The position numbers and the translations under genes were made by a program. The notes beneath the pieces are model-generated. The model saw only the letters and a program-made list of their open reading frames with translations. It made no database searches and was not told where the DNA came from. A DNA stretch of 52,660 nucleotides from a virus: positions 1 to 52,660 of the IMG/VR virus record IMGVR_UViG_3300005537_000007; one strand, given 5' to 3'. Shown here in pieces: positions 1 through 52,660 of this stretch; position 1 is the stretch's first letter, and every line of letters begins with the position of its first letter.

Positions 1-100
1 TGGGGCGCCGGGTGTCCCCACGCTGCAGCTTAGCGACTTTCATTGGGGCGAGCGAGTTGACAAACGCCAAATGGGTGGGATGAATGAGTTCAATCTCACC
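1..100. repeat. Terminal 100-bp direct repeat (left copy)
   Basis: These 100 bases are identical to 52561-52660. A phosphoesterase reading frame is continuous when the two ends are joined through them. The exact, round length is more typical of an assembler overlap on a circular or circularly permuted molecule than of a natural direct terminal repeat, but the sequence alone cannot separate the two. Confidence 0.95.
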
Positions 101-886
101 ATAGCACACAAGCGTTTGAAATCCACAGTGGATAGCTGTGTGCGGTTGGCGCGTATCGTCAGCCCGGAAATGGAGTATCCGGGCATCGTCGCGCAGTTGT
201 TGGGGGATATGATCTCCGGCAACATCCACGATGAGTTGCAGGCCACTAATGAGTTGAACACCATGCCCACGGTGTTAGACCTCTATCGTCACCTCGTACC
301 CACGCTGACGACACTGGCGGATGTGTTTGGCCGCGTATTCGTACCTTGCGTAGGCGGTAACCACGGGCGCGATACCAAAAAGACGTGGGCCAAAGATCGC
401 AACCACACATCATTCGATTGGTTGTTGTATCAATTCCTGGCGGAGCATTTCGCCGCGACCGGGGACAGTCGCGTTGTGTTCTACATCCCGGACGGCGCTG
501 ATGGCGTCTATCGCGCGTACAACACGCGGTACCTGATCACCCACGGCGACCAGTTCCGGGCGGGCGATTCGATCATCGGCCCCGTTGGCCCTTTGATGCG
601 CGGCGAGCAGAAGAAGTCCGCAGCATATTCGGCCGTCAACGAGCCGTATGACATAATGTGTTTCGGCCACTGGCACACCCGATATCTATGGGCTCGTGGA
701 CGTGGCAACGGCACATTGAAGGGGTATGACGAATACGCGAAGCAGAACAACTTCCGGCCCGAACCGCCCAGCCAGAATTTTTGGATCACTCACCCAGACC
801 ATGGCATTACGTTCGATGCGCCGCTATACTGTGACCGCTCGGTCAGACGAGCCAAGGCACCGTGGGCATCTGTAACATCGAGGTGA
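2..886 (+). CDS. Calcineurin-like metallophosphoesterase, C-terminal part (gene crosses the contig join)
   Basis: This is the main part of a 360-residue protein whose start codon lies at 52364. Metal-binding motifs of the calcineurin-like phosphoesterase fold are visible in order: LSDFHWGE (D-x-H), LLGDMISG (GD), GNHGRD (GNH), ITHGDQF (H) and FGHWHTRY (GHxH). All the ligands of a two-metal centre are present, so it should be active on a phosphodiester or phosphomonoester; the substrate is unknown. In-frame ATGs inside this part (71 and 80) are not the true start because DxH lies upstream of them. It follows a short gene with a similar N-terminus (52072-52371) and precedes a small membrane protein. 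Confidence 0.85.
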   Translation, partial: GAPGVPTLQLSDFHWGERVDKRQMGGMNEFNLTIAHKRLKSTVDSCVRLARIVSPEMEYPGIVAQLLGDMISGNIHDELQATNELNTMPTVLDLYRHLVPTLTTLADVFGRVFVPCVGGNHGRDTKKTWAKDRNHTSFDWLLYQFLAEHFAATGDSRVVFYIPDGADGVYRAYNTRYLITHGDQFRAGDSIIGPVGPLMRGEQKKSAAYSAVNEPYDIMCFGHWHTRYLWARGRGNGTLKGYDEYAKQNNFRPEPPSQNFWITHPDHGITFDAPLYCDRSVRRAKAPWASVTSR

Positions 887-890
887 GCGA

Positions 891-1124
891 ATGGCGACAG
901 GACGACAGACTTGGTGGGGCTCTATCGTAGAGGCTAAAACCAACATAGTGATAGGATTCACAATCAACTATGTTGCCAATCTGATCGTGCTGCCGCTGTT
1001 CGGTATTCGCGGGTTGACGCCCGCTAACAATTTCGCCATCGGCGTGGTGTTCACGGGAATTTCCATCGCGCGGCAGTTGGTCATCCGGCGATGGTTCAAC
1101 GCAAGAAAATGGGGCCACAAATGA
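891..1124 (+). CDS. Small two-segment membrane protein (DUF7220-like)
   Basis: A 77-residue protein with two hydrophobic stretches (about residues 18-36 and 47-62), an N-terminal amphipathic segment (SIVEAKTNIVIGF) and a basic C-terminus. The pattern matches small phage membrane proteins annotated DUF7220, whose role is unknown. It starts four bases after the phosphoesterase stop and its own stop overlaps the next start, so it is cotranscribed with nucleotide-metabolism-type genes. Confidence 0.7.
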   Translation: MATGRQTWWGSIVEAKTNIVIGFTINYVANLIVLPLFGIRGLTPANNFAIGVVFTGISIARQLVIRRWFNARKWGHK

Positions 1125-1609
1125 CAAACATGACTCTTCCAACCGATTCCGAGGAACGTAAGAATGTGCCCGTGTGGCGCGGTTGCGTCAGGTACTTCGC
1201 CGCCGCGCTCGCTGGAGTGGCGCGTATTTCTAAGATCGGGAACGACAAACACAACCCCGGTGAGGAATTGCACCACGCGCGCGGCAAATCCCAGGACCAT
1301 GCCGATTGTGTGATGCGGCATTTGATGGACCTGGACGACCTTGTTACGGCGTGTGACCGCGGGGACACTCCGCTGGGGGCATTTCCTGTTCGGCAAATTC
1401 TCGATGAAGCCGACCAAATGGCGTGGCGCGCGTTGGCACTCTCGCAGGAAATCCACGAGCGGTTTGGGAGCGCGCCACTCGCACCGGGCGCGCGGATGCC
1501 GGCTGAGCCGATCGCCACACCGCCGCGGGGCGCGCATAGTGTGCCGTTGCAAGTGTACGATTATTTCGCGTCAGGAACCGTAGACGCAGGTACACAGGAT
1601 ATCGTCTAA
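1121..1609 (+). CDS. dATP/dGTP diphosphohydrolase-like protein (DUF5664, MazZ-related)
   Basis: The N-terminal half (PVWRGCVRYF, then ISKIGNDKHNPGEELHHARGK and CVMRHLMD) matches the DUF5664 pattern, an all-alpha MazG-related fold found in many phages. It includes MazZ, which removes dATP/dGTP in 2-aminoadenine phages. Family members are expected to hydrolyse dNTPs to dNMP plus pyrophosphate. The ATG at 1121 overlaps the preceding stop; an upstream in-frame ATG at 1091 is possible. The C-terminal 40 residues are Pro/Gly/Ala-rich. No purZ-like gene is present, so a house-cleaning role is as likely as base modification. Confidence 0.7.
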   Translation: MTNMTLPTDSEERKNVPVWRGCVRYFAAALAGVARISKIGNDKHNPGEELHHARGKSQDHADCVMRHLMDLDDLVTACDRGDTPLGAFPVRQILDEADQMAWRALALSQEIHERFGSAPLAPGARMPAEPIATPPRGAHSVPLQVYDYFASGTVDAGTQDIV

Positions 1610-1618
1610 TTTGCCATA

Positions 1619-3280
1619 ATGCAGCGTACCCCGTACTATCGGGGTATGCGCATACTAGCCAAACTCCGTTCGCTGTTCCGGCGCGCGCCGGCCTCTGCTG
1701 GCGATTCTGAGCCGGTGGCCCCCGATGGCTCAATCCAATGGGGCCGCATAAAAACGCTGCTGGCCGAAGCCGAGCGGCCACCGCGCGAAGAGGAGGCCCC
1801 CCGCTCGTCCTATAAGCTCCCCGCCGTGTTGCCTGGGGTGCGCCCGGAGACACTGCCCGCGCGCTCGCAAGTCGTCCTGGCGATGGACAGCGGCTATGAG
1901 GAACCGCTTGCGCAGGACAACGCGCCTCCGGCCGCGTGGGGCTTTACCGGCAACGGCGCGCTCGGGCCGGGGTTAGCGTTCCTTGGATTCCCGTACCTCG
2001 CCGAGCTGGCGCAGATTACCGAATACCGCACGCCCGCGGAAGCACTTTCCACGGAGATGACACGCGCGTGGGTGAAGTTGGTATCCAAGGATAAAAAGAA
2101 AGATCTCGGCGAGAAAATCAAAGACATCACTGACCGGCTCGAATCGCTTAAGGTGCGCGATCTGTTCCGCGAAGCGGCGTTGAAAACCGAACAGTTTGGA
2201 CGCGCGCACATCTACGTGTCGGTGAAAGGGCAGGACGACGATCGCACGCGGCAGGTGCCGTTAAAAAAGATCGAGAAGGGGTCGCTTGTTGGCTTTTCCT
2301 GCATTGAGCCCTACTGGCTCACCCCCTATTCGTGGAATTCCACGCACCCCGAGCGGCCTGACTTCTACAAACCGCAATCGTGGTTTGTGCTGGGGCGGAA
2401 AACGCACAGCTCGCGTCTGTTGACGTTCATATTCCGCGAAGTACCCGATCTCCTGAAACCCGCGTACGACTTCTCAGGTATCAGCATCACCCAATTGATG
2501 ATGCCCTACGTAAACCGTTGGCTGCGTACCGCTAAGAACGTCAATGACCTGATCAACATCTTCTCGATTGTTACATTGGCGACAGACATGCAGCAGATGT
2601 TGCAAGCCGGCGCGAATGATCCTTCGGGCCTGCCGGCGCGCATGCAGGCATTTACACACACGCGCGACAACCGTGGCGCGATGGTGATCAACAAAGACAC
2701 GGAAGAGTTGAGCACGCAAAACGTGCCGCTCGGCTCGTTGGATAAGCTTCAGGCTCAGGCCCAGGAGCACATGGCCACGCCGTCGCGCATGCCATTGATT
2801 GAGTTTTTCGGCATCACCCCCACGGGGTTGAATTCGTCCTCTGAAGGTGAGTTCCAGGCCCGCAACAAGTACGTGAAGGGAATGATCGAGTTGGGTTTCG
2901 CCGCCCATTTCCGCCGCGTGCATGAGTTGGTGCAAATGGATCTCTACGGCGAGATCGACCCGGATATCACCGAAGAGTGGCAGAATCTGTACGAACCCAC
3001 ACCGAAGGAAGAGTCAGAGTTGCGCAAGGCGGACGCGGATCGTGACGCGGTGTATCTCGACAACAGTGTGATCGCTGCGGATGAGGTGCGGGATAAGCTG
3101 AAGAATGACCCCAAGAGCGGGTATGACAATTTGCAGGGCGATGCACCTGAGCCACCTGAGATGACTGAGTTTGGGCTGGGCGAAGCGAGCGCCACCAACG
3201 CGCACAATCGCAGTGAAGAGTCGGCCGAAGCGGCCCACGCGCGCCAGATGGAGGTGCAGACCTCCGAGGAGAAAGAGTAA
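1619..3280 (+). CDS. Portal protein (DUF1073 family)
   Basis: A protein of up to 553 residues forming the dodecameric ring through which DNA enters the head. The segment from about residue 95 (AMDSGYEEPLAQDNA, GFPYLAELAQITEYR, then the EYRTPAE region) to 400 (ATPSRMPLIEFFGITPTGLNSSSEGE) is typical of DUF1073 portals. The C-terminus is charged. The start is uncertain: ATG 1619 or ATG 1646 (MRILAKLRSLFRR), neither with a strong ribosome site. Its stop overlaps the start of the protease gene (TAATG), the usual portal-protease order. Confidence 0.88.
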   Translation: MQRTPYYRGMRILAKLRSLFRRAPASAGDSEPVAPDGSIQWGRIKTLLAEAERPPREEEAPRSSYKLPAVLPGVRPETLPARSQVVLAMDSGYEEPLAQDNAPPAAWGFTGNGALGPGLAFLGFPYLAELAQITEYRTPAEALSTEMTRAWVKLVSKDKKKDLGEKIKDITDRLESLKVRDLFREAALKTEQFGRAHIYVSVKGQDDDRTRQVPLKKIEKGSLVGFSCIEPYWLTPYSWNSTHPERPDFYKPQSWFVLGRKTHSSRLLTFIFREVPDLLKPAYDFSGISITQLMMPYVNRWLRTAKNVNDLINIFSIVTLATDMQQMLQAGANDPSGLPARMQAFTHTRDNRGAMVINKDTEELSTQNVPLGSLDKLQAQAQEHMATPSRMPLIEFFGITPTGLNSSSEGEFQARNKYVKGMIELGFAAHFRRVHELVQMDLYGEIDPDITEEWQNLYEPTPKEESELRKADADRDAVYLDNSVIAADEVRDKLKNDPKSGYDNLQGDAPEPPEMTEFGLGEASATNAHNRSEESAEAAHARQMEVQTSEEKE

Positions 3281-4137
3281 TGCCGCTCCAAACTGGCAAA
3301 TCAAAGGAAGCGTTCAGCCATAACGTTGAGGTTGAAGTCGCGGCTGGCAAACCTCAAAAGCAAGCCGCGGCGATCGCGTACAGCAAGGAACGTGAGGCGA
3401 AGGACGCGGAGCCTGAGGTTGAGTTAGAGGAAGCTATTGAAGCAGGGAAAAAGGAAGCTGAGCATCAGCTCAAGGCGCTCGCCGGCATGGATGTTGAGTG
3501 TGCCGATGCACACGCGCAGGATGCCGCGGACCCCGCGCAAGCTGCGACGAGTCCGCGTCTTGCATTCGACCGCGGCGGCACGATGCGCACGAAGGACGTA
3601 GACGGGCGTCTCCACGTGAAGGATTGCCGGATTTCGAAGGCGAACATCTGCCCGTATCTGGGCCACGAAATACCGGACGCGGAAAAGCTCGGGCTCGAGC
3701 CGGATCGCGTGTATTACCTCTACCGCGACGCTGCCGCGCTCGCCGCCGCCGCACCCACGGCGGAACGCGTACCGCTGATGATGCGCCACGTTGCGAGTAC
3801 TGCTGCGAGCCCGCAGAAGGAAACGATCATCGGATGCGTGTCCAACGTACGTTGGATGCCGCCGTATCTTGTTGCGGATCTCACCGTGTGGGATCAAGCC
3901 GGCATCGAAGCGATCGAGTCAGAGCGTCAGCAAGAGCTGTCGCCAGGGTACCGTTACACCCCAGTGATGCAGTCGGGCGCCATTGAAGGCGAGCGATACG
4001 ACGGGCGCATGGCGGCGCCGATCATCTTTAACCACGTGGCCATCGTGGATACCGGGCGCACCGGGCCAGATGTCATGGTGAACGACTCACTCGCCGCTGT
4101 AGCACAAACTGACGGTACGGTCAATACCGAAATTTGA
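3280..4137 (+). CDS. Prohead protease-like protein (DUF2213)
   Basis: Residues 1-40 carry the short phage motif PLQTGKSKEAFSHN...AGKPQKQAAAIAYS, often found on small phage proteins. Residues about 90-275 match DUF2213, with candidate protease elements LMMRHV (His), ELSPGYRY (Ser) and NHVAIVDTGR. It probably processes scaffold and capsid during maturation. The acidic coiled scaffold-like segment that normally follows in one polypeptide is here a separate gene (4206-4934). Confidence 0.8.
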   Translation: MPLQTGKSKEAFSHNVEVEVAAGKPQKQAAAIAYSKEREAKDAEPEVELEEAIEAGKKEAEHQLKALAGMDVECADAHAQDAADPAQAATSPRLAFDRGGTMRTKDVDGRLHVKDCRISKANICPYLGHEIPDAEKLGLEPDRVYYLYRDAAALAAAAPTAERVPLMMRHVASTAASPQKETIIGCVSNVRWMPPYLVADLTVWDQAGIEAIESERQQELSPGYRYTPVMQSGAIEGERYDGRMAAPIIFNHVAIVDTGRTGPDVMVNDSLAAVAQTDGTVNTEI

Positions 4138-4205
4138 CATATCCTAAGTCCGCGTGGAATACTCACGACTGTGCGTTATGTAAACCTCTATAGGAATTCC
4201 ACGCC

Positions 4206-4934
4206 GTGAAGCTTGCCAAAGTGATCGCGATTGCCGCGCCGTTCCTGGCTGCGGACAAAAAGCCCGAAGATCTTCAGGCCGCCATCCTGGCCGCCGACAA
4301 GCGAGCGAAGGATTCCCCCGAAGAGCGCGATCAGCCCAAGGCACAGGACGCCGACATGGACGAGCGCGAGCGCGCATGCGATGAGCGCGAGGAAGCGATG
4401 GACGCGGCCGAGGAAAAGGCCGACGAGGGCAAGTCCGACAAGGAAGCGAAGGATCGTAAGTCGGCCCGTGACGCCCGCAAGGGTGCGCGCGATTCGCGCA
4501 AGGGCGCCCGCGACGCACGGAGCGCCAAGGATCGTGATGACGATCCGGAGCACACCAACGACGAGAATTACCTGGAGGGGTCGGACCCTTCCACCCCTGG
4601 CGGCAATCGCGCGGGCGGCAAGACTGCGGTTGATTCGGCTGAGGTGGATCGGCGTATCTCGGCGGCTGTTGCCGCGCGCGATGCACTCCACACGGCGCGC
4701 GCTGAAGTCGAGTCGATCCTGGGCAAAACCACGTTCGATAGTGCGGGTGCTACGTACGAAGCGGCGCTTAAGCAGCTCGGTGTTGATACCGCCGGCATCG
4801 ACAAGAGCGCATTCCCCGTGATGCTGAAACTGGCGAAGGACCGCGCGGCGGCTGCGACGCCCTCCAGCGCCATGGACGGCGCCAGCGTATCGGAACTGTC
4901 CAAAGTCATCCCCGGCTACGGCCGGCTGCGTTAA
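4206..4934 (+). CDS. Scaffold-like coiled-coil protein (split DUF2213 C-terminal type)
   Basis: A 242-residue, highly charged protein: a long Asp/Glu/Lys/Arg/Ala-rich helix (about 25-115), a Gly/Pro linker, then a helical C-terminal domain (ILGKTTFDSAGATYEAAL...). Such sequences form the C-terminal scaffold part of longer DUF2213 proteins. The start is GTG, with AGGA ten bases upstream. It is separated from the protease by 68 bp and lies in another frame, so protease and scaffold are made as separate chains. Confidence 0.7.
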   Translation: MKLAKVIAIAAPFLAADKKPEDLQAAILAADKRAKDSPEERDQPKAQDADMDERERACDEREEAMDAAEEKADEGKSDKEAKDRKSARDARKGARDSRKGARDARSAKDRDDDPEHTNDENYLEGSDPSTPGGNRAGGKTAVDSAEVDRRISAAVAARDALHTARAEVESILGKTTFDSAGATYEAALKQLGVDTAGIDKSAFPVMLKLAKDRAAAATPSSAMDGASVSELSKVIPGYGRLR

Positions 4935-4961
4935 TCGGCCGGCGCCACAGGAAAACCACAC

Positions 4962-6122
4962 ATGTCGTTCCAGAAGCAAGTCAACAACACCCAGGCCCCG
5001 GCGGTTCAGGGCGATTTCGCCAGCACCAACCCGTTTTCAAACGTGTTGGCGGGTCCGGGTGAGCTGGTTGCGCCGGCTACCGGCCTGATCGTCGGAAACT
5101 TCGCGTGGGTCGGCCCGCAGGGGCAGGTGTCGCAGTCGTTTGTCGCCGGCTACCAGATTGGTTTCCTGGGCCGCAACGAACAGGCACTCATCACTCAATT
5201 CCTGGGCGAACAGACGCTTGTTGTGCCGCCCGGCTTCCCGGTTGTCCTGTTCAATGAGGGTGATTTCTGGGCCAAGTTCGCGGCTGGCGCGACGGTGGGC
5301 CAGAACGTGTACGCCGATCCGAACGACGGCGCGCCGCTGTCGGGCGCCTCGGCCCCCACGCTGGGCACTGGCACCGCAACCGCTGGCTTCAGCGGCACCG
5401 CGACGCTGAACAGCACCACCACGTTGAACGTGACGGCTGCGACGCACGGCGTCATCAGTGTGGGCGACGTGGTCGCGGATTCGACCACGGGTGCCAACAT
5501 CCCGACCGGAACCACCATCGTTGCGCAGCTCACCGGTATCGCCGGGGGTGTGGGCACCTACCAGATGTCGGCCGCCGCCACCGCCAGCGCGGTCGGCGAC
5601 ACCGTCACCACCACGTCGAATTTCGCGCTCGTGACTGCGGTTGCAAACGGTTCGTTCAACCAGGGGGATGTGTTCACCGGCACGAACGTTGCGGCCGGTA
5701 CCTCGATCGTCGGGCAGGCCACGCCGTTCTCGGGCGTCGCCACCCTCGCCTCGAGCACGGCCCTCGTGGTGACCTCGGTCGCTCCCGGAACCGATCTGTT
5801 GCGCAAGGGCGCGACTGTGGTTGGCTTGGGCATCCCGGCGAACACCACGATCAGCACTCAGGTCAGCGGCACTCCTGGCGGCGTGGGCACCTATACGCTG
5901 TCTGCGGCGGCCACGATCACCCAGGCCGGTGTCCCTGTCACCACGGCGGACAGCGCTGGTGGTACCGGGCTGTACACCATCAGCCCGGAGCCCCAGATTT
6001 TCGGCGCTGCCGCCGCTCCGATCACCATCACCGTGGCCGGCACGGCTCAGGCCACCCCGTTCAAGGTTCGCGGTGTTTACAGCCCGCTGGCCAACGAACT
6101 GGGCAAGATCAGCTCCCGCTAA
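4962..6122 (+). CDS. Capsid cement/decoration protein with two beta-repeat modules
   Basis: 386 residues. Residues 1-130 and the C-terminal 40 resemble phage structural cement proteins (Gp24-like), including GFPVVLFNEGDFWAKF and VGQNVYADPNDG. Between them lie two tandem modules of about 75 residues (about 143-217 and 256-329), each with FSG-ATL-S-T and GGVGTY-SAAAT motifs like surface beta-repeats of phage decoration and fibre proteins. These probably project from the capsid. A good ribosome site (caggaaa) precedes the ATG. A relative without the repeats lies on the other side of the capsid gene (7196-7768). Confidence 0.72.
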   Translation: MSFQKQVNNTQAPAVQGDFASTNPFSNVLAGPGELVAPATGLIVGNFAWVGPQGQVSQSFVAGYQIGFLGRNEQALITQFLGEQTLVVPPGFPVVLFNEGDFWAKFAAGATVGQNVYADPNDGAPLSGASAPTLGTGTATAGFSGTATLNSTTTLNVTAATHGVISVGDVVADSTTGANIPTGTTIVAQLTGIAGGVGTYQMSAAATASAVGDTVTTTSNFALVTAVANGSFNQGDVFTGTNVAAGTSIVGQATPFSGVATLASSTALVVTSVAPGTDLLRKGATVVGLGIPANTTISTQVSGTPGGVGTYTLSAAATITQAGVPVTTADSAGGTGLYTISPEPQIFGAAAAPITITVAGTAQATPFKVRGVYSPLANELGKISSR

Positions 6123-6156
6123 TCTGCGCCACCCATCACGAGACTGAGAAACCACA

Positions 6157-7194
6157 ATGTTGCGACTTGCACTTGACTCCGCGGACCTTGGCCGGCGCTA
6201 TGGCATTCATTTCATGCAGTCTCACGGACGTGAGTTGCAGGGACTTATGCTCATGGACCCGACCGAGCGGGCCTATGACGCGCAGCCCGCGCTGGTGACT
6301 CAGGCGAACGCGGGTATCCCGTCGCTGTTCACGACATACGTGGATCCGAAGATTATTGAAATCCTGGTGCGCCCCACAAAGGCCGCCGAACTGTACGGTG
6401 AGACCAAGAAAGGTACTTGGGTCACCGATACCGCAATGTTCCTTGTGGCGGAGCGCACCGGTGAAGTCGTCAGCTACGGCGATTTCAGCCAGGACGGAAT
6501 GTCCAACGCGAACGTGGTCTTCCCGCAGCGCCAGTCGTACCACTATCAGACCAACACTCGTTGGGGCGAGCGCGAGCTTGCGCGCGCGGCGGAAGCGAAG
6601 ATCGATTGGGCGAATCAGGTGAATCTCGGCTCGGTCCTGGCGCTGAACAAGTACCAGAATCAGGCGTATTTGTTCGGTATCGCCGGCTTGCAGAACTACG
6701 GCGGCACGAACGATCCGTCGCTGCCGGCCCCCATCGCCCCGACCTCCAGCTGGTTCGGCGCCGATGCGGATGTGATCTACGCGGACGTGCTGCGCCTCGT
6801 GCAGCAGATGATTGCGCAGGGCAACGGCCTTGTGGACGCCGAAACCGCGTATACCATGGGCATCAGCCCCGGCAACGTGACGAACTTCAACAACACGAAC
6901 CAGTTCAACGTCAACGTTTACGACCAGATCAAGAAGAATTTCCCCAACCTGAAGATCGTCACCATCCCAGAGTTTGCTCTGAATGGCGGCGGCGGCGCGG
7001 GCGGTACCGAGCTGGTGCAACTCATTGCCGACAACGTCGAAGGGCAGCGCACGTGCGAGGCAGCCTTCACCGAGAAGATGCGCGCGCACGCGATGGTGGT
7101 GAAGACCTCCTCGTGGGAGCAGAAGAAGAGCCAGGGCACTTGGGGCGTGATCTTCTACCGCCCGGTGTTCGTGGCTCAGATGTACGGAGCGTAA
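6157..7194 (+). CDS. Major capsid protein (DUF2184, HK97 fold)
   Basis: A 345-residue protein matching DUF2184 capsid proteins: GIPSLFTTYVDPKIIEIL, the TWVTDTAMF loop, QSYHYQTNTRWGERELARA (spine helix region), a YLFGIAGLQNYGG segment and the C-terminal WGVIFYRPVFVAQMYG strand. The N-terminus has no long scaffold arm, consistent with a separate scaffold protein. It sits between two cement-type genes. Confidence 0.9.
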   Translation: MLRLALDSADLGRRYGIHFMQSHGRELQGLMLMDPTERAYDAQPALVTQANAGIPSLFTTYVDPKIIEILVRPTKAAELYGETKKGTWVTDTAMFLVAERTGEVVSYGDFSQDGMSNANVVFPQRQSYHYQTNTRWGERELARAAEAKIDWANQVNLGSVLALNKYQNQAYLFGIAGLQNYGGTNDPSLPAPIAPTSSWFGADADVIYADVLRLVQQMIAQGNGLVDAETAYTMGISPGNVTNFNNTNQFNVNVYDQIKKNFPNLKIVTIPEFALNGGGGAGGTELVQLIADNVEGQRTCEAAFTEKMRAHAMVVKTSSWEQKKSQGTWGVIFYRPVFVAQMYGA

Positions 7195-7195
7195 T

Positions 7196-7768
7196 GTGCT
7201 CAGCACCCGCTACGGCGGGGGCGCCCTGTACGAGGGAGCCTTCGCTTCGCGGGTGCTCGGTCGTAACCTCGAAGTACTCGCGCCGTTTTCTTCCGCGCTT
7301 GCTGGCCCCACGGCGTGGCGCGCCGGGTCGGGTGGTCTGTTGCAGGGTCGTTTCGGTTGGGGCAACCCTGACACCGGGCTTGTCTTAAACGCCCCCTCCA
7401 CGCCAGCGGATACGCTCGGCGTGGTCATTCCCTTGCAGTCAGTCAACGGCGCCAACGGTGGTGTCATAGGCGGCTCCTCGTCCCTTGGCGGCCCCCAGGC
7501 GCAATGGACGTGGCAGACATGGGACACCATTGCCCGCGCTTGGCGCCTGCGCGCGGGAATCGTCGCCACCCTCATGACGGGGGGCAATTTCTGGTTGCGC
7601 TTTCCGAGCGGGGCGAGTTATGGTAACTCCGTTTATGCTTCACTGACGGACGGTTCAGCAATTTCCGGCGCATCGGCCGGAGCTGTGCAAACCCCTTGGT
7701 TTGTGTGCAGCGAATGCGGCCCCGGTTGTTTGGCAATAGTCAGCACTACAGCATTTTTCGGAGGATAA
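7196..7768 (+). CDS. Second cement-like structural protein
   Basis: 190 residues, with a GTG start one base after the capsid stop. The segment TGGNFWLRFPSGASYGNSVYASLTDGSAISGASA parallels NEGDFWAKFAAGATVGQNVYADPNDGAPLSGASA of the cement protein at 4962-6122, so the two share a fold but not the repeat modules. It is likely a virion surface or vertex protein. The C-terminal region has four cysteines or nearby pairs (VCSECGPGC). Confidence 0.6.
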   Translation: MLSTRYGGGALYEGAFASRVLGRNLEVLAPFSSALAGPTAWRAGSGGLLQGRFGWGNPDTGLVLNAPSTPADTLGVVIPLQSVNGANGGVIGGSSSLGGPQAQWTWQTWDTIARAWRLRAGIVATLMTGGNFWLRFPSGASYGNSVYASLTDGSAISGASAGAVQTPWFVCSECGPGCLAIVSTTAFFGG

Positions 7769-7769
7769 C

Positions 7770-8231
7770 ATGGCGAATGAAGAAACAGTTACGGTAGGTT
7801 GCCGCCTGCCACTCGGGTTGGTATTGGAAGTTGGTCTGCAGCGGACCATCAAGAGCGGCCCGCAAAATCGGCCCGTTGCTCAGGTTAAGCGGACGGAAAA
7901 ATACCGGACGTTTCAGCTGCGCGGTACTCGCGCGCACACCACCGAAATGCGCCGGCAAGGTATCGCCGTACCTTCCACGCTGAACCCTCAGCCGTTCATC
8001 AATAAGGACGTGCCCAAAGTCGTGTGGGATCAATGGAAGGCTGAAAACGCTGACTCCAACATTCTCAAGCGCGGCGAGATTTTCGAGGTCAAAGGCGGGG
8101 GCGAAGATAACGCCAAGGCTGCGGCGTTGGACGCGCTTGCGAAATCCCCCACGCCACTCACCCCACTGGACCGATCTAAAGTCGTCACCGTGGGCTCAGA
8201 CAAAGTCGAAACCGCCAAGTTCGATGACTGA
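7770..8231 (+). CDS. Conserved phage structural protein, function unknown
   Basis: 153 residues, with a strong ribosome site (cggagg) before the ATG. Predicted beta-rich N-terminus, a QPFINKDVPKVVWDQWKAEN segment and a flexible Ala/Pro C-terminus. Its position between capsid and neck genes suggests a head-completion or decoration role. I do not recognise the family firmly. Confidence 0.6.
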   Translation: MANEETVTVGCRLPLGLVLEVGLQRTIKSGPQNRPVAQVKRTEKYRTFQLRGTRAHTTEMRRQGIAVPSTLNPQPFINKDVPKVVWDQWKAENADSNILKRGEIFEVKGGGEDNAKAAALDALAKSPTPLTPLDRSKVVTVGSDKVETAKFDD

Positions 8232-8242
8232 AGGCTAACATC

Positions 8243-8752
8243 GTGCCTGTAACTCCGTGCCCCACGCCATGCCCTCCGGTTGTAACGGGAATTGTGCAAT
8301 TCTCGGCGCCGGAGTTTGTAGCATTGTGGCCGGAATTCACAGGGTTGGCGAATGGCGTAATGCAAAACGCATTCAATATCGCCACGTTGTTGCTAAACAA
8401 TTCGTGCGGGTCGGTTGTGCGCGATGCGAATTTGCGCATGGCGCTTCTCTACATGCTGACCGCGCACGTTTGTTTCCTCAACGCAGGAACAAACGACGGA
8501 GCGGGCAATATCACGCCCGCTCCGGGCATCGTAGGTCGAATTGATAGCGCCTCCGAGGGCTCGGTCAGTGTCACCGCACAGTATGCCTCCACGGTGGGGC
8601 AGAGCATGGCGTTTTTCATACAGACCAAGTACGGTGCGCAATTCTGGCAAGCCACCGTGCAGTATCGGTCAATGAGGTACTTCGGGCCGCCGCAGTTCGG
8701 CCCGAACGGCCCTGGTTATCCTTGGCCCGGTGCCGGGCTTGGGATCGACTGA
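8243..8752 (+). CDS. Head-tail connector / DUF4054 protein
   Basis: 169 residues, GTG start with gaagg upstream. The helical core FSAPEFVALWPEF...NAFNIATLLLNNS...ALLYMLTAHVCFLN is the DUF4054 signature, an adaptor of the gp6/gp15 type that docks on the portal. The C-terminus is Pro/Gly-rich. Confidence 0.75.
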   Translation: MPVTPCPTPCPPVVTGIVQFSAPEFVALWPEFTGLANGVMQNAFNIATLLLNNSCGSVVRDANLRMALLYMLTAHVCFLNAGTNDGAGNITPAPGIVGRIDSASEGSVSVTAQYASTVGQSMAFFIQTKYGAQFWQATVQYRSMRYFGPPQFGPNGPGYPWPGAGLGID

Positions 8753-8753
8753 C

Positions 8754-9191
8754 GTGGCCATCGGCAATCTTCACGGGCTCGTGCGCGGCGCAATCAACGC
8801 GGTCAACCCCGATATCCCGGCTCAATGGTTGGTGTCGACCGGTAACACAATCGGGCCATCCGGTAAATCAACGCCGAGTTACGCGGCAGCGGTGCCAGTG
8901 CAGGCGCAGGTTCAGGCCGTAACGGGCGGTGATCTTCGCAAGCATTCGTTTCTGCAAGACCAAGGCGTGTACCGCGCAGTCTACATGTACGCCAACCCCG
9001 ATGCGATCAACCGCGTGGAATCTAAAGGCGGAGACTTGTTGGTATTCCCGCAATATCCACGGGGCACTAATCGTACGTGGTTGGTGAAAGTTGTTGATGA
9101 GCCGTGGAGCGCTGGTAACGGCAATCTCGCATGGTGTCGGGTTATCGTGGCGTTGCAGCTCGATCCGAACAATCCGGTGTCGCAGGTGTGA
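8754..9191 (+). CDS. Neck/stopper-like protein
   Basis: 145 residues starting at a GTG one base after the DUF4054 stop. Contains GGDLRKHSFLQDQGVYRAVYMYANPDAINRVESKGGDLLVFP, a beta-barrel-like stretch seen in head-closure proteins at this locus of related myoviruses. The role is inferred mainly from gene order. Confidence 0.55.
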   Translation: MAIGNLHGLVRGAINAVNPDIPAQWLVSTGNTIGPSGKSTPSYAAAVPVQAQVQAVTGGDLRKHSFLQDQGVYRAVYMYANPDAINRVESKGGDLLVFPQYPRGTNRTWLVKVVDEPWSAGNGNLAWCRVIVALQLDPNNPVSQV

Positions 9192-9622
9192 ACACGAAGC
9201 TGTCGCGGAAGCTCGCGGAAATCGGCAAGCGCATCGGCGATGGCGGCACTGTGCGTGTTGGGTTTTTAGAAAACGCCACGTATCCGGCCGGTGCAAAAAA
9301 GGCGGGCCTCCACGTGGCTACAGTCGCATGGTGGAACAATTTCGGCAACGTACGCATCCCGGCGCGGCCATTTTTCACCAACATGATTTCGACCAAGTCA
9401 CCCGCGTGGGGGTCGGATCTTCGTAAGATATTCGTCGCATCTCAATACAATACGAAGATTACGCTGAGTTTGTTGGGCACGCGTATCAAAGACCAGCTAG
9501 TGCAGTCGATTGTTGATTGGCCAGCCGATAACGCCCCAGCCACGATTGCCCGCAAAGGTTTCAATAAAGGCCTTATCCATCAGGGCGTCATGCAACGTTC
9601 TGTTGATTTCGAAGTTGCATAG
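9188..9622 (+). CDS. Neck / tail-completion protein (HK97 gp10-like)
   Basis: 144 residues. GTG start at 9188, overlapping the previous stop (GTGA). TVRVGFLENATYPAG, then VAWWNNFGNVRIPARPFF, then LGTRIKDQLVQSI is the usual order of gp10-like or virion-morphogenesis proteins that connect the tube to the head. Confidence 0.65.
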   Translation: MNTKLSRKLAEIGKRIGDGGTVRVGFLENATYPAGAKKAGLHVATVAWWNNFGNVRIPARPFFTNMISTKSPAWGSDLRKIFVASQYNTKITLSLLGTRIKDQLVQSIVDWPADNAPATIARKGFNKGLIHQGVMQRSVDFEVA

Positions 9623-9646
9623 CTCCCGCGGGAACTGTAGGAAACT

Positions 9647-10186
9647 ATGGCTGGCTATTCAATAAGTCTGACGTTCGAGGATGTGTACACGGCGGTGAAA
9701 CCGCTCATTGCGGCGGTGACCGGGCTCGATCCATCGTTGGTCATTCAAGGCGACCCGAACCGCTCCGCCATGCCGCCGGCCGCCCCCGGTTTCGTGGAAA
9801 TGCTTGCGACCGTCAGCGGGCGAATCCGGACCAATATCGACCGGTGGGACACCACGAACCCGGCGCCCACGAGTGAAACCATTGAGCAGGGTACGCGCAT
9901 TCGGATCCAGCTGGACTGCTACGGCGCCAGCGCGGGAGATTGGGCGGCGATGCTATCCGCGATACTGCGGGATGACGCGGGTTGTGTGGCTCTCAAGCCC
10001 ACCTGCCAGCCGCTGTATACGGACGAGCCCATGCAAGCCCCCCTGGACGACGGCGAGGCCCAGTACGAACAGCGCTGGACGCTTTTAACATATTTACAGT
10101 ACAATCCGGTAGTGACTGCCCCGATGCAGTTCGCGGATGAATTACACGCAACCCTTATCGACGTGGACGTGAGCTATCCCCCATGA
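9647..10186 (+). CDS. Phage neck terminator-like protein
   Basis: 179 residues. TFEDVYTAVKPLIAAV, GLDPSLVIQGDPNRSAMPP and an extended beta region (TRIRIQLDCYG) match neck/tail-terminator proteins that precede sheath genes in DUF3383 phages. Its stop overlaps the sheath start (ATGA). Confidence 0.7.
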   Translation: MAGYSISLTFEDVYTAVKPLIAAVTGLDPSLVIQGDPNRSAMPPAAPGFVEMLATVSGRIRTNIDRWDTTNPAPTSETIEQGTRIRIQLDCYGASAGDWAAMLSAILRDDAGCVALKPTCQPLYTDEPMQAPLDDGEAQYEQRWTLLTYLQYNPVVTAPMQFADELHATLIDVDVSYPP

Positions 10187-11721
10187 CCAATTCCATACCG
10201 GCATCCGCATTCGTCAACGTCATCCCTGGCGTCATAGGGGCCGGCGGTAATCCGCTGTCGCTCAACATGGTGGCCGTGGACAATAGCGGCGACACATCCA
10301 TCCCCATCGGCACGGTACAGAAGTTCCCAAGTCTTCCAGCGGTGCAGGCGTGGTACGGCGCCAACAGCGTCCAGGCGGCACTTGCGGACAAGTATTTCGG
10401 TGGCTATATCGGCGCTACGTCGCTTCCGAGCGCGATCTATTTTACCCAGGCGAACGCTGCAGCGGTTGCCGGGTATCTGCGCGGTGGCTCCGTCGCGGCA
10501 CTTACCCTCACGCAGTTGCAGGCGCTCTCCGGCACCCTCACCGTGGCCATTGACGGCGTGAGCCACGTGTCGGCGGCCATCAACCTGTCGGGCGCCACGA
10601 GCTTTACAAACGCGGCTACGTTGATCCAAGCCGGGCTTGACGCAGGCACCCCGACGACGACAGCCACGGTGACGTACGATTCGCTGCGCGCGGCGTTCGT
10701 CATCACTTCATCCACTACGGGCGCGTCCAGCACCCTGGCGTTCCCCACCACTAATTCGCTCGCCACCGGGTTGAACCTGACGCAAGCCACGGGCGCGGTA
10801 CTGTCGGCTGGCGCTGTTGCGGCGACCCCTGCCGGCACCATGGCCAACGTGGCGAATGTCACCCAGAACTGGGCCACGTTCATTACCGTGAACGAGCCCA
10901 TCCTCAGCGTCAAGCTTCAGTACGCCGCGTGGATGCAGACCACCAACCAGCGGTATCTCTATCTGCCGTACGACTCGGATGTCACGCCCACGCAAGGGCC
11001 GTCCGAACCGGCATCGTTTGGCGCCATTGTCAACGCGGCAGACGATAACGGTATTGCCGCCATCTGGGAGCCAACCACAATCCCCGGCTCCACCCAGGTG
11101 CAAGGGTCTGTCGCGGCATTCGCGGCAGGTATCGCTGCATCGTTGGACTTCAACCGGAAAGGCGGCAACACCACCTGGGCGTTCCGCAGTCAGGCCGGGC
11201 TCGTGCCGGCGGTGACCGATCTTACGACCTACCAAAACTTGATTGCCAACGGGTACAGTTGCTACGCAGCTGTGGCCACCGCGAACCAAAACTTCCAGTG
11301 GTTCCAGAATGGGCAGGTGTCGGGCATATGGCGTTGGGTTCAGCCGTATGTGAACCAGATTTACTTCAACTCGCAGCTGCAACTTGCGCTGGCGGAGTTG
11401 GAGTCCAGCGTGGGGTCGATTCCGTACAATCGCGCCGGGTACACGCTGATTCGGCAAGCGTGCATGGACACCATCAACCAGATGCTGAATTACGGCGCGA
11501 TTCAGCCCGGCGTGCAGCTCAGTGCGACTCAGGTCCAGGAAGTCAACCTTGCAGCAGGCGCCAACATCGCCAGCGTGTTGCAGAATACCGGATGGTACCT
11601 GCAGATATCGGACGCAACACCACAGGTTCGCGCGGCCCGCACCTCGCCGCCCATCACACTGTGGTACGTGGATGGCGGCTCGATCCAGCAGATCACTCTG
11701 AACAGCATTGACGTGGAGTAA
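10183..11721 (+). CDS. Contractile tail sheath protein (DUF3383)
   Basis: 512 residues. The DUF3383 order is visible: N-terminal strand (VNVIPGVIGAGGNPLSLN), a middle Ser/Thr/Ala beta domain, the ATFITVNEPILSVKLQYAAWMQTTNQRYLYLPYDSD core, and a C-terminal subtilisin-like sheath core. Followed directly by the tube gene; together they define a contractile tail. Confidence 0.85.
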   Translation: MTNSIPASAFVNVIPGVIGAGGNPLSLNMVAVDNSGDTSIPIGTVQKFPSLPAVQAWYGANSVQAALADKYFGGYIGATSLPSAIYFTQANAAAVAGYLRGGSVAALTLTQLQALSGTLTVAIDGVSHVSAAINLSGATSFTNAATLIQAGLDAGTPTTTATVTYDSLRAAFVITSSTTGASSTLAFPTTNSLATGLNLTQATGAVLSAGAVAATPAGTMANVANVTQNWATFITVNEPILSVKLQYAAWMQTTNQRYLYLPYDSDVTPTQGPSEPASFGAIVNAADDNGIAAIWEPTTIPGSTQVQGSVAAFAAGIAASLDFNRKGGNTTWAFRSQAGLVPAVTDLTTYQNLIANGYSCYAAVATANQNFQWFQNGQVSGIWRWVQPYVNQIYFNSQLQLALAELESSVGSIPYNRAGYTLIRQACMDTINQMLNYGAIQPGVQLSATQVQEVNLAAGANIASVLQNTGWYLQISDATPQVRAARTSPPITLWYVDGGSIQQITLNSIDVE

Positions 11722-11727
11722 AACGAC

Positions 11728-12162
11728 GTGGCTGATATCACTGCCGCAAATGCGGTTTTCATGCTGGACATTCCCAACGTGTTGGGAACTGCCGTCCAGA
11801 TTCAGGGGTTTGCCGTTGACGATATGTTTGCCGCGGAGGTTGCGGAATCGTCGGAAGCTCGCATGGGCGCGGACGGGCTCTTGTCGGCCGGCTTCACTCC
11901 ATACCCGGTCAAGATGCCGGTGCACCTCCAACCCGACAGCGACAGTGTTGATGTGTTCGAGCAGTGGGACGGCGCGAACAAGGCACTGAAGACCTCGAAC
12001 GTGGCTCAGGCGTCTATCGATTATTTTTCGGTGGGCAAAGTTTACACCCTGAGCAACGGCTACCTGACGCGCGTCACTCCGTTTGCGAGTGCCAAGAAAG
12101 TGCTCGAACCCACCGAGTGGGAGATCACATGGGAGTTGGTCAGCGTTTCGCCGAGCGCCTAA
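11728..12162 (+). CDS. Tail tube protein (DUF3277)
   Basis: 144 residues, GTG start. MADITAANAVFMLDIPNVLGTAVQIQGFAVDDMFAAE is the characteristic N-terminus of DUF3277 tube proteins, followed by the beta-barrel region and ADG/PYPVKMPVHLQPDSDSVDVFEQW. It forms the inner tube inside the sheath. Confidence 0.85.
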   Translation: MADITAANAVFMLDIPNVLGTAVQIQGFAVDDMFAAEVAESSEARMGADGLLSAGFTPYPVKMPVHLQPDSDSVDVFEQWDGANKALKTSNVAQASIDYFSVGKVYTLSNGYLTRVTPFASAKKVLEPTEWEITWELVSVSPSA

Positions 12163-12165
12163 GCC

Positions 12166-12606
12166 GTGGCGCGGCGCACGGAACGGGTGACCATCGAGGC
12201 AGAAGGTCGCGATCAGGGTAAAACGTTCGTCATTACGGAGATGGACGCGGCGGCGGCGGATGACTGGGCCATGCGCGCCCTATTCACGCTGGCGAATTCA
12301 GGCGTGCCCGTAATCGAAGCGGTGCGGCAGGCCGGCATGGCCGGGCTCGCGCAGCTCGGGCCGGAGATTTTCGCCTACGCGAAATACGATGACATGCGGC
12401 CCCTCATGGATACCCTGTGGGATTGTGTCGCGTTCGAGAAAGATCCCGCACAGCCTTTGATACGCGGTAAGCTGAAGAACACCCAGATTGAGGAATCGGG
12501 GACGTTCTTATGGCTCAAACTTGCAGCGTTCCAACTCCACACGGGTTTTTCCTGGGCCGGCGCGCCCCTGCCTATGGGCGTCAATACCGTAGCGCCGCCG
12601 GCCTGA
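12166..12606 (+). CDS. Tail assembly chaperone, zero-frame product
   Basis: 146 residues, GTG start. Its position between tube and tape measure, its size and its helical content (TEMDAAAADDWAMRALFTLA...) are those of lambda gpG-like chaperones. The 3' part overlaps another open frame, and a slippery heptamer at 12543-12549 allows a longer fusion product. Confidence 0.75.
   Translation: MARRTERVTIEAEGRDQGKTFVITEMDAAAADDWAMRALFTLANSGVPVIEAVRQAGMAGLAQLGPEIFAYAKYDDMRPLMDTLWDCVAFEKDPAQPLIRGKLKNTQIEESGTFLWLKLAAFQLHTGFSWAGAPLPMGVNTVAPPA
12543..12567 (+). promoter_or_regulatory. -1 ribosomal frameshift signal (GGGTTTT plus hairpin)
   Basis: In the chaperone frame the bases read ACG GGT TTT TCC, so G-GGT-TTT is a canonical X-XXY-YYZ heptamer. 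Slipping back one base keeps good pairing for Gly and Phe tRNAs. Four bases later, GGGC (12554-12557) can pair with GCCC (12564-12567) around a six-base loop, a plausible stimulator. Confidence 0.72.
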
Positions 12607-12770
12607 TTGAGTATGTCAACGTGTCACGCCTCATTGGAATGTTGGTTTCTAGCGGGAAAGCCACGCTCATAGAGCTGCAAACGGTATACGGCATCAAGGA
12701 TGCCTACGACCTAGCGGAAATCGTCGCCGTGGACATGGCGAATCACAACAAAGTCATGAGCCGGAAGTAG
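12549..12770 (+). CDS. Tail assembly chaperone, frameshift extension (gpT-like)
   Basis: This is read after a -1 shift from the gene at 12166. The fusion would be 128 + 73 = 201 residues, continuing FLGRRAPAYG... to VMSRK. The extension has a helical core (SRLIGMLVSSGKATLIELQTVYGIKDAYDLAEIVAVD). No well-placed start with a ribosome site is seen for independent translation, and the tape-measure gene starts four bases after its stop, as expected for the T part of a G/GT pair. Confidence 0.68.
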   Translation, partial: FLGRRAPAYGRQYRSAAGLIEYVNVSRLIGMLVSSGKATLIELQTVYGIKDAYDLAEIVAVDMANHNKVMSRK

Positions 12771-12774
12771 CGTC

Positions 12775-14340
12775 ATGACACAGACCGTACTCGATGCTTT
12801 CGTGGTAACCGTGGGGATTGATTCCACGGATTACAAGGATGGGCAACGCGAAGTTGATAAGCTGCAGCAGCAGACTATCAAAGGCGTCAAAGAGACCTCC
12901 GCTCAGGCTACTCGTGAAGAACGCAAAAAGGCGTTGGATGCCGCTCGCGTGCAGAAGCGTGCGGAAGCGGACAAGTCGCGTCAAGAGCGACTGAATCGGG
13001 CCGCCGCGCAGAAAGCTCGCAAGCAGGAAGAAAAGGAAACAGTCGAGTCAGCGGAGAACATCCAAAAACGCGTGTTGGGTGTTGCGAAGTCCGCCGCCGG
13101 GCTAGCCTTGGGGTTCGAGGGTATTCAGGGACTCATAAATTTCGTCGGGCAGATAAATCTGACCACTGCGGAGTTGGGCCGAACTGCGGCGAATCTCGAT
13201 CTTTCCTCCCACGAAGTGAACCGCGTAGGCAATGCCGTCGCGTTAGCCGGTGGGAAAGCAGAAGATGCGCAATCTGCGTTTGGTGCGCTATCGCAGTCCG
13301 TTACCAACTTGAATGTTGGTAAGGGTTTCTCCGAGCTGTTGCTGTTGTTACAGCGTCAAGGTGTTGCGTACAAAGATCAGACGACTGGCAAATTGCGCGA
13401 CCAAGCAGCAGTTTACGAAGACCTCGCAGACAAACTTAGTAAATATGATCGCGCTACCGCCCATAACTATCTTGTCAACGCAGGGTTGAGTGAAGGTTTC
13501 ATAAACTATCTGCTGTTGGAGAAATCGGCCCGCCGAGCGTTGAATGATGAAGCTGAGCGTTCTAACGCCATCTCGGATGAAAGTGCTGCTCGCGCCCAAA
13601 AAGCTCAAAAGAATTTTCGTCGATTCAAACAAGCTGTTGCCGGTGCGACACAGTTTGGGCTGGACGAAATACTTTCAGGGGATATATTTAAGAAAGCGTT
13701 AGAAGGCGAGTTAAACCCCTCACGCGTGGGTAACAGGATCGGCGATGCCTTATTTCGCCCCACGGGCCGTGCCGCGAATAACCCCGGAAATCTCAAGACG
13801 GTAGGCGGGAAAAAATTTCGTACTTTTACAACGTTGAAAGAGGGCATACAAGCAGCCAATCATCAGTTGGATTTATACCAACGCCGTGGCATCAACACCA
13901 TACAGGATATAATTAAAACATACGAAGGAAACGACGCGCCGGGCAATCACAACGACGTGCCGGCGTACGTGCGAGATGTTGCACGGCGCACAGGTATACC
14001 TGCAGGTCAGCAATTGACTAGCGAAGACCGCGCCAACGTGTTACGTGGGATGTTTCTGCATGAAGATCCCAACAACAGCGACATAGATATCGCCCAAATA
14101 AACGACGCCATAAAACCATCCGTGTTTAGCGGGGTATCTCAGATCACACCGACTCCGAGTGTGATGAACACGTCAGGGGATACCACTACGTCTAGCCGCG
14201 TCACCTATGACACGCACATCGGATCTATCAATGTACAAACCGCAGCCACGGACGCCAACGGTATTGCGGCGGGTATCGGCAACGCGATACAACAAAAGAA
14301 CATTTTGACGGCATCGCAGGCCGATGTGGGGCAGCAGTAA
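12775..14340 (+). CDS. Short tape measure protein with embedded cell-wall hydrolase-like domain
   Basis: 521 residues. An N-terminal charged coiled coil (about 20-90), a hydrophobic stretch (about 100-130), and a domain from about 320 to 430 beginning RAANNPGNLKTVGGKKFRTF. It continues EGIQAANHQLDLYQRRGINTIQDIIKTYEG and DVPAYVRDVARRTG. That last part follows the NNPGN...LYQ-RGI-T...II pattern of virion-associated peptidoglycan hydrolases. It probably sets a short tail and locally opens the wall during DNA entry. Confidence 0.75.
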   Translation: MTQTVLDAFVVTVGIDSTDYKDGQREVDKLQQQTIKGVKETSAQATREERKKALDAARVQKRAEADKSRQERLNRAAAQKARKQEEKETVESAENIQKRVLGVAKSAAGLALGFEGIQGLINFVGQINLTTAELGRTAANLDLSSHEVNRVGNAVALAGGKAEDAQSAFGALSQSVTNLNVGKGFSELLLLLQRQGVAYKDQTTGKLRDQAAVYEDLADKLSKYDRATAHNYLVNAGLSEGFINYLLLEKSARRALNDEAERSNAISDESAARAQKAQKNFRRFKQAVAGATQFGLDEILSGDIFKKALEGELNPSRVGNRIGDALFRPTGRAANNPGNLKTVGGKKFRTFTTLKEGIQAANHQLDLYQRRGINTIQDIIKTYEGNDAPGNHNDVPAYVRDVARRTGIPAGQQLTSEDRANVLRGMFLHEDPNNSDIDIAQINDAIKPSVFSGVSQITPTPSVMNTSGDTTTSSRVTYDTHIGSINVQTAATDANGIAAGIGNAIQQKNILTASQADVGQQ

Positions 14341-15038
14341 TGCCGCTCCCAATCATTCCCATGGTGCCGTTCCCTAACGTCCCAAACGCTCCGGGAGTTC
14401 CGCAGCTTGCGCGCTCACTGACCGCGCCGGTCACCCCCACGCCGTCACTCGGCCGCAATGCCGCGTCTGCCACCCTATGGCAGTCCACACAGACCAAGCC
14501 CACATGGGGCATATATAACAGCGCTGGTGTTGCAGTAATTGTGCCCGATTCGTTCATGGATTTCCGCAACAGGAACTCCTCCGACCTCACAAGCGCCTAT
14601 GTGCAGAAGAGTGCTTTCGCCTCTTACAATAAAGTACGCAAGCCATTCGACACGGTGTTGCGTATGCGTAAAGGCGGAACCCTACAGAATCGAACCGATT
14701 TTTTGAATCAGATAGATGCGATTGCGAACGATACCAACCTGTACACCATTCTGACTCCTGAGAAGAGCTATCAGAATTGCAACATCAGCGACTACGAAGT
14801 GACGCGCCGAGGTGTCAACGGGGCGTATTTGTTGGCTGACGTGGATATTTTCTTCAAGGAAATTGTTGAGGTATCGGCGCAGTACTCCTCTACGTCCACC
14901 AACACGCAAAATGCTAAAAGTGCATCGGCCATACCCCAGGTTAACCAAGGTCCTGTGCAGCCGCAACCGGTCAATTTTCTGGCCGCGCAGCAAGCTTCAG
15001 CCGCGGTCACGCGTGCGCTTAACCCCACGGCATTCTGA
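14340..15038 (+). CDS. Dit-like baseplate/tail protein
   Basis: 232 residues, start overlapping the tape-measure stop. VPDSFMDFRNRNSSDLTSAYVQKSAFASYNKVRKPFDTVLRMRKGG...NLYTILTPEKSYQNCNISDYEVTRRG matches the Dit-like phage tail family. The N-terminus is Pro-rich and the C-terminus low-complexity. Likely at the tube-baseplate junction. Confidence 0.7.
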   Translation: MPLPIIPMVPFPNVPNAPGVPQLARSLTAPVTPTPSLGRNAASATLWQSTQTKPTWGIYNSAGVAVIVPDSFMDFRNRNSSDLTSAYVQKSAFASYNKVRKPFDTVLRMRKGGTLQNRTDFLNQIDAIANDTNLYTILTPEKSYQNCNISDYEVTRRGVNGAYLLADVDIFFKEIVEVSAQYSSTSTNTQNAKSASAIPQVNQGPVQPQPVNFLAAQQASAAVTRALNPTAF

Positions 15039-15040
15039 TC

Positions 15041-15364
15041 ATGTTACAGATACCCCTGGGCGCCGTGCCGTCGCAACAAGTCAGCCTAAACTTGGCCAAC
15101 CAAAACGTTGTGCTTAACGTGTATCAATTGGCCAATGGCAAGCTGTACATGGATGTCATTTCAAACAATCAGCCCATCATAACGTGCCGTCCGTGCCAGT
15201 ACGGTACGTTGATGTTGGAGGATGCCAAGTACTGGGGCTTCGTGGGTGATTTTACGTGGGTTGATTTACTGTCGGGCGTTTCCACGCCGCCCACGGACCC
15301 CGTGTATACTGGCTTGGCGGATCAATACCAACTCATTTATTTGGAGGCATCAGACTTGCAATGA
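15041..15364 (+). CDS. Baseplate plug protein (Pam3 gp18-like)
   Basis: 107 residues. MLQIPLGAVPSQQVSLNLANQNVVLNVYQ...LYMDVISNNQPI...WGFVGDFTWVD...YTGLADQYQLIYLEASDLQ fits the baseplate plug family. Its stop overlaps the next start (ATGA). Confidence 0.72.
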   Translation: MLQIPLGAVPSQQVSLNLANQNVVLNVYQLANGKLYMDVISNNQPIITCRPCQYGTLMLEDAKYWGFVGDFTWVDLLSGVSTPPTDPVYTGLADQYQLIYLEASDLQ

Positions 15365-16290
15365 GCCTCCCAAGCTTTACCAAGAAGAGTCTGCGCGCAA
15401 CCTTCACGCTATCCAACAACGCGAAGTTTGCCGGATCAAATAACAACGTCCTGCAGATAACGGGCTTGCGCATGTGCGCACGCCTCACCGCGTCACAGTT
15501 CCCAGCATTCCCGCAAGCCGAGATTGAAATATACGGGATGTTGCAGTCCGACATGAACGCGTTGACGGCCATCGCCCAGTACTCACTGGAGTTCAACCCT
15601 AACTCCGTGGTGATAGAGGCGAATTCGGGCAACGGATGGGCAGCTGTGTTTGCCGGTCAGATTATGACCGCAAGTCCGGATTACGACCGCATACCTGATG
15701 TCCCCTTCGTGGTGACTGCACAGGCGTTAGGATTCGAGCTGTTGAATCCCGCCACCCCCACGAGCTACACCGGCCCCACGGATGTCGCAACTATCGTGTC
15801 CGCCATCTGCGCCAAGATGGGGTGCGCGTTCGAAAACGACGGCGTCACACAAACACTACAAAGCCCATACTTTGCGGGCACGTTGGCCGCCCAGCTGAAA
15901 ACCGTCATCGAACACACCGGCATCAGCAGCTACATCGCGCCTGGGCCGTCTCAGGGCGTCCCGGCTCTCGTGGTGATCATGCCGAAAGGTCAACCGCGTC
16001 CCGGCAGCGTGTGGTCGCTGTCTAAAGACACCGGGTTGCTTGGATACCCCAAGCGCGATGCACGTGGATTTCTGTCGGCCCGAACATTGTTTAACCCCGC
16101 ATATCGGTTCGGTGGTCTCGTAGATCTATCCAATGCGGGCATACCGTTGAACGTGCCGGGGCAAGCGTATTTGAGCATCCCCGGCAATTGGGTGATATAC
16201 AACTTGGTGCACACGCTGGAAGCCAACAAGCCGGATGGCGCATGGTTTAGCGACATCATGGCGTACCCACCAGGGAGTTTGCCACCATGA
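15361..16290 (+). CDS. Baseplate hub protein
   Basis: 309 residues. Beta-rich, with RATFTLSNNAKF, EIEIYGMLQSDMNALTAI, AVFAGQIMTASPDYDRIPDVPFVVTAQALGFELL and a LAAQLKTVIEHTGI segment typical of gp27/gp44-type hubs. It lies directly before the spike gene with overlapping stop and start. Confidence 0.65.
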   Translation: MSLPSFTKKSLRATFTLSNNAKFAGSNNNVLQITGLRMCARLTASQFPAFPQAEIEIYGMLQSDMNALTAIAQYSLEFNPNSVVIEANSGNGWAAVFAGQIMTASPDYDRIPDVPFVVTAQALGFELLNPATPTSYTGPTDVATIVSAICAKMGCAFENDGVTQTLQSPYFAGTLAAQLKTVIEHTGISSYIAPGPSQGVPALVVIMPKGQPRPGSVWSLSKDTGLLGYPKRDARGFLSARTLFNPAYRFGGLVDLSNAGIPLNVPGQAYLSIPGNWVIYNLVHTLEANKPDGAWFSDIMAYPPGSLPP

Positions 16291-16940
16291 CCGGAGTCTA
16301 CGGGTTTCAAGATCCCGCTACAACAGCCAACGCGTACAACACGCTTGAGTTTGTTATAAAACAACTGCAGGGCCGAGTACAGACGATATCGCTGGTACGC
16401 GTAGAGGCGTGTTCCAACAGCGGCGGCCTATCCCCCGTGGGCACTGTGGATATGACGGTACTGGCAAACCTCATGACCGGTAATCGTAAGTCTGTGCCTC
16501 ACGGGGTTCTAACGGGCCGGCCGTACCTCCGCATTCAAGGCGGCCAGAATGCAGTCATCATCGACCCGCAGAAAGGCGACCTGGGGTTGGCGGTGTTCTG
16601 CTCGAGGGACAGTTCCGCAGTGATCGCGGCGAAAGGCCCGGCCAACCCCGGTAGCCTTCGACAATTCGATTGGGCCGATGGGTTGTACTTGGGTGGATTT
16701 CTAAACGATACGCCCACGCAATACGTGCGGTTCTCTTCGACCGGCATAGAGCTGGTATCACCTACGGAAATCACTTTGCAAGCACCCACGATAAGCATCC
16801 AAGGCAGTAGCTCCGTGGTGATCAATAGCCCCGCGAACACCATTGCAGGCGGCCACACAAGCATTGATGGGAAAATGTTCCTGCCGCATTTCCACGGTGG
16901 CGTACAAACTGGGGGCGGTAACTCCGGACCTGTCGCATGA
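16287..16940 (+). CDS. Membrane-puncturing spike (gpV/Gp138-like)
   Basis: 217 residues. An N-terminal OB-like part (TISLVRVEACSNSGGLSPVGTVDMTVLANLMTG), then a repetitive beta-helix (TEITLQAPTISIQGSSSVVINSPA). The apex sequence FLPHFHGGVQTGGGNSGPV has His residues expected to hold a metal at the tip. Confidence 0.78.
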   Translation: MTGVYGFQDPATTANAYNTLEFVIKQLQGRVQTISLVRVEACSNSGGLSPVGTVDMTVLANLMTGNRKSVPHGVLTGRPYLRIQGGQNAVIIDPQKGDLGLAVFCSRDSSAVIAAKGPANPGSLRQFDWADGLYLGGFLNDTPTQYVRFSSTGIELVSPTEITLQAPTISIQGSSSVVINSPANTIAGGHTSIDGKMFLPHFHGGVQTGGGNSGPVA

Positions 16941-17293
16941 ACACGCTATTACTCGCCGTAGATACTTGGGATTTTGTGCTGGACGCCAACCAAAATTGGG
17001 CGGTGGCCGCCGCTCCATACGCGCTCGCCCAGGACGTGGCCAGCGCCATCCGGACGTTTCTGGCCGAAGTCTGGTACGATGACACGCTAGGGATTGATTA
17101 TCTCGGCGAGATCCTAGGCCACACGCCGCCCGTTACGGTATTCCAGGCGCGCATGGTCGATGCGGCGAAGACGGTACCGGGGGTGGTCTCCGCGCAATGT
17201 GTTATTGAGAGTTTCAATCGCGACACACGCGAAGTGATCGGGCAGGTGCAATTCGTGGATTCGAACGGTAATACCGGAACGGTTTCGCTATGA
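16937..17293 (+). CDS. Baseplate wedge protein (gp25-like)
   Basis: 118 residues. DWDFVLDANQNWAVAAAPYALAQDVASAIRTFLAEVWYDDTLGIDYLGEILG is a gp25/DUF2634-type wedge signature. Translationally coupled to both neighbours. Starts the wedge set with the gpJ-like and DUF2612 genes. Confidence 0.72.
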   Translation: MNTLLLAVDTWDFVLDANQNWAVAAAPYALAQDVASAIRTFLAEVWYDDTLGIDYLGEILGHTPPVTVFQARMVDAAKTVPGVVSAQCVIESFNRDTREVIGQVQFVDSNGNTGTVSL

Positions 17294-18507
17294 CCAACAC
17301 AACGAGTGTCCCACCGCTCCAGTTTACGCCCACGGGGGTGGTCGTCCCCACGGAGTCGACAATCCTCACGGGCGTTCAGGCGGACCAAAACGCGGCGTTC
17401 GGCGGCAACCTCAACCCCGCATTGAACACCCCGCAGGGGCAGATTGCCAGCTCCACCACCGCCATCATTGCGAATGCCAACGGCACGTTTGCGGAAATCG
17501 TCAATCAGGTGGACCCGGATACCGCGGAAGGCTTCATGCAGGACGCGATTGGGCGCATATACTTCCTCGACCGATCTCCCGGCGCCCCCACCGTGGTGCA
17601 GTGCGTATGCACGGGCGCAGGCGTCACCATCCCCGTGGGCGCCCAGGCACAAGACACCAGCGGCAACCTTTACGTGTGCACCCAACCGGGCACCATCGGG
17701 TCGGGGGGCGGTTCAATAACCCTGGCATTCGCCAACGTTGTAGACGGCCCCATAGGTTGCCCGGCGAACACGTTGACAAAGATTTTCCAAGCAATACCAG
17801 GATGGGACACGATCAACAACCCTACTCCCGGTGTGCCTGGGCAGCTCGTGGAGAGTCGTACCGCGTTCGAGTTCCGCCGGTCCCAGTCGGTTGCACTGAA
17901 TGCCCACGGGTCACTCGATTCGATCTACGCGGCAGTGTTCCAATTGGCCAACGTGATTGACGTATACGCTACGGAGAACGTTACCAACGGAGTGGTGAAC
18001 ACGGGCTCAACCAACTACCCGCTTGCTCCGCATTCTTTGTACGTGGCTGTAGTTGGCGGCAACGCGGCCGACATAGCCCAGGCAATATGGAACAAGAAAG
18101 ATGTTGGATGCAACTATAACGGTAACACCACCGTCGTAGTGACTGACACCGTGGGCTATAGCCCACCATACCCAACATATAACGTAACATTCGAGATACC
18201 TCCATCGCTGCCAATACTATTCGCGGTTCAGATTGCCAACAGCTCATCGTTGCCGCCCGATATAGTTGCGCAGACCAAAGCGGCCATAATCGCCACGTTC
18301 AACGGGGCTGACGGTGGGGCGCGTATTCGCATCGGGTCGCTGATTCTGGCGGCCAAGTTCTACGGTGGTGTGATCGCCATTGGGCCTCAGGTTGAGGTGC
18401 TTTCTATTTTGCTCGGGCCAATCACGCCCACGCTGACAAACTATCAAGCCGGAATTGATCAGGCGCCGACGATCTCCGCAGCCAACATCACGGTAACACT
18501 TGTATGA
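17290..18507 (+). CDS. Baseplate J-like protein
   Basis: 405 residues. FTPTGVVVPTESTILTGVQADQNAAFGGNLNP...TPQGQIASSTTAIIANANG...DPDTAEGFMQDAIGRIYFLDR, then TRTAFEFRRSQSVALNAHGSLDSIYAAV, is the usual baseplate J architecture. It forms the wedge that anchors fibres. Confidence 0.85.
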   Translation: MTNTTSVPPLQFTPTGVVVPTESTILTGVQADQNAAFGGNLNPALNTPQGQIASSTTAIIANANGTFAEIVNQVDPDTAEGFMQDAIGRIYFLDRSPGAPTVVQCVCTGAGVTIPVGAQAQDTSGNLYVCTQPGTIGSGGGSITLAFANVVDGPIGCPANTLTKIFQAIPGWDTINNPTPGVPGQLVESRTAFEFRRSQSVALNAHGSLDSIYAAVFQLANVIDVYATENVTNGVVNTGSTNYPLAPHSLYVAVVGGNAADIAQAIWNKKDVGCNYNGNTTVVVTDTVGYSPPYPTYNVTFEIPPSLPILFAVQIANSSSLPPDIVAQTKAAIIATFNGADGGARIRIGSLILAAKFYGGVIAIGPQVEVLSILLGPITPTLTNYQAGIDQAPTISAANITVTLV

Positions 18508-20207
18508 CCGATCTTAAAATCAGCCAGCTTCCGGTTCCGGTTACGCACACCCCCACGGGGGCGGAGCTGATGGAAACGGCTATTGCCAACACCAACAATT
18601 ACCAGCTGCCGCTTAACACCGTGCGCGGCATTGGCGTGGGCAAGGCTTTGGCTTCGGCGTATACCCCAAGCATCGGCAACCCGGTGTCAGGGCTCGCGTG
18701 GAAAGTCCAACGCACCATGCGCCCCATTGGGCCACTGGCACCGCGGTTGGTGATCTTCGAGGATAATTTCACTCAAGACTGCGGGTTCTATTCGTATTCG
18801 GGCAACATTGGCACTCGATCCTTTGTCAACGGGCATTTGCAGCTTGCATCCACAAGCAACACGTTTGGCAATTCGCAGAATATCAACACAACGCAGAAGT
18901 TTGAATTTCCAGGTTTCGCAATCGCGTTAGAGGGTATTGTCCCCAGCCCGGATAGCGGGGCCAATGTACTCGCACTGGGCATCACCAAAGCGGGCAACAA
19001 CTTCCTGTACTCTTATTTCGAGACGGGCAGCGGTACGCAAAATCGTATTACTGTAGCCAAGGTAGTTGGTGGCTCGTTCACAATTTTGGCGCAAACCGGC
19101 ATCGGGTCACTTCCATCCGGAATGACTGGTTTTTGCTTATCATTTGATGGCAACGGCTTCACTATTTGGATTCAAGTCAACACGGGCTCTTGGTACCCCG
19201 TGTTGACCGTGAGCATTACCGACTTCAACATGTTGTCTCCGGCCGAGTTGGCGGCATGGTCCCCGTTCTGGAACGTGACCGGAGGGACAACAACCCCGTG
19301 GGTGTTGGGTAAATTTAGCCTCGGTTATTCATACGCGACAATGTTCCGCGACTATCGCATAGTGAAGAACAAAGACGGTACGCCGTACGTATCCAACGGA
19401 TATTTGTACTTCACCGCGACCAACAACTATTGCGGCATTTGGAGGATGAACGTCAAGACCGGAACTTTCGAAAAGACCGGTGGCGTTCAAATGAATCGCA
19501 GCGGCACAATCTACTTCGATCTCAATTTAGATCTTGTATGGGATCAAGACGCCAACACGTGGCGGCTAACATTCGCCACGTGGGGCAACAACAGTTTCAC
19601 CAACGTCAAAGTATTTGCCGGCACATACAACGGCGACATTTTGAACGGCATGCATACCATCGCCGGAGCCACGCAGCTTTCGTTATCGCAGGGTGGTGGC
19701 TCCAACGCAGTATACGATCAGTGTTTGGTGTTCAATTACACCACCGGCCTTTGGACCCTCGCATATGCAGTGAGCCCCGGCGGAACGTTCGGCGGCAACA
19801 TGCGCATTGCAGTGGATACTTCACCTGACCTTGTTACGTGGACTAACTCATGGGTAGACACCACGCGTTTAAACAGCGAAGGCGCGTGGATTGCCAAAAT
19901 CGGCGGCAACTTCTACGTATTCGCCGGTGATGGAACTAACTTCAATTGTTGGGATTTAACGGGGACTTTCCTGGGCACAGTCGTAGTCGACGTACCACCC
20001 CCGTCGATGGGCAACCCACCACCACACTTCATTGTGTTTCCTTGGATGGATGGGGACACCACGCAATACTACGCGTTAACGTGGACAAACGTGCAGTTTA
20101 ACGTTGGCGGTGGCGCCGTGGGTATTTTCAGCAATGGTTCGCCAATGCTGTACCGCGCCCTTCAGACGGAAACCGGGTTTGAGTTCAACGCTATCGGTAA
20201 TGTCTAA
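18504..20207 (+). CDS. Putative receptor-binding protein: fibre anchor, LamG-like part and beta-propeller-like domain
   Basis: 567 residues. The N-terminal MTDLKISQLP-type motif is a common virion-attachment segment. Residues about 80-260 look like a concanavalin/LamG-type sandwich (FEDNFTQDCGFYSYSGNIGTRSFVNGHLQL). Residues about 260-520 contain repeated strand motifs such as MFRDYRIVKNKDGTPYVSNGYLYFTATN and IYFDLNLDLVWDQDANTWRLTFATW. These resemble five-bladed glycoside hydrolase propellers (GH43/GH68-like). It sits between two wedge genes. Enzymatic residues cannot be assigned with certainty. Confidence 0.55.
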   Translation: MTDLKISQLPVPVTHTPTGAELMETAIANTNNYQLPLNTVRGIGVGKALASAYTPSIGNPVSGLAWKVQRTMRPIGPLAPRLVIFEDNFTQDCGFYSYSGNIGTRSFVNGHLQLASTSNTFGNSQNINTTQKFEFPGFAIALEGIVPSPDSGANVLALGITKAGNNFLYSYFETGSGTQNRITVAKVVGGSFTILAQTGIGSLPSGMTGFCLSFDGNGFTIWIQVNTGSWYPVLTVSITDFNMLSPAELAAWSPFWNVTGGTTTPWVLGKFSLGYSYATMFRDYRIVKNKDGTPYVSNGYLYFTATNNYCGIWRMNVKTGTFEKTGGVQMNRSGTIYFDLNLDLVWDQDANTWRLTFATWGNNSFTNVKVFAGTYNGDILNGMHTIAGATQLSLSQGGGSNAVYDQCLVFNYTTGLWTLAYAVSPGGTFGGNMRIAVDTSPDLVTWTNSWVDTTRLNSEGAWIAKIGGNFYVFAGDGTNFNCWDLTGTFLGTVVVDVPPPSMGNPPPHFIVFPWMDGDTTQYYALTWTNVQFNVGGGAVGIFSNGSPMLYRALQTETGFEFNAIGNV

Positions 20208-21053
20208 ATGGCGTTCGAAAATCACCTACTGTTAGAAACTGGCGGGTTTCGACTTCTCGAAACCGGCGCTGGTAATCGGCTGCTGGAGAACTCTCCGGCC
20301 GGCACGGTTGTGCCTAATGTCGTAGGCGATCCGATCCCCGCCGCGTCCGCCGCCCTAACCGCCGTAGGGCTATTCGTAGGCACCATAACTGGCGCCGTGG
20401 ATACGTCCGTCCCCATCGGAACTGTGATTTCGCAAAATCCGGTGGGTGGCTCCGTGGTGGCGCCGGGATCGAGTGTCGATCTTGTCATCTCCGTGCCTGC
20501 TACCAATTTCGACGTGATGCTGACGGTAATCAGTCAGTATCAGAATAGCCCTGTGTTGCTGCAGCTCATAGAGAACATGGGCGTATATCTCAACCAGCAA
20601 GTTAACTACGCGATGTTTTACGCGTATGTGTGGAACGTATCCACGGCTGTGGACTTCGGGTTGGACATATGGGGCAAGATTGTCAACATCGGCCGTGCGT
20701 TGAACGTCAACGGCAGTCCGGTCATTCTCGGAAATGATGATTTCCGAACACTGATATTAGTCAAAGCGTTGTCAAACATCGTGGCTACAACGGCGCCTGC
20801 GATGAATCAACTGCTGACTAATCTGTTCGGCACACTTGGCCGGACATACGTCACCGACAGCGGTGGCATGGAAATGCACCTTGTTTTCGAGTACGTTATC
20901 ACGGACATACAGCGGGCCATCTTGACGCAATCCGGCGCACTGCCGCACCCGGCGGGCGTTCGCGTGAATATCGTCAGCTTCGATCCGGCACATACATTTG
21001 GATTTCATGGGTCCGGACTGCAGCCGTTCAATCAGGGCACGTTCTGGGCGTAA
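20208..21053 (+). CDS. DUF2612 baseplate protein with N-terminal PASTA domain
   Basis: 281 residues. N-terminal repeats of LLETG type (HLLLETGGFRLLETGAGNRLLEN) are followed by a PASTA domain (about 33-97: VPNVVGDPIPAASAALTAVGL...TVISQNPVGGSVVAPGSSVDLVIS). The rest (about 100-281) is DUF2612-like, including YLNQQVNYAMFYAYVWNVSTAVDFGLDIWGKIVNIGR and the C-terminal FGFHGSGLQPFNQGTF. PASTA domains bind peptidoglycan stem peptides, so this wedge protein may touch the cell wall. Confidence 0.75.
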   Translation: MAFENHLLLETGGFRLLETGAGNRLLENSPAGTVVPNVVGDPIPAASAALTAVGLFVGTITGAVDTSVPIGTVISQNPVGGSVVAPGSSVDLVISVPATNFDVMLTVISQYQNSPVLLQLIENMGVYLNQQVNYAMFYAYVWNVSTAVDFGLDIWGKIVNIGRALNVNGSPVILGNDDFRTLILVKALSNIVATTAPAMNQLLTNLFGTLGRTYVTDSGGMEMHLVFEYVITDIQRAILTQSGALPHPAGVRVNIVSFDPAHTFGFHGSGLQPFNQGTFWA

Positions 21054-21066
21054 TTGTGGAGTTAGC

Positions 21067-22293
21067 ATGCCTGTCACGACACCTACCAACTTAATTACCG
21101 AGCCGTTTGGCGCATCCGCCGTCGATATTACGCTACCGGTGCCCATCACCGACCCAGGTAGCGGACAGGCATCGTTTACGTTGGGATTCCCTCACGTCAA
21201 CAAGCTGCCGGTGAATACGGGCGGTATTCCGCCTTATCTGGAGGATATGAACGGTATCCTCAACATGGTGACGGCGTACGCTGCCGCGCTCGGAGCGGGA
21301 CAGATTTTCCCCTACTCATCCGCGCTCGCCACTGCCATCGGAGGTTTCAAGCAAGGCGCCATTTTGGCACAAGCCAGCGGCGCAGGGTTTTGGCTCAATT
21401 TGACCAATGGCAACACCTCCAACCCTGACACTGGCGGTGCCGGGTGGGTACCGTTATACACCTATGGCATTGCCACCGTCCCGGTAACAGGCGGTGTCGT
21501 AACGCTGACGACGGCGCAAGCGGCGTGTGAAACTATTATTTTTACTGGCACACTCACTACCGACTGCGCGGTGGTGGTGCCGCCGGTAGTGCGGCGCTGG
21601 ACGTTTGTGAATAACACCACGGCCGGTCTTTCATTCCAGATAACCATACAATCGGCACTAGGCCACGCCGCCGCCACACTGCAGCAACCGGATAGCATAA
21701 ACCCACTTTCGGTTTGCACAGGCGTACGTGGTGATGGCACTAATTGCTACAACGAATTCGCGCCGCTGTTTTCCCCGCAGTTTTATGGGTCACCTACTTG
21801 CGCTTTGGGGACTATAGGCGGCAACGCGTTCCAAGTCATAAATCAACAGTACTTGCGCGATGTTTTGTTATCGTCGCCTGCGTTGGGCGGAACTCCCACC
21901 GCCGCGACCGCGTCATTTGGCACCAACAACACGCAGATTGCGACTACCGCGTTTGTGCAAGCGGCCCTTGTGCCCAGCTCACACTTGGCGACAACAGGAC
22001 ATCGTATAAGCCCGGACGGTTACATAGAGCAATGGGGGCCGATAGCGGCCGGCGCAGGGATCAACCCCGTGGATATTGCCATAACGTTTGACATCCCATT
22101 CCCCCACGAATGTTTCCACGTGAGCGTTACTACTAACCGCAGCGTTGCGACAGCGGGTCAAGCAGGCAGTGGCAGTAACTTTGCGCTAGGGTACAGGGGT
22201 GCTGGGCCGACTTCGGGATGTACCGTCACGATTGACGATTCGCTCGGATCGGCTTCCGCATATGCGGGTACGTATTACGCCGTAGGATGGTAA
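21067..22293 (+). CDS. Tail fibre protein
   Basis: 408 residues starting at the ATG behind a GGAG site. It has an N-terminal virion-attachment region, then the SSPALGGTPTAATASFGTNNTQIATTAFVQAAL motif common in fibre shafts. The C-terminal head-domain sequence (ISPDGYIEQWGPIAAG...FPHECFHVSVTTN...GYRGAG) ends in a YYAVGW strand. Confidence 0.8.
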   Translation: MPVTTPTNLITEPFGASAVDITLPVPITDPGSGQASFTLGFPHVNKLPVNTGGIPPYLEDMNGILNMVTAYAAALGAGQIFPYSSALATAIGGFKQGAILAQASGAGFWLNLTNGNTSNPDTGGAGWVPLYTYGIATVPVTGGVVTLTTAQAACETIIFTGTLTTDCAVVVPPVVRRWTFVNNTTAGLSFQITIQSALGHAAATLQQPDSINPLSVCTGVRGDGTNCYNEFAPLFSPQFYGSPTCALGTIGGNAFQVINQQYLRDVLLSSPALGGTPTAATASFGTNNTQIATTAFVQAALVPSSHLATTGHRISPDGYIEQWGPIAAGAGINPVDIAITFDIPFPHECFHVSVTTNRSVATAGQAGSGSNFALGYRGAGPTSGCTVTIDDSLGSASAYAGTYYAVGW

Positions 22294-22300
22294 GGCTGAC

Positions 22301-22519
22301 ATGAGCGATATAGACGAGAAATCCGTTATGTTAGGCCAACATGAAGCGCGATTGGATAGCGTTGAGGCCACACTCAACGAAATCCGCGGTGATGTAAAGC
22401 GGCTCGTTGAGTACATGGACCGCGCCAAGGGTTCGTGGAAAACGTTGGTCGCTATCGGCGGTATCACCACGGCGGTAGTTGAAGGCGTTCACCAACTTGT
22501 CGGATGGTTGCACAAATGA
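22301..22519 (+). CDS. Small coiled-coil, single-TM protein (XhlA/holin-associated-like)
   Basis: 72 residues: a helical coiled coil (about 8-40, MLGQHEARLDSVEATLNEIRGDVKRLVEYM) and one C-terminal membrane segment (about 47-68). Directly coupled to the lysozyme gene (ATGA), so a holin-like or holin-helper role is plausible but not shown. Confidence 0.65.
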   Translation: MSDIDEKSVMLGQHEARLDSVEATLNEIRGDVKRLVEYMDRAKGSWKTLVAIGGITTAVVEGVHQLVGWLHK

Positions 22520-23043
22520 CGCGAGACGAAGCTGTAGCGTTGATGATCCGCCTGGAGGGCGGCGAGGCGAACGTTAAAGGCGATCCGGGCGGGCACACCA
22601 AGTACGGTATCACGCAAGCCACGTTGGATTCGTACCGCAAAAACGCACCACTACTTGGGCTGCCCACCAACGTGGCGAATTTGACCACTACACAAGCGGC
22701 GGTTATTTACATCGATGTTGATTGGGATGCTATGCAGTGCGACGAACTGCCCGCACCACTCGCCGCGTTGATGCTCAATTCTGCGGTGAATCAAGGCGAG
22801 CCCACCGCCGTAGGGCTACTGCAAGAATGTCTGGGATTGCGTGTTGACCGTTTGATGGGGCCCGCTACGTTGGCTGAGGTCGCCACGTGGAAGTCTAAGT
22901 ACATGCCTGAACAGACTCTTGCGGAAGAGTTTGCCGCGCGCGTAGCAGTTCGTTACGCCTCGCTCAACCGCACCGAGTGGCAATTCGAGTTAGGTTGGAT
23001 GCGGCGGTTGTTCCGCATCTATACCCTCGCCATCTCCGGATAG
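22516..23043 (+). CDS. Endolysin, GH108-type lysozyme
   Basis: 175 residues. The N-terminal RLEGGEANVKGDPGGHTKYGIT motif carries the catalytic Glu at residue 14 (EGG). The central DWDAMQCDELPAPLAALMLNSAVNQG segment and the C-terminal peptidoglycan-binding helices (EEFAARVAVRYASLNRTEW...GWMRRL) complete the GH108 plus PG_binding_3 layout. It has no signal peptide, so it needs a holin. Last gene of the main rightward structural run. Confidence 0.88.
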   Translation: MTRDEAVALMIRLEGGEANVKGDPGGHTKYGITQATLDSYRKNAPLLGLPTNVANLTTTQAAVIYIDVDWDAMQCDELPAPLAALMLNSAVNQGEPTAVGLLQECLGLRVDRLMGPATLAEVATWKSKYMPEQTLAEEFAARVAVRYASLNRTEWQFELGWMRRLFRIYTLAISG

Positions 23044-23232
23044 TTGGTCAGCGCGTCGCTTTATGTATCGGCGGCACAATGCCAGTGCGTGAGGAACGGT
23101 CGGATTCTTGGTTCGGGTCGTGTCTATAACTGCTAACGTAACGGGATCGCGAACAAAGAAGTAGTGTTCAGTCCTGCCCAAATGTATTCGATGTTTTGTT
23201 GCGAATTGAGCGACAGTTTTTGGAATATTCAT
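22990..23232 (-). CDS. Small hypothetical protein
   Basis: 80 residues, basic (KHRIHLGRTEHYFFVRDP, CRRYIKRRADQ). It lies 33 bp downstream of another small leftward gene, so the two probably form one unit from the leftward promoter at 23.47-23.50 kb. Its 3' end overlaps the antiparallel lysozyme gene by 54 bp. No recognised family. Confidence 0.45.
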   Translation of the reverse strand: MNIPKTVAQFATKHRIHLGRTEHYFFVRDPVTLAVIDTTRTKNPTVPHALALCRRYIKRRADQLSGDGEGIDAEQPPHPT

Positions 23233-23265
23233 TTCCGTTGCACCGTAGATTGGTTGTACGGTTAA

Positions 23266-23439
23266 TTATCGATCCCTGGTATCTACCGGCGCATCTACCA
23301 CCATTTCTTTGACGTATGCTCGAAACCGTTGGATCTGCGATACAGCTTCCTCAGCCTTCTCGGAAGTTGAGCAAACTGCAGCGATCTTGTCAGTACCGGT
23401 TAGGCTGTTGACTTCTCGAAATACAAGATAGACCTTCAT
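23266..23439 (-). CDS. Small hypothetical protein (57 aa)
   Basis: Open frame MKVYLVFREVNSLTG...TSEKAEEAVSQIQRFRAY...DTRDR with AGGA about nine bases before the ATG. Amphipathic helix in the middle. It is the first gene after the leftward half of the divergent module at 23470-23522 and reads toward the lysozyme gene. Confidence 0.6.
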   Translation of the reverse strand: MKVYLVFREVNSLTGTDKIAAVCSTSEKAEEAVSQIQRFRAYVKEMVVDAPVDTRDR

Positions 23440-23469
23440 TCTGGGTTCCTGGTTGTCCGATGTGCAAGC

Positions 23470-23522
23470 ATCTTACTGACCGAGCCGTCAGTTTGCAAGT
23501 GATGCGCGTCACAGTTTATACT
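23470..23522. promoter_or_regulatory. Divergent promoter-operator module A
   Basis: ACTGAC-CGAGCC-GTCAGT (23475-23492) is a perfect palindrome. TTGCAA (23493-23498), itself palindromic, can serve as -35 both ways: leftward with a 17-bp spacer to TAAGAT (23475-23470), rightward with 18 bp to TATACT (23517-23522). The leftward spacer is the operator. The rightward spacer holds GTGA-TGCGCG-TCAC (23499-23512). A near-identical module lies at 45280-45332. Confidence 0.75.
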
Positions 23523-23553
23523 TCGGTCGATTTTCCATAATCTGGGCGAAACC

Positions 23554-24162
23554 ATGAAGCACCTTGGCACGTACCTTGCGCATTACATGGCGCTCCTGGC
23601 AGGACTCGCCGCCGGTGTCGCATCCTTCAAGCCAGCCCTATTCGAAACCTTCTTGCCGTTCCTCGGCCCCCACGCGGCCGGGATCATCGGTGGTGCCGCC
23701 GCCCTCGTGGCCGCGCTCCATGCGCTCGGGATCGACCCGCCAAAGGCCGCCGCCGCGCTCCTCGTGGGCGTACTGTCCGCCGGTACGTTACATGGTTGCG
23801 CCACGCCGCCCGCTGGCGCATCGCTCGCCCAGGCCGCGCCCTTCGTGGAAGCTGCCGTCGATGTCGCCGTCGCTACGGCCGAATCTAAGGGCCTACAGCC
23901 GGCGCAAATCAATGCCATCGCCAAACTTGCCTTGGCCGCCGACGAGGGCTCCACGGCGAGCCTGAGCGCGATTGCAGTTGTCGTCAACGCGGAGCTGTCG
24001 AAGCTCGCGCTACCGCCGGGTGATGTAGCCGCCGCGCTCATCCTCGAGGATGCGTTGCGCGTGGCCATCACGGCGCGACTTGCCAACGATCCCAGTGCCG
24101 CGCAGGTGCAGGCCGCCGCCGCGCTCGTGATTCAGGATGTCATCAATGCTACCGGAGGTTAA
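23554..24162 (+). CDS. Hydrophobic Ala-rich protein, lysis-region
   Basis: 202 residues. The first 95 contain three hydrophobic stretches (about 8-24, 38-60, 64-82), ending in a lipobox-like VLSAGTLHGC. The rest is an Ala-rich helical domain. Its location after the lysozyme under module A suggests a holin or envelope protein. I do not recognise a family. Confidence 0.6.
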   Translation: MKHLGTYLAHYMALLAGLAAGVASFKPALFETFLPFLGPHAAGIIGGAAALVAALHALGIDPPKAAAALLVGVLSAGTLHGCATPPAGASLAQAAPFVEAAVDVAVATAESKGLQPAQINAIAKLALAADEGSTASLSAIAVVVNAELSKLALPPGDVAAALILEDALRVAITARLANDPSAAQVQAAAALVIQDVINATGG

Positions 24163-24163
24163 T

Positions 24164-24610
24164 GTGCGTAAATTTTACACTGGCGTTGTACTCGCGCTGC
24201 TGAGCGCTCTGACGGTTACCGCCGTTCAGGCGCAGACTGTCAACGAATCGGCTGCGGTGGCATGGACTGCTCCGACCAATGACGCCAACGGCATTCCGCT
24301 GGCGGGATCGCCCAATGCGGTCACGTCGTACAATGTCTATGCAAGCACCACGCCGCTGACGGCGGTACCGACCACGGCGCCGTTGGCTGTCGTCACCGCG
24401 CCGGCCACCACCGTAACGGGCTCCGTGTCCGCCTCCGTGGGAGCTACGTTGTACGTGTACGTGACGGCCTGTAACGCCACGGGGTGCTCGGCATTGTCAA
24501 CACCAGCTACAAAGCTCGTGGCAATCCCAGGGGCGCCGCCGGGTATCCCCACCAGCGTCACGCTGACCGTCACCGTCGTCCCTGTTGCGTCCAGCGCCAC
24601 GAAACCGTAA
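24164..24610 (+). CDS. Exported fibronectin-III-like protein
   Basis: 148 residues from a GTG behind GGAGG. A clear Sec signal peptide (KFYTGVVLALLSALTVTAVQA|Q) precedes an Fn3-like beta domain (AVAWTAPTNDANGIPLAGSPNAVTSYNVYAS...LYVYVTACNATGCS). Likely periplasmic or surface-exposed after infection. Its stop overlaps the hydrolase start. Confidence 0.65.
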   Translation: MRKFYTGVVLALLSALTVTAVQAQTVNESAAVAWTAPTNDANGIPLAGSPNAVTSYNVYASTTPLTAVPTTAPLAVVTAPATTVTGSVSASVGATLYVYVTACNATGCSALSTPATKLVAIPGAPPGIPTSVTLTVTVVPVASSATKP

Positions 24611-25209
24611 TGTCGGTCCACGTGCACCTTGTCCACGGGATTTTGGACCCCGTTGGACACGCCGGCTTGCTGAAATTAGTGCCCTACCTTCAGCAAGCCG
24701 GCTTTGACGTGCGCGTGCCCGACTACGGGCTCATTACGGCGGTCGAGACACGGCTGGTTAACCCAATCATGACTCGATGTCTACGCCCCTACATGGAGCC
24801 GGGCGATGTATACATCGGACACAGCAACGGTTGCGCCATTGGTTACGATCTCGTGGCGTCCGGCGCGTGGGACCTTGCCGGGCTCGTGCTGATCAACGCC
24901 GCCCTGAAACGCGATATCAAGCTCCCAGGCCGGATGTGGGCTGACGTGTACTATAACGAAGGTGATGACGCGACCGTGGCCGCTGTAGCGGCTGCAGCGA
25001 TCGGGCTAACCGATCCGGTGTGGGGCAGCATGGGCCACGGGGGCTACGAAGGTAGCAACCCCCTCATCACGAACATCGATTGCGGCCACCCGGCTCCGAC
25101 CGATCTGCCGGCCGTTTCCGGGCACGGCGATATCTTCACGGACGCCAAAATCACCGCTTGGGCGCCGTTCATCGTGCGCCGAATTCTCAAGCATCTGCGC
25201 ACGCCGTAA
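24610..25209 (+). CDS. Alpha/beta-hydrolase fold esterase
   Basis: 199 residues. HLVHGILDPVGHAGL supplies the oxyanion-hole HG. GHSNG (Ser72) is the nucleophile elbow, and SGHGDIF near the C-terminus gives the catalytic His. No signal peptide. Placement in the lysis region recalls lipid- or envelope-ester-cleaving lysis enzymes such as LysB, but the substrate is unknown. Confidence 0.75.
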   Translation: MSVHVHLVHGILDPVGHAGLLKLVPYLQQAGFDVRVPDYGLITAVETRLVNPIMTRCLRPYMEPGDVYIGHSNGCAIGYDLVASGAWDLAGLVLINAALKRDIKLPGRMWADVYYNEGDDATVAAVAAAAIGLTDPVWGSMGHGGYEGSNPLITNIDCGHPAPTDLPAVSGHGDIFTDAKITAWAPFIVRRILKHLRTP

Positions 25210-25338
25210 CGCTTTGAGCTCACGCTTCGTGTAGCCGCCGAGCTTAGCCCGATACAGCGCGCGGTCTGCGGCGCGTAATCGCTCAGCATTCTTCTGGTAA
25301 TACTTGGCTCTAGCGCGGCGTTGTGCTTCAGTCGTCAT
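25006..25338 (-). CDS. Basic hypothetical protein at the end of the polymerase operon
   Basis: 110 residues. The N-terminal half is a convincing basic helical protein (TTEAQRRARAKYYQKNAERLRAADRALYRAKLGGYTKRELKALRRAQ), as in small phage proteins at replication-operon ends. The C-terminal half lies antisense to the hydrolase gene for 204 bp, so its true end could be affected by sequence change. Family unknown. Confidence 0.5.
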   Translation of the reverse strand: MTTEAQRRARAKYYQKNAERLRAADRALYRAKLGGYTKRELKALRRAQMLENSAHDERRPSGDFGVREDIAVPGNGRQIGRSRVAAIDVRDEGVATFVAPVAHAAPHRIG

Positions 25339-25505
25339 TTACAACTCGCATTTTGTCTGGTGGGATGTCATGCCAATGGCGCCAAAAACACCCGCGCCAG
25401 TCGCTCACGCATCGCCAGGGGTTGACACACTTTGGCCATGTAGGCGCACATCTCAAGCCATCCCCGCATACGGTTGTGCAAAGCATCCGCGTGGGGATAT
25501 CTTCC

Positions 25506-27836
25506 TCAGTCCCATTTGCCATGGCGCTCTGTTTCCTCGGCTCCCGGCGCTTTGATTGGCCAAGGTCGGCCCCAATCGTCCACGGCCCATGACTTACCCA
25601 CGTTAACAATCGACAAATACTCCGGAGTATTGCCGCGCCCGTTCTCGACCTCGCAAACGATCTCGTCATGAGTGTGCATTACGGGTAGGTACAAACCGCC
25701 CTCATCCAGCGTAGTTAACGCATCGGCTTGAAACTCGCGAGCCACCTTGGCCACCACGTTTTGTGTAAGCACACCGCCATACAAAAACATCTGATTCCAA
25801 CCTATCGGGCCTTTCTGTATGTTGCTATTCCACCCATGATAACTTAACTCCAACTCCCACGGCGCTGCGTACTCGCGTCGCGAGGGTCGTAGCTCAGGCT
25901 GATGATATATGAGTGGGTCGCCATCTCCCGGTGGCATGCAATATAACGCATCCCCGTGGCACGCGAAGCGGACGCCACGATAGCCATAACATCCTCCTCG
26001 ATCCAGTACTGCAGAAATGGCCGCTCCCTCCAGCCCGTATAATTCGGGGCGCTCGGCATCCGTGAACTTGCAGCGCGTTTGACCGCCCCAGAATTCGGTA
26101 ATAGCGGGTTGTTTCGCACGAACGGCGAGGATGATTTTTTTGATCGCGTCGTCACTTCCAAGAATTTCGTCGGCTCCGAATCGCTTCCAGCCAGCGATCC
26201 AGGCGCCAAAGTCCGCTGACAATACAGCCAACTTTCCCAACTGTCTATCTTCATGATGTTTGCCGTGTTGTTTTTTATATTCGATGTATAACTCGACTGT
26301 GTTACCAGTAATCTGCGCGGCCATCGCCTCGTATATTTTGCCGTGCGTGTGGAAAACATCCAGGCGCCATTTTTCCCCGGCGAGCGCTGAGGTTACTACG
26401 GCCTGAATGGCATTGTAGTCGCTAGCAATAAGCCTACAACCACCCCGAGCAACCACGAGAGAACGCAGGCAATCCGCGATGCATTCGAGCGCATCCCCAT
26501 ATACAGATTCAACAAACTCAAGACTACGGCTAGAAATAACTGCCAGCGCATGCTCCACCTTTTCCGGTTTGTCTAACTTACCCTTCCAAACATTGGCCAT
26601 CTGGACACCTTGGCCATTCCATAGCATGGTGTGGGCTGCAGCGTAGGCGTACTGCTGCCGGAGCCGACCATCCGCGCACACTTCGGCGCGCATCTTGTAA
26701 AGCTTTTTGACGCTGGCGAATCCGAGTTTTTGACGGATTTCCAACACTCGGCGCACCGCGTCCGGTAATCCGCGGTCATTGACCGATCCCGCTACGACAT
26801 CTTCATCCAGATTGGGCAACGACACCCCGTGGATGTCACGCATCCATTCGAGGATTTTAGACACTTCATTGGCCGTCTTGACGCGGTTGGCCGTGATGCC
26901 GCGCAACTCACCTTCGTACTTGGCAAACACCTGTTCCATGATGCATATGCAATCTTCCATGGCTTTGGTGTCTATCTGCATGCCGCGCTCGTTGACGCGG
27001 TCGGAGGCTTGCGCGATACGCAGCTCTCGCGGCGATAGGTCCGGTATGCGGTTGTTCAGCGCCATCTCGGACACAACGTCCTGAATGTTGTATCGGTAGA
27101 AATTCGCGAAATCATCGGCCGCAGTCTGTGGCGTCCAGCGTAGCGAGGGGTTAGCCTTCGTGGGGTTGCGCGGCACGGTGAGCTTGCGTATCAATGCATC
27201 ACCGGCCGGATCTTTCTGAAGGTGCGCTTCGGAGGGCAGGAAGATAACTTTGCCCGCATTCTTCAACGCGCGTGGATACCCCGACACCGCAGCCTTAGCT
27301 TGCGTGTCGCGGCACTGCTCGAGCTTTAACTCAGGCCAACCCCACGTGGGAACACAGTACCCGTTCCATACTTCGTACTCGAAACCTACGACGTTCCAAC
27401 CTCCGAGAAGGCCGCCATTAGCCACGTAATCCAATAACGCCCATGGATGAGCGTTGGGCATCGTATTGTAGCATCCCGTAATTACTTGCTCAGGCCATTT
27501 ACCTGTCGTCCAATGAGGTACCCAATGCTGCGGCCCGCGCCCATCCAACATATCGTACGCCAGCGACAGCACCTCAAACGATGGGTGCCGCACATAATTG
27601 CGCACGCCTACAACGGGCAACCCACGGTTGGTGTCGGCAATGCCGGGCAGGCTGGTGAGCCGGCGCGTGGGCTCAACCCATGCGGGTACTGGAAATTCCA
27701 GATTCTTACGCTTCACCCATTTGTGGTATCCAGGTACGTCTTCCCACGCGAAACCGGCTTCGCTGTAAGTTTCGAAATCGCACGAAGGTAACAGCGTGCT
27801 CCATCCGTGGAGCGCCGGCACGCGGGAATAGTTCAT
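25506..27836 (-). CDS. DNA polymerase, family A with 3'-5' exonuclease
   Basis: 776 residues. Exonuclease motifs: DFETYSE (D20, E22), NVVGFE (about 148-153), and YNIQD (about 249-253). Polymerase motif A is SDYNAIQAVV (D473), motif B RQLGKLAVLSADFG (R531, K535), and motif C HTHDE (about 721-725). Motif A has Gln where the family usually has Glu (DYSxIE), a residue near the incoming sugar. The gene is coupled (ATGA) to a small upstream gene and lies with DUF2815 and DUF2800 genes, a common phage replication set. Confidence 0.9.
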   Translation of the reverse strand: MNYSRVPALHGWSTLLPSCDFETYSEAGFAWEDVPGYHKWVKRKNLEFPVPAWVEPTRRLTSLPGIADTNRGLPVVGVRNYVRHPSFEVLSLAYDMLDGRGPQHWVPHWTTGKWPEQVITGCYNTMPNAHPWALLDYVANGGLLGGWNVVGFEYEVWNGYCVPTWGWPELKLEQCRDTQAKAAVSGYPRALKNAGKVIFLPSEAHLQKDPAGDALIRKLTVPRNPTKANPSLRWTPQTAADDFANFYRYNIQDVVSEMALNNRIPDLSPRELRIAQASDRVNERGMQIDTKAMEDCICIMEQVFAKYEGELRGITANRVKTANEVSKILEWMRDIHGVSLPNLDEDVVAGSVNDRGLPDAVRRVLEIRQKLGFASVKKLYKMRAEVCADGRLRQQYAYAAAHTMLWNGQGVQMANVWKGKLDKPEKVEHALAVISSRSLEFVESVYGDALECIADCLRSLVVARGGCRLIASDYNAIQAVVTSALAGEKWRLDVFHTHGKIYEAMAAQITGNTVELYIEYKKQHGKHHEDRQLGKLAVLSADFGAWIAGWKRFGADEILGSDDAIKKIILAVRAKQPAITEFWGGQTRCKFTDAERPELYGLEGAAISAVLDRGGCYGYRGVRFACHGDALYCMPPGDGDPLIYHQPELRPSRREYAAPWELELSYHGWNSNIQKGPIGWNQMFLYGGVLTQNVVAKVAREFQADALTTLDEGGLYLPVMHTHDEIVCEVENGRGNTPEYLSIVNVGKSWAVDDWGRPWPIKAPGAEETERHGKWD

Positions 27837-27991
27837 AGCTTATTAGGGCGTGTTATTACACCGAAGGGACTGGCTGCGCATACACCAGGAATGCTTTCTC
27901 GTCTTTCGACGTATGGCTGCACCCACTCATTAAAGCTGGCTACTTCTAGGCCCACTACCCTAATCTTGCTACTCGATCGAGAGTAATTCAC
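27833..27991 (-). CDS. Small coupled protein (52 aa)
   Basis: GTG start overlaps the previous stop and its own stop overlaps the polymerase ATG (ATGA). Sequence VNYSRSSSKIRVVGLEVA...NEWVQPYVERRESIPG. Probably translated by coupling; no family recognised. Confidence 0.5.
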   Translation of the reverse strand: MNYSRSSSKIRVVGLEVASFNEWVQPYVERRESIPGVCAASPFGVITRPNKL

Positions 27992-28152
27992 GGGTGGGAG
28001 GAAGAAACCTTTGCGTCCCAACCATACGCCATTCCGGCCGTCTCCAACACGCGAAGATCATTCGCCGCATCGGATACGCCGTGCCAATCGCCGCTTGCAA
28101 CTTTCGTTTTTAAGTAGACGATCAAAGCGGCGTGTTGTTCTTTGTAGGTCAT
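27988..28152 (-). CDS. Small protein upstream of polymerase (54 aa)
   Basis: MTYKEQHAALIVYLKTKV...DWHGVSDAANDLRVLETAGMAYGWD, with AAAGGAG nine bases before the ATG. The mid-region is helical. It directly follows the tandem-hairpin leader at 28174-28348, so it is the first gene that structure could affect. Confidence 0.68.
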   Translation of the reverse strand: MTYKEQHAALIVYLKTKVASGDWHGVSDAANDLRVLETAGMAYGWDAKVSSSHP

Positions 28153-28173
28153 TGCTCACATCTCCTTTAGTTC

Positions 28174-28348
28174 GTTGCCCATCTCCCGCGCACCACATAC
28201 CCACTGATGATAAGGGTTGCATTTAGCGGTGCGCGGGCGGGACTCTATTGCCCATCTCCCCGCGCGCTGTAGTCCCGTCGCAGCAACCTGCTTACGCTCT
28301 AGAGACGGCTAGCACCTGACCAACAACGCGCGGGGCGGGACTCTGTTA
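28174..28348 (-). ncRNA. Tandem GC-rich stem-loop pair in intergenic leader
   Basis: Reading leftward, two units follow each other. Each begins AGAGTCCCGCC, forms a stem of 9-10 bp and ends GCGCGGG(G)AGATGGGCAA. The stems are 28327-28335 with 28258-28266, and 28228-28237 with 28185-28194. Flanks are conserved between units while loops differ. The pair lies between the DUF2815 stop and the ribosome site of the 54-aa gene. No U-tract follows, so a simple terminator is unlikely. Structured RNA or processing sites are possible. Confidence 0.45.
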
Positions 28349-29401
28349 CGCCATGAACCCTTGCTGCCGGAGCATATCATCCGTCCACCCCTGCGCACGG
28401 AATTGCTCATAGGTGGCGCCGGCCGCCTTGGGCGTCATCTGACGCGCCGCCACGGGTGGTGCTGGCGGCGGGACCGGGCTCAGGAACGACGGCGCAGGCG
28501 TCACGTACGTGGGCTGCTGGGCCGCGGTGGGCGGTGGGCTAGAAGGGAATGCAGCAGTCGTCGGCCCCGGCGCCGAGGCACCCAGGAACGCAGGGGAGCC
28601 CATCGAAGGGGCACCGCTGACCGGGGGCGGCGGGGGGCCACCGTACCCACCGGCAGCCGGCGGCATCCCAGGCGTAGGGAACGCGGGACTTGGCGCACCT
28701 CCTCCGGCGACCGGGAACGCTGCAGCAACTGGGAACGGGGTGCCTCCCATCGGCGTGGCGCTGGCGCCGGCCGGCAGTGCAGACTTGCCGAAACCAATCT
28801 GTGTCGGATCGGGGCCGCTACGGATCTCATCCCCGTACCCACGTAACGCCACATGGTCGCCATTGATGTAGATGCCCGCGTTACCTTGTGACTCGTTCGA
28901 GGTGTAAGAACCGTACACCTCAATGTAGTACCCGCGCTTGACCGCGCCGGGCTCGGTGAGCGCCTGACCGGAGGCGTTGTAAATCTTGGGCGGCAGCGTG
29001 GAGGAAAACCCCACAATCCAACAACCTTTGAAACCTTCAGTGTTGGCATTAACACGCCCGTTTTTGTTCGGGCGAGTATCGTCGCCATCCTCAATCTTCC
29101 ACGCGAACGACGGGTGCTGCGCTTCGCCCTTGGGCCAAGCAGCGTGGCCATATTGCCAGATTTTCTGGCCCCACGGCTCTCTCGTGGTCGGGTTCACCGC
29201 TTGCGACCAATGTTGTTCGCCGGGGTTTTTTGGGATCGCAACAGCGAAAAAGTACGAAATCTTGGGTTGCCCGGCCTTCGGGTGCCCAGCGGGGTAAACC
29301 TTCTTTTGTTTGGTGACGAAATCGGTATCGTTACCTTTGTAGAGATCGCCTTGGACCATCCTACCAACAGGAAACAACATACTCACACGTTCAGAGGCCA
29401 T
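28346..29401 (-). CDS. ssDNA-binding-like protein (DUF2815) with Pro-rich tail
   Basis: 351 residues. Residues 1-200 match DUF2815 (VGRMVQGDLYKGNDTDF, KISYFFAVAIPK, FKGCWIVGFSSTLPP, YYIEVYGSYTSNESQGNAGIYING), a fold thought to serve as single-strand binding in phage replication. Residues 205-325 are Pro/Gly/Ala-rich, and the C-terminal helix ends RAQGWTDDMLRQQGF, possibly a partner-binding tip. Confidence 0.75.
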   Translation of the reverse strand: MASERVSMLFPVGRMVQGDLYKGNDTDFVTKQKKVYPAGHPKAGQPKISYFFAVAIPKNPGEQHWSQAVNPTTREPWGQKIWQYGHAAWPKGEAQHPSFAWKIEDGDDTRPNKNGRVNANTEGFKGCWIVGFSSTLPPKIYNASGQALTEPGAVKRGYYIEVYGSYTSNESQGNAGIYINGDHVALRGYGDEIRSGPDPTQIGFGKSALPAGASATPMGGTPFPVAAAFPVAGGGAPSPAFPTPGMPPAAGGYGGPPPPPVSGAPSMGSPAFLGASAPGPTTAAFPSSPPPTAAQQPTYVTPAPSFLSPVPPPAPPVAARQMTPKAAGATYEQFRAQGWTDDMLRQQGFMA

Positions 29402-29418
29402 AGGTATAGTAACTCCAG

Positions 29419-30606
29419 TTATTTCGAAATGTGTCCAAAAATCTTGCGAAACTGTATCTCGTCGTCCGGGACGAGCTTTTTACCACCCTTCGGGCGCGAT
29501 GCATAGTGCGCCTCGATGGTTTCGCGGTCGATGCCTCCGCGTATCGCGTTCGTGGGGGTGATGAGCTGCAACGGCTTACGTAGTTGGAAACCGAGTAGGT
29601 CACCCATCGCGGCGATATCCTCCGCAGATAGCCCGTCATTCCATCGAAGCCGGCCTACAACAGGCTCCATCTTCCAGTACGGAATCTGCAACCCTGCGTT
29701 TACTGCCGCTTCCGCGTGGGCACGAAGACCGGCTTCACGGCCCTCCAACATCTTGATCGCCCATTTCACCAACCGTAGCTCTACTCCCACGGCTTGAGGG
29801 CTCATCTTCTCGGGCTGCGAGGTACCCACGAAACGCAACACGTTAGCGATATCCCGGCGGAACGTTGGACATTGCGTCTTGGCTTTACAATCCACGCAAT
29901 GCGGGCCGGCGATGGTGCGCGGCGAGTCGGATAGCGCCTCGTTGACTGCGGGCACGATGTGCTGGTTGGCGTACGTCCATAGATCTATGAGTGCTAGAGG
30001 TCGGCCGTTCAACTGCCGCCACTCACGCACCGGCCCCTCGTGATGAAATGCGCGCGGTTGCACGATGGTGAGACACACGCGTGTATTCCACGCAAGTTGT
30101 AGCCGTTGCTGCACCCCCAACGCGTACGCAATAAGTTGCGGGATCTCAAACACCTCCACGTAACGGTGGCCGTATTTGTAATCTACGTTTTTGAGCATCA
30201 GCGCGGGTACGCCCGTTTCATGGTCGATGTATTCGATTACACGCCAGTAATCGGGCGTACCCCAACATTCGGGGATCACTTCCCGCGCATCGACGGCATC
30301 CTCATATCGCGCCCCCGCGTGGAATTGCGCCTCTTCTGCGTACATCGAAGCGCCATCCAACATGTCGTCATCGATCTCCCAAGATCGACCCGCGTGCATG
30401 AACTTGTCGCCGTACTTCGGTTCCCACTGCTTGGAAGCTACGCCCATGGCCACCAGATGCGCGGCCTGTCCCTCCAGCTCTTCATCGTCCGGCGGCAGTG
30501 GTGGTGCCTGCTCCTGCATCATCACGGAGCCAGGGCACGCTATTGTTAGATGCAAGGCGCTCGGCGCAATTCTGGCGTGAGCGCTACCGGTGACGGGGGT
30601 ATTCAA
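29419..30606 (-). CDS. PD-(D/E)XK nuclease, DUF2800 (Cas4/RecB-like)
   Basis: 395 residues from a TTG start with AGGAGGAG five bases upstream. RIAPSALHLTIACPGS and the later CVDCKAKTQC form the four-Cys arrangement expected for an Fe-S cluster in DUF2800/Cas4-like nucleases. The core KYGHRYVEV...PQLIAYALGV lies where the catalytic D/ExK and Q-helix belong. Likely a 5' exonuclease in recombination-dependent replication. Confidence 0.8.
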   Translation of the reverse strand: MNTPVTGSAHARIAPSALHLTIACPGSVMMQEQAPPLPPDDEELEGQAAHLVAMGVASKQWEPKYGDKFMHAGRSWEIDDDMLDGASMYAEEAQFHAGARYEDAVDAREVIPECWGTPDYWRVIEYIDHETGVPALMLKNVDYKYGHRYVEVFEIPQLIAYALGVQQRLQLAWNTRVCLTIVQPRAFHHEGPVREWRQLNGRPLALIDLWTYANQHIVPAVNEALSDSPRTIAGPHCVDCKAKTQCPTFRRDIANVLRFVGTSQPEKMSPQAVGVELRLVKWAIKMLEGREAGLRAHAEAAVNAGLQIPYWKMEPVVGRLRWNDGLSAEDIAAMGDLLGFQLRKPLQLITPTNAIRGGIDRETIEAHYASRPKGGKKLVPDDEIQFRKIFGHISK

Positions 30607-30616
30607 TGCACTCCTC

Positions 30617-30748
30617 CTAGATGTACATCACGTGGCGGCCATTCACATCGCGCAATGACCAACGCGTGCCGTGCACTCGCATCACGGATCGACCATCCGC
30701 GAATACGTACCATTCCGGTACTGTCGGTGTGATGCTGAGCGCATCCAT
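30617..30748 (-). CDS. Small hypothetical protein (43 aa)
   Basis: MDALSITPTVPEWYVFADGRS..RWSLRDVNGRHVMYI. ATGA overlap with the gene upstream. Its stop is ten bases from the DUF2800 start, whose ribosome site it abuts. Short beta-rich fold; family unknown. Confidence 0.6.
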   Translation of the reverse strand: MDALSITPTVPEWYVFADGRSVMRVHGTRWSLRDVNGRHVMYI

Positions 30749-31839
30749 CACGCCACCCCTTCGACTGGCAGACCGGCAATCAGCGAATCGAAGTCGCGGT
30801 CGATTGTCGGAATGAGGTGCGTATACTCGGGGTTGCCCAACGCCATAAGATTCGGCGCGCCGTGCTTCTGCACCACGGGCGATACCAACCGCGGATCGAG
30901 CTGTTTGTCCCGCGTGGCAGCAGTCAACTTGTTCATCAGTTGACGATACTCGTCAGCTGCTACGGACACCCCAGGAGCAGCCCCAGCGGCGGCATCGACG
31001 ACGGCCGATCCAACCTGTGCGGGTCCGGGTACAACACCCGGCATTGCGTAGGCTGGTGGCGGTGGAGGCACCATTGTAGCGGCGGGGACTGGCGGGACAG
31101 GAGGCAGTGGCACGGAACCATTAAAGCCGAGGGGGCTTGGGGGAAGTTGCACCTGTGGCGGCGGTGGGTTCCACGTGACGATTGCCGGCTCGGCCGGCCG
31201 AGGCGTCACGCCCATAGCGGCAACTCCCGCAGATACCCCAGCGTGCGGGGCAACGCGGCGCGCGCTCAACTCTTGAATCACCTGTTGCGCGACGGTTGGA
31301 TCGAGCCCCTTGATGAGCTTCCACGTGCCGTCTTGCTTTTTCGAGTGCTTCTTATTGTGGATACGGCCATCCCACGGCAGACCAGAAGAATCGTACTCAA
31401 CTGGTCCAGCCGCCGCGATTGTCGTCACAGGCGAGGCATTGTTCGGGGCTGCCGTAGGCACCGGGGGCACAAACACCGGGGGAACGGATGATGTGGTAAT
31501 GGCAGTGCTTGTTACGGTGCTTGATTGCGGGGCATTTGCAACAGAGTTGACAGGCCCAGCAGGCGGCGCAACAGGCAATGGAGGTATGGGTTGCGCAGTA
31601 GGGGCAGAAATGGGGCTCGTATTGTACGGGGCGCTCGGAGCGGGCGGCGCCGGAGGAAAAGGTACTACGTTGCTGCGCGCGGCGCTGGGCGCTGGCTGCG
31701 TCACAGTTCCCGCGGGAGCTGCCGGGGCATCCCCCGAAACCTCGAGTTGCGGGATATCACCGGCCAGCATCAAGATTGCGGCGGCGGCGGCACGGTACTG
31801 CGCGGGGCCATCGTGGGCAGAGTCGATTTCAATTCGCAT
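30748..31839 (-). CDS. Pro-rich protein with PWDGRIH domain
   Basis: 363 residues, ATG with gaggaaa upstream; first gene of the leftward replication operon. Two long Pro/Ala/Val-rich stretches flank a compact motif GLPWDGRIHNKKHSKKQDGTWKLIKGLD (about 150-180) seen in several phage proteins. A helical C-terminus (ADEYRQLMNKLTAATRDKQLD) follows. Possibly a scaffold for the replisome; function unknown. Confidence 0.6.
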   Translation of the reverse strand: MRIEIDSAHDGPAQYRAAAAAILMLAGDIPQLEVSGDAPAAPAGTVTQPAPSAARSNVVPFPPAPPAPSAPYNTSPISAPTAQPIPPLPVAPPAGPVNSVANAPQSSTVTSTAITTSSVPPVFVPPVPTAAPNNASPVTTIAAAGPVEYDSSGLPWDGRIHNKKHSKKQDGTWKLIKGLDPTVAQQVIQELSARRVAPHAGVSAGVAAMGVTPRPAEPAIVTWNPPPPQVQLPPSPLGFNGSVPLPPVPPVPAATMVPPPPPAYAMPGVVPGPAQVGSAVVDAAAGAAPGVSVAADEYRQLMNKLTAATRDKQLDPRLVSPVVQKHGAPNLMALGNPEYTHLIPTIDRDFDSLIAGLPVEGVA

Positions 31840-31860
31840 GGGTTTCCTCGAATAAAATTT

Positions 31861-31910
31861 TTGGGTTGCAGGCGGAGCGCATCGTATGCTTAACTGACGC
31901 CCTCGTCAAC
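31861..31910. promoter_or_regulatory. Divergent promoter-operator region B
   Basis: Operator ACTGAC-GCCCTC-GTCAAC (31893-31910). Leftward: TTGACG (31909-31904), 17 bp, TACGAT (31886-31881) for the replication operon. Rightward: TTGGGT (31861-31866), 18 bp, TATGCT (31885-31890) for the helicase operon. The opposing -10 elements overlap and the operator covers the leftward -35 and the rightward start region. Confidence 0.65.
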
Positions 31911-31920
31911 TGGAGTGCAC

Positions 31921-32106
31921 ATGGCCGCAAAAATACACATCAGTTCGTTTATCCTCTGCACCGGCCGTAAATGGCAGCGGGGCTCAATGCGGTTCAGTAC
32001 GTATGCGGATAACATCACATGCCGAAATTGCCAGCGCTACATTATGCGTAGTTATATGTTAACTACTCGCGAGAAAAATCGCTTGCGTAAAAAATGGGGG
32101 ATGTAG
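31921..32106 (+). CDS. Small Cys-containing basic protein (61 aa)
   Basis: MAAKIHISSFILCTGRK...DNITCRNCQRYIMRSYML. CxxC plus an earlier Cys could bind zinc. The ATG has ctggag 5-6 bases upstream, immediately after operator B. Coupled to the helicase gene, whose TTG follows its stop directly. Confidence 0.62.
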   Translation: MAAKIHISSFILCTGRKWQRGSMRFSTYADNITCRNCQRYIMRSYMLTTREKNRLRKKWGM

Positions 32107-33807
32107 TTGACTCTCCGCGACTTCCAAATCGAGATGCGCGACGCAATCTATCAGCGTTGGCAGGAACCGAACGTATTTAACGTAATGGGTGTGCTGCCCA
32201 CGGGGGGTGGGAAGACTGTCCTTTTCTCAAGCATCGTGCGAGACTTCGGGACGCCCGCATGCATCATCGCGCACCGCCTGGAACTGGTCGCGCAAGCCTC
32301 GCTCGCGTTGAACCGCGAAGGAATCCCGCATGACCTTATCGCCCCCAAAGATGTCAAACACGCCATCACGAAAGTACATCACGACAATCACGGTAGCAGT
32401 TTTTATCGTAGCGGTAGCCCTATTCGCGTTGCTGGTGTTGATACCCTGGCGAATCTTGATGGCCATGATCGTTGGATGTCACAAGTTGGTATCGTGGTGC
32501 CGGATGAAGGTCATCACATTTTACGTGCAAATAAATGGGGCAAACAAGTACTACGGTTCCCCAACGCGCGTGGATTTTTTCCTACGGCTCACGCTTTACG
32601 CGCTGACGGGCGTGGCTTGGGGCGCGGCGCTGACGGGCTGGCGGATAGCTTGGTTATGGGGCCAAGCCCTAGGCATCTCATTGAACGTGGTTATCTTACT
32701 GACTATCGTTTGTTTTGCCCATCTTCTGATGTTGATTTCAGTAACGTACCTATTGGTTCTTCAGGTGAGTACAGTGCCCCGCAGCTACGAGCCGCCACGC
32801 ATGCGTCCAATAGCATCGTCGGCGACATTGTCAAACAGTACCTCAAACACGCGGCGGGAAAGTTAGGTGTCACGTTTGCAGTTGACGTTGAGGCGGCCAA
32901 ACAACTTGCGCAAGCGTACCGGGCGGCGGGAGTGCCGGCGGAAGTCATTACGGCGGATACGCCAATCGCCGTGCGCTCCCAACTCATGCAACAATTCCGG
33001 TCCCGTGTTTTGCTTCAGCTCGTATCCGTGGACTGCCTTGGTGAGGGTACAGACGTGCCTGCAATCGAGGTTGTCAGTATGGGGCGTAAAACAGCATCTT
33101 TCCAGCTGTTCGCGCAACAATTTGGCCGAGCGCTCAGAGTTATGGTCTCGGATGAGCACGCATCTGCGTGGAATACTTACACGGATGCCCAACGCCGCGC
33201 AGCTATTGCTGCGTCAACGAAACCTAAAGCCATAGTGATAGATCATGTTGGAAACACAATTTTTCACGGATTGCCAGACGTCCCTAGATCGTATTCGCTT
33301 GAACGTGCGGAGACACGAACGCGCGCAAAGACGGGTGTTGAGGCTCTTAAAGCATGCCCCGAATGCACTCGGCCCTATGAACGTTTCCACGCTCATTGCC
33401 CTTACTGCGGCTACGAATGTCCACCGCGAAACCGAAGCTCTCCAGAACAAGTTGAAGGAGACATTATCGAACTGGACGCAGCAATCCTTGCAAGTCTCCG
33501 AGGAGATATCGCGGCAGTTGATGGCCCTTCAGATGCGCGCGGGACGGATCTCGTAGGTAACAGCATCCGCAAACAGCATAAGGACCGGCAACAGGCGCAG
33601 TTCACACTTCGCAAGGCAATGGAACTTTGGGGTGGTTGGCGCATCCACGTGGGAGAGACTATCCGTGATGCGAATCGTAGATTTTGGTACGCGTTTGGTG
33701 TAGATGTACTGACCGCCCAGACACTTGGGGTGCGTGATGCTGCGGAGCTTGAGGCGCGTATTCGCACTGAGTTACAGCAACATAACGTGGAGGCACAACT
33801 TGTATGA
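32107..33807 (+). CDS. Superfamily II helicase with C-terminal zinc finger
   Basis: 566 residues, TTG start behind gggga. Motif I LPTGGGKT (K36), motif II VPDEGHH (DEGH instead of DEAH), and a C-terminal helicase domain with LGEGTDVP and QQFGRALR (motif VI). After the motor comes CPECTRPYERFHAHCPYC, a four-Cys zinc finger. It likely unwinds DNA or branched intermediates in phage replication or recombination. Confidence 0.82.
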   Translation: MTLRDFQIEMRDAIYQRWQEPNVFNVMGVLPTGGGKTVLFSSIVRDFGTPACIIAHRLELVAQASLALNREGIPHDLIAPKDVKHAITKVHHDNHGSSFYRSGSPIRVAGVDTLANLDGHDRWMSQVGIVVPDEGHHILRANKWGKQVLRFPNARGFFPTAHALRADGRGLGRGADGLADSLVMGPSPRHLIERGYLTDYRLFCPSSDVDFSNVPIGSSGEYSAPQLRAATHASNSIVGDIVKQYLKHAAGKLGVTFAVDVEAAKQLAQAYRAAGVPAEVITADTPIAVRSQLMQQFRSRVLLQLVSVDCLGEGTDVPAIEVVSMGRKTASFQLFAQQFGRALRVMVSDEHASAWNTYTDAQRRAAIAASTKPKAIVIDHVGNTIFHGLPDVPRSYSLERAETRTRAKTGVEALKACPECTRPYERFHAHCPYCGYECPPRNRSSPEQVEGDIIELDAAILASLRGDIAAVDGPSDARGTDLVGNSIRKQHKDRQQAQFTLRKAMELWGGWRIHVGETIRDANRRFWYAFGVDVLTAQTLGVRDAAELEARIRTELQQHNVEAQLV

Positions 33808-33995
33808 AGACCTACACTGTTACGAAGCGATTCTCCGTGGACGTGGAGCGGACTATCAATGCCGAATCTATAGCTGAAGCGGAGGAAAAATCGAAAGAGC
33901 TTCCGCTTTCGCGGTTTTTAAAACCAGCTCCGGGGGCTCATATAGTAGATTGGGGCGGATTGAGCGGCACCAATATCGCTGAGGAACGGGAATGA
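33804..33995 (+). CDS. Small hypothetical protein (63 aa)
   Basis: MKTYTVTKRFSVDVERTINAESIAEAEEKSKELPL...HIVDWGG. Alternating strands and one helix, like short phage proteins of unknown role. ATGA overlap with both neighbours, so it is part of the helicase operon. Confidence 0.62.
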   Translation: MKTYTVTKRFSVDVERTINAESIAEAEEKSKELPLSRFLKPAPGAHIVDWGGLSGTNIAEERE

Positions 33996-34483
33996 ATCTC
34001 GTTGAATGGGCCGAGCGTTGGCGTATCTCGCCCGAGGCGATCAAAGAGTTATGTTTGACGTGTATCCACACGGGGCCGTGCGAGTCAGCCGATAGCGAAG
34101 GTGATGTGCAGGCGCGAATACGCCTCGCAGCAGCACGCACGGCCCGTTTAGCGTGGGGCGAGCAAACATACCTCTTCCGCAATAACCGTGGCGCCGGGCA
34201 ATTGAGGAACGGCTCCTTCGTACGGTGGGGGCTCGCGAACGATTCCAAGGCAGTTGGCGACCGCGTCAAGTCGGGCGATCTCGTCGGTTGGGAGCAGGTG
34301 CGCATCGGCCCTGAGCACGTGGGTTCAGTCATTGCGCGGTTTCTCTCCATCGAAGTAAAGCGGCGCAACTGGAAGTTTGCGGCCACGGCGGAAGAATGCG
34401 CGCAGATTCAGTGGGCCGCCATCGTGAACGCGCAAGGCGGCCGGGCCGTGATAACCAACACTGACGGGAGTATAGCGACATGA
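33992..34483 (+). CDS. VRR-NUC domain nuclease
   Basis: 163 residues. The core LFRNNRGAG...VRWGLAND...KSGDLVGWEQVRI...FLSIEVKRRNWK...QIQWAAIVNAQGGRAVI follows the VRR-NUC order, with catalytic D in GDL and ExK in IEVK. The N-terminal part has three Cys/His candidates (CLTCIHTGPC). Family members cut branched DNA. Confidence 0.75.
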   Translation: MNLVEWAERWRISPEAIKELCLTCIHTGPCESADSEGDVQARIRLAAARTARLAWGEQTYLFRNNRGAGQLRNGSFVRWGLANDSKAVGDRVKSGDLVGWEQVRIGPEHVGSVIARFLSIEVKRRNWKFAATAEECAQIQWAAIVNAQGGRAVITNTDGSIAT

Positions 34484-34668
34484 CCAAGGGCCAGAACTGC
34501 AACCCTCGGCCAGAGTTTCATGTCTGCGGGCATTGCGGCGACTTTGCACGCCTCCCGAAGCGGGTCCAATGTAAGTGTCGTCCTGAATACAAATACTTTT
34601 CGTATCCTCCGCAGCAGCGTCCCGAGACAGGCCACCCAATGCTGTGCGGGTGCAAGGAGTGTATGTGA
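34480..34668 (+). CDS. Small multi-Cys zinc-binding protein
   Basis: 62 residues with CGHCG, CKCRP and CGCKEC, seven cysteines in zinc-ribbon-like pairs. Overlaps both neighbours by ATGA/GTGA and carries the ribosome site (aaggag) of the methylase within its 3' end. Role unknown. Confidence 0.6.
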   Translation: MTKGQNCNPRPEFHVCGHCGDFARLPKRVQCKCRPEYKYFSYPPQQRPETGHPMLCGCKECM

Positions 34669-35459
34669 AAGACCATCCGTCCAAGGAGACGGTGACGATA
34701 GGGGATTCGACGCTGTATCTCGGTGACTGTCGCGAGATTATCCCGACGCTGTCAACCGTCGATCTCGTTGTGACGAGCCCACCCTATAACCTTGGTGCGG
34801 CCCCTTGGGCCAGACTCGGGCATTGGAAGCCGGGCGGCAAGTCAGGCGGTCGAGATAAGTGGAAGGTTGGCGCGAGCGGCCAAGCCGGTGTCAAATACGG
34901 CGTCCACATCGATGCATTGCCGTGGCCCGAGTACGTGGAGTGGCAGCGCGCCATTGTCTCGTTGCTCTGGAGCCGACTGTCCGATACCGGAGCGATTTTT
35001 TACAACCACAAACCGCGCGTGATCGGTAGCCGGGTATGGACGCCCTTTGAGCTAATCCCACCCGAAGTCTCGCTGAGGCAAATCGTTACCTGGGCGCGAC
35101 CGGGGGGCGTGAATTTCAACAAAACGGCATTTGTCTCAACGTCGGAATGGGTCATGTTGCTAGCGAGGGAGGCATTTCGCCTCAAGTCGCGTGGCGCATC
35201 CGGCCTTGGGGATGTCTGGCAGATGACGCCCGAGCGAAATGAGCATCCGGCGCCGTTTCCCGTAGAGTTGCCCAGGCGCGCGCTGGAGGCTACGGATGCG
35301 CCGGCCTGTCTTGATCCATTCATGGGAAGCGGGACAACCGGCGTCGCGTGTGCGCGTCTTAGGCGCCGATTTATCGGTATTGAGATTGATCCTCGCTATT
35401 TCGAAATGGCTTGCCGGCGAATCGAGGCTGAGCACGTGCAAGGGAGACTTTTGGCATGA
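34665..35459 (+). CDS. DNA methyltransferase, beta-class amino-MTase
   Basis: 264 residues from the GTG at 34665 (AAGGAG upstream). Motif IV TSPPYN near the N-terminus and motif I LDPFMGSGTTGVA near the C-terminus give the beta-class order. SPPY is typical of N4-cytosine enzymes but does not exclude N6-adenine. No cognate restriction endonuclease is visible, so it probably protects phage DNA or marks regulatory sites. Confidence 0.82.
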   Translation: MKDHPSKETVTIGDSTLYLGDCREIIPTLSTVDLVVTSPPYNLGAAPWARLGHWKPGGKSGGRDKWKVGASGQAGVKYGVHIDALPWPEYVEWQRAIVSLLWSRLSDTGAIFYNHKPRVIGSRVWTPFELIPPEVSLRQIVTWARPGGVNFNKTAFVSTSEWVMLLAREAFRLKSRGASGLGDVWQMTPERNEHPAPFPVELPRRALEATDAPACLDPFMGSGTTGVACARLRRRFIGIEIDPRYFEMACRRIEAEHVQGRLLA

Positions 35460-36103
35460 GCAACGTAGACCGGACCTCAAATCCCGTAAGCCTCCCGACT
35501 TGGGAGGAATGTAAAGCGAAGGTGGACGCCGAAATGGCTACGCCTCTAGAAGCATTCATCTATGAGAACGAGCCCGCTCTCACGGAAAAGGCGCAGGACT
35601 TCGTTCACAAGTGCATTCCGAACTACAGCCGGCGCGCTGATGAGCAATTTCGCGGAATGTTGGCTGCTCTGATTGCGTTCGTTCGAGCACCGGACGAGAC
35701 GTCTGCGACTTGCTGGGTATCTGTGAGCGACCAACTCCCGGAACTTGGCAAGCTGGTGATGATTTGCATCGGCGGGTTCATATCCATCGGTCAGCGCTTC
35801 GAACGCAATCGATGGGCCGATCTTGCGGGAGAGTTTTACGCTCGGTCTATCACGCACTGGATGCCAATCCCTGCAGGGCCTGGGTCATCTGTGGAACCGA
35901 CACCGCCTCACCCCGGCCCGTCGATCGCGAAAGCGTTTGCTAACTCGCCGCGACGGGTCGATGTGAAAGCCAGCGGTGAGCCTGTGTCATTACCGGAAGA
36001 ATCGGGATGTCGATGCGGCTGCTATTCGGGTGGCTGTGGCCGACCGGATGGGTGTCGATGCGGGCGTGAGTGCCCGTGCTACATCTCCGGTCGCGGAGCT
36101 TGA
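35456..36103 (+). CDS. DUF551-containing protein with Cys-rich tail
   Basis: 215 residues. CWVSVSDQLPELGKLVMIC...ITHWMPIP is a DUF551 domain (about 86-140), common in phages and of unknown function. The last 35 residues are very Cys-rich (CRCGCYSGGCG..GCRCGRECPC), suggesting metal binding. Overlaps the methylase by ATGA. Confidence 0.65.
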   Translation: MSNVDRTSNPVSLPTWEECKAKVDAEMATPLEAFIYENEPALTEKAQDFVHKCIPNYSRRADEQFRGMLAALIAFVRAPDETSATCWVSVSDQLPELGKLVMICIGGFISIGQRFERNRWADLAGEFYARSITHWMPIPAGPGSSVEPTPPHPGPSIAKAFANSPRRVDVKASGEPVSLPEESGCRCGCYSGGCGRPDGCRCGRECPCYISGRGA

Positions 36104-36127
36104 CACTCCCGTCACTTAACCTATACC
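36099..36127 (+). promoter_or_regulatory. Promoter-operator C before the TetR-like gene
   Basis: CTTGAC-ACTCCC-GTCACT (36099-36116) is a variant of the phage palindrome. TTGACA (36100-36105) is a consensus -35 inside it, with TATACC (36122-36127) 16 bp downstream, close to the ATG at 36139. Binding here would block the promoter, consistent with autoregulation. Confidence 0.6.
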
Positions 36128-36138
36128 GTATACAAACC

Positions 36139-36432
36139 ATGCTGAAAGACACTATTCTCGGGGCGGCTGTGCAGCTCGCGCGCAAATGCGGCTACCAGAA
36201 TCTAACACGGCTCAACGTGGCGCACGCCGCCGAATGCGGCACAGGGACTGTCAACTATCATTATGCGTCCATGGACTTACTACGCACCGCCGTTGTTGAG
36301 TACGCCATCCAACATGAAATATTACCCATCATCGCGGAAGCACTCACGGCTCACCACGGGGCAACACAGAATATATCCGATGCGCTGAGGCGAAAGACAG
36401 CCCGCGAATTGTCCGGCATCGACCGATTGTAG
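36139..36432 (+). CDS. TetR-like DNA-binding protein (HTH domain only)
   Basis: 97 residues. TILGAAVQLARKCGYQNLTRLNVAHAAECGTGTVNYHYASMDLLRTAVV aligns with the TetR N-terminal helix-turn-helix, including the recognition helix before the NYHY turn. Only about 40 residues follow, so the usual ligand-binding domain is missing. Its own promoter overlaps a palindrome repeated at least eight times elsewhere, which makes it the best candidate regulator of those sites. The ATG is chosen because upstream frame residues are not domain-like. Confidence 0.8.
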   Translation: MLKDTILGAAVQLARKCGYQNLTRLNVAHAAECGTGTVNYHYASMDLLRTAVVEYAIQHEILPIIAEALTAHHGATQNISDALRRKTARELSGIDRL

Positions 36433-36445
36433 CCGACTTCCTCCA

Positions 36446-38881
36446 ATGCGCGACACGCGCTTACTCGATGCCCTGGCATCATACCGCGGCTTCGTAGTCT
36501 ATCGCTTGCGCCCTGGCTCGAGCGGCAAGCTCGACAAGGTGCCGGTCGATCCGCGCACCGGTCGTAACTGCGACTGGATGAGCCCCAACTCGTGGATGTA
36601 CCCCCACGAAGCACTCCTGGCCGCCCAGGCACTCGGGCCGGACTACGGCGTGGGGCTTGTGCTCATCCCCGATTGCAACCTGTTCGTGGTCGATCTGGAC
36701 GCGGCACGCGATCCGGCCGGCGGCTGGCTCCCCCACGTGAGGGCATTCGAGGAAATGTTCCGTGGCGGCTACCTCGAGACGAGCGTATCCGGTACCGGGC
36801 GGCACATCGTGGTGCGTGTTCAGACCGCGCTTCTACCGGCGCACAGGACGCGCAACGCGGACTTCCGCATGGAGGCCTACTCGCAGGCCCGATTCCTGGC
36901 AATCACCGGCCTGGACGCGGCGGGCTCGCTCGAGCACGATTTTACCGCCGTCGCGCAACGGTGGCTGGCGCAATACTTCCCACCCACCGAAGCCCCCGCG
37001 GCGGGGGAGTGGCACGAAGGCCCGGTAATCCCGTGGGAGCACCCCCTGACCGATGCCGAGCTGATCGAGCGCGCGTGCCGCTCAAGCAGCCCTCGGGCCA
37101 TCTGGGGCGGCCGGGCGGCCTTCACCGACCTGTGGACAGGCAACGTCGAAATCCTGCACCGCGTGTTCCCATCACAGACCGGCCAAGCCTACGACGGCTC
37201 CGCGGCAGACCAAGCGTTGGCCAACCACCTAGCGTTCTGGACTCGCAACGATTGCCCGCGCATGGAATCGCTGATCAAGCAGTCAGGGCTCGCGCGCGAT
37301 AAACACCATCGGCCGGACTACATGCGACGCACCATCCTGGCCGCTTGCGCAAGCCAGACGGAGTGGTACACTGGCGGGGCAGTAAGCAACCCGCTGACGC
37401 TGGGCACGGGCACGGATGACATAGGTGTCGCAACACCAAACCCAGCACTTACTATCCAGCTCGTTGGAGCGCCCCCGCAAACGATAGATACGGCACCCGT
37501 AGGTGCCTCACTGGTGGGACCGCCGGCAGGGGCGCTCCAACCGGGCGAGCTGCCTGAGCCCGGCTCCTACATGGCAATCAGCCGTTGCCGCGATCACTTC
37601 GCCGGCTACAAATACGTCAAGAGCATCGAACGTATCCAACTACCGGACGGCACCACGCAGAACAAGTCGCAGTTCGATGCGATGCGCGGGAGTTGCAAAT
37701 GGGCGATGGAACCGGATGGCTCCAAACCCTCCAGCTCCGCGTGGGACTGTTATCTGTTCAATCAAATTTACGCGTTTGACCGTGTTGACGGTCAGTACTT
37801 TAGCCCGCGCGATCCCACGGGGTGCGTGCGAAAGAAGGACGGTCAAACCGAAGTTAACTGTTACGCGCCGCTGGAGATACGCCGCGCGGAAGGCGACCCC
37901 ACGCCGTTCATTCAACACGTGCAACGCCTGTTGCCGCACGACTGGCAACTCATGATTTACACGTTGGCTGCACGCGTGAAATTTCAAGGTGTCAAGTTCA
38001 TGTGGGCGCCATTCCTCCAGGGCACCAAAGGCAATGGTAAAACGCTGCTGGCCAAGATTCTAGAATACTCCATCGGTAAACGTTACGTGCATTGGCCCAA
38101 GTCGGATCAATTGGACGAAAAATTCAACGCCGTACTGACTGACAAAATCATCATCATCGTGGATGAGATGCCGCGCAATGCGTTGGACATAGAGCCGGTA
38201 CTCAACTCGTTGGTGACGGCCACGAGCTTGGAAGTACGGCCGATGTACGCTGAGAAAATCATGCGCGACGTTTGCTTCAACATGATGTTTATCAGCAACC
38301 ACCGCACCAGCCTCCAGTGTGATCCGGACCAACGTCGTTATGCACCGTTCTTCTGCGCGCAGCAACACAAGGCTGACCTTGCGCGTGATGGGCTCACCGT
38401 AGAATACTTTCAGTGGTTTCGAGACTGGTTGGAAAATCGAGATGGATTCGCCATATGCGCCCACTACCTCAGCACTCTGCACATTCCTCGTGAGTATCAT
38501 CCTGACGTGTCTATACGTGCACCTGAGACCTCCTCCACATACGCGGCCTATCGTGCTAGCTACACGCCTGCGGAACAGGAGATTCTTGCGGCAGTTGAGG
38601 AAGCTCGCCCAGGTTTCCGCAACGGTTGGCTGTCATCTCACGCGGCGGATATGGTGTGGGCTCAAGCGGGTCGCGCGCGACATCTGCCGTTGAACACACG
38701 CCGTCAGATTATCGAAGGACTAGGTTATGTTCCACACCCGTCGCTACCGGATGGCTTGGCAACGCAGACGCTTCCAGACGGCACTCGACCACGTTTATAC
38801 CTACGTGAGGATCACCCGTGGAATACGACGATGGTCACAGCAGCACAGGTGGTAACGGGTTACCTGGAGTCACAGAAATGA
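36446..38881 (+). CDS. PrimPol-helicase (NrS-1-like, DUF5906)
   Basis: 811 residues. N-terminal primase-polymerase part with FVVDLDAARD (D83, D85) and SVSGTGRHIVV (His about 120). The C-terminal SF3-like helicase begins near residue 525: QGTKGNGKTLLAK (Walker A), IIIIVDEMPR (Walker B) and FISNHRTSLQ (sensor I). Such proteins prime and unwind at the fork. Placed just after the TetR-like gene and probably cotranscribed with it. Confidence 0.85.
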   Translation: MRDTRLLDALASYRGFVVYRLRPGSSGKLDKVPVDPRTGRNCDWMSPNSWMYPHEALLAAQALGPDYGVGLVLIPDCNLFVVDLDAARDPAGGWLPHVRAFEEMFRGGYLETSVSGTGRHIVVRVQTALLPAHRTRNADFRMEAYSQARFLAITGLDAAGSLEHDFTAVAQRWLAQYFPPTEAPAAGEWHEGPVIPWEHPLTDAELIERACRSSSPRAIWGGRAAFTDLWTGNVEILHRVFPSQTGQAYDGSAADQALANHLAFWTRNDCPRMESLIKQSGLARDKHHRPDYMRRTILAACASQTEWYTGGAVSNPLTLGTGTDDIGVATPNPALTIQLVGAPPQTIDTAPVGASLVGPPAGALQPGELPEPGSYMAISRCRDHFAGYKYVKSIERIQLPDGTTQNKSQFDAMRGSCKWAMEPDGSKPSSSAWDCYLFNQIYAFDRVDGQYFSPRDPTGCVRKKDGQTEVNCYAPLEIRRAEGDPTPFIQHVQRLLPHDWQLMIYTLAARVKFQGVKFMWAPFLQGTKGNGKTLLAKILEYSIGKRYVHWPKSDQLDEKFNAVLTDKIIIIVDEMPRNALDIEPVLNSLVTATSLEVRPMYAEKIMRDVCFNMMFISNHRTSLQCDPDQRRYAPFFCAQQHKADLARDGLTVEYFQWFRDWLENRDGFAICAHYLSTLHIPREYHPDVSIRAPETSSTYAAYRASYTPAEQEILAAVEEARPGFRNGWLSSHAADMVWAQAGRARHLPLNTRRQIIEGLGYVPHPSLPDGLATQTLPDGTRPRLYLREDHPWNTTMVTAAQVVTGYLESQK

Positions 38882-39093
38882 GATATCGAATCGCCTACCC
38901 CACCCGTCGTCGCCACCCGCTAGCGCATCGACGTAAACCAGCGAGGCTTGAGACACAACTCAAGCAGTTGGGTATCGCTGAAAGTCCCGCGCAACGACCG
39001 GTGTTGGCCCCCGTGGATCGTTGGGCGTTACGTGCTTATCGCAACGAGTTCGGAGTGGTCACTCTAACGGGCCAAATCGTGCCGATGTATTGA
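38878..39093 (+). CDS. Small basic hypothetical protein (71 aa)
   Basis: MRYRIAYPTRRRHPLAHRRKPARLETQLKQLG...WALRAYRNEFGVVTLTGQIVPMY. ATGA overlap with the PrimPol gene. Very basic N-terminus, probably nucleic-acid binding. Last gene of the rightward replication operon. Confidence 0.6.
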   Translation: MRYRIAYPTRRRHPLAHRRKPARLETQLKQLGIAESPAQRPVLAPVDRWALRAYRNEFGVVTLTGQIVPMY

Positions 39094-39176
39094 TGGCTGG
39101 GGCTGGAGGATTCGAACCCCCGCCGCTCGGCCCTTGTGGCCGACGGTTCCGAGCTGCACCCACCTGTGCCGCCCCA
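39094..39176 (-). tRNA. tRNA-like element, possibly degenerate
   Basis: Leftward, the 3' half has a good T arm (GGGGG-TTCGAAT-CCTCC), an acceptor 3' strand AGCCCCA pairing with TGGGGC at the 5' end, and an encoded CCA. GCAC-AGGTGG-GTGC gives a D arm. The middle is abnormal: TCGGC-CACAAGG-GCCGA can form a stem with a 7-base loop but lacks U33 (anticodon would be CAA), and extra bases lie before it. It could be a degraded type II tRNA. It follows a leftward small-gene operon. Confidence 0.4.
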
Positions 39177-39302
39177 TAGACTTACCGTGGGTGCTGATCG
39201 CCGAGCGCGACGGCCCAAGCAATCAACGCCAACATAATAGAATGCTTTTTCGGGCCGCGCTTGCCGCAGCCCTCACATACAACCCAACTACAACGGTCAC
39301 GC

Positions 39303-39422
39303 TCAGTGCGTATCGTCAGCCGGCGGTGCGGGCAACGTTGAGCGTTTGAGGAACGTTCCGGTGCAGTAGATGAACGCGGCATAGGCAACGATAACCGCCA
39401 AAACAATGAGTGCTTTAACCAT
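39303..39422 (-). CDS. Single-TM small protein (39 aa)
   Basis: MVKALIVLAVIVAYAAFIY is a membrane helix, followed by CTGTFLKRSTLPAPPADDTH. First gene after leftward promoter D. Similar to tiny phage membrane proteins that may act at the envelope. Confidence 0.6.
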   Translation of the reverse strand: MVKALIVLAVIVAYAAFIYCTGTFLKRSTLPAPPADDTH

Positions 39423-39445
39423 GCGGCCCCCGATCTGATATCGGG

Positions 39446-39475
39446 AGCCTAGCGCCGACTGACGGGAGAGTCAAC
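39446..39475 (-). promoter_or_regulatory. Leftward promoter-operator D
   Basis: TTGACT (39474-39469), 17 bp, TAGGCT (39451-39446). Operator variant ACTGAC-GGGAGA-GTCAAC (39458-39475) overlaps the -35 and part of the spacer. A second inverted repeat, CCCGAT-CTGAT-ATCGGG, lies at 39429-39445 just downstream, near the expected transcription start. Confidence 0.55.
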
Positions 39476-39689
39476 CCGCATCCGTGGCGACGACGGGCGG
39501 CGGGTCGGGGAAGTACCCGGCGACCTCACGAAATTCCTGCACATCATCCGTTGTCTGCACCCCGGTGGAACGCGCGGTCTCATTCACCTTGTGCATCCAC
39601 GCAGTCAGTGCGGGCGTGGGTGTCTCGTTGGGGGGCCGATCCACTCGCAGTTCAACTGCTGCAATTGATTGTGCTGCCGTCAATCCCAT
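39471..39689 (-). CDS. Small hypothetical protein (72 aa)
   Basis: MGLTAAQSIAAVELRVDRPPNETPTPALTAWMHKVNETARSTG...FPDPPPVVATDAG. Starts three bases after the preceding stop. Its 3' end overlaps promoter D. No family recognised. Confidence 0.55.
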   Translation of the reverse strand: MGLTAAQSIAAVELRVDRPPNETPTPALTAWMHKVNETARSTGVQTTDDVQEFREVAGYFPDPPPVVATDAG

Positions 39690-39692
39690 GGT

Positions 39693-39872
39693 TTAGTCCG
39701 CCTGTCGCCGTGTGGTGAAGCCCGCAGTATATAGCATCGACGGTGGGGGCGGCGCAATCGCTGGGGTTTTGCCCAGCGCGTACTGCACTAACGGGCACGT
39801 ATCACCATCGACACCGGTCAACTCCTCGCGGGTCGCGGCGCGACGGGCCATGTACTGTTCGAGCGTTTCCAC
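39693..39872 (-). CDS. Small hypothetical protein (59 aa)
   Basis: GTG start with AGGAG at good spacing. VETLEQYMARRAATREELTGVDGDTCPLVQYALGKTPA... then Pro-rich. Part of a tight leftward string of small genes. Confidence 0.58.
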   Translation of the reverse strand: METLEQYMARRAATREELTGVDGDTCPLVQYALGKTPAIAPPPPSMLYTAGFTTRRQAD

Positions 39873-39950
39873 GGGGTGACTCCTGCGTTATTCGATGGTG
39901 CGCATCGTAGTGCTGCAAGCGAGACTCGTCCGTGAACCTCGCCGCAGTTT

Positions 39951-40142
39951 TCACACTCCACGTCGTTCTAACTCCGCCTTAAGTAAAGCTGCCGCCGTCC
40001 CCAGGTTACAGTTGAGTGCTTCCATGAGTTCCTTGCACGCCCAACCGAACGCAGCGGCCGACTCAGGCCCCGGCAACGCGGCCACGGTGACGTAGGTCGT
40101 TACCGCGTGACTGAGCGCCACCTGAACGAACCCGGCGTTCAC
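39951..40142 (-). CDS. Small hypothetical helical protein (63 aa)
   Basis: GTG start overlaps the upstream stop (GTGA). Sequence NAGFVQVALSHAVTTYVTVAALPGPESAAAFGWACKELMEALNCNLGTAAALLKAELERRGV, mostly helical and with two Cys. No family recognised. Confidence 0.55.
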   Translation of the reverse strand: MNAGFVQVALSHAVTTYVTVAALPGPESAAAFGWACKELMEALNCNLGTAAALLKAELERRGV

Positions 40143-40867
40143 GGCCCACCCCCGGTATGCGGCGCCACACCCGCCATCGCCGGTCGATTCAGCAGCACGC
40201 GGCCCACTCGGGTGCGCGCGGGGCCTCGATCAGGCGGCCGGGCTCGCGCGGTGGTCTCGGCGGGTTCTCCCTCGTCGCCCAGGCCATCCAGCAGGGCCTG
40301 TAGATCCTCCAGGATCGCCTCCAGCAATTCTCGAGCTGCGGCTGGATCCACACGCGCCTGCCGCTCTATCGCCCGCTGTAGGCCCTCAGAATTGCGCTGG
40401 ATCTGCCGCGCCACCCGGTCGGTTGGCTCCTGGGGCTGTCCGGCGCGCCGCAGGGAGTCTTTCGTCGCAGTCTCGGGGTCCACGGTGCGCAGGTCGCCGC
40501 CGGCCCTCACGTAGCCCACGAGGGTCGCCTTCGCCGTGCGGGCGAACCCGCTACGACTGTTCCGTGCCAGCATCCGGCGGCGCCGCTCGTCGCGCGGTAG
40601 CTCGAGATCATCGGCGATATCCTCCGTGACCACTCCACGCAGCACTGCGGCGTACAACGGCGCCTCGATCCGCTCGAGCGCCGCCAGCTGTGTTTCCGCG
40701 CTCATGGGTCGTCCACGCCCACGTGGGGTTCCAAGCTGTGCTTGCACCGCTACCAGCAACACGCGCAAGTAAGTGAGCCCACCACCTTGCGAGGCTACAA
40801 CGTGGGAAGTGTGATCACGGGCCAATTGCTCCACCTGGGCCTCGGTCATGACGTACTTGGATTTCAT
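40139..40867 (-). CDS. Hypothetical regulatory-looking protein (242 aa)
   Basis: The start is taken at MKSKYVMTEAQ because the upstream frame overlaps operator E. Helical, with a very basic centre (LELPRDERRRRMLARNSRSGFARTAKATLVGYVRAGGDL) and an Arg/Pro-rich tail. The basic segment resembles N- or C-terminal parts of phage proteins with an RN-R-NFARTA-T pattern, but no function is known to me. Operator E lies 20 bp upstream of its start. Confidence 0.6.
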   Translation of the reverse strand: MKSKYVMTEAQVEQLARDHTSHVVASQGGGLTYLRVLLVAVQAQLGTPRGRGRPMSAETQLAALERIEAPLYAAVLRGVVTEDIADDLELPRDERRRRMLARNSRSGFARTAKATLVGYVRAGGDLRTVDPETATKDSLRRAGQPQEPTDRVARQIQRNSEGLQRAIERQARVDPAAARELLEAILEDLQALLDGLGDEGEPAETTARARPPDRGPARTRVGRVLLNRPAMAGVAPHTGGGP

Positions 40868-40886
40868 GTTCAGTACTCTCAACAAC

Positions 40887-40904
40887 ACTGACGGATGTGT
40901 CAGC
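40887..40904. promoter_or_regulatory. Operator E (palindrome variant)
   Basis: ACTGAC-GGATGT-GTCAGC, one base from the perfect palindrome. It lies just upstream of the leftward gene starting at 40867. No good -35/-10 pair frames it, so it may act from a downstream position. Confidence 0.6.
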
Positions 40905-40990
40905 ACACTGAGATATGCAGGAGGCGTGCCAGCGCGTTGCGTAGCAATACACACACTTAACTTGCTACAGCTGTAGCGTTGCGCTGCAAT

Positions 40991-41008
40991 ACTGACCGAC
41001 TCGTCAGT
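40991..41008. promoter_or_regulatory. Operator F (perfect palindrome)
   Basis: ACTGAC-CGACTC-GTCAGT, between the terminator at 41049-41076 and the gene at 40867. A second dyad, CTACAG-CTGTAG (about 40965-40976), lies 15 bp away. The flanking hexamers (GCATTT/TATTGC leftward) are weak as a promoter. Confidence 0.62.
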
Positions 41009-41048
41009 AAATGCTACATAACACTACAACCGTATTATCGTTGAACAT

Positions 41049-41076
41049 AAAAAAAGCCCCGGTTGTGAGCCGGGGC
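41049..41076 (-). terminator. Intrinsic terminator of the 42.7-41.1 kb leftward operon
   Basis: Leftward reading: GCCCCGG (41076-41070), 7-base loop, CCGGGGC (41062-41056), then seven T (41055-41049). A 7-bp all-GC stem with U-tract, about 45 bp past the stop of the last gene (41121). Confidence 0.9.
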
Positions 41077-41120
41077 AAAGAACGTTGGCCAGTCGCGGAC
41101 CCAACGTTCAGGGGGTCAAT

Positions 41121-41273
41121 TCAATTGTAGCGACTGTTCAAGTAATCCACAAATGTTTCTACATCGGATGGAGACCAATCGCGGCCATCTCGAATGAACA
41201 CAGCATCGGGAATGTCCACGCTGCGAAATTCCCACTCGCCCAAATTGCGCAGGTAGCGTGCTTTCCATTTCAT
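41121..41273 (-). CDS. Small hypothetical protein (50 aa)
   Basis: MKWKARYLRNLGEWEFRSVDIPDAVFIRDGRDWSPSDVETFVDYLNSRYN, with GAGGTG upstream and ATGA overlap with the lipoprotein gene. Last gene before the terminator. Confidence 0.62.
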   Translation of the reverse strand: MKWKARYLRNLGEWEFRSVDIPDAVFIRDGRDWSPSDVETFVDYLNSRYN

Positions 41274-41755
41274 ATCGGGCACCTCGTGCCGCTCGGCCGG
41301 ATTCCTTCGCGGAAATTGCGAGCCACCGCGGCACCTGAATAGACGAATGACACAACGTACCATGTCTGACGTGCGATCTTCCACGCGCGCATGCTATCCG
41401 GGTGTTCGACGCTCTCGCGGGCTACCTGCACATCGAGCCACGAGGAGACAAACGAGTGAACGCCCGCCATCAGCGCGTTGACGGCGATCACCTTCGATTC
41501 GGAGGGATGCGGCCCGCCGTACATCAGCCGCGCCAATGGGTCGCCTTCGAAATAACACACGGGATGCCGCGCGATCTGAACGGTTTGTGCGGTGTCCACG
41601 GTGTCTAAAGCTTGCCACACGGCTTCCTGGTATTGCGAGGAGCGCTCGCTAGGCTGCAACGGCATGGGCAGCATAGCGCAACCGGGCAGCAGGAGTTGAA
41701 TGAGCAACACGGCCAGAATCGCACCGATGTAGTAATAGCGTTCGTGGATGCGCAC
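41270..41755 (-). CDS. Phage lipoprotein
   Basis: 161 residues from a GTG behind GGAG. A basic N-terminus, hydrophobic core and lipobox LLLPGC predict lipidation. The mature part (TVDTAQTVQIARHPVCYFEGDPLARLMYGGPHPSESKVIAVNALMAGVHSFVSSWL...) resembles lipoproteins common in small-gene regions of phages; a superinfection-exclusion or envelope role is only a guess. Confidence 0.72.
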   Translation of the reverse strand: MRIHERYYYIGAILAVLLIQLLLPGCAMLPMPLQPSERSSQYQEAVWQALDTVDTAQTVQIARHPVCYFEGDPLARLMYGGPHPSESKVIAVNALMAGVHSFVSSWLDVQVARESVEHPDSMRAWKIARQTWYVVSFVYSGAAVARNFREGIRPSGTRCPI

Positions 41756-41757
41756 GG

Positions 41758-41973
41758 TTATATCTCCAGTGGGATAACATCGACCCAAGCCCCCAAGGGT
41801 GCAAGATGATACACCGTCGCTCGCGCGAGATGCACATCGGCTAACGGCACATACATCTCTGCGTTCCATAAAGGGCCTACAAACAACTTCCATTTGTGTC
41901 GAATTGCCGTTTCTACGAAACCCAAGCGTGTATCTACACAGATCGATGGTGGTGTGTCGTTCAGGCGTATCAT
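41758..41973 (-). CDS. Small hypothetical protein (71 aa)
   Basis: MIRLNDTPPSICVDTRLGFVETAIRHKWKLFVGPLWNAEMYVPLADVHLARATVYH... Ribosome-like GGGTGATGC precedes the ATG. Its stop region carries the ribosome site of the lipoprotein gene. Family unknown. Confidence 0.58.
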   Translation of the reverse strand: MIRLNDTPPSICVDTRLGFVETAIRHKWKLFVGPLWNAEMYVPLADVHLARATVYHLAPLGAWVDVIPLEI

Positions 41974-41976
41974 GCA

Positions 41977-42336
41977 TCACCCGATGAAGAAACAACTACC
42001 CAGGAACGCTATCCGCACATCCGCGCGATCTCGATGAGCGTAATACGCGTCATTTAGAAACTGCAGTGCGCTCAATCGAGACACCCGAACATACGCGGCC
42101 ACGCGGAATGCCGGGCCAAATTCGACTTTAGGCGGAGCGAACTGGTCAACGTGTACGTGAAACGTGCGACCGCTGGAGTTGTGTATCAGTCGGCACGCCT
42201 CTTCATAATCCACGTGGAAGACTCGGATCGTTTCGGCACCATTAAGCTGGTGGATCGAGTCGGTTGTTTCCTTGCCTTCCACGGTGAGAATGTTCGCCTT
42301 GCCACCCTCTGACGGAGCTACACAATACATGCTCAT
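41977..42336 (-). CDS. Hypothetical protein (119 aa)
   Basis: MSMYCVAPSEGGKANILTVEGKETTDSIHQ...FHVDYEEACRLIHNSSGRTFHVHVDQFAPPKVEFGP. Start chosen at the ATG overlapping the upstream stop (ATGA). Alternating strands; family unknown. Confidence 0.58.
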   Translation of the reverse strand: MSMYCVAPSEGGKANILTVEGKETTDSIHQLNGAETIRVFHVDYEEACRLIHNSSGRTFHVHVDQFAPPKVEFGPAFRVAAYVRVSRLSALQFLNDAYYAHRDRADVRIAFLGSCFFIG

Positions 42337-42387
42337 GGCAACAGGCCCCACCGCGGGCTGGTGCGCATCACATGGACGTGGTGTCTG
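42331..42387 (+). repeat. 57-bp imperfect direct repeat, copy 1
   Basis: About 51 of 57 bases match 42516-42572. Each copy encodes (leftward) the end of one gene and the start of the next, so two neighbouring proteins share a C-terminal HVMRTSPRW-LLP tail. Confidence 0.75.
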
Positions 42388-42521
42388 CGCAATTGCTTGG
42401 AATATCGGTACAGGTTACGCGCAAGCTCCAGATTGAAGAACGGGTTGCGCTGGTTCCAAGCCCGCACACGTTCGCGGAAATCCGAAGACACCGCACCCCG
42501 CATCACGGTGCGACCGCTCAT
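42333..42521 (-). CDS. Small hypothetical protein with shared tail (62 aa)
   Basis: MSGRTVMRGAVSSDFRERVRAWNQRNPFFNLELARNLYRYSKQLRRHHVHVMRTSPRWGLLP. Its last 14 residues nearly repeat those of the next gene upstream. Start overlaps the upstream stop (ATGA). Confidence 0.55.
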   Translation of the reverse strand: MSGRTVMRGAVSSDFRERVRAWNQRNPFFNLELARNLYRYSKQLRRHHVHVMRTSPRWGLLP

Positions 42522-42572
42522 GGCAGCAGACTCCACCGCGGGCTGGTGCGCATCACATGGATGCGGTGTCCG
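42516..42572 (+). repeat. 57-bp imperfect direct repeat, copy 2
   Basis: Partner of 42331-42387, 185 bp away. The pattern suggests local duplication of a gene end together with the next ribosome site and start. Confidence 0.75.
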
Positions 42573-42640
42573 TAGCCTATGCGGTCCCACCCCGCACGGG
42601 CGGCCAGCATGGCTTCGATTACAAAGCGGCGTACGTTCAT
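42518..42640 (-). CDS. Small hypothetical protein with shared tail (40 aa)
   Basis: MNVRRFVIEAMLAARAGWDRIGYGHRIHVMRTSPRWSLLP. C-terminal tail duplicated in the next gene. Coupled (ATGA) to both neighbours. Confidence 0.52.
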   Translation of the reverse strand: MNVRRFVIEAMLAARAGWDRIGYGHRIHVMRTSPRWSLLP

Positions 42641-42735
42641 ATGCCGCGCACCTTGCTGCGGCGATCGCGTTTAATCGGCTCCTGCGCCCACGGGTCGCGC
42701 GGGGCTACGGGTGGGGCATTGTCGTAGGGGTTCAT
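42637..42735 (-). CDS. Very small Pro-rich protein (32 aa)
   Basis: MNPYDNAPPVAPRDPWAQEPIKRDRRSKVRGI with AGGAG ten bases upstream. First gene after leftward promoter G. Confidence 0.55.
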   Translation of the reverse strand: MNPYDNAPPVAPRDPWAQEPIKRDRRSKVRGI

Positions 42736-42765
42736 AGCTGGGGCTCCTCGAGTGACTGTGTGCGT

Positions 42766-42808
42766 AGAATACTGACGGGGCGGTCAGTCGTCAAGTGAAA
42801 TACATCAC
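42766..42808 (-). promoter_or_regulatory. Leftward promoter-operator G
   Basis: TTGACG (42794-42789), a 17-bp spacer, TATTCT (42771-42766). The perfect operator ACTGAC-GGGGCG-GTCAGT (42771-42788) fills the spacer. GTGA-AATACA-TCAC (42795-42808) abuts the -35 upstream, in the same relative position as in modules A and I. Confidence 0.75.
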
Positions 42809-42810
42809 AA

Positions 42811-43197
42811 TCACTCGCTTTGGTTACGCGGGTCTTCGATCTCGTACGCCAAGTCGCGCTTGCTCCAATACTCACAAGCCTCCTGCGCACCGGCCGGTAG
42901 CTGGCCACCCCGCTTGACGCGCCAAAATTCGAAAATGCAACGCTGCAAATACAAGCGCAACTCGATGCGCTCCGCGTTGGTGCTTTCCTCCAAAGTCAAT
43001 AGCTTTTCGCTTTGGTAGGTTTTCACCCCGTCAAACGGCATGAGCTTCGGCGACACCACCACGCTTACGCACGTCACGCAACCGCCCGTGCTGGTATACC
43101 GCTTCGAATAGTGGCCGTACTTACAGGGCTTACCCGTGGTGAAGAACTTTTCGCCAGCTCGCGCCGCCAGCAATCGTTGTGAATAGATCGAAGTCAT
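42811..43197 (-). CDS. Hypothetical zinc-binding protein (128 aa)
   Basis: N-terminal FFTTGKPCKYGHYSKRYTSTGGCVTC is a C-x2-H/C-x2-C arrangement like the zinc part of endonuclease VII-like phage proteins, but a catalytic HNH is not evident. The C-terminal half is helical (ERIELRLYLQRCIFEFW...). First leftward gene from the AT-rich gap. Confidence 0.58.
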   Translation of the reverse strand: MTSIYSQRLLAARAGEKFFTTGKPCKYGHYSKRYTSTGGCVTCVSVVVSPKLMPFDGVKTYQSEKLLTLEESTNAERIELRLYLQRCIFEFWRVKRGGQLPAGAQEACEYWSKRDLAYEIEDPRNQSE

Positions 43198-43391
43198 ATT
43201 GGCTATTACCTATTAATTAAGAACGCCACTATCCTCGCAGCTATTCATTCTTGCGTCAATAATTCGACGACGCCCACCCCCTGCTTCTCTCTATATTATT
43301 AAACCCTATTACTTATTTTTACTCTTCTACATTCTATATATATCTCACATAATACCTTTTAATAATTGCGTTAAAGGGTAGGGGACATACC

Positions 43392-43409
43392 CGTGACGGT
43401 ACGGTCAGT
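43392..43409. promoter_or_regulatory. Operator H (palindrome variant)
   Basis: CGTGAC-GGTACG-GTCAGT; the TGAC-N6-GTCA core is intact. It lies upstream of the tandem TGCAAGA repeats, echoing the operator-TTGCAA order of modules A and I. Confidence 0.55.
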
Positions 43410-43415
43410 CATTCT

Positions 43416-43442
43416 TGCAAGATGCAAGATGCAAGATGCAAG
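43416..43442. repeat. Tandem TGCAAGA repeat (about four units)
   Basis: Three exact 7-bp units TGCAAGA and a fourth TGCAAG. The first overlaps a TTGCAA as in the -35 of modules A and I. Possible iteron or expansion of that box. Confidence 0.8.
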
Positions 43443-43461
43443 CTCGTGGTGATCGCGTTAC

Positions 43462-43529
43462 ATAAGTGTGGACTTATATGAAAACTGACGACACTTAAGC
43501 GATTGCTTGACTAATAAGCGTAGGCTTAT
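43462..43529. promoter_or_regulatory. Two ATAAG-N6-CTTAT palindromes before terS
   Basis: 43462-43477 and 43514-43529, starting 52 bp apart (about five helical turns). The second overlaps a plausible terS promoter (TTGCTT, 17 bp, TTATAC). A protein dimer pair on one face of the DNA is possible. Confidence 0.5.
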
Positions 43530-43567
43530 ACATTGATTTTTAACCGCAAACCTACATACTTTTACGC

Positions 43568-44485
43568 ATGAACCAAATTGCGACAGTTCCCGCGGGCACC
43601 CCCGTGGAGGTAGTTGAAAAGTCGCGCGCGATGGTGCGCGTGGAAGCGGCGCGCAAAGCGTGCAACGCGGCCGAAGCTTCGTTCGCTGAACACTGGGCCG
43701 CAACATCCAACAAGGCTAAAGCGTACCGATTGGCCATGGGCTACGACGGTACAAAGAAAGGCGCGAAGGCGTGGGGGCCAGCGTTTCAGTATCAACGTGC
43801 GATTGAGTATTCCTACAAGCCAGCAGTGCAAGAGTATTTCCAGGCGTTGAAGGATCTTGCGTGCGAGAACGCGGTGATCAACATTCAACGCATCCTGGAA
43901 CATGACAAGGCAATTGTGCAGGCGGCGGAAACATCCAACGATCTATCACGCCACGTGTGGCTCAATTGCCGCTACTGCCACGGTGCCAACAACGCGTATC
44001 AGTGGATTGATGATGCGGAGTATCGGCAAGCCATGGCGAAATGGTTTGAACAGGTCGGCGCGTTGAAGGGGGATCAACCCGCGCCCGCGCAACCGGACGA
44101 CTCGGGCGGCTATGGTTTCGAACAGTGGGCCAAGCCCAACGCCGATTGCCGCCGCTGCCTGGGGCTCGGCGAGCAGCGCACGCTTATCGCGGACACGACC
44201 GAGCTGGAGGGACCGGCCGCTGCGCTCTACAAGGGCGTGAAAGCCAAAGCGGACGGCTCAATCGAGTTGATTACGCACGATGTGGACAAAGCCAAGGAGC
44301 GACTGCTGAAGGCCGCAGGCGCGTATGGTGACTCGGCTAGCGACGTGGCCCGCGGCGCGGCGGCGGGGGCTGCTGCGGGGGCGGCGGCTGCTGGGGCGGC
44401 TCAGGTAGCAGCCCGTACAGCGACTGTCGCAGTGACGCTTTCGGATGAGGAAGCGGCGCGGATGTATTTGGAGCTGGCGGGTTAG
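43568..44485 (+). CDS. terS: Terminase small subunit
   Basis: 305 residues. A helical N-terminal half with AASFAEHWAATSNKAKAYRLAMGYDG...GPAFQYQRAIEYSYKPAVQEYFQALKDLA is typical of phage small terminases. It is followed by a zinc-finger-like pair (CRYCHG, CRRCLG) and an Ala/Gly-rich linker before a short C-terminal helix (LSDEEAARMYLELAG). It selects DNA for packaging with TerL encoded 0.9 kb away. Confidence 0.72.
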   Translation: MNQIATVPAGTPVEVVEKSRAMVRVEAARKACNAAEASFAEHWAATSNKAKAYRLAMGYDGTKKGAKAWGPAFQYQRAIEYSYKPAVQEYFQALKDLACENAVINIQRILEHDKAIVQAAETSNDLSRHVWLNCRYCHGANNAYQWIDDAEYRQAMAKWFEQVGALKGDQPAPAQPDDSGGYGFEQWAKPNADCRRCLGLGEQRTLIADTTELEGPAAALYKGVKAKADGSIELITHDVDKAKERLLKAAGAYGDSASDVARGAAAGAAAGAAAAGAAQVAARTATVAVTLSDEEAARMYLELAG

Positions 44486-44756
44486 CTATTGCCCGCGCTG
44501 TTGCGTCGATGCGTGCTTGATTAGTTAAAAACCACTCCACTAATGGGTCCACTAATGGGCTGAGTGGCGATTCAATCAATCGCCGAATGTGATCAATCCC
44601 AGCGCGCATGCCCGCGTATTCAGGATCGGGCGGCTTGACTCTCACTACAGATGCGAGCGCGAATACCCGGCGCTCCGCAGGCCACTCGCCCGTTCGTAAC
44701 AACCGATCTAACTCGCGTTTGCTGAGATTGCGGCGCATGGGGCGCATTGCTTTCAT
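44337..44756 (-). CDS. Hypothetical protein with Pro-rich tail, convergent with terS
   Basis: 139 residues. MKAMRPMRRNLSKRELDRLLRTGEWPAERRVFALASVVRVKPPDPEYAGMRAGIDHIRRLIESPLSPL looks like a real helical protein. The last 50 residues are Pro-rich and antisense to the Ala/Gly linker of terS. Ends inside terS by 149 bp. Confidence 0.55.
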   Translation of the reverse strand: MKAMRPMRRNLSKRELDRLLRTGEWPAERRVFALASVVRVKPPDPEYAGMRAGIDHIRRLIESPLSPLVDPLVEWFLTNQARIDATARAIANPPAPNTSAPLPHPKASLRQSLYGLLPEPPQQPPPPQQPPPPRRGPRR

Positions 44757-44863
44757 GAGCGTTCCTGCCACCACGCGAGCGCGGCGATAGCCAGGACGCT
44801 GATCACCGTGCCGCACACCGAGCCGATGATCACAAGCACCACTGTATGTGTTTCGCACATCAT
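44753..44863 (-). CDS. Single-TM small protein (36 aa)
   Basis: MMCETHTVVLVIIGSVCGTVISVLAIAALAWWQERS: one long membrane helix with a charged end. AAGGTG precedes the ATG pair. ATGA overlaps with both neighbours. Confidence 0.58.
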   Translation of the reverse strand: MMCETHTVVLVIIGSVCGTVISVLAIAALAWWQERS

Positions 44864-45039
44864 TCGACACCTTTGGGTAAATGCTTACGGTACTCTTCCA
44901 GCAGATCGTTCTGCGTGGAGTTGAACTGCGCCTCCAATCGCTCCACCTTGGCGCGTTGGGCCGCGAGCCGTTCCTTGTGCACGGCGAGCTGGTAGGCCAG
45001 TACGGCCAGCTCGCGGCGTAATTCTTCAAAGCGTGTCAT
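44860..45039 (-). CDS. Small coiled-coil protein (59 aa)
   Basis: MTRFEELRRELAVLAYQLAVHKERLAAQRAKVERLEAQFNSTQNDLLEEYRKHL is a near-continuous coiled coil. AAGGTGATGTG precedes the ATG. Could pair with the adjacent TM protein, in a spanin-like or holin-helper manner, but that is a guess. Confidence 0.6.
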   Translation of the reverse strand: MTRFEELRRELAVLAYQLAVHKERLAAQRAKVERLEAQFNSTQNDLLEEYRKHLPKGVE

Positions 45040-45251
45040 CACATCACCTTGAACACTTCGCCGAATTTGGCCGCGTGGGCCATAGTGTAGGCGTCTATGA
45101 ATTGTTGATTGGTGCAAGGCGAGACGATGGTGCTGTAGATGTGTTCGCGCAGCTCGTCGTCCATCAAATTTACCGCAGCATCGAAATCCACCAACCGACC
45201 GTTGATAGGGGCGCCAACGTACACCTTGCCATCTCCGAAAGAATCATTCAT
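45039..45251 (-). CDS. Small hypothetical protein (70 aa)
   Basis: MNDSFGDGKVYVGAPINGRLVDFDAAVNLMDDELREHIYSTIVSPCTNQQFIDAYTMAHAAKFGEVFKVM with GGAG upstream. First leftward gene of module I. No family recognised. Confidence 0.62.
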   Translation of the reverse strand: MNDSFGDGKVYVGAPINGRLVDFDAAVNLMDDELREHIYSTIVSPCTNQQFIDAYTMAHAAKFGEVFKVM

Positions 45252-45279
45252 TTGCGTATCTCCGTAACCAGTGATGCGA

Positions 45280-45332
45280 ACTATACTGACCGTCGCGTCA
45301 GTTTGCAAGTGATGCGCGTCACGCTTTACACT
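45280..45332. promoter_or_regulatory. Divergent promoter-operator module I
   Basis: ACTGAC-CGTCGC-GTCAGT (45285-45302), TTGCAA (45303-45308), GTGA-TGCGCG-TCAC (45309-45322). Leftward: TTGCAA, 17-bp operator spacer, TATAGT (45285-45280). Rightward: TTGCAA, 18 bp, TACACT (45327-45332) toward terL. Almost the same sequence as module A (23470-23522). Confidence 0.78.
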
Positions 45333-45342
45333 GCGGCCGATT

Positions 45343-47049
45343 ATGGTAAATTCCAACGCGGAGCTGAGTGACCGGGGGCTCGTGGCTAACTCAGCAGCTG
45401 CATGCGAGCCCCAATTCGACTGGCGTCACCCGCACTATGCGCCTATTTGGGCCAAGCGCATGCGCATGCTGGCCAAGCTGCGCGATCCCAAGACCGGCCC
45501 GCAATACTTCCAAGCGATGATGCAGTTTTATCGTGCGGGCAACATCGACCGCATGATCGAGGACTGGGGCGTGACGGTCGATCCGCGCAATGCGGGCACT
45601 GGCAAGCCCATTATGATGCCGTTCATCTTGTTTCCACGGCAGCGTGAGTTTACCCAATGGCTGTGGGGTAAGTTCAAACAACAAGAAGATGGCCTCGAGG
45701 TCAAATCGCGTGATTGCGGCGCATCGTGGCTCGCCATGGCGTTTTCCATGTGCATGTGTCGCCTATTCAACGATGTTAGCTTCGGCTTTGGTTCGCGTAA
45801 AGAGGATCTTGTTGACCGTTCGGGCGATCCCGATTGCTTGTTCTGGAAAGGCCGCACATTCGTTAAATATCTGCCGCGTGAGATACGTGGCCCATGGGAC
45901 TGGAAGCGTAACAATGCACACAAACGTACATGGTTTGATGACACAAACAGTTCTGCCACCGGTGAGGCAGGGGATGACATTGGCCGAGGCGGCCGTAAAA
46001 CTATGTATTTTGTCGATGAATTTGCGTTCGTCGAACGACCCAAGCTCGTGGATGCAGCACTGTCAGCCAACACGCGATGTCGTATTGAGATGTCTTCAGT
46101 TAATGGGCTCAACAACACGTTCGCCGAGCGCGCCCGTGGCGGAAAGATAGATCGATTCGACTTCGACTATCACGACGATCCGCGCAAGTGTTACGTTGAT
46201 GCGAATGGCATCAAGGTGCCCTACCCTGATTTCGCCAAGTATCTCGCCTCGCTCGACCCCGTGGTTAAGGCCGCGGAGTATGACCGCGACTTCAAGGCAT
46301 CTATCGAAGGCGTGCTTATCCCACAGGAATGGGTAGAGGCGGCCATCGGTGCGGCGGCGAAGCTGGGTATTAAAGTTAGCGGCGTGCGTCGGGTCGCGTG
46401 GGATATTGCTGATGCCGGCAAGGATAAAAATACCAACATATTCCGCCATGGTATCCAGGTTGAGGATGCCGAAGAGTGGCAAGGTCAGGAAGCGCGCATG
46501 ATGGATTCTGTGCGGCGCACTGTTGAGTTTGTTGATAAGCATCAAGCGAGTGAGTTGTACTACGATAAGGATGGCATGGGCGCGCCGGCATCGTCCATGC
46601 TAGCCATGGAACTGGAAGAACGCCGAAAGCGCAACGCGAAGTATCGATTGAGCGTTACGGGTTTCCGTGGCAGCGGTGCGGTAATAGATCCGGAGCGCAA
46701 AACTCCGGGCACGGACCGCAAGAATGAGGATTACCTCGAGAATCAAAAGGCGCAAAGCTGGATGGCCCTCCGTTGGCGGTTTTGGATTACATATAACGCT
46801 TTGACCGTTCCCGGCTATACGTATGATCCGAATGAAATTATCTCGTTAAATCCACAGATGAAGTTGCTCACCAAGCTCACGGGTGAATTGTCGCAACCCA
46901 CCCGCACGTGGAGCAAGACGGGCAAGCTCATGATCGATAAGACGCCCGACGACGTTGCCTCTCCCAACCTTGCGGATGGCGTGATGATGGAATTTGCATA
47001 CCAGCGGCCCGCTATGGTATTCAGTGACGAACTGTTGGGGGCACTATGA
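45343..47049 (+). CDS. terL: Terminase large subunit
   Basis: 568 residues. ATPase: EVKSRDCGASWLA (variant Walker A), GDDIGRGGRKTMYFVDEF (Walker B, DE), SSVNGLNN (coupling). Nuclease: VAWDIADAGKDKN, LYYDKDGMGA, and a C-terminal acidic position (NLADGVMMEF). It drives DNA into the head and cuts it. The predicted start of transcription from module I is only a few bases before ATG 45343, so GTG 45382 (residue 14) is an alternative start. Confidence 0.88.
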   Translation: MVNSNAELSDRGLVANSAAACEPQFDWRHPHYAPIWAKRMRMLAKLRDPKTGPQYFQAMMQFYRAGNIDRMIEDWGVTVDPRNAGTGKPIMMPFILFPRQREFTQWLWGKFKQQEDGLEVKSRDCGASWLAMAFSMCMCRLFNDVSFGFGSRKEDLVDRSGDPDCLFWKGRTFVKYLPREIRGPWDWKRNNAHKRTWFDDTNSSATGEAGDDIGRGGRKTMYFVDEFAFVERPKLVDAALSANTRCRIEMSSVNGLNNTFAERARGGKIDRFDFDYHDDPRKCYVDANGIKVPYPDFAKYLASLDPVVKAAEYDRDFKASIEGVLIPQEWVEAAIGAAAKLGIKVSGVRRVAWDIADAGKDKNTNIFRHGIQVEDAEEWQGQEARMMDSVRRTVEFVDKHQASELYYDKDGMGAPASSMLAMELEERRKRNAKYRLSVTGFRGSGAVIDPERKTPGTDRKNEDYLENQKAQSWMALRWRFWITYNALTVPGYTYDPNEIISLNPQMKLLTKLTGELSQPTRTWSKTGKLMIDKTPDDVASPNLADGVMMEFAYQRPAMVFSDELLGAL

Positions 47050-47071
47050 GAGATGATTGGGAGGGATTGTA

Positions 47072-47221
47072 ATGAAACCGCACATATGGTTTGCTGGCGG
47101 CCGTTGGTTTTGCGGTTTCTCCGGAACAGTAGGGCTAGGCGTGTCGCCCGAGAGTGCTTACCGCGATTATTGGCTCGTCGCAGGTCTGCGAAAATACGTG
47201 TTGCCGTACGCCACGCGATGA
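47072..47221 (+). CDS. Small hypothetical protein (49 aa)
   Basis: MKPHIWFAGGRWFCGFSGTVGLGVSPESAYRDYWLVAGLRK... with GGAGGG upstream. Resembles short phage proteins that begin HIWF-GGRWFC and carry an SPE-AY-D-W motif; function unknown. Confidence 0.65.
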   Translation: MKPHIWFAGGRWFCGFSGTVGLGVSPESAYRDYWLVAGLRKYVLPYATR

Positions 47222-47472
47222 GTCGGCGCGGCACAGCAGTGGGCGGCATTGATGAGAGTGGCCCGATGTCGTTTCTAACTCGTGCCCAAGACCGAGCGTT
47301 GCGGGCCAAAGCGTGGCGTTATGTGCGGCGGATCAACCCTCAGGTGGCGCGCCGCGTGTGGCGTAAGCACAGGACGGCCCAACAGTGGAAACGCTTGGGA
47401 ATCGTAGGCGTGGCTGGCCATGACATTGGCCGCGGCGGGCGCACTACCGTGTATTACGTGGACGGTATATGA
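47218..47472 (+). CDS. Small protein containing a TerL-like segment (84 aa)
   Basis: ATGA overlap with the preceding gene. Basic N-terminal half (LRAKAWRYVRRINPQVARRVWRKHRTAQQWKR), then GVAGHDIGRGGRTTVYYVDGI. The latter parallels AGDDIGRGGRKTMYFVDEF of TerL, and at DNA level atgacattggccg is shared. The acidic Walker-B pair is replaced (VDE to VDG). Confidence 0.6.
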   Translation: MSRRGTAVGGIDESGPMSFLTRAQDRALRAKAWRYVRRINPQVARRVWRKHRTAQQWKRLGIVGVAGHDIGRGGRTTVYYVDGI

Positions 47473-47750
47473 TCTGCGCGCGCTGTCACTACGTGAACAA
47501 CAACGGGCCGCCCGTGCGGCGCATCTGTATCGCCTGCAAGAAACCGTTCGAGCCGGGGCTCATCCGCGCCCCGTGGAAGTTCGAGCCGTCCACAGTACAT
47601 GACCCGCACCGGAATCGCGGCGGCCTAGGCCCTCAGTTTCCTGTGAGCCGGTTTCACCCGATTGATTTACTCAAACCGTACGTAGAACAGGTTATCGAAT
47701 CCGCCATTAAAGCCGGACTCGTCAAGCGCGGCAGTTCCCACGGGAGCTAA
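47469..47750 (+). CDS. Zinc-ribbon-like small protein (93 aa)
   Basis: MICARCHYVNNNGPPVRRICIACKKPFEPG gives two CxxC pairs of a zinc ribbon. The C-terminus is helical (PIDLLKPYVEQVIESAIKAGLV). ATGA overlap with the upstream gene. Confidence 0.6.
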   Translation: MICARCHYVNNNGPPVRRICIACKKPFEPGLIRAPWKFEPSTVHDPHRNRGGLGPQFPVSRFHPIDLLKPYVEQVIESAIKAGLVKRGSSHGS

Positions 47751-47799
47751 GGTGTGCTAGGGTGCGCGGGAGCCGAACGGTCGGCGCACAGGTGCAACA

Positions 47800-47970
47800 A
47801 TGGCCCGCCGACAACCCAGCCTGATACATCGGGGCTATCTCTACGCCCAAAAGAGGCAGCCGTCTGCATTTCCGGCAGGCGTTGAGCCATCCACCGTTCG
47901 CATGACTTATGCCCGCGCGTGGCGCGATGGCTACCTTGCGGCTCAACGCGATGCCAAAAACAAGCCGTAG
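47800..47970 (+). CDS. Small hypothetical protein (56 aa)
   Basis: MARRQPSLIHRGYLYAQKRQPSAFPAGVEPSTVRMTYARAWRDGYLAAQRDAKNKP. The end matches small phage proteins with an AW-DGY-A pattern. Its 3' end overlaps the start of the gpF-like gene by 20 bp. Confidence 0.55.
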   Translation: MARRQPSLIHRGYLYAQKRQPSAFPAGVEPSTVRMTYARAWRDGYLAAQRDAKNKP

Positions 47971-48811
47971 GCCCAAACAGCTCCGCACCATCGCCGCGAT
48001 TCATCCGAACCGTGGCGTGCAGGCGTGGTATTGGAACGAGTTGGAACGATTGATCCGCTCGGCCCACGGCGACCTCTTGCGTCAGTTGGAGCGGCCGGCG
48101 CAGATAGCGTTAGATGGCAAGCCTCGCACACCATCCGGGTTGGTGCGTGAAGATGGTTCAGAAGTTGTATACGACGCATCTTCACCAATCACGCGGTTGG
48201 ATAAAGTACTCAAACGATGGGGTGAACGATGGGCGGGGAAATTCGACAAAGCGGCCAACAAGCTGGCGAAGCAATTTGCGGCGAAATCGTTCACCTCGAC
48301 AAACACGGCATTTCGAGCTGCCCTTTCAAGTGCAGGCTTTACGGTCCGGTTCAAAACGACGAAAGCCTCGCTGGAGTCGTTTCGTGCAACTGTCGCGGAG
48401 AATGTTGGGCTAATCAAGTCAATACAACAGCAGTTCCACACCAAAGTCCAGGGTGACGTATGGCGCGCTGTAACACGTGGCTCAGACTTGTCCACTCTGA
48501 GCAAGAGCTTGCGCGAGAGCTACGATATTACGACGAAACGCGCGGCCTTGATCGCGCGGGACCAGAACGCGAAAGCCAAGGCGACGATCGAGAACACACG
48601 AAGGGCGGAGCTTGGAATTACACAGGCCATTTGGCAACATTCGAGCGCGGGTAAAAAGAAGCGTCGTACCCACGTTGCGATGAACAACAAAGTGTTTGAT
48701 ATTCGTAAAGGGATGTGGGACGAGGATGAACAAGAATGGGTGTTGCCGGGCCAGTTGATTAACTGCCTCTGCACATCGCGCGCCATCATACCGGGGTTGG
48801 AAGAATCATGA
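47951..48811 (+). CDS. Mu gpF-like head morphogenesis protein
   Basis: 286 residues from ATG 47951 (two earlier in-frame starts exist). The C-terminal half has the gpF pattern: LSKSLRESYDITTKRAALIARDQNAKAKATIENTRRAELGITQAIWQHSS, then RTHVAMNNKVFDIRKGMW...PGQLINCLCTSRAI. A minor head protein normally made with terminase and portal. Confidence 0.8.
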   Translation: MPKTSRRPKQLRTIAAIHPNRGVQAWYWNELERLIRSAHGDLLRQLERPAQIALDGKPRTPSGLVREDGSEVVYDASSPITRLDKVLKRWGERWAGKFDKAANKLAKQFAAKSFTSTNTAFRAALSSAGFTVRFKTTKASLESFRATVAENVGLIKSIQQQFHTKVQGDVWRAVTRGSDLSTLSKSLRESYDITTKRAALIARDQNAKAKATIENTRRAELGITQAIWQHSSAGKKKRRTHVAMNNKVFDIRKGMWDEDEQEWVLPGQLINCLCTSRAIIPGLEES

Positions 48812-49008
48812 TAAAGGGTTTTAAAACGGTCACCGCTACGTCGCCGCACGGCGCATCAGAAAGATTCATCGGCGAAGCGTTGTATATAAGACGCGGCTAT
48901 CCAGGGCATATAGAGATCTTAGAATTAAGCATTGATCAGCCGACCGGTGCGCCGCTTGTTGGCGTAGTACCCGACTCGTGGGCGTTGCGTTTTGAGTTGA
49001 ACCAATAG
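48808..49008 (+). CDS. Small hypothetical protein (66 aa)
   Basis: MIKGFKTVTATSPHGASERFIGEALYIRRGYPGHIEILELSIDQPTGAPLVGVVPDSWALRFELNQ. ATGA overlap with the gpF-like gene. Beta-rich; no family recognised. Confidence 0.6.
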   Translation: MIKGFKTVTATSPHGASERFIGEALYIRRGYPGHIEILELSIDQPTGAPLVGVVPDSWALRFELNQ

Positions 49009-49023
49009 TTATATAGGTGTTGC

Positions 49024-49389
49024 ATGTTTCGTAAACTCTCCTTCGCTCTCTCCCTCACCCTCGCCTTCCTGTTTTGCACTCTGCCCACCTGGGCCGCAAC
49101 GCTCTACGTGGAGGAATTCTCGCAGCCTGTGCCCGTGTTGTATCAGGCGGCCATCACGCCCAGCCTTGCATCACAGACCGTGGCTATTGGCGGCAGCTCG
49201 GCGCAATCGGCTGCGTTCAAAAACGACACCGTGTTGATCCGCGTTCACGCGGACGCAATCTGTAGCGTGCAGATTGGGCTGAACCCCACTGCGGCAACTA
49301 CGAATATGCGCATGACGGCGGGCCAGACAGAGTATTTTCTGGTACCCAAAGGAGCCGCGTTTAAGATCGCGGTCATAAGCAACACATGA
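49024..49389 (+). CDS. Signal-peptide-bearing small structural-type protein
   Basis: 121 residues. The N-terminus MFRKLSFALSLTLAFLFCTLPTWAA is a clear Sec signal. The mature part (LYVEEFSQ...SQTVAIGGSSAQSAAFKNDTVLIRVHADAICSVQIGLNPTA...MRMTAGQTEYFLV) is a common phage virion-protein family that normally has no signal. Export would be unusual for a virion protein. Confidence 0.65.
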   Translation: MFRKLSFALSLTLAFLFCTLPTWAATLYVEEFSQPVPVLYQAAITPSLASQTVAIGGSSAQSAAFKNDTVLIRVHADAICSVQIGLNPTAATTNMRMTAGQTEYFLVPKGAAFKIAVISNT

Positions 49390-49550
49390 TCCTTATCGCT
49401 TGCGCCTATTTCCTCAACGGTGGCGTGGGTATTCTCACGCAACCCAATACGGGCGCAGGCTCCGGGCCGCCACCCGTTACTCACTATCTCGTGACCGGGA
49501 CCGGCACGCCACTCGCCACAGGATCGGGCGCAATTCTGGTGTATCAATGA
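49386..49550 (+). CDS. Small hypothetical protein (54 aa)
   Basis: MILIACAYFLNGGVGILTQPNTGAGSGPPPVTHYLVTGTGTPLATGSGAILVYQ. ATGA overlap on both sides, which supports it as real. Gly/Thr-rich, possibly structural. Confidence 0.55.
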   Translation: MILIACAYFLNGGVGILTQPNTGAGSGPPPVTHYLVTGTGTPLATGSGAILVYQ

Positions 49551-50803
49551 AATCGCTCTACCGCTCACTCCCCTTGTGGCTGCCTTCAGCTATCGTTTTG
49601 TTGCTGTTCGCATCTGGCGCATTCGGCCAGAACGTAACAATCAACGCGCTTCCCACGGGCGCGGCGATTACCGGCACCGAATCCGTGCCGATGTACCAAT
49701 CAGGCTCATGTTCCGCAACGAGCGGTACGTGCCAAACGACGCCCGCCGCGTTGCTCACCTACGTGAACGCCAACGCCGCACTGAACGCGTCAGCGCTCGT
49801 TAACGGCACGTTGCTCGTGGGGCGCATGCCTGCTCTTACGGGCGATGTCACGACTAGCGCGGGCGCCGTGGCGACCACCATTGCGGCGAGCGCGGTAACC
49901 AACGCGAAGTTGGCCAACATGGCCGCCAGCAGTATCAAATGCAACTCTACGACCGGTAGCGCCGTAACCGTAGATTGCAATCCCCTTCAGGCAGCCAACC
50001 TCATGGCAGCGCTGCTCGCCGTGGACGTTGCAAGCAACGCCAACACCACTCTGAGCGGGTTACAAACTGTCGATGGCATACCAGGATTCGCCGGAGAAGT
50101 AGTCCTCCTGTGGGGACAAACCACCGCATCGCAGAATGGCTTCTACGTGATGGCTTCAGGCGCGTGGTCCCGAGCGGTCAATTTCCCTGGCGGTTACACT
50201 ATTCCCCAGTTTTGCGATCTTGCGGTGTTTGTTCTAAAAGGCACTAGCACTGGCGGATTGCACCTGTACTTAGACACCTCTTCTGCTGCCATCACCGTTG
50301 GAACGACTTCCCAAACTTGGCGTTTTCGAGCGCTCCCGGTCGCGACTCCAACGGTGTCAGGCACCACCAAGACCACCTCCACCACGCCGGGGCTGAATAC
50401 AGTCCCCTCCATGACCTCACCCCCGAGCGCCAGCGGCGGTGCGGCCCAAGACTGCGTATCGTTCAGCGATACCGCCGGTAGCATCGCGGATTCGGGCGAT
50501 CTGGCGGGTGAGCTTGGCCCCTGCATTGTGTCGGACGCCAACGGTCATGCGCTTCTGACGGGCGTTGCCTTGCCGGCTTCGAATGTTGGGACTCTGGATG
50601 GGAACGACCAACACGGTCACATCACCGGGCTCACTGCCGCGACCTCCGTGACTATCACCTTTGGAGCGCCCTGGACCTACGCGCCCTCCTGTGGCGCCAG
50701 CACCAGTGCGAACACCGCCGTGGGAATGTCGGCATCGTCTACGGCGGCTGTGACTTTGAATTTTGTGGCGCTTACTGGGTCGCTTCACTATTGGTGTTTT
50801 TAA
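49547..50803 (+). CDS. Signal-peptide-bearing fibre-like protein
   Basis: 418 residues. A Sec-like N-terminus (RSLPLWLPSAIVLLLFASGAFG|Q) precedes fibre-type sequence: NALPTGAAITGTESVPMYQ...PALTGDVTTSAGAVATTIAASAVTNAKLANMAASSIKCN, and a carbohydrate-binding-like region (LLWGQTTASQNGFYVMASGAWSRA). Beta-rich C-terminal head ends SLHYWCF. Confidence 0.62.
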   Translation: MKSLYRSLPLWLPSAIVLLLFASGAFGQNVTINALPTGAAITGTESVPMYQSGSCSATSGTCQTTPAALLTYVNANAALNASALVNGTLLVGRMPALTGDVTTSAGAVATTIAASAVTNAKLANMAASSIKCNSTTGSAVTVDCNPLQAANLMAALLAVDVASNANTTLSGLQTVDGIPGFAGEVVLLWGQTTASQNGFYVMASGAWSRAVNFPGGYTIPQFCDLAVFVLKGTSTGGLHLYLDTSSAAITVGTTSQTWRFRALPVATPTVSGTTKTTSTTPGLNTVPSMTSPPSASGGAAQDCVSFSDTAGSIADSGDLAGELGPCIVSDANGHALLTGVALPASNVGTLDGNDQHGHITGLTAATSVTITFGAPWTYAPSCGASTSANTAVGMSASSTAAVTLNFVALTGSLHYWCF

Positions 50804-50805
50804 GG

Positions 50806-51858
50806 ATGAATTTACGCGCACTGTTGTGTTGGGCGGTTCTAGTTGGAACCGCCCACGCAGGCCCTAACGTACTCAACGCGACCACGCATGCCGATACGTT
50901 TATAGCTCCTGCTATCAACGCCGTGCTGGGGTCGGGCCACGTCGATACCGATATATTCGTAGATTATTACGGCGCGGGCACGGTAGCGAATATGATCGCG
51001 GCCAGCTCCAACACGGGCGCGAGTTACACGTCTGTTGCCAGCGGTCTAACGGTCAACCATGCGCCATATAAAGTCATAAACGCCTCCTTGTGTTGCTTTG
51101 CTACGGCCACGGATCAAGCGAACTACCCTTCTTTGGTGAGTGGCGACATCGCCTACGCCCAGCCGATCGGCACATTGCCGTTGCCCGCCGGCAGCGCGCC
51201 TCCTACGGCCATGATTACGGCATCTTCACCCAACTCCGGCGATGGCCCTGGAACCAACGGCTCGGGCCTGGAATTCGGGCTGTCAGCGAGCTACCTGGGA
51301 CTCGACACCAGCGCCGATTCCTGGGATTCAGCCGCGATCGCGGGATTCGTGGCGGCGCTCGAGTTCAACCACCCCACGTGGAATTTCTTTGACGCCAAAG
51401 CGGCTTTGCGCGTCACCGCAGGCCAATGGGCCACCGGGTACTCGAGTAGCAATTTCGGCTTCGGGTTTGTCAATTGGAGCGCCGCCAACGCCGCCTCGAC
51501 CCTGTACCTGCAAGGCCCTGGCATGACCGTGCGCAACCAAGTAGACGCTGCTGTCATCACGTTGTACCCGTTTCGCCAGACGCGCCGCACCCGCGAAGTG
51601 ATCTATTCGGTGCCGGCCGCCTATACGTGGCCGATCAAAAACGAGTACACCGCATCGGATCTTACCGCATCGGGCGGCACGCTCTTGTACACCTCCAACG
51701 GTACAGACGTAGAACCAACCTACACATTTATGCCCGTTGCATCGGGCACGGTGACGTTCGTGGCTTTCACCACCGACGGATCGGGAAACTATTCGCGTGT
51801 TGAGCCGTATAGCGAAATGTCGGCCGCGCTGTTGGTGAGCGCATCATGCCATCCGTAA
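50806..51858 (+). CDS. Exported protein with subtilase-like C-terminal pattern
   Basis: 350 residues. Signal peptide MNLRALLCWAVLVGTAHA|G. Residues about 140-210 include SSPNSGDGPGTNGSGLEFGLSA...SWDSAAIAGFVAALEFNHPTWNFFDAKAALRVTA, which aligns with the last helix and catalytic-Ser region of S8 subtilases (GTS-AAP-VAG-AAL...HP...VKAAL). A GTSxAAP motif is not intact, so activity is doubtful. A beta domain follows. Confidence 0.5.
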   Translation: MNLRALLCWAVLVGTAHAGPNVLNATTHADTFIAPAINAVLGSGHVDTDIFVDYYGAGTVANMIAASSNTGASYTSVASGLTVNHAPYKVINASLCCFATATDQANYPSLVSGDIAYAQPIGTLPLPAGSAPPTAMITASSPNSGDGPGTNGSGLEFGLSASYLGLDTSADSWDSAAIAGFVAALEFNHPTWNFFDAKAALRVTAGQWATGYSSSNFGFGFVNWSAANAASTLYLQGPGMTVRNQVDAAVITLYPFRQTRRTREVIYSVPAAYTWPIKNEYTASDLTASGGTLLYTSNGTDVEPTYTFMPVASGTVTFVAFTTDGSGNYSRVEPYSEMSAALLVSASCHP

Positions 51859-52118
51859 AACGCCGCAGTAAATACGCGCAAGTGTGGTCCGGCATTTGGG
51901 AGGACCTGCCGCGCGCGTGGGATCTCGCTTGCTGCGATTGCGGGTTGATCCACGGCATTGAAGTACGCGTTCACTACGGTGAGCCGCAGATACGCATGAC
52001 TGTGAACAAACGAGCTACCGCTTCGTACCGCCGCCGCAATACCCTACCTTTTAAACCAAGGAGTAAGCCCCGTGCCAAAGGCAAAAACCCTAAGCGACCT
52101 ACTCGTAAAACACGATGA
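51846..52118 (+). CDS. Hypothetical basic protein (90 aa)
   Basis: Begins MPSVKRRSKYAQVWSGIWEDLPRAWDLACCDCGLIHGIEVRVHYGEPQIRMTVNKRATASYRR and ends in a Lys/Arg/Pro tail. The 3' end overlaps the next gene by 47 bp. Cys pair may bind zinc. Confidence 0.55.
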   Translation: MPSVKRRSKYAQVWSGIWEDLPRAWDLACCDCGLIHGIEVRVHYGEPQIRMTVNKRATASYRRRNTLPFKPRSKPRAKGKNPKRPTRKTR

Positions 52119-52371
52119 GTCCGTCATCATCCCCAAGCGCATTCGCGAACATCTCGCCGCTATGTTGCGAGTTGGCCCTGAAGAGCACGATTACGAACAG
52201 GATTTCCTAACTGCCGCGAAAATAGCCAACAACAAAATTGGCAAGTATCGCGAGCAGTTCAAGGCGCACATCGTGTGGACGCGTGACAAAAACCCCAAAC
52301 GCGTGTGGTTCGCCGACCCCAAGGTAGCGGCGAAATTCCGCGCCCGTATCGGAGCATCTGACGATGTCTAA
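52072..52371 (+). CDS. Small hypothetical protein (99 aa)
   Basis: GTG behind AAGGAG. The first 16 residues (PKAKTLSDLLVKHD) resemble those of the phosphoesterase that follows (SKPKTLDDLAAKHD). The rest is helical and basic (KHIRVWTRD...KVAAKFRARIG type). Overlaps the phosphoesterase start by 8 bp. Confidence 0.58.
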   Translation: MPKAKTLSDLLVKHDESVIIPKRIREHLAAMLRVGPEEHDYEQDFLTAAKIANNKIGKYREQFKAHIVWTRDKNPKRVWFADPKVAAKFRARIGASDDV

Positions 52372-52660
52372 GCCCAAAACACTAGACGATCTCGCTGCCA
52401 AACACGACCCGGTGACCATCATCGCCGGGTTGCGCGCTGAGTTGGCGGAGGCCCGTAGTCGTGCTGATTCCGCAGCCATTTTGCGTGAGTGGATCGGCAC
52501 GGCGAAATTGGAGCTATCCGAGCTACAGTTGCCAAAATGGGTTGTGTCGCCCAAGACGGCTGGGGCGCCGGGTGTCCCCACGCTGCAGCTTAGCGACTTT
52601 CATTGGGGCGAGCGAGTTGACAAACGCCAAATGGGTGGGATGAATGAGTTCAATCTCACC
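52364..52660 (+). CDS. Metallophosphoesterase, N-terminal part (continues at window start)
   Basis: ATG at 52364 overlaps the previous stop. The frame is open to the window end and continues in frame at position 1 (join 52560 to 1). Residues about 70-85 carry LSDFHWGE, the first metal-binding motif. Full product 360 residues (see 2-886). Confidence 0.85.
   Translation, partial: MSKPKTLDDLAAKHDPVTIIAGLRAELAEARSRADSAAILREWIGTAKLELSELQLPKWVVSPKTAGAPGVPTLQLSDFHWGERVDKRQMGGMNEFNLT
52561..52660. repeat. Terminal 100-bp direct repeat (right copy)
   Basis: Exact copy of positions 1-100. See that entry for the interpretation. Confidence 0.95.

What the first reader, a model, noticed from the sequence alone, without database searches (positions are those of the whole stretch)
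23470..45332. Phage-wide operator family ACTGAC-N6-GTCAGT with a candidate phage TetR-like regulator
Nine intergenic sites share the palindrome: 23475-23492, 31893-31910, 36099-36116, 39458-39475, 40887-40904, 40991-41008, 42771-42788, 43392-43409 and 45285-45302. They sit at the promoters of the lysis set, pol and helicase operons, TetR/PrimPol, small-gene clusters and terL. TGAC/GTCA dyads are common TetR-family targets, and the phage encodes a TetR HTH protein (36139) whose own -35 lies inside one site. This looks like a single-regulator circuit timing most of the non-structural genome.
Basis: partly seen in the sequence, partly recalled or inferred. Interest (0 to 1): 0.82.

Follow-up and report, generated by a model that had tools for sequence, protein, structure and literature searches.

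The report
Phage-wide operators of a small TetR repressor
This phage, and dozens of its relatives infecting very different bacteria, carry one small TetR-like protein gene together with several copies of a matching DNA palindrome placed on bacterial-type promoters, so one phage protein very probably switches off many phage genes at once, including an anti-CRISPR gene; the pairing does not appear to have been described before.

Summary
The palindrome is real. All nine sites share an exact TGAC-N6-GTCA core; the window has 11 copies against 0.8 expected (max 4 in 300 shuffles), essentially only at spacing 6. An unsupervised palindrome scan finds the same dyad in Klebsiella, Edwardsiella, Pantoea, Pectobacterium, Vibrio and Acinetobacter phages carrying the same small TetR gene. 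In 79 metagenomic loci collected by a helicase (motif and TetR unused), TGAC-N6-GTCA occurs 207 times against 21 expected, every other spacing 10-28; 72 of 79 loci encode the TetR. TetR-less relatives (262 kb) show 3 sites, 4.2 expected. Sites overlap the -35, spacer or -10 of sigma70-type promoters, and often precede tetR itself. The 97-aa protein is predicted as a compact TetR HTH plus three helices (pLDDT 96). Best reading: an autoregulated, phage-encoded repressor of many host-type promoters. Corrections: the strong promoter at 45285 points away from terL, into an AcrIC5 anti-CRISPR homologue; the stronger promoter at 23475 points to a small minus-strand gene. Three such promoters also carry a CRP-like box abutting the -35, a lac-like layout. 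Binding, repression and timing remain untested. New variant of a known kind (dispersed-operator phage repressor, Aca-like promoter occlusion).

The parts
36139..36432 (+). tetR: 97-aa TetR-type regulator (PHROG 8723), candidate repressor
   Evidence: Pfam TetR_N E=8e-5, just below the gathering score; PHROG 8723 E=9e-24; AlphaFold2 pLDDT 95.7, pTM 0.87, six helices; Foldseek best PDB hits are TetR-family repressors, EilR-DNA 5vl9 first, E about 0.01, probability 1.00
36099..36116 (.). operator over the tetR promoter (TTGAC of the left half is the -35, TTGACA 36100-36105; -10 TATACC 36122-36127 or TACCGT 36124-36129)
   Evidence: promoter score 11.0; 99% of random positions are below 10.5
45285..45302 (-). 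operator filling the spacer of a minus-strand promoter: TTGCAA (45303-45308), 17 bp, TATAGT (45280-45285)
   Evidence: score 13.1, highest of all
45042..45251 (-). AcrIC5-like anti-CRISPR protein, 70 aa, directly behind the 45285 promoter
   Evidence: Pfam PF22147 E=5e-18; PDB 7yhr AcrIC5 E=7e-14
42771..42788 (-). operator filling the spacer of a minus-strand promoter: TTGACG (42789-42794), 17 bp, TATTCT (42766-42771); small genes 42333-42735 downstream
   Evidence: score 12.1
23475..23492 (-). operator filling the spacer of a minus-strand promoter: TTGCAA (23493-23498), 17 bp, TAAGAT (23470-23475); gene 23266-23439 (DUF7336) downstream. The self-complementary TTGCAA could also be the -35 of a plus-strand promoter (TATACT 23517-23522, 18 bp) towards 23554
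   Evidence: (minus score 11.8)
31893..31910 (-). operator over the -35 of the pol/ssb/exonuclease operon promoter: TTGACG (31904-31909), 17 bp, TACGAT (31881-31886)
   Evidence: score 11.3
39458..39475 (-). operator over the -35 of a minus-strand promoter: TTGACT (39469-39474), 17 bp, TAGGCT (39446-39451); 39-aa gene 39303-39422 downstream
   Evidence: (score 9.3)
40991..41008 (.). exact operator upstream of 40142-40873(-); promoter assignment ambiguous
40887..40904 (.). operator with one mismatch in the leader of 40142-40873(-)
43392..43409 (.). operator in the intergenic region upstream of terS-like 43568-44485; no good promoter overlaps it
830..847 (+). weaker additional core site with a plus-strand promoter (ATGGCA 801-806, 18 bp, TATACT 825-830) ahead of DUF7220 gene 891-1124
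   Evidence: (score 9.8)
45309..45322 (.). CRP-like dyad GTGA-N6-TCAC abutting the -35 of the acr promoter
   Evidence: 3 of 4 copies in the window lie exactly 22.0 bp from an operator centre
42795..42808 (.). CRP-like dyad GTGA-N6-TCAC abutting the -35 of the 42771 promoter
23499..23512 (.). CRP-like dyad GTGA-N6-TCAC abutting the -35 of the 23475 minus-strand promoter

Best explanation
The palindrome is the operator of the phage's own small TetR-type protein (36139-36432). Shown by computation: the dyad TGAC-N6-GTCA is enriched in phages carrying this protein, not in relatives without it; it lies on sigma70-type promoters used by host RNA polymerase, either covering the -35 (left half TTGAC is the -35), filling the 17-bp spacer, or overlapping the -10; and it often precedes tetR itself. 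Inferred: a TetR dimer on the dyad excludes RNA polymerase, so the protein represses its own promoter and those of the pol/exonuclease operon, the anti-CRISPR gene and several small-gene clusters. These promoters would fire when naked DNA enters and fall silent as TetR accumulates (negative feedback). At three sites a CRP-like box abuts the -35, suggesting host CRP activation plus phage TetR repression, as at lac.
For: Window: 11 cores against 0.8 expected. Unsupervised scans recover the same dyad in JD001 14/1.8, MSW-3 12/1.6, AAM22 13/2.0, PEAT2 17/2.1, RCIP0030 17/1.8, CP-T1 9/1.25, Scuro 5/0.5 (observed/expected). 79 IMG/VR loci found by helicase: 207 against 21.3 expected, spacing 6 only; 72 of 79 carry the TetR; TetR-less relatives 3 against 4.2. 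A site at -200..+75 of the tetR ORF in 23 of 72 loci, 3.1 expected. Promoter geometry: 56 of 67 intergenic sites in phage genomes and 77 of 125 in IMG/VR loci overlap a promoter-like pair, against 11.3 and 15.6 with shuffled flanks; seven window sites have promoter scores of 9.3-13.1, 95% of random positions being below 8.1. Fold: TetR-type DNA-binding domain, pLDDT 95.7.
Against: No binding or repression data. 18 of 72 TetR-bearing loci have no site and others only one; six of the 14 TetR-bearing phage genomes examined (SppYZU01, PLPE, CKB-S1, R9Y3, SFCi1, Psp6) are not clearly enriched. The protein lacks the usual TetR ligand/dimerisation core, and no dimer model could be made. The shuffled-flank control for geometry A partly reflects preference for T at -1, which may be operator rather than promoter. 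Three window sites (40887, 40991, 43392) have no clear overlapping promoter, so not every site need repress.
Confidence: 0.82

Rival explanations
1. The palindrome is the target of a host-encoded regulator that the phages have adopted; the phage TetR is coincidental.
For: Sites sit on host-type sigma70 promoters; host regulators such as CRP may also act there.
Against: The same dyad with the same spacing occurs in phages of Klebsiella, Edwardsiella, Pantoea, Pectobacterium, Vibrio and Acinetobacter and tracks the phage tetR gene rather than the host; TetR-less relatives lack it; tetR's own promoter is a preferred location.
Confidence: 0.07
2. The phage TetR binds the dyad but acts mainly as a lysogeny or pseudolysogeny (immunity) repressor that silences most promoters, not as a temporal feedback regulator of lytic growth.
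For: Many dispersed operators covering replication promoters resemble an immunity system; CP-T1, which has 9 sites, is reported temperate yet has none of the genes needed for the known lysogeny mechanisms (PMC3391216).
Against: Relatives such as Vibrio phage 138 and MSW-3 are reported lytic; tetR is embedded in the replication operon; no integrase was seen among the window proteins tested.
Confidence: 0.2
3. The dyad is bound by TetR as an activator of late promoters.
For: At 23475 and 45285 the operator also lies just upstream of a possible plus-strand promoter whose -35 is the self-complementary TTGCAA (and sequence).
Against: Most sites overlap the -35, spacer or -10, positions typical of repression; the minus-strand promoters at these two sites score 11.8 and 13.1 against 3.3 and 7.3 in the plus-strand scan around them, a scan that does not reach the downstream TTGCAA promoters.
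Confidence: 0.06
4. The repeats are promoter, restriction/methylation or chance sequence without a dedicated regulator.
For: TTGAC is itself a -35 element; the phage encodes a DNA methyltransferase (34644-35459) near tetR.
Against: A promoter explains neither the mirror GTCA at exactly 6 bp nor the absence of any other spacing; sites are concentrated in intergenic DNA (126 of 207) and nearly absent inside the helicase gene.
Confidence: 0.04

Closest known systems
Aca (anti-CRISPR-associated) repressors
   Same: Phage HTH protein, inverted repeats inside the core promoter, repression of acr transcription and autoregulation (PMC9410906). Here too an acr gene and the regulator's own gene are under the same operator.
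   Different: TetR-type rather than a described Aca family; not encoded next to acr (about 9 kb away); serves many operons including replication genes.
Mycobacteriophage L5/Cluster A immunity repressors with stoperators
   Same: One phage repressor with many sites dispersed over the genome (PMC9283540, abstract).
   Different: Those sites are asymmetric, bound by a monomer, and the repressors also terminate elongation; here the sites are palindromes on promoters, and the protein is TetR-type.
TetR/QacR/EilR family repressors
   Same: HTH sequence and fold; palindromic operator in the promoter spacer, as engineered for EilR (PMC6127294).
   Different: 97 aa, no ligand-binding domain; regulates a phage-wide set rather than one adjacent pump; EilR's consensus operator has GGAC/GTCC halves 4 bp apart, not TGAC/GTCA 6 bp apart.
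tetR of dwarf myoviruses PLPE, CP-T1 and 138 (Comeau et al. 2012)
   Same: Same protein family.
   Different: That paper called it a co-opted bacterial regulator, of a type implicated in osmotic stress, and the words motif, palindrome and promoter do not occur in its text; CP-T1 in fact has 9 sites.
lac-type promoter (CRP plus repressor)
   Same: CRP-like GTGA-N6-TCAC box abutting the -35 with a repressor operator in the core promoter.
   Different: CRP binding is only inferred from consensus; repressor is phage-encoded.

Membership tests
TetR family of regulators | N-terminal TetR HTH domain | tested here: met
   Pfam TetR_N E=8e-5, 22.7 bits against a gathering score of 24, so just below cut-off on its own; profile of 57 homologues matches solved TetR proteins at E=3e-10; fold match to EilR and AmvR, probability 1.00, E about 0.01
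TetR family of regulators | C-terminal ligand-binding/dimerisation domain | tested here: not met
   97 aa; only three helices after the HTH; no PDB match reaches E 0.001. So a truncated, phage-specific branch that shares the DNA-binding domain, not a full-length TetR-family member
TetR family of regulators | Binds a palindromic operator as a dimer | not testable with these tools
   Palindrome co-occurs with the gene; binding and dimerisation not measured
Aca repressors | Inverted repeat within the core promoter of acr | tested here: met
   Operator fills the 17-bp spacer of the AcrIC5 promoter
Aca repressors | aca gene follows acr in the same operon | tested here: not met
   tetR is about 9 kb away in the replication operon; so not filed as an Aca
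Stoperator-type immunity repressors | Asymmetric sites dispersed over the genome | tested here: not met
   Sites are dyads on promoters
AcrIC5 anti-CRISPR (window 45042-45251) | Sequence homology to AcrIC5 | tested here: met
   PF22147 65.4 bits against a cut-off of 27; PDB 7yhr E=7e-14
CRP class II promoter | TGTGA-N6-TCACA near -41.5 | tested here: inconclusive
   Three exact GTGA-N6-TCAC dyads centred about 42 bp upstream of the inferred start, about one bp off canonical; host and CRP binding unknown

The most novel reading that the evidence does not exclude
A phage-specific, truncated TetR is the core master repressor of a large clade of tailed phages with this replication module (dwarf myoviruses and relatives, many hosts), uniting replication, anti-CRISPR and accessory genes in one autoregulated circuit that also reads host CRP, and in CP-T1 it is the missing (pseudo)lysogeny repressor.
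Probability: 0.25. Interest if true: 0.82.

Novelty: new variant of a known kind. Interest (0 to 1): 0.63.

Why it matters
It would give a mechanism for gene control in a widespread group of phages (including Klebsiella phages of the genus Jedunavirus) whose regulation is unexplained, link anti-CRISPR expression to a phage-wide repressor instead of a dedicated Aca, and offer a testable candidate for the unknown repressor of temperate Vibrio phage CP-T1. The operator also predicts regulons, promoters and small accessory genes, such as new anti-CRISPR candidates, directly from sequence.

Tried and rejected
DNA similarity search of the region in phage records: no match. Viral-contig scans with TetR or PrimPol alone found only a sister contig (identical to the window over the 15 kb held); an alignment of seven TetRs was too diverse to scan; the helicase alignment worked. 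Recognition helix against half-site: C at -1 is commoner in the window's nearest lineage (YH[YF]-type helices) than in others, but this is confounded by kinship and not used as proof. Pooled palindromes in subgroups lacking TGAC gave other dyads (e.g. AAATTnAATTT) not tied to a regulator. Tandem-HTH TetR (L054) folded without an alignment: pLDDT 47, uninformative. EilR operator compared: spacing differs, so not the same site. Literature searches found no report of the motif, but only open-access papers are held.
Full report
Observation. The nine sites exist as described and all share TGAC-N6-GTCA. The core occurs 11 times in 52.7 kb against 0.76 in dinucleotide shuffles (max 4 of 300), with 0-3 copies at every other spacing, and it is the best gapped palindrome of the window in a scan that was told nothing about it. 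A matrix scan adds 4108-4125 as the best site (it is in the training set) and 830-847 as a weaker one; 7642 and 33708 are imperfect.

What the protein is. 36139-36432 encodes 97 residues with a TetR HTH (Pfam E=8e-5, just below that model's cut-off; PHROG 8723 E=9e-24). With 57 sequences in the alignment AlphaFold2 gives a confident six-helix model (pLDDT 95.7, pTM 0.87) whose best solved matches are TetR repressors, EilR bound to DNA first. It lacks the usual C-terminal domain. Similar-length viral homologues exist (97-98 aa), and others have a second HTH in front (166-aa type).

Independent recurrence. Phages that carry this protein and had been picked only for that show the same dyad when scanned blindly: JD001, MSW-3, AAM22, Scuro, CP-T1, PEAT2, RCIP0030 (5-17 sites, 0.5-2.1 expected). 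Six others that carry the gene (SppYZU01, PLPE, CKB-S1, R9Y3, SFCi1, Psp6) are not clearly enriched.

Co-occurrence test. A helicase alignment (A2) was used to collect 80 IMG/VR loci without reference to the motif or TetR. Leaving out the window's own sister contig, 79 loci contain 207 TGAC-N6-GTCA (21.3 expected); spacings 0-5 and 7-15 give 10-28 each, and the reversed order GTCA-N6-TGAC gives 24. 72 loci encode the TetR. Relatives with this type of replication module, or with related pol or terminase genes, and no TetR hit (L019-L021, L030, L073, L184, L187, L188; 262 kb) have 3 sites, 4.2 expected. L183 and L186 carry only marginal TetR hits (E about 2e-6) and have 1 and 0 sites.

Where the sites sit. 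126 of 207 are intergenic; they pile up in the 500 bp before the helicase (28) and are nearly absent inside it. In 23 of 72 loci a site lies at the start of tetR, 3.1 expected, which indicates autoregulation. Relative to sigma70-type promoters three layouts recur: A, left half TTGAC is the -35 with a -10 about 17 bp on; B, the dyad fills the spacer; C, the dyad overlaps the -10. A or B fits 56 of 67 phage-genome sites and 77 of 125 IMG/VR sites, against 11.3 and 15.6 with shuffled flanks. In the window seven sites overlap promoters scoring 9.3-13.1 where 95% of random positions score below 8.1: tetR itself (+), the pol/exonuclease operon (31893, -), 39458 (-), 42771 (-), 23475 (-), 45285 (-) and 830 (+).

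Corrected targets. The strongest promoter of all, TTGCAA-[operator]-TATAGT at 45280-45308, points to the minus strand and its first gene, 45042-45251, is an AcrIC5 homologue (Pfam E=5e-18, PDB 7yhr E=7e-14). AcrIC5 inhibits type I-C CRISPR-Cas and its homologues are widespread (PMC7913775). The best promoter at 23475 likewise points to a small minus-strand gene (DUF7336), although its TTGCAA is self-complementary and a plus-strand promoter towards 23554 is possible. So terL and lysis are not the evident targets.

CRP-like boxes. Only four exact GTGA-N6-TCAC dyads occur in the window and three lie exactly 22.0 bp from the operators at 23475, 42771 and 45285, abutting the -35, close to the class II CRP position. 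In relatives L025 and L031 the same box also abuts the -35 although the operator layout differs there, so the box seems to follow the promoter, not the operator (sequences read by eye). The activator is inferred, not shown.

Mechanism. Shown by computation: association, position, autoregulatory placement. Inferred from position and from family knowledge: occlusion of RNA polymerase. Aca repressors give a precedent, with inverted repeats in the core promoter and tested repression (PMC9410906). Inferred with less certainty: early shut-off by accumulating repressor. The alternative that it is an immunity repressor is open, notably for CP-T1, which is temperate without known lysogeny genes (PMC3391216) and has nine sites.

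Known or new. Dispersed operators for one phage repressor are known (stoperators, PMC9283540), promoter repression of acr genes is known (Aca), and phage tetR genes have been annotated; none of the open-access papers found joins a phage TetR to a genome-wide operator set. Hence a new variant of a known kind.

Noticed in passing
window 45042-45251 (-): AcrIC5-like anti-CRISPR gene directly behind the strongest operator-bearing promoter; no homologue among the relatives' loci fetched, so it looks like accessory cargo plugged into the regulon.
   Followed up: yes
window 23499-23512, 42795-42808, 45309-45322: CRP-like GTGA-N6-TCAC dyads exactly 22.0 bp from operator centres, abutting the -35.
   Followed up: partly
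IMG/VR loci L039-L048, L068 and relatives: A second strong intergenic palindrome AGATAAAT-N1-ATTTATCT (27 AAATnATTT against 0.8 expected) in a subgroup that also has TGAC sites; regulator unknown.
   Followed up: no
L006, L010, L054, L057, L070, L089, L090, L097: TetR homologues of about 166-180 aa with a second, degenerate TetR-type HTH in front, possibly a covalent pseudo-dimer, mostly with TGAC-N6-GTCA sites in the same locus.
   Followed up: partly
L006 (SppYZU01): The word TGAC is very rare genome-wide (79 on both strands against about 300-630 in most relatives), largely through its trinucleotides; cause unknown.
   Followed up: no
window 34644-35459 and relatives CP-T1, CKB-S1, R9Y3, SFCi1: A DNA methyltransferase gene lies just before or close to tetR in several phages; methylation could modulate operator binding.
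   Followed up: no
window 39099-39180 (-): Sequence resembling a degenerate tRNA with a GGTTCGAATCC T-arm, not called by ARAGORN or Rfam; might be an attachment site or tRNA remnant.
   Followed up: no
window 36122-36139: The tetR start codon lies only about 10 bases after the predicted transcription start, with no obvious Shine-Dalgarno sequence, so its mRNA may be nearly leaderless.
   Followed up: no
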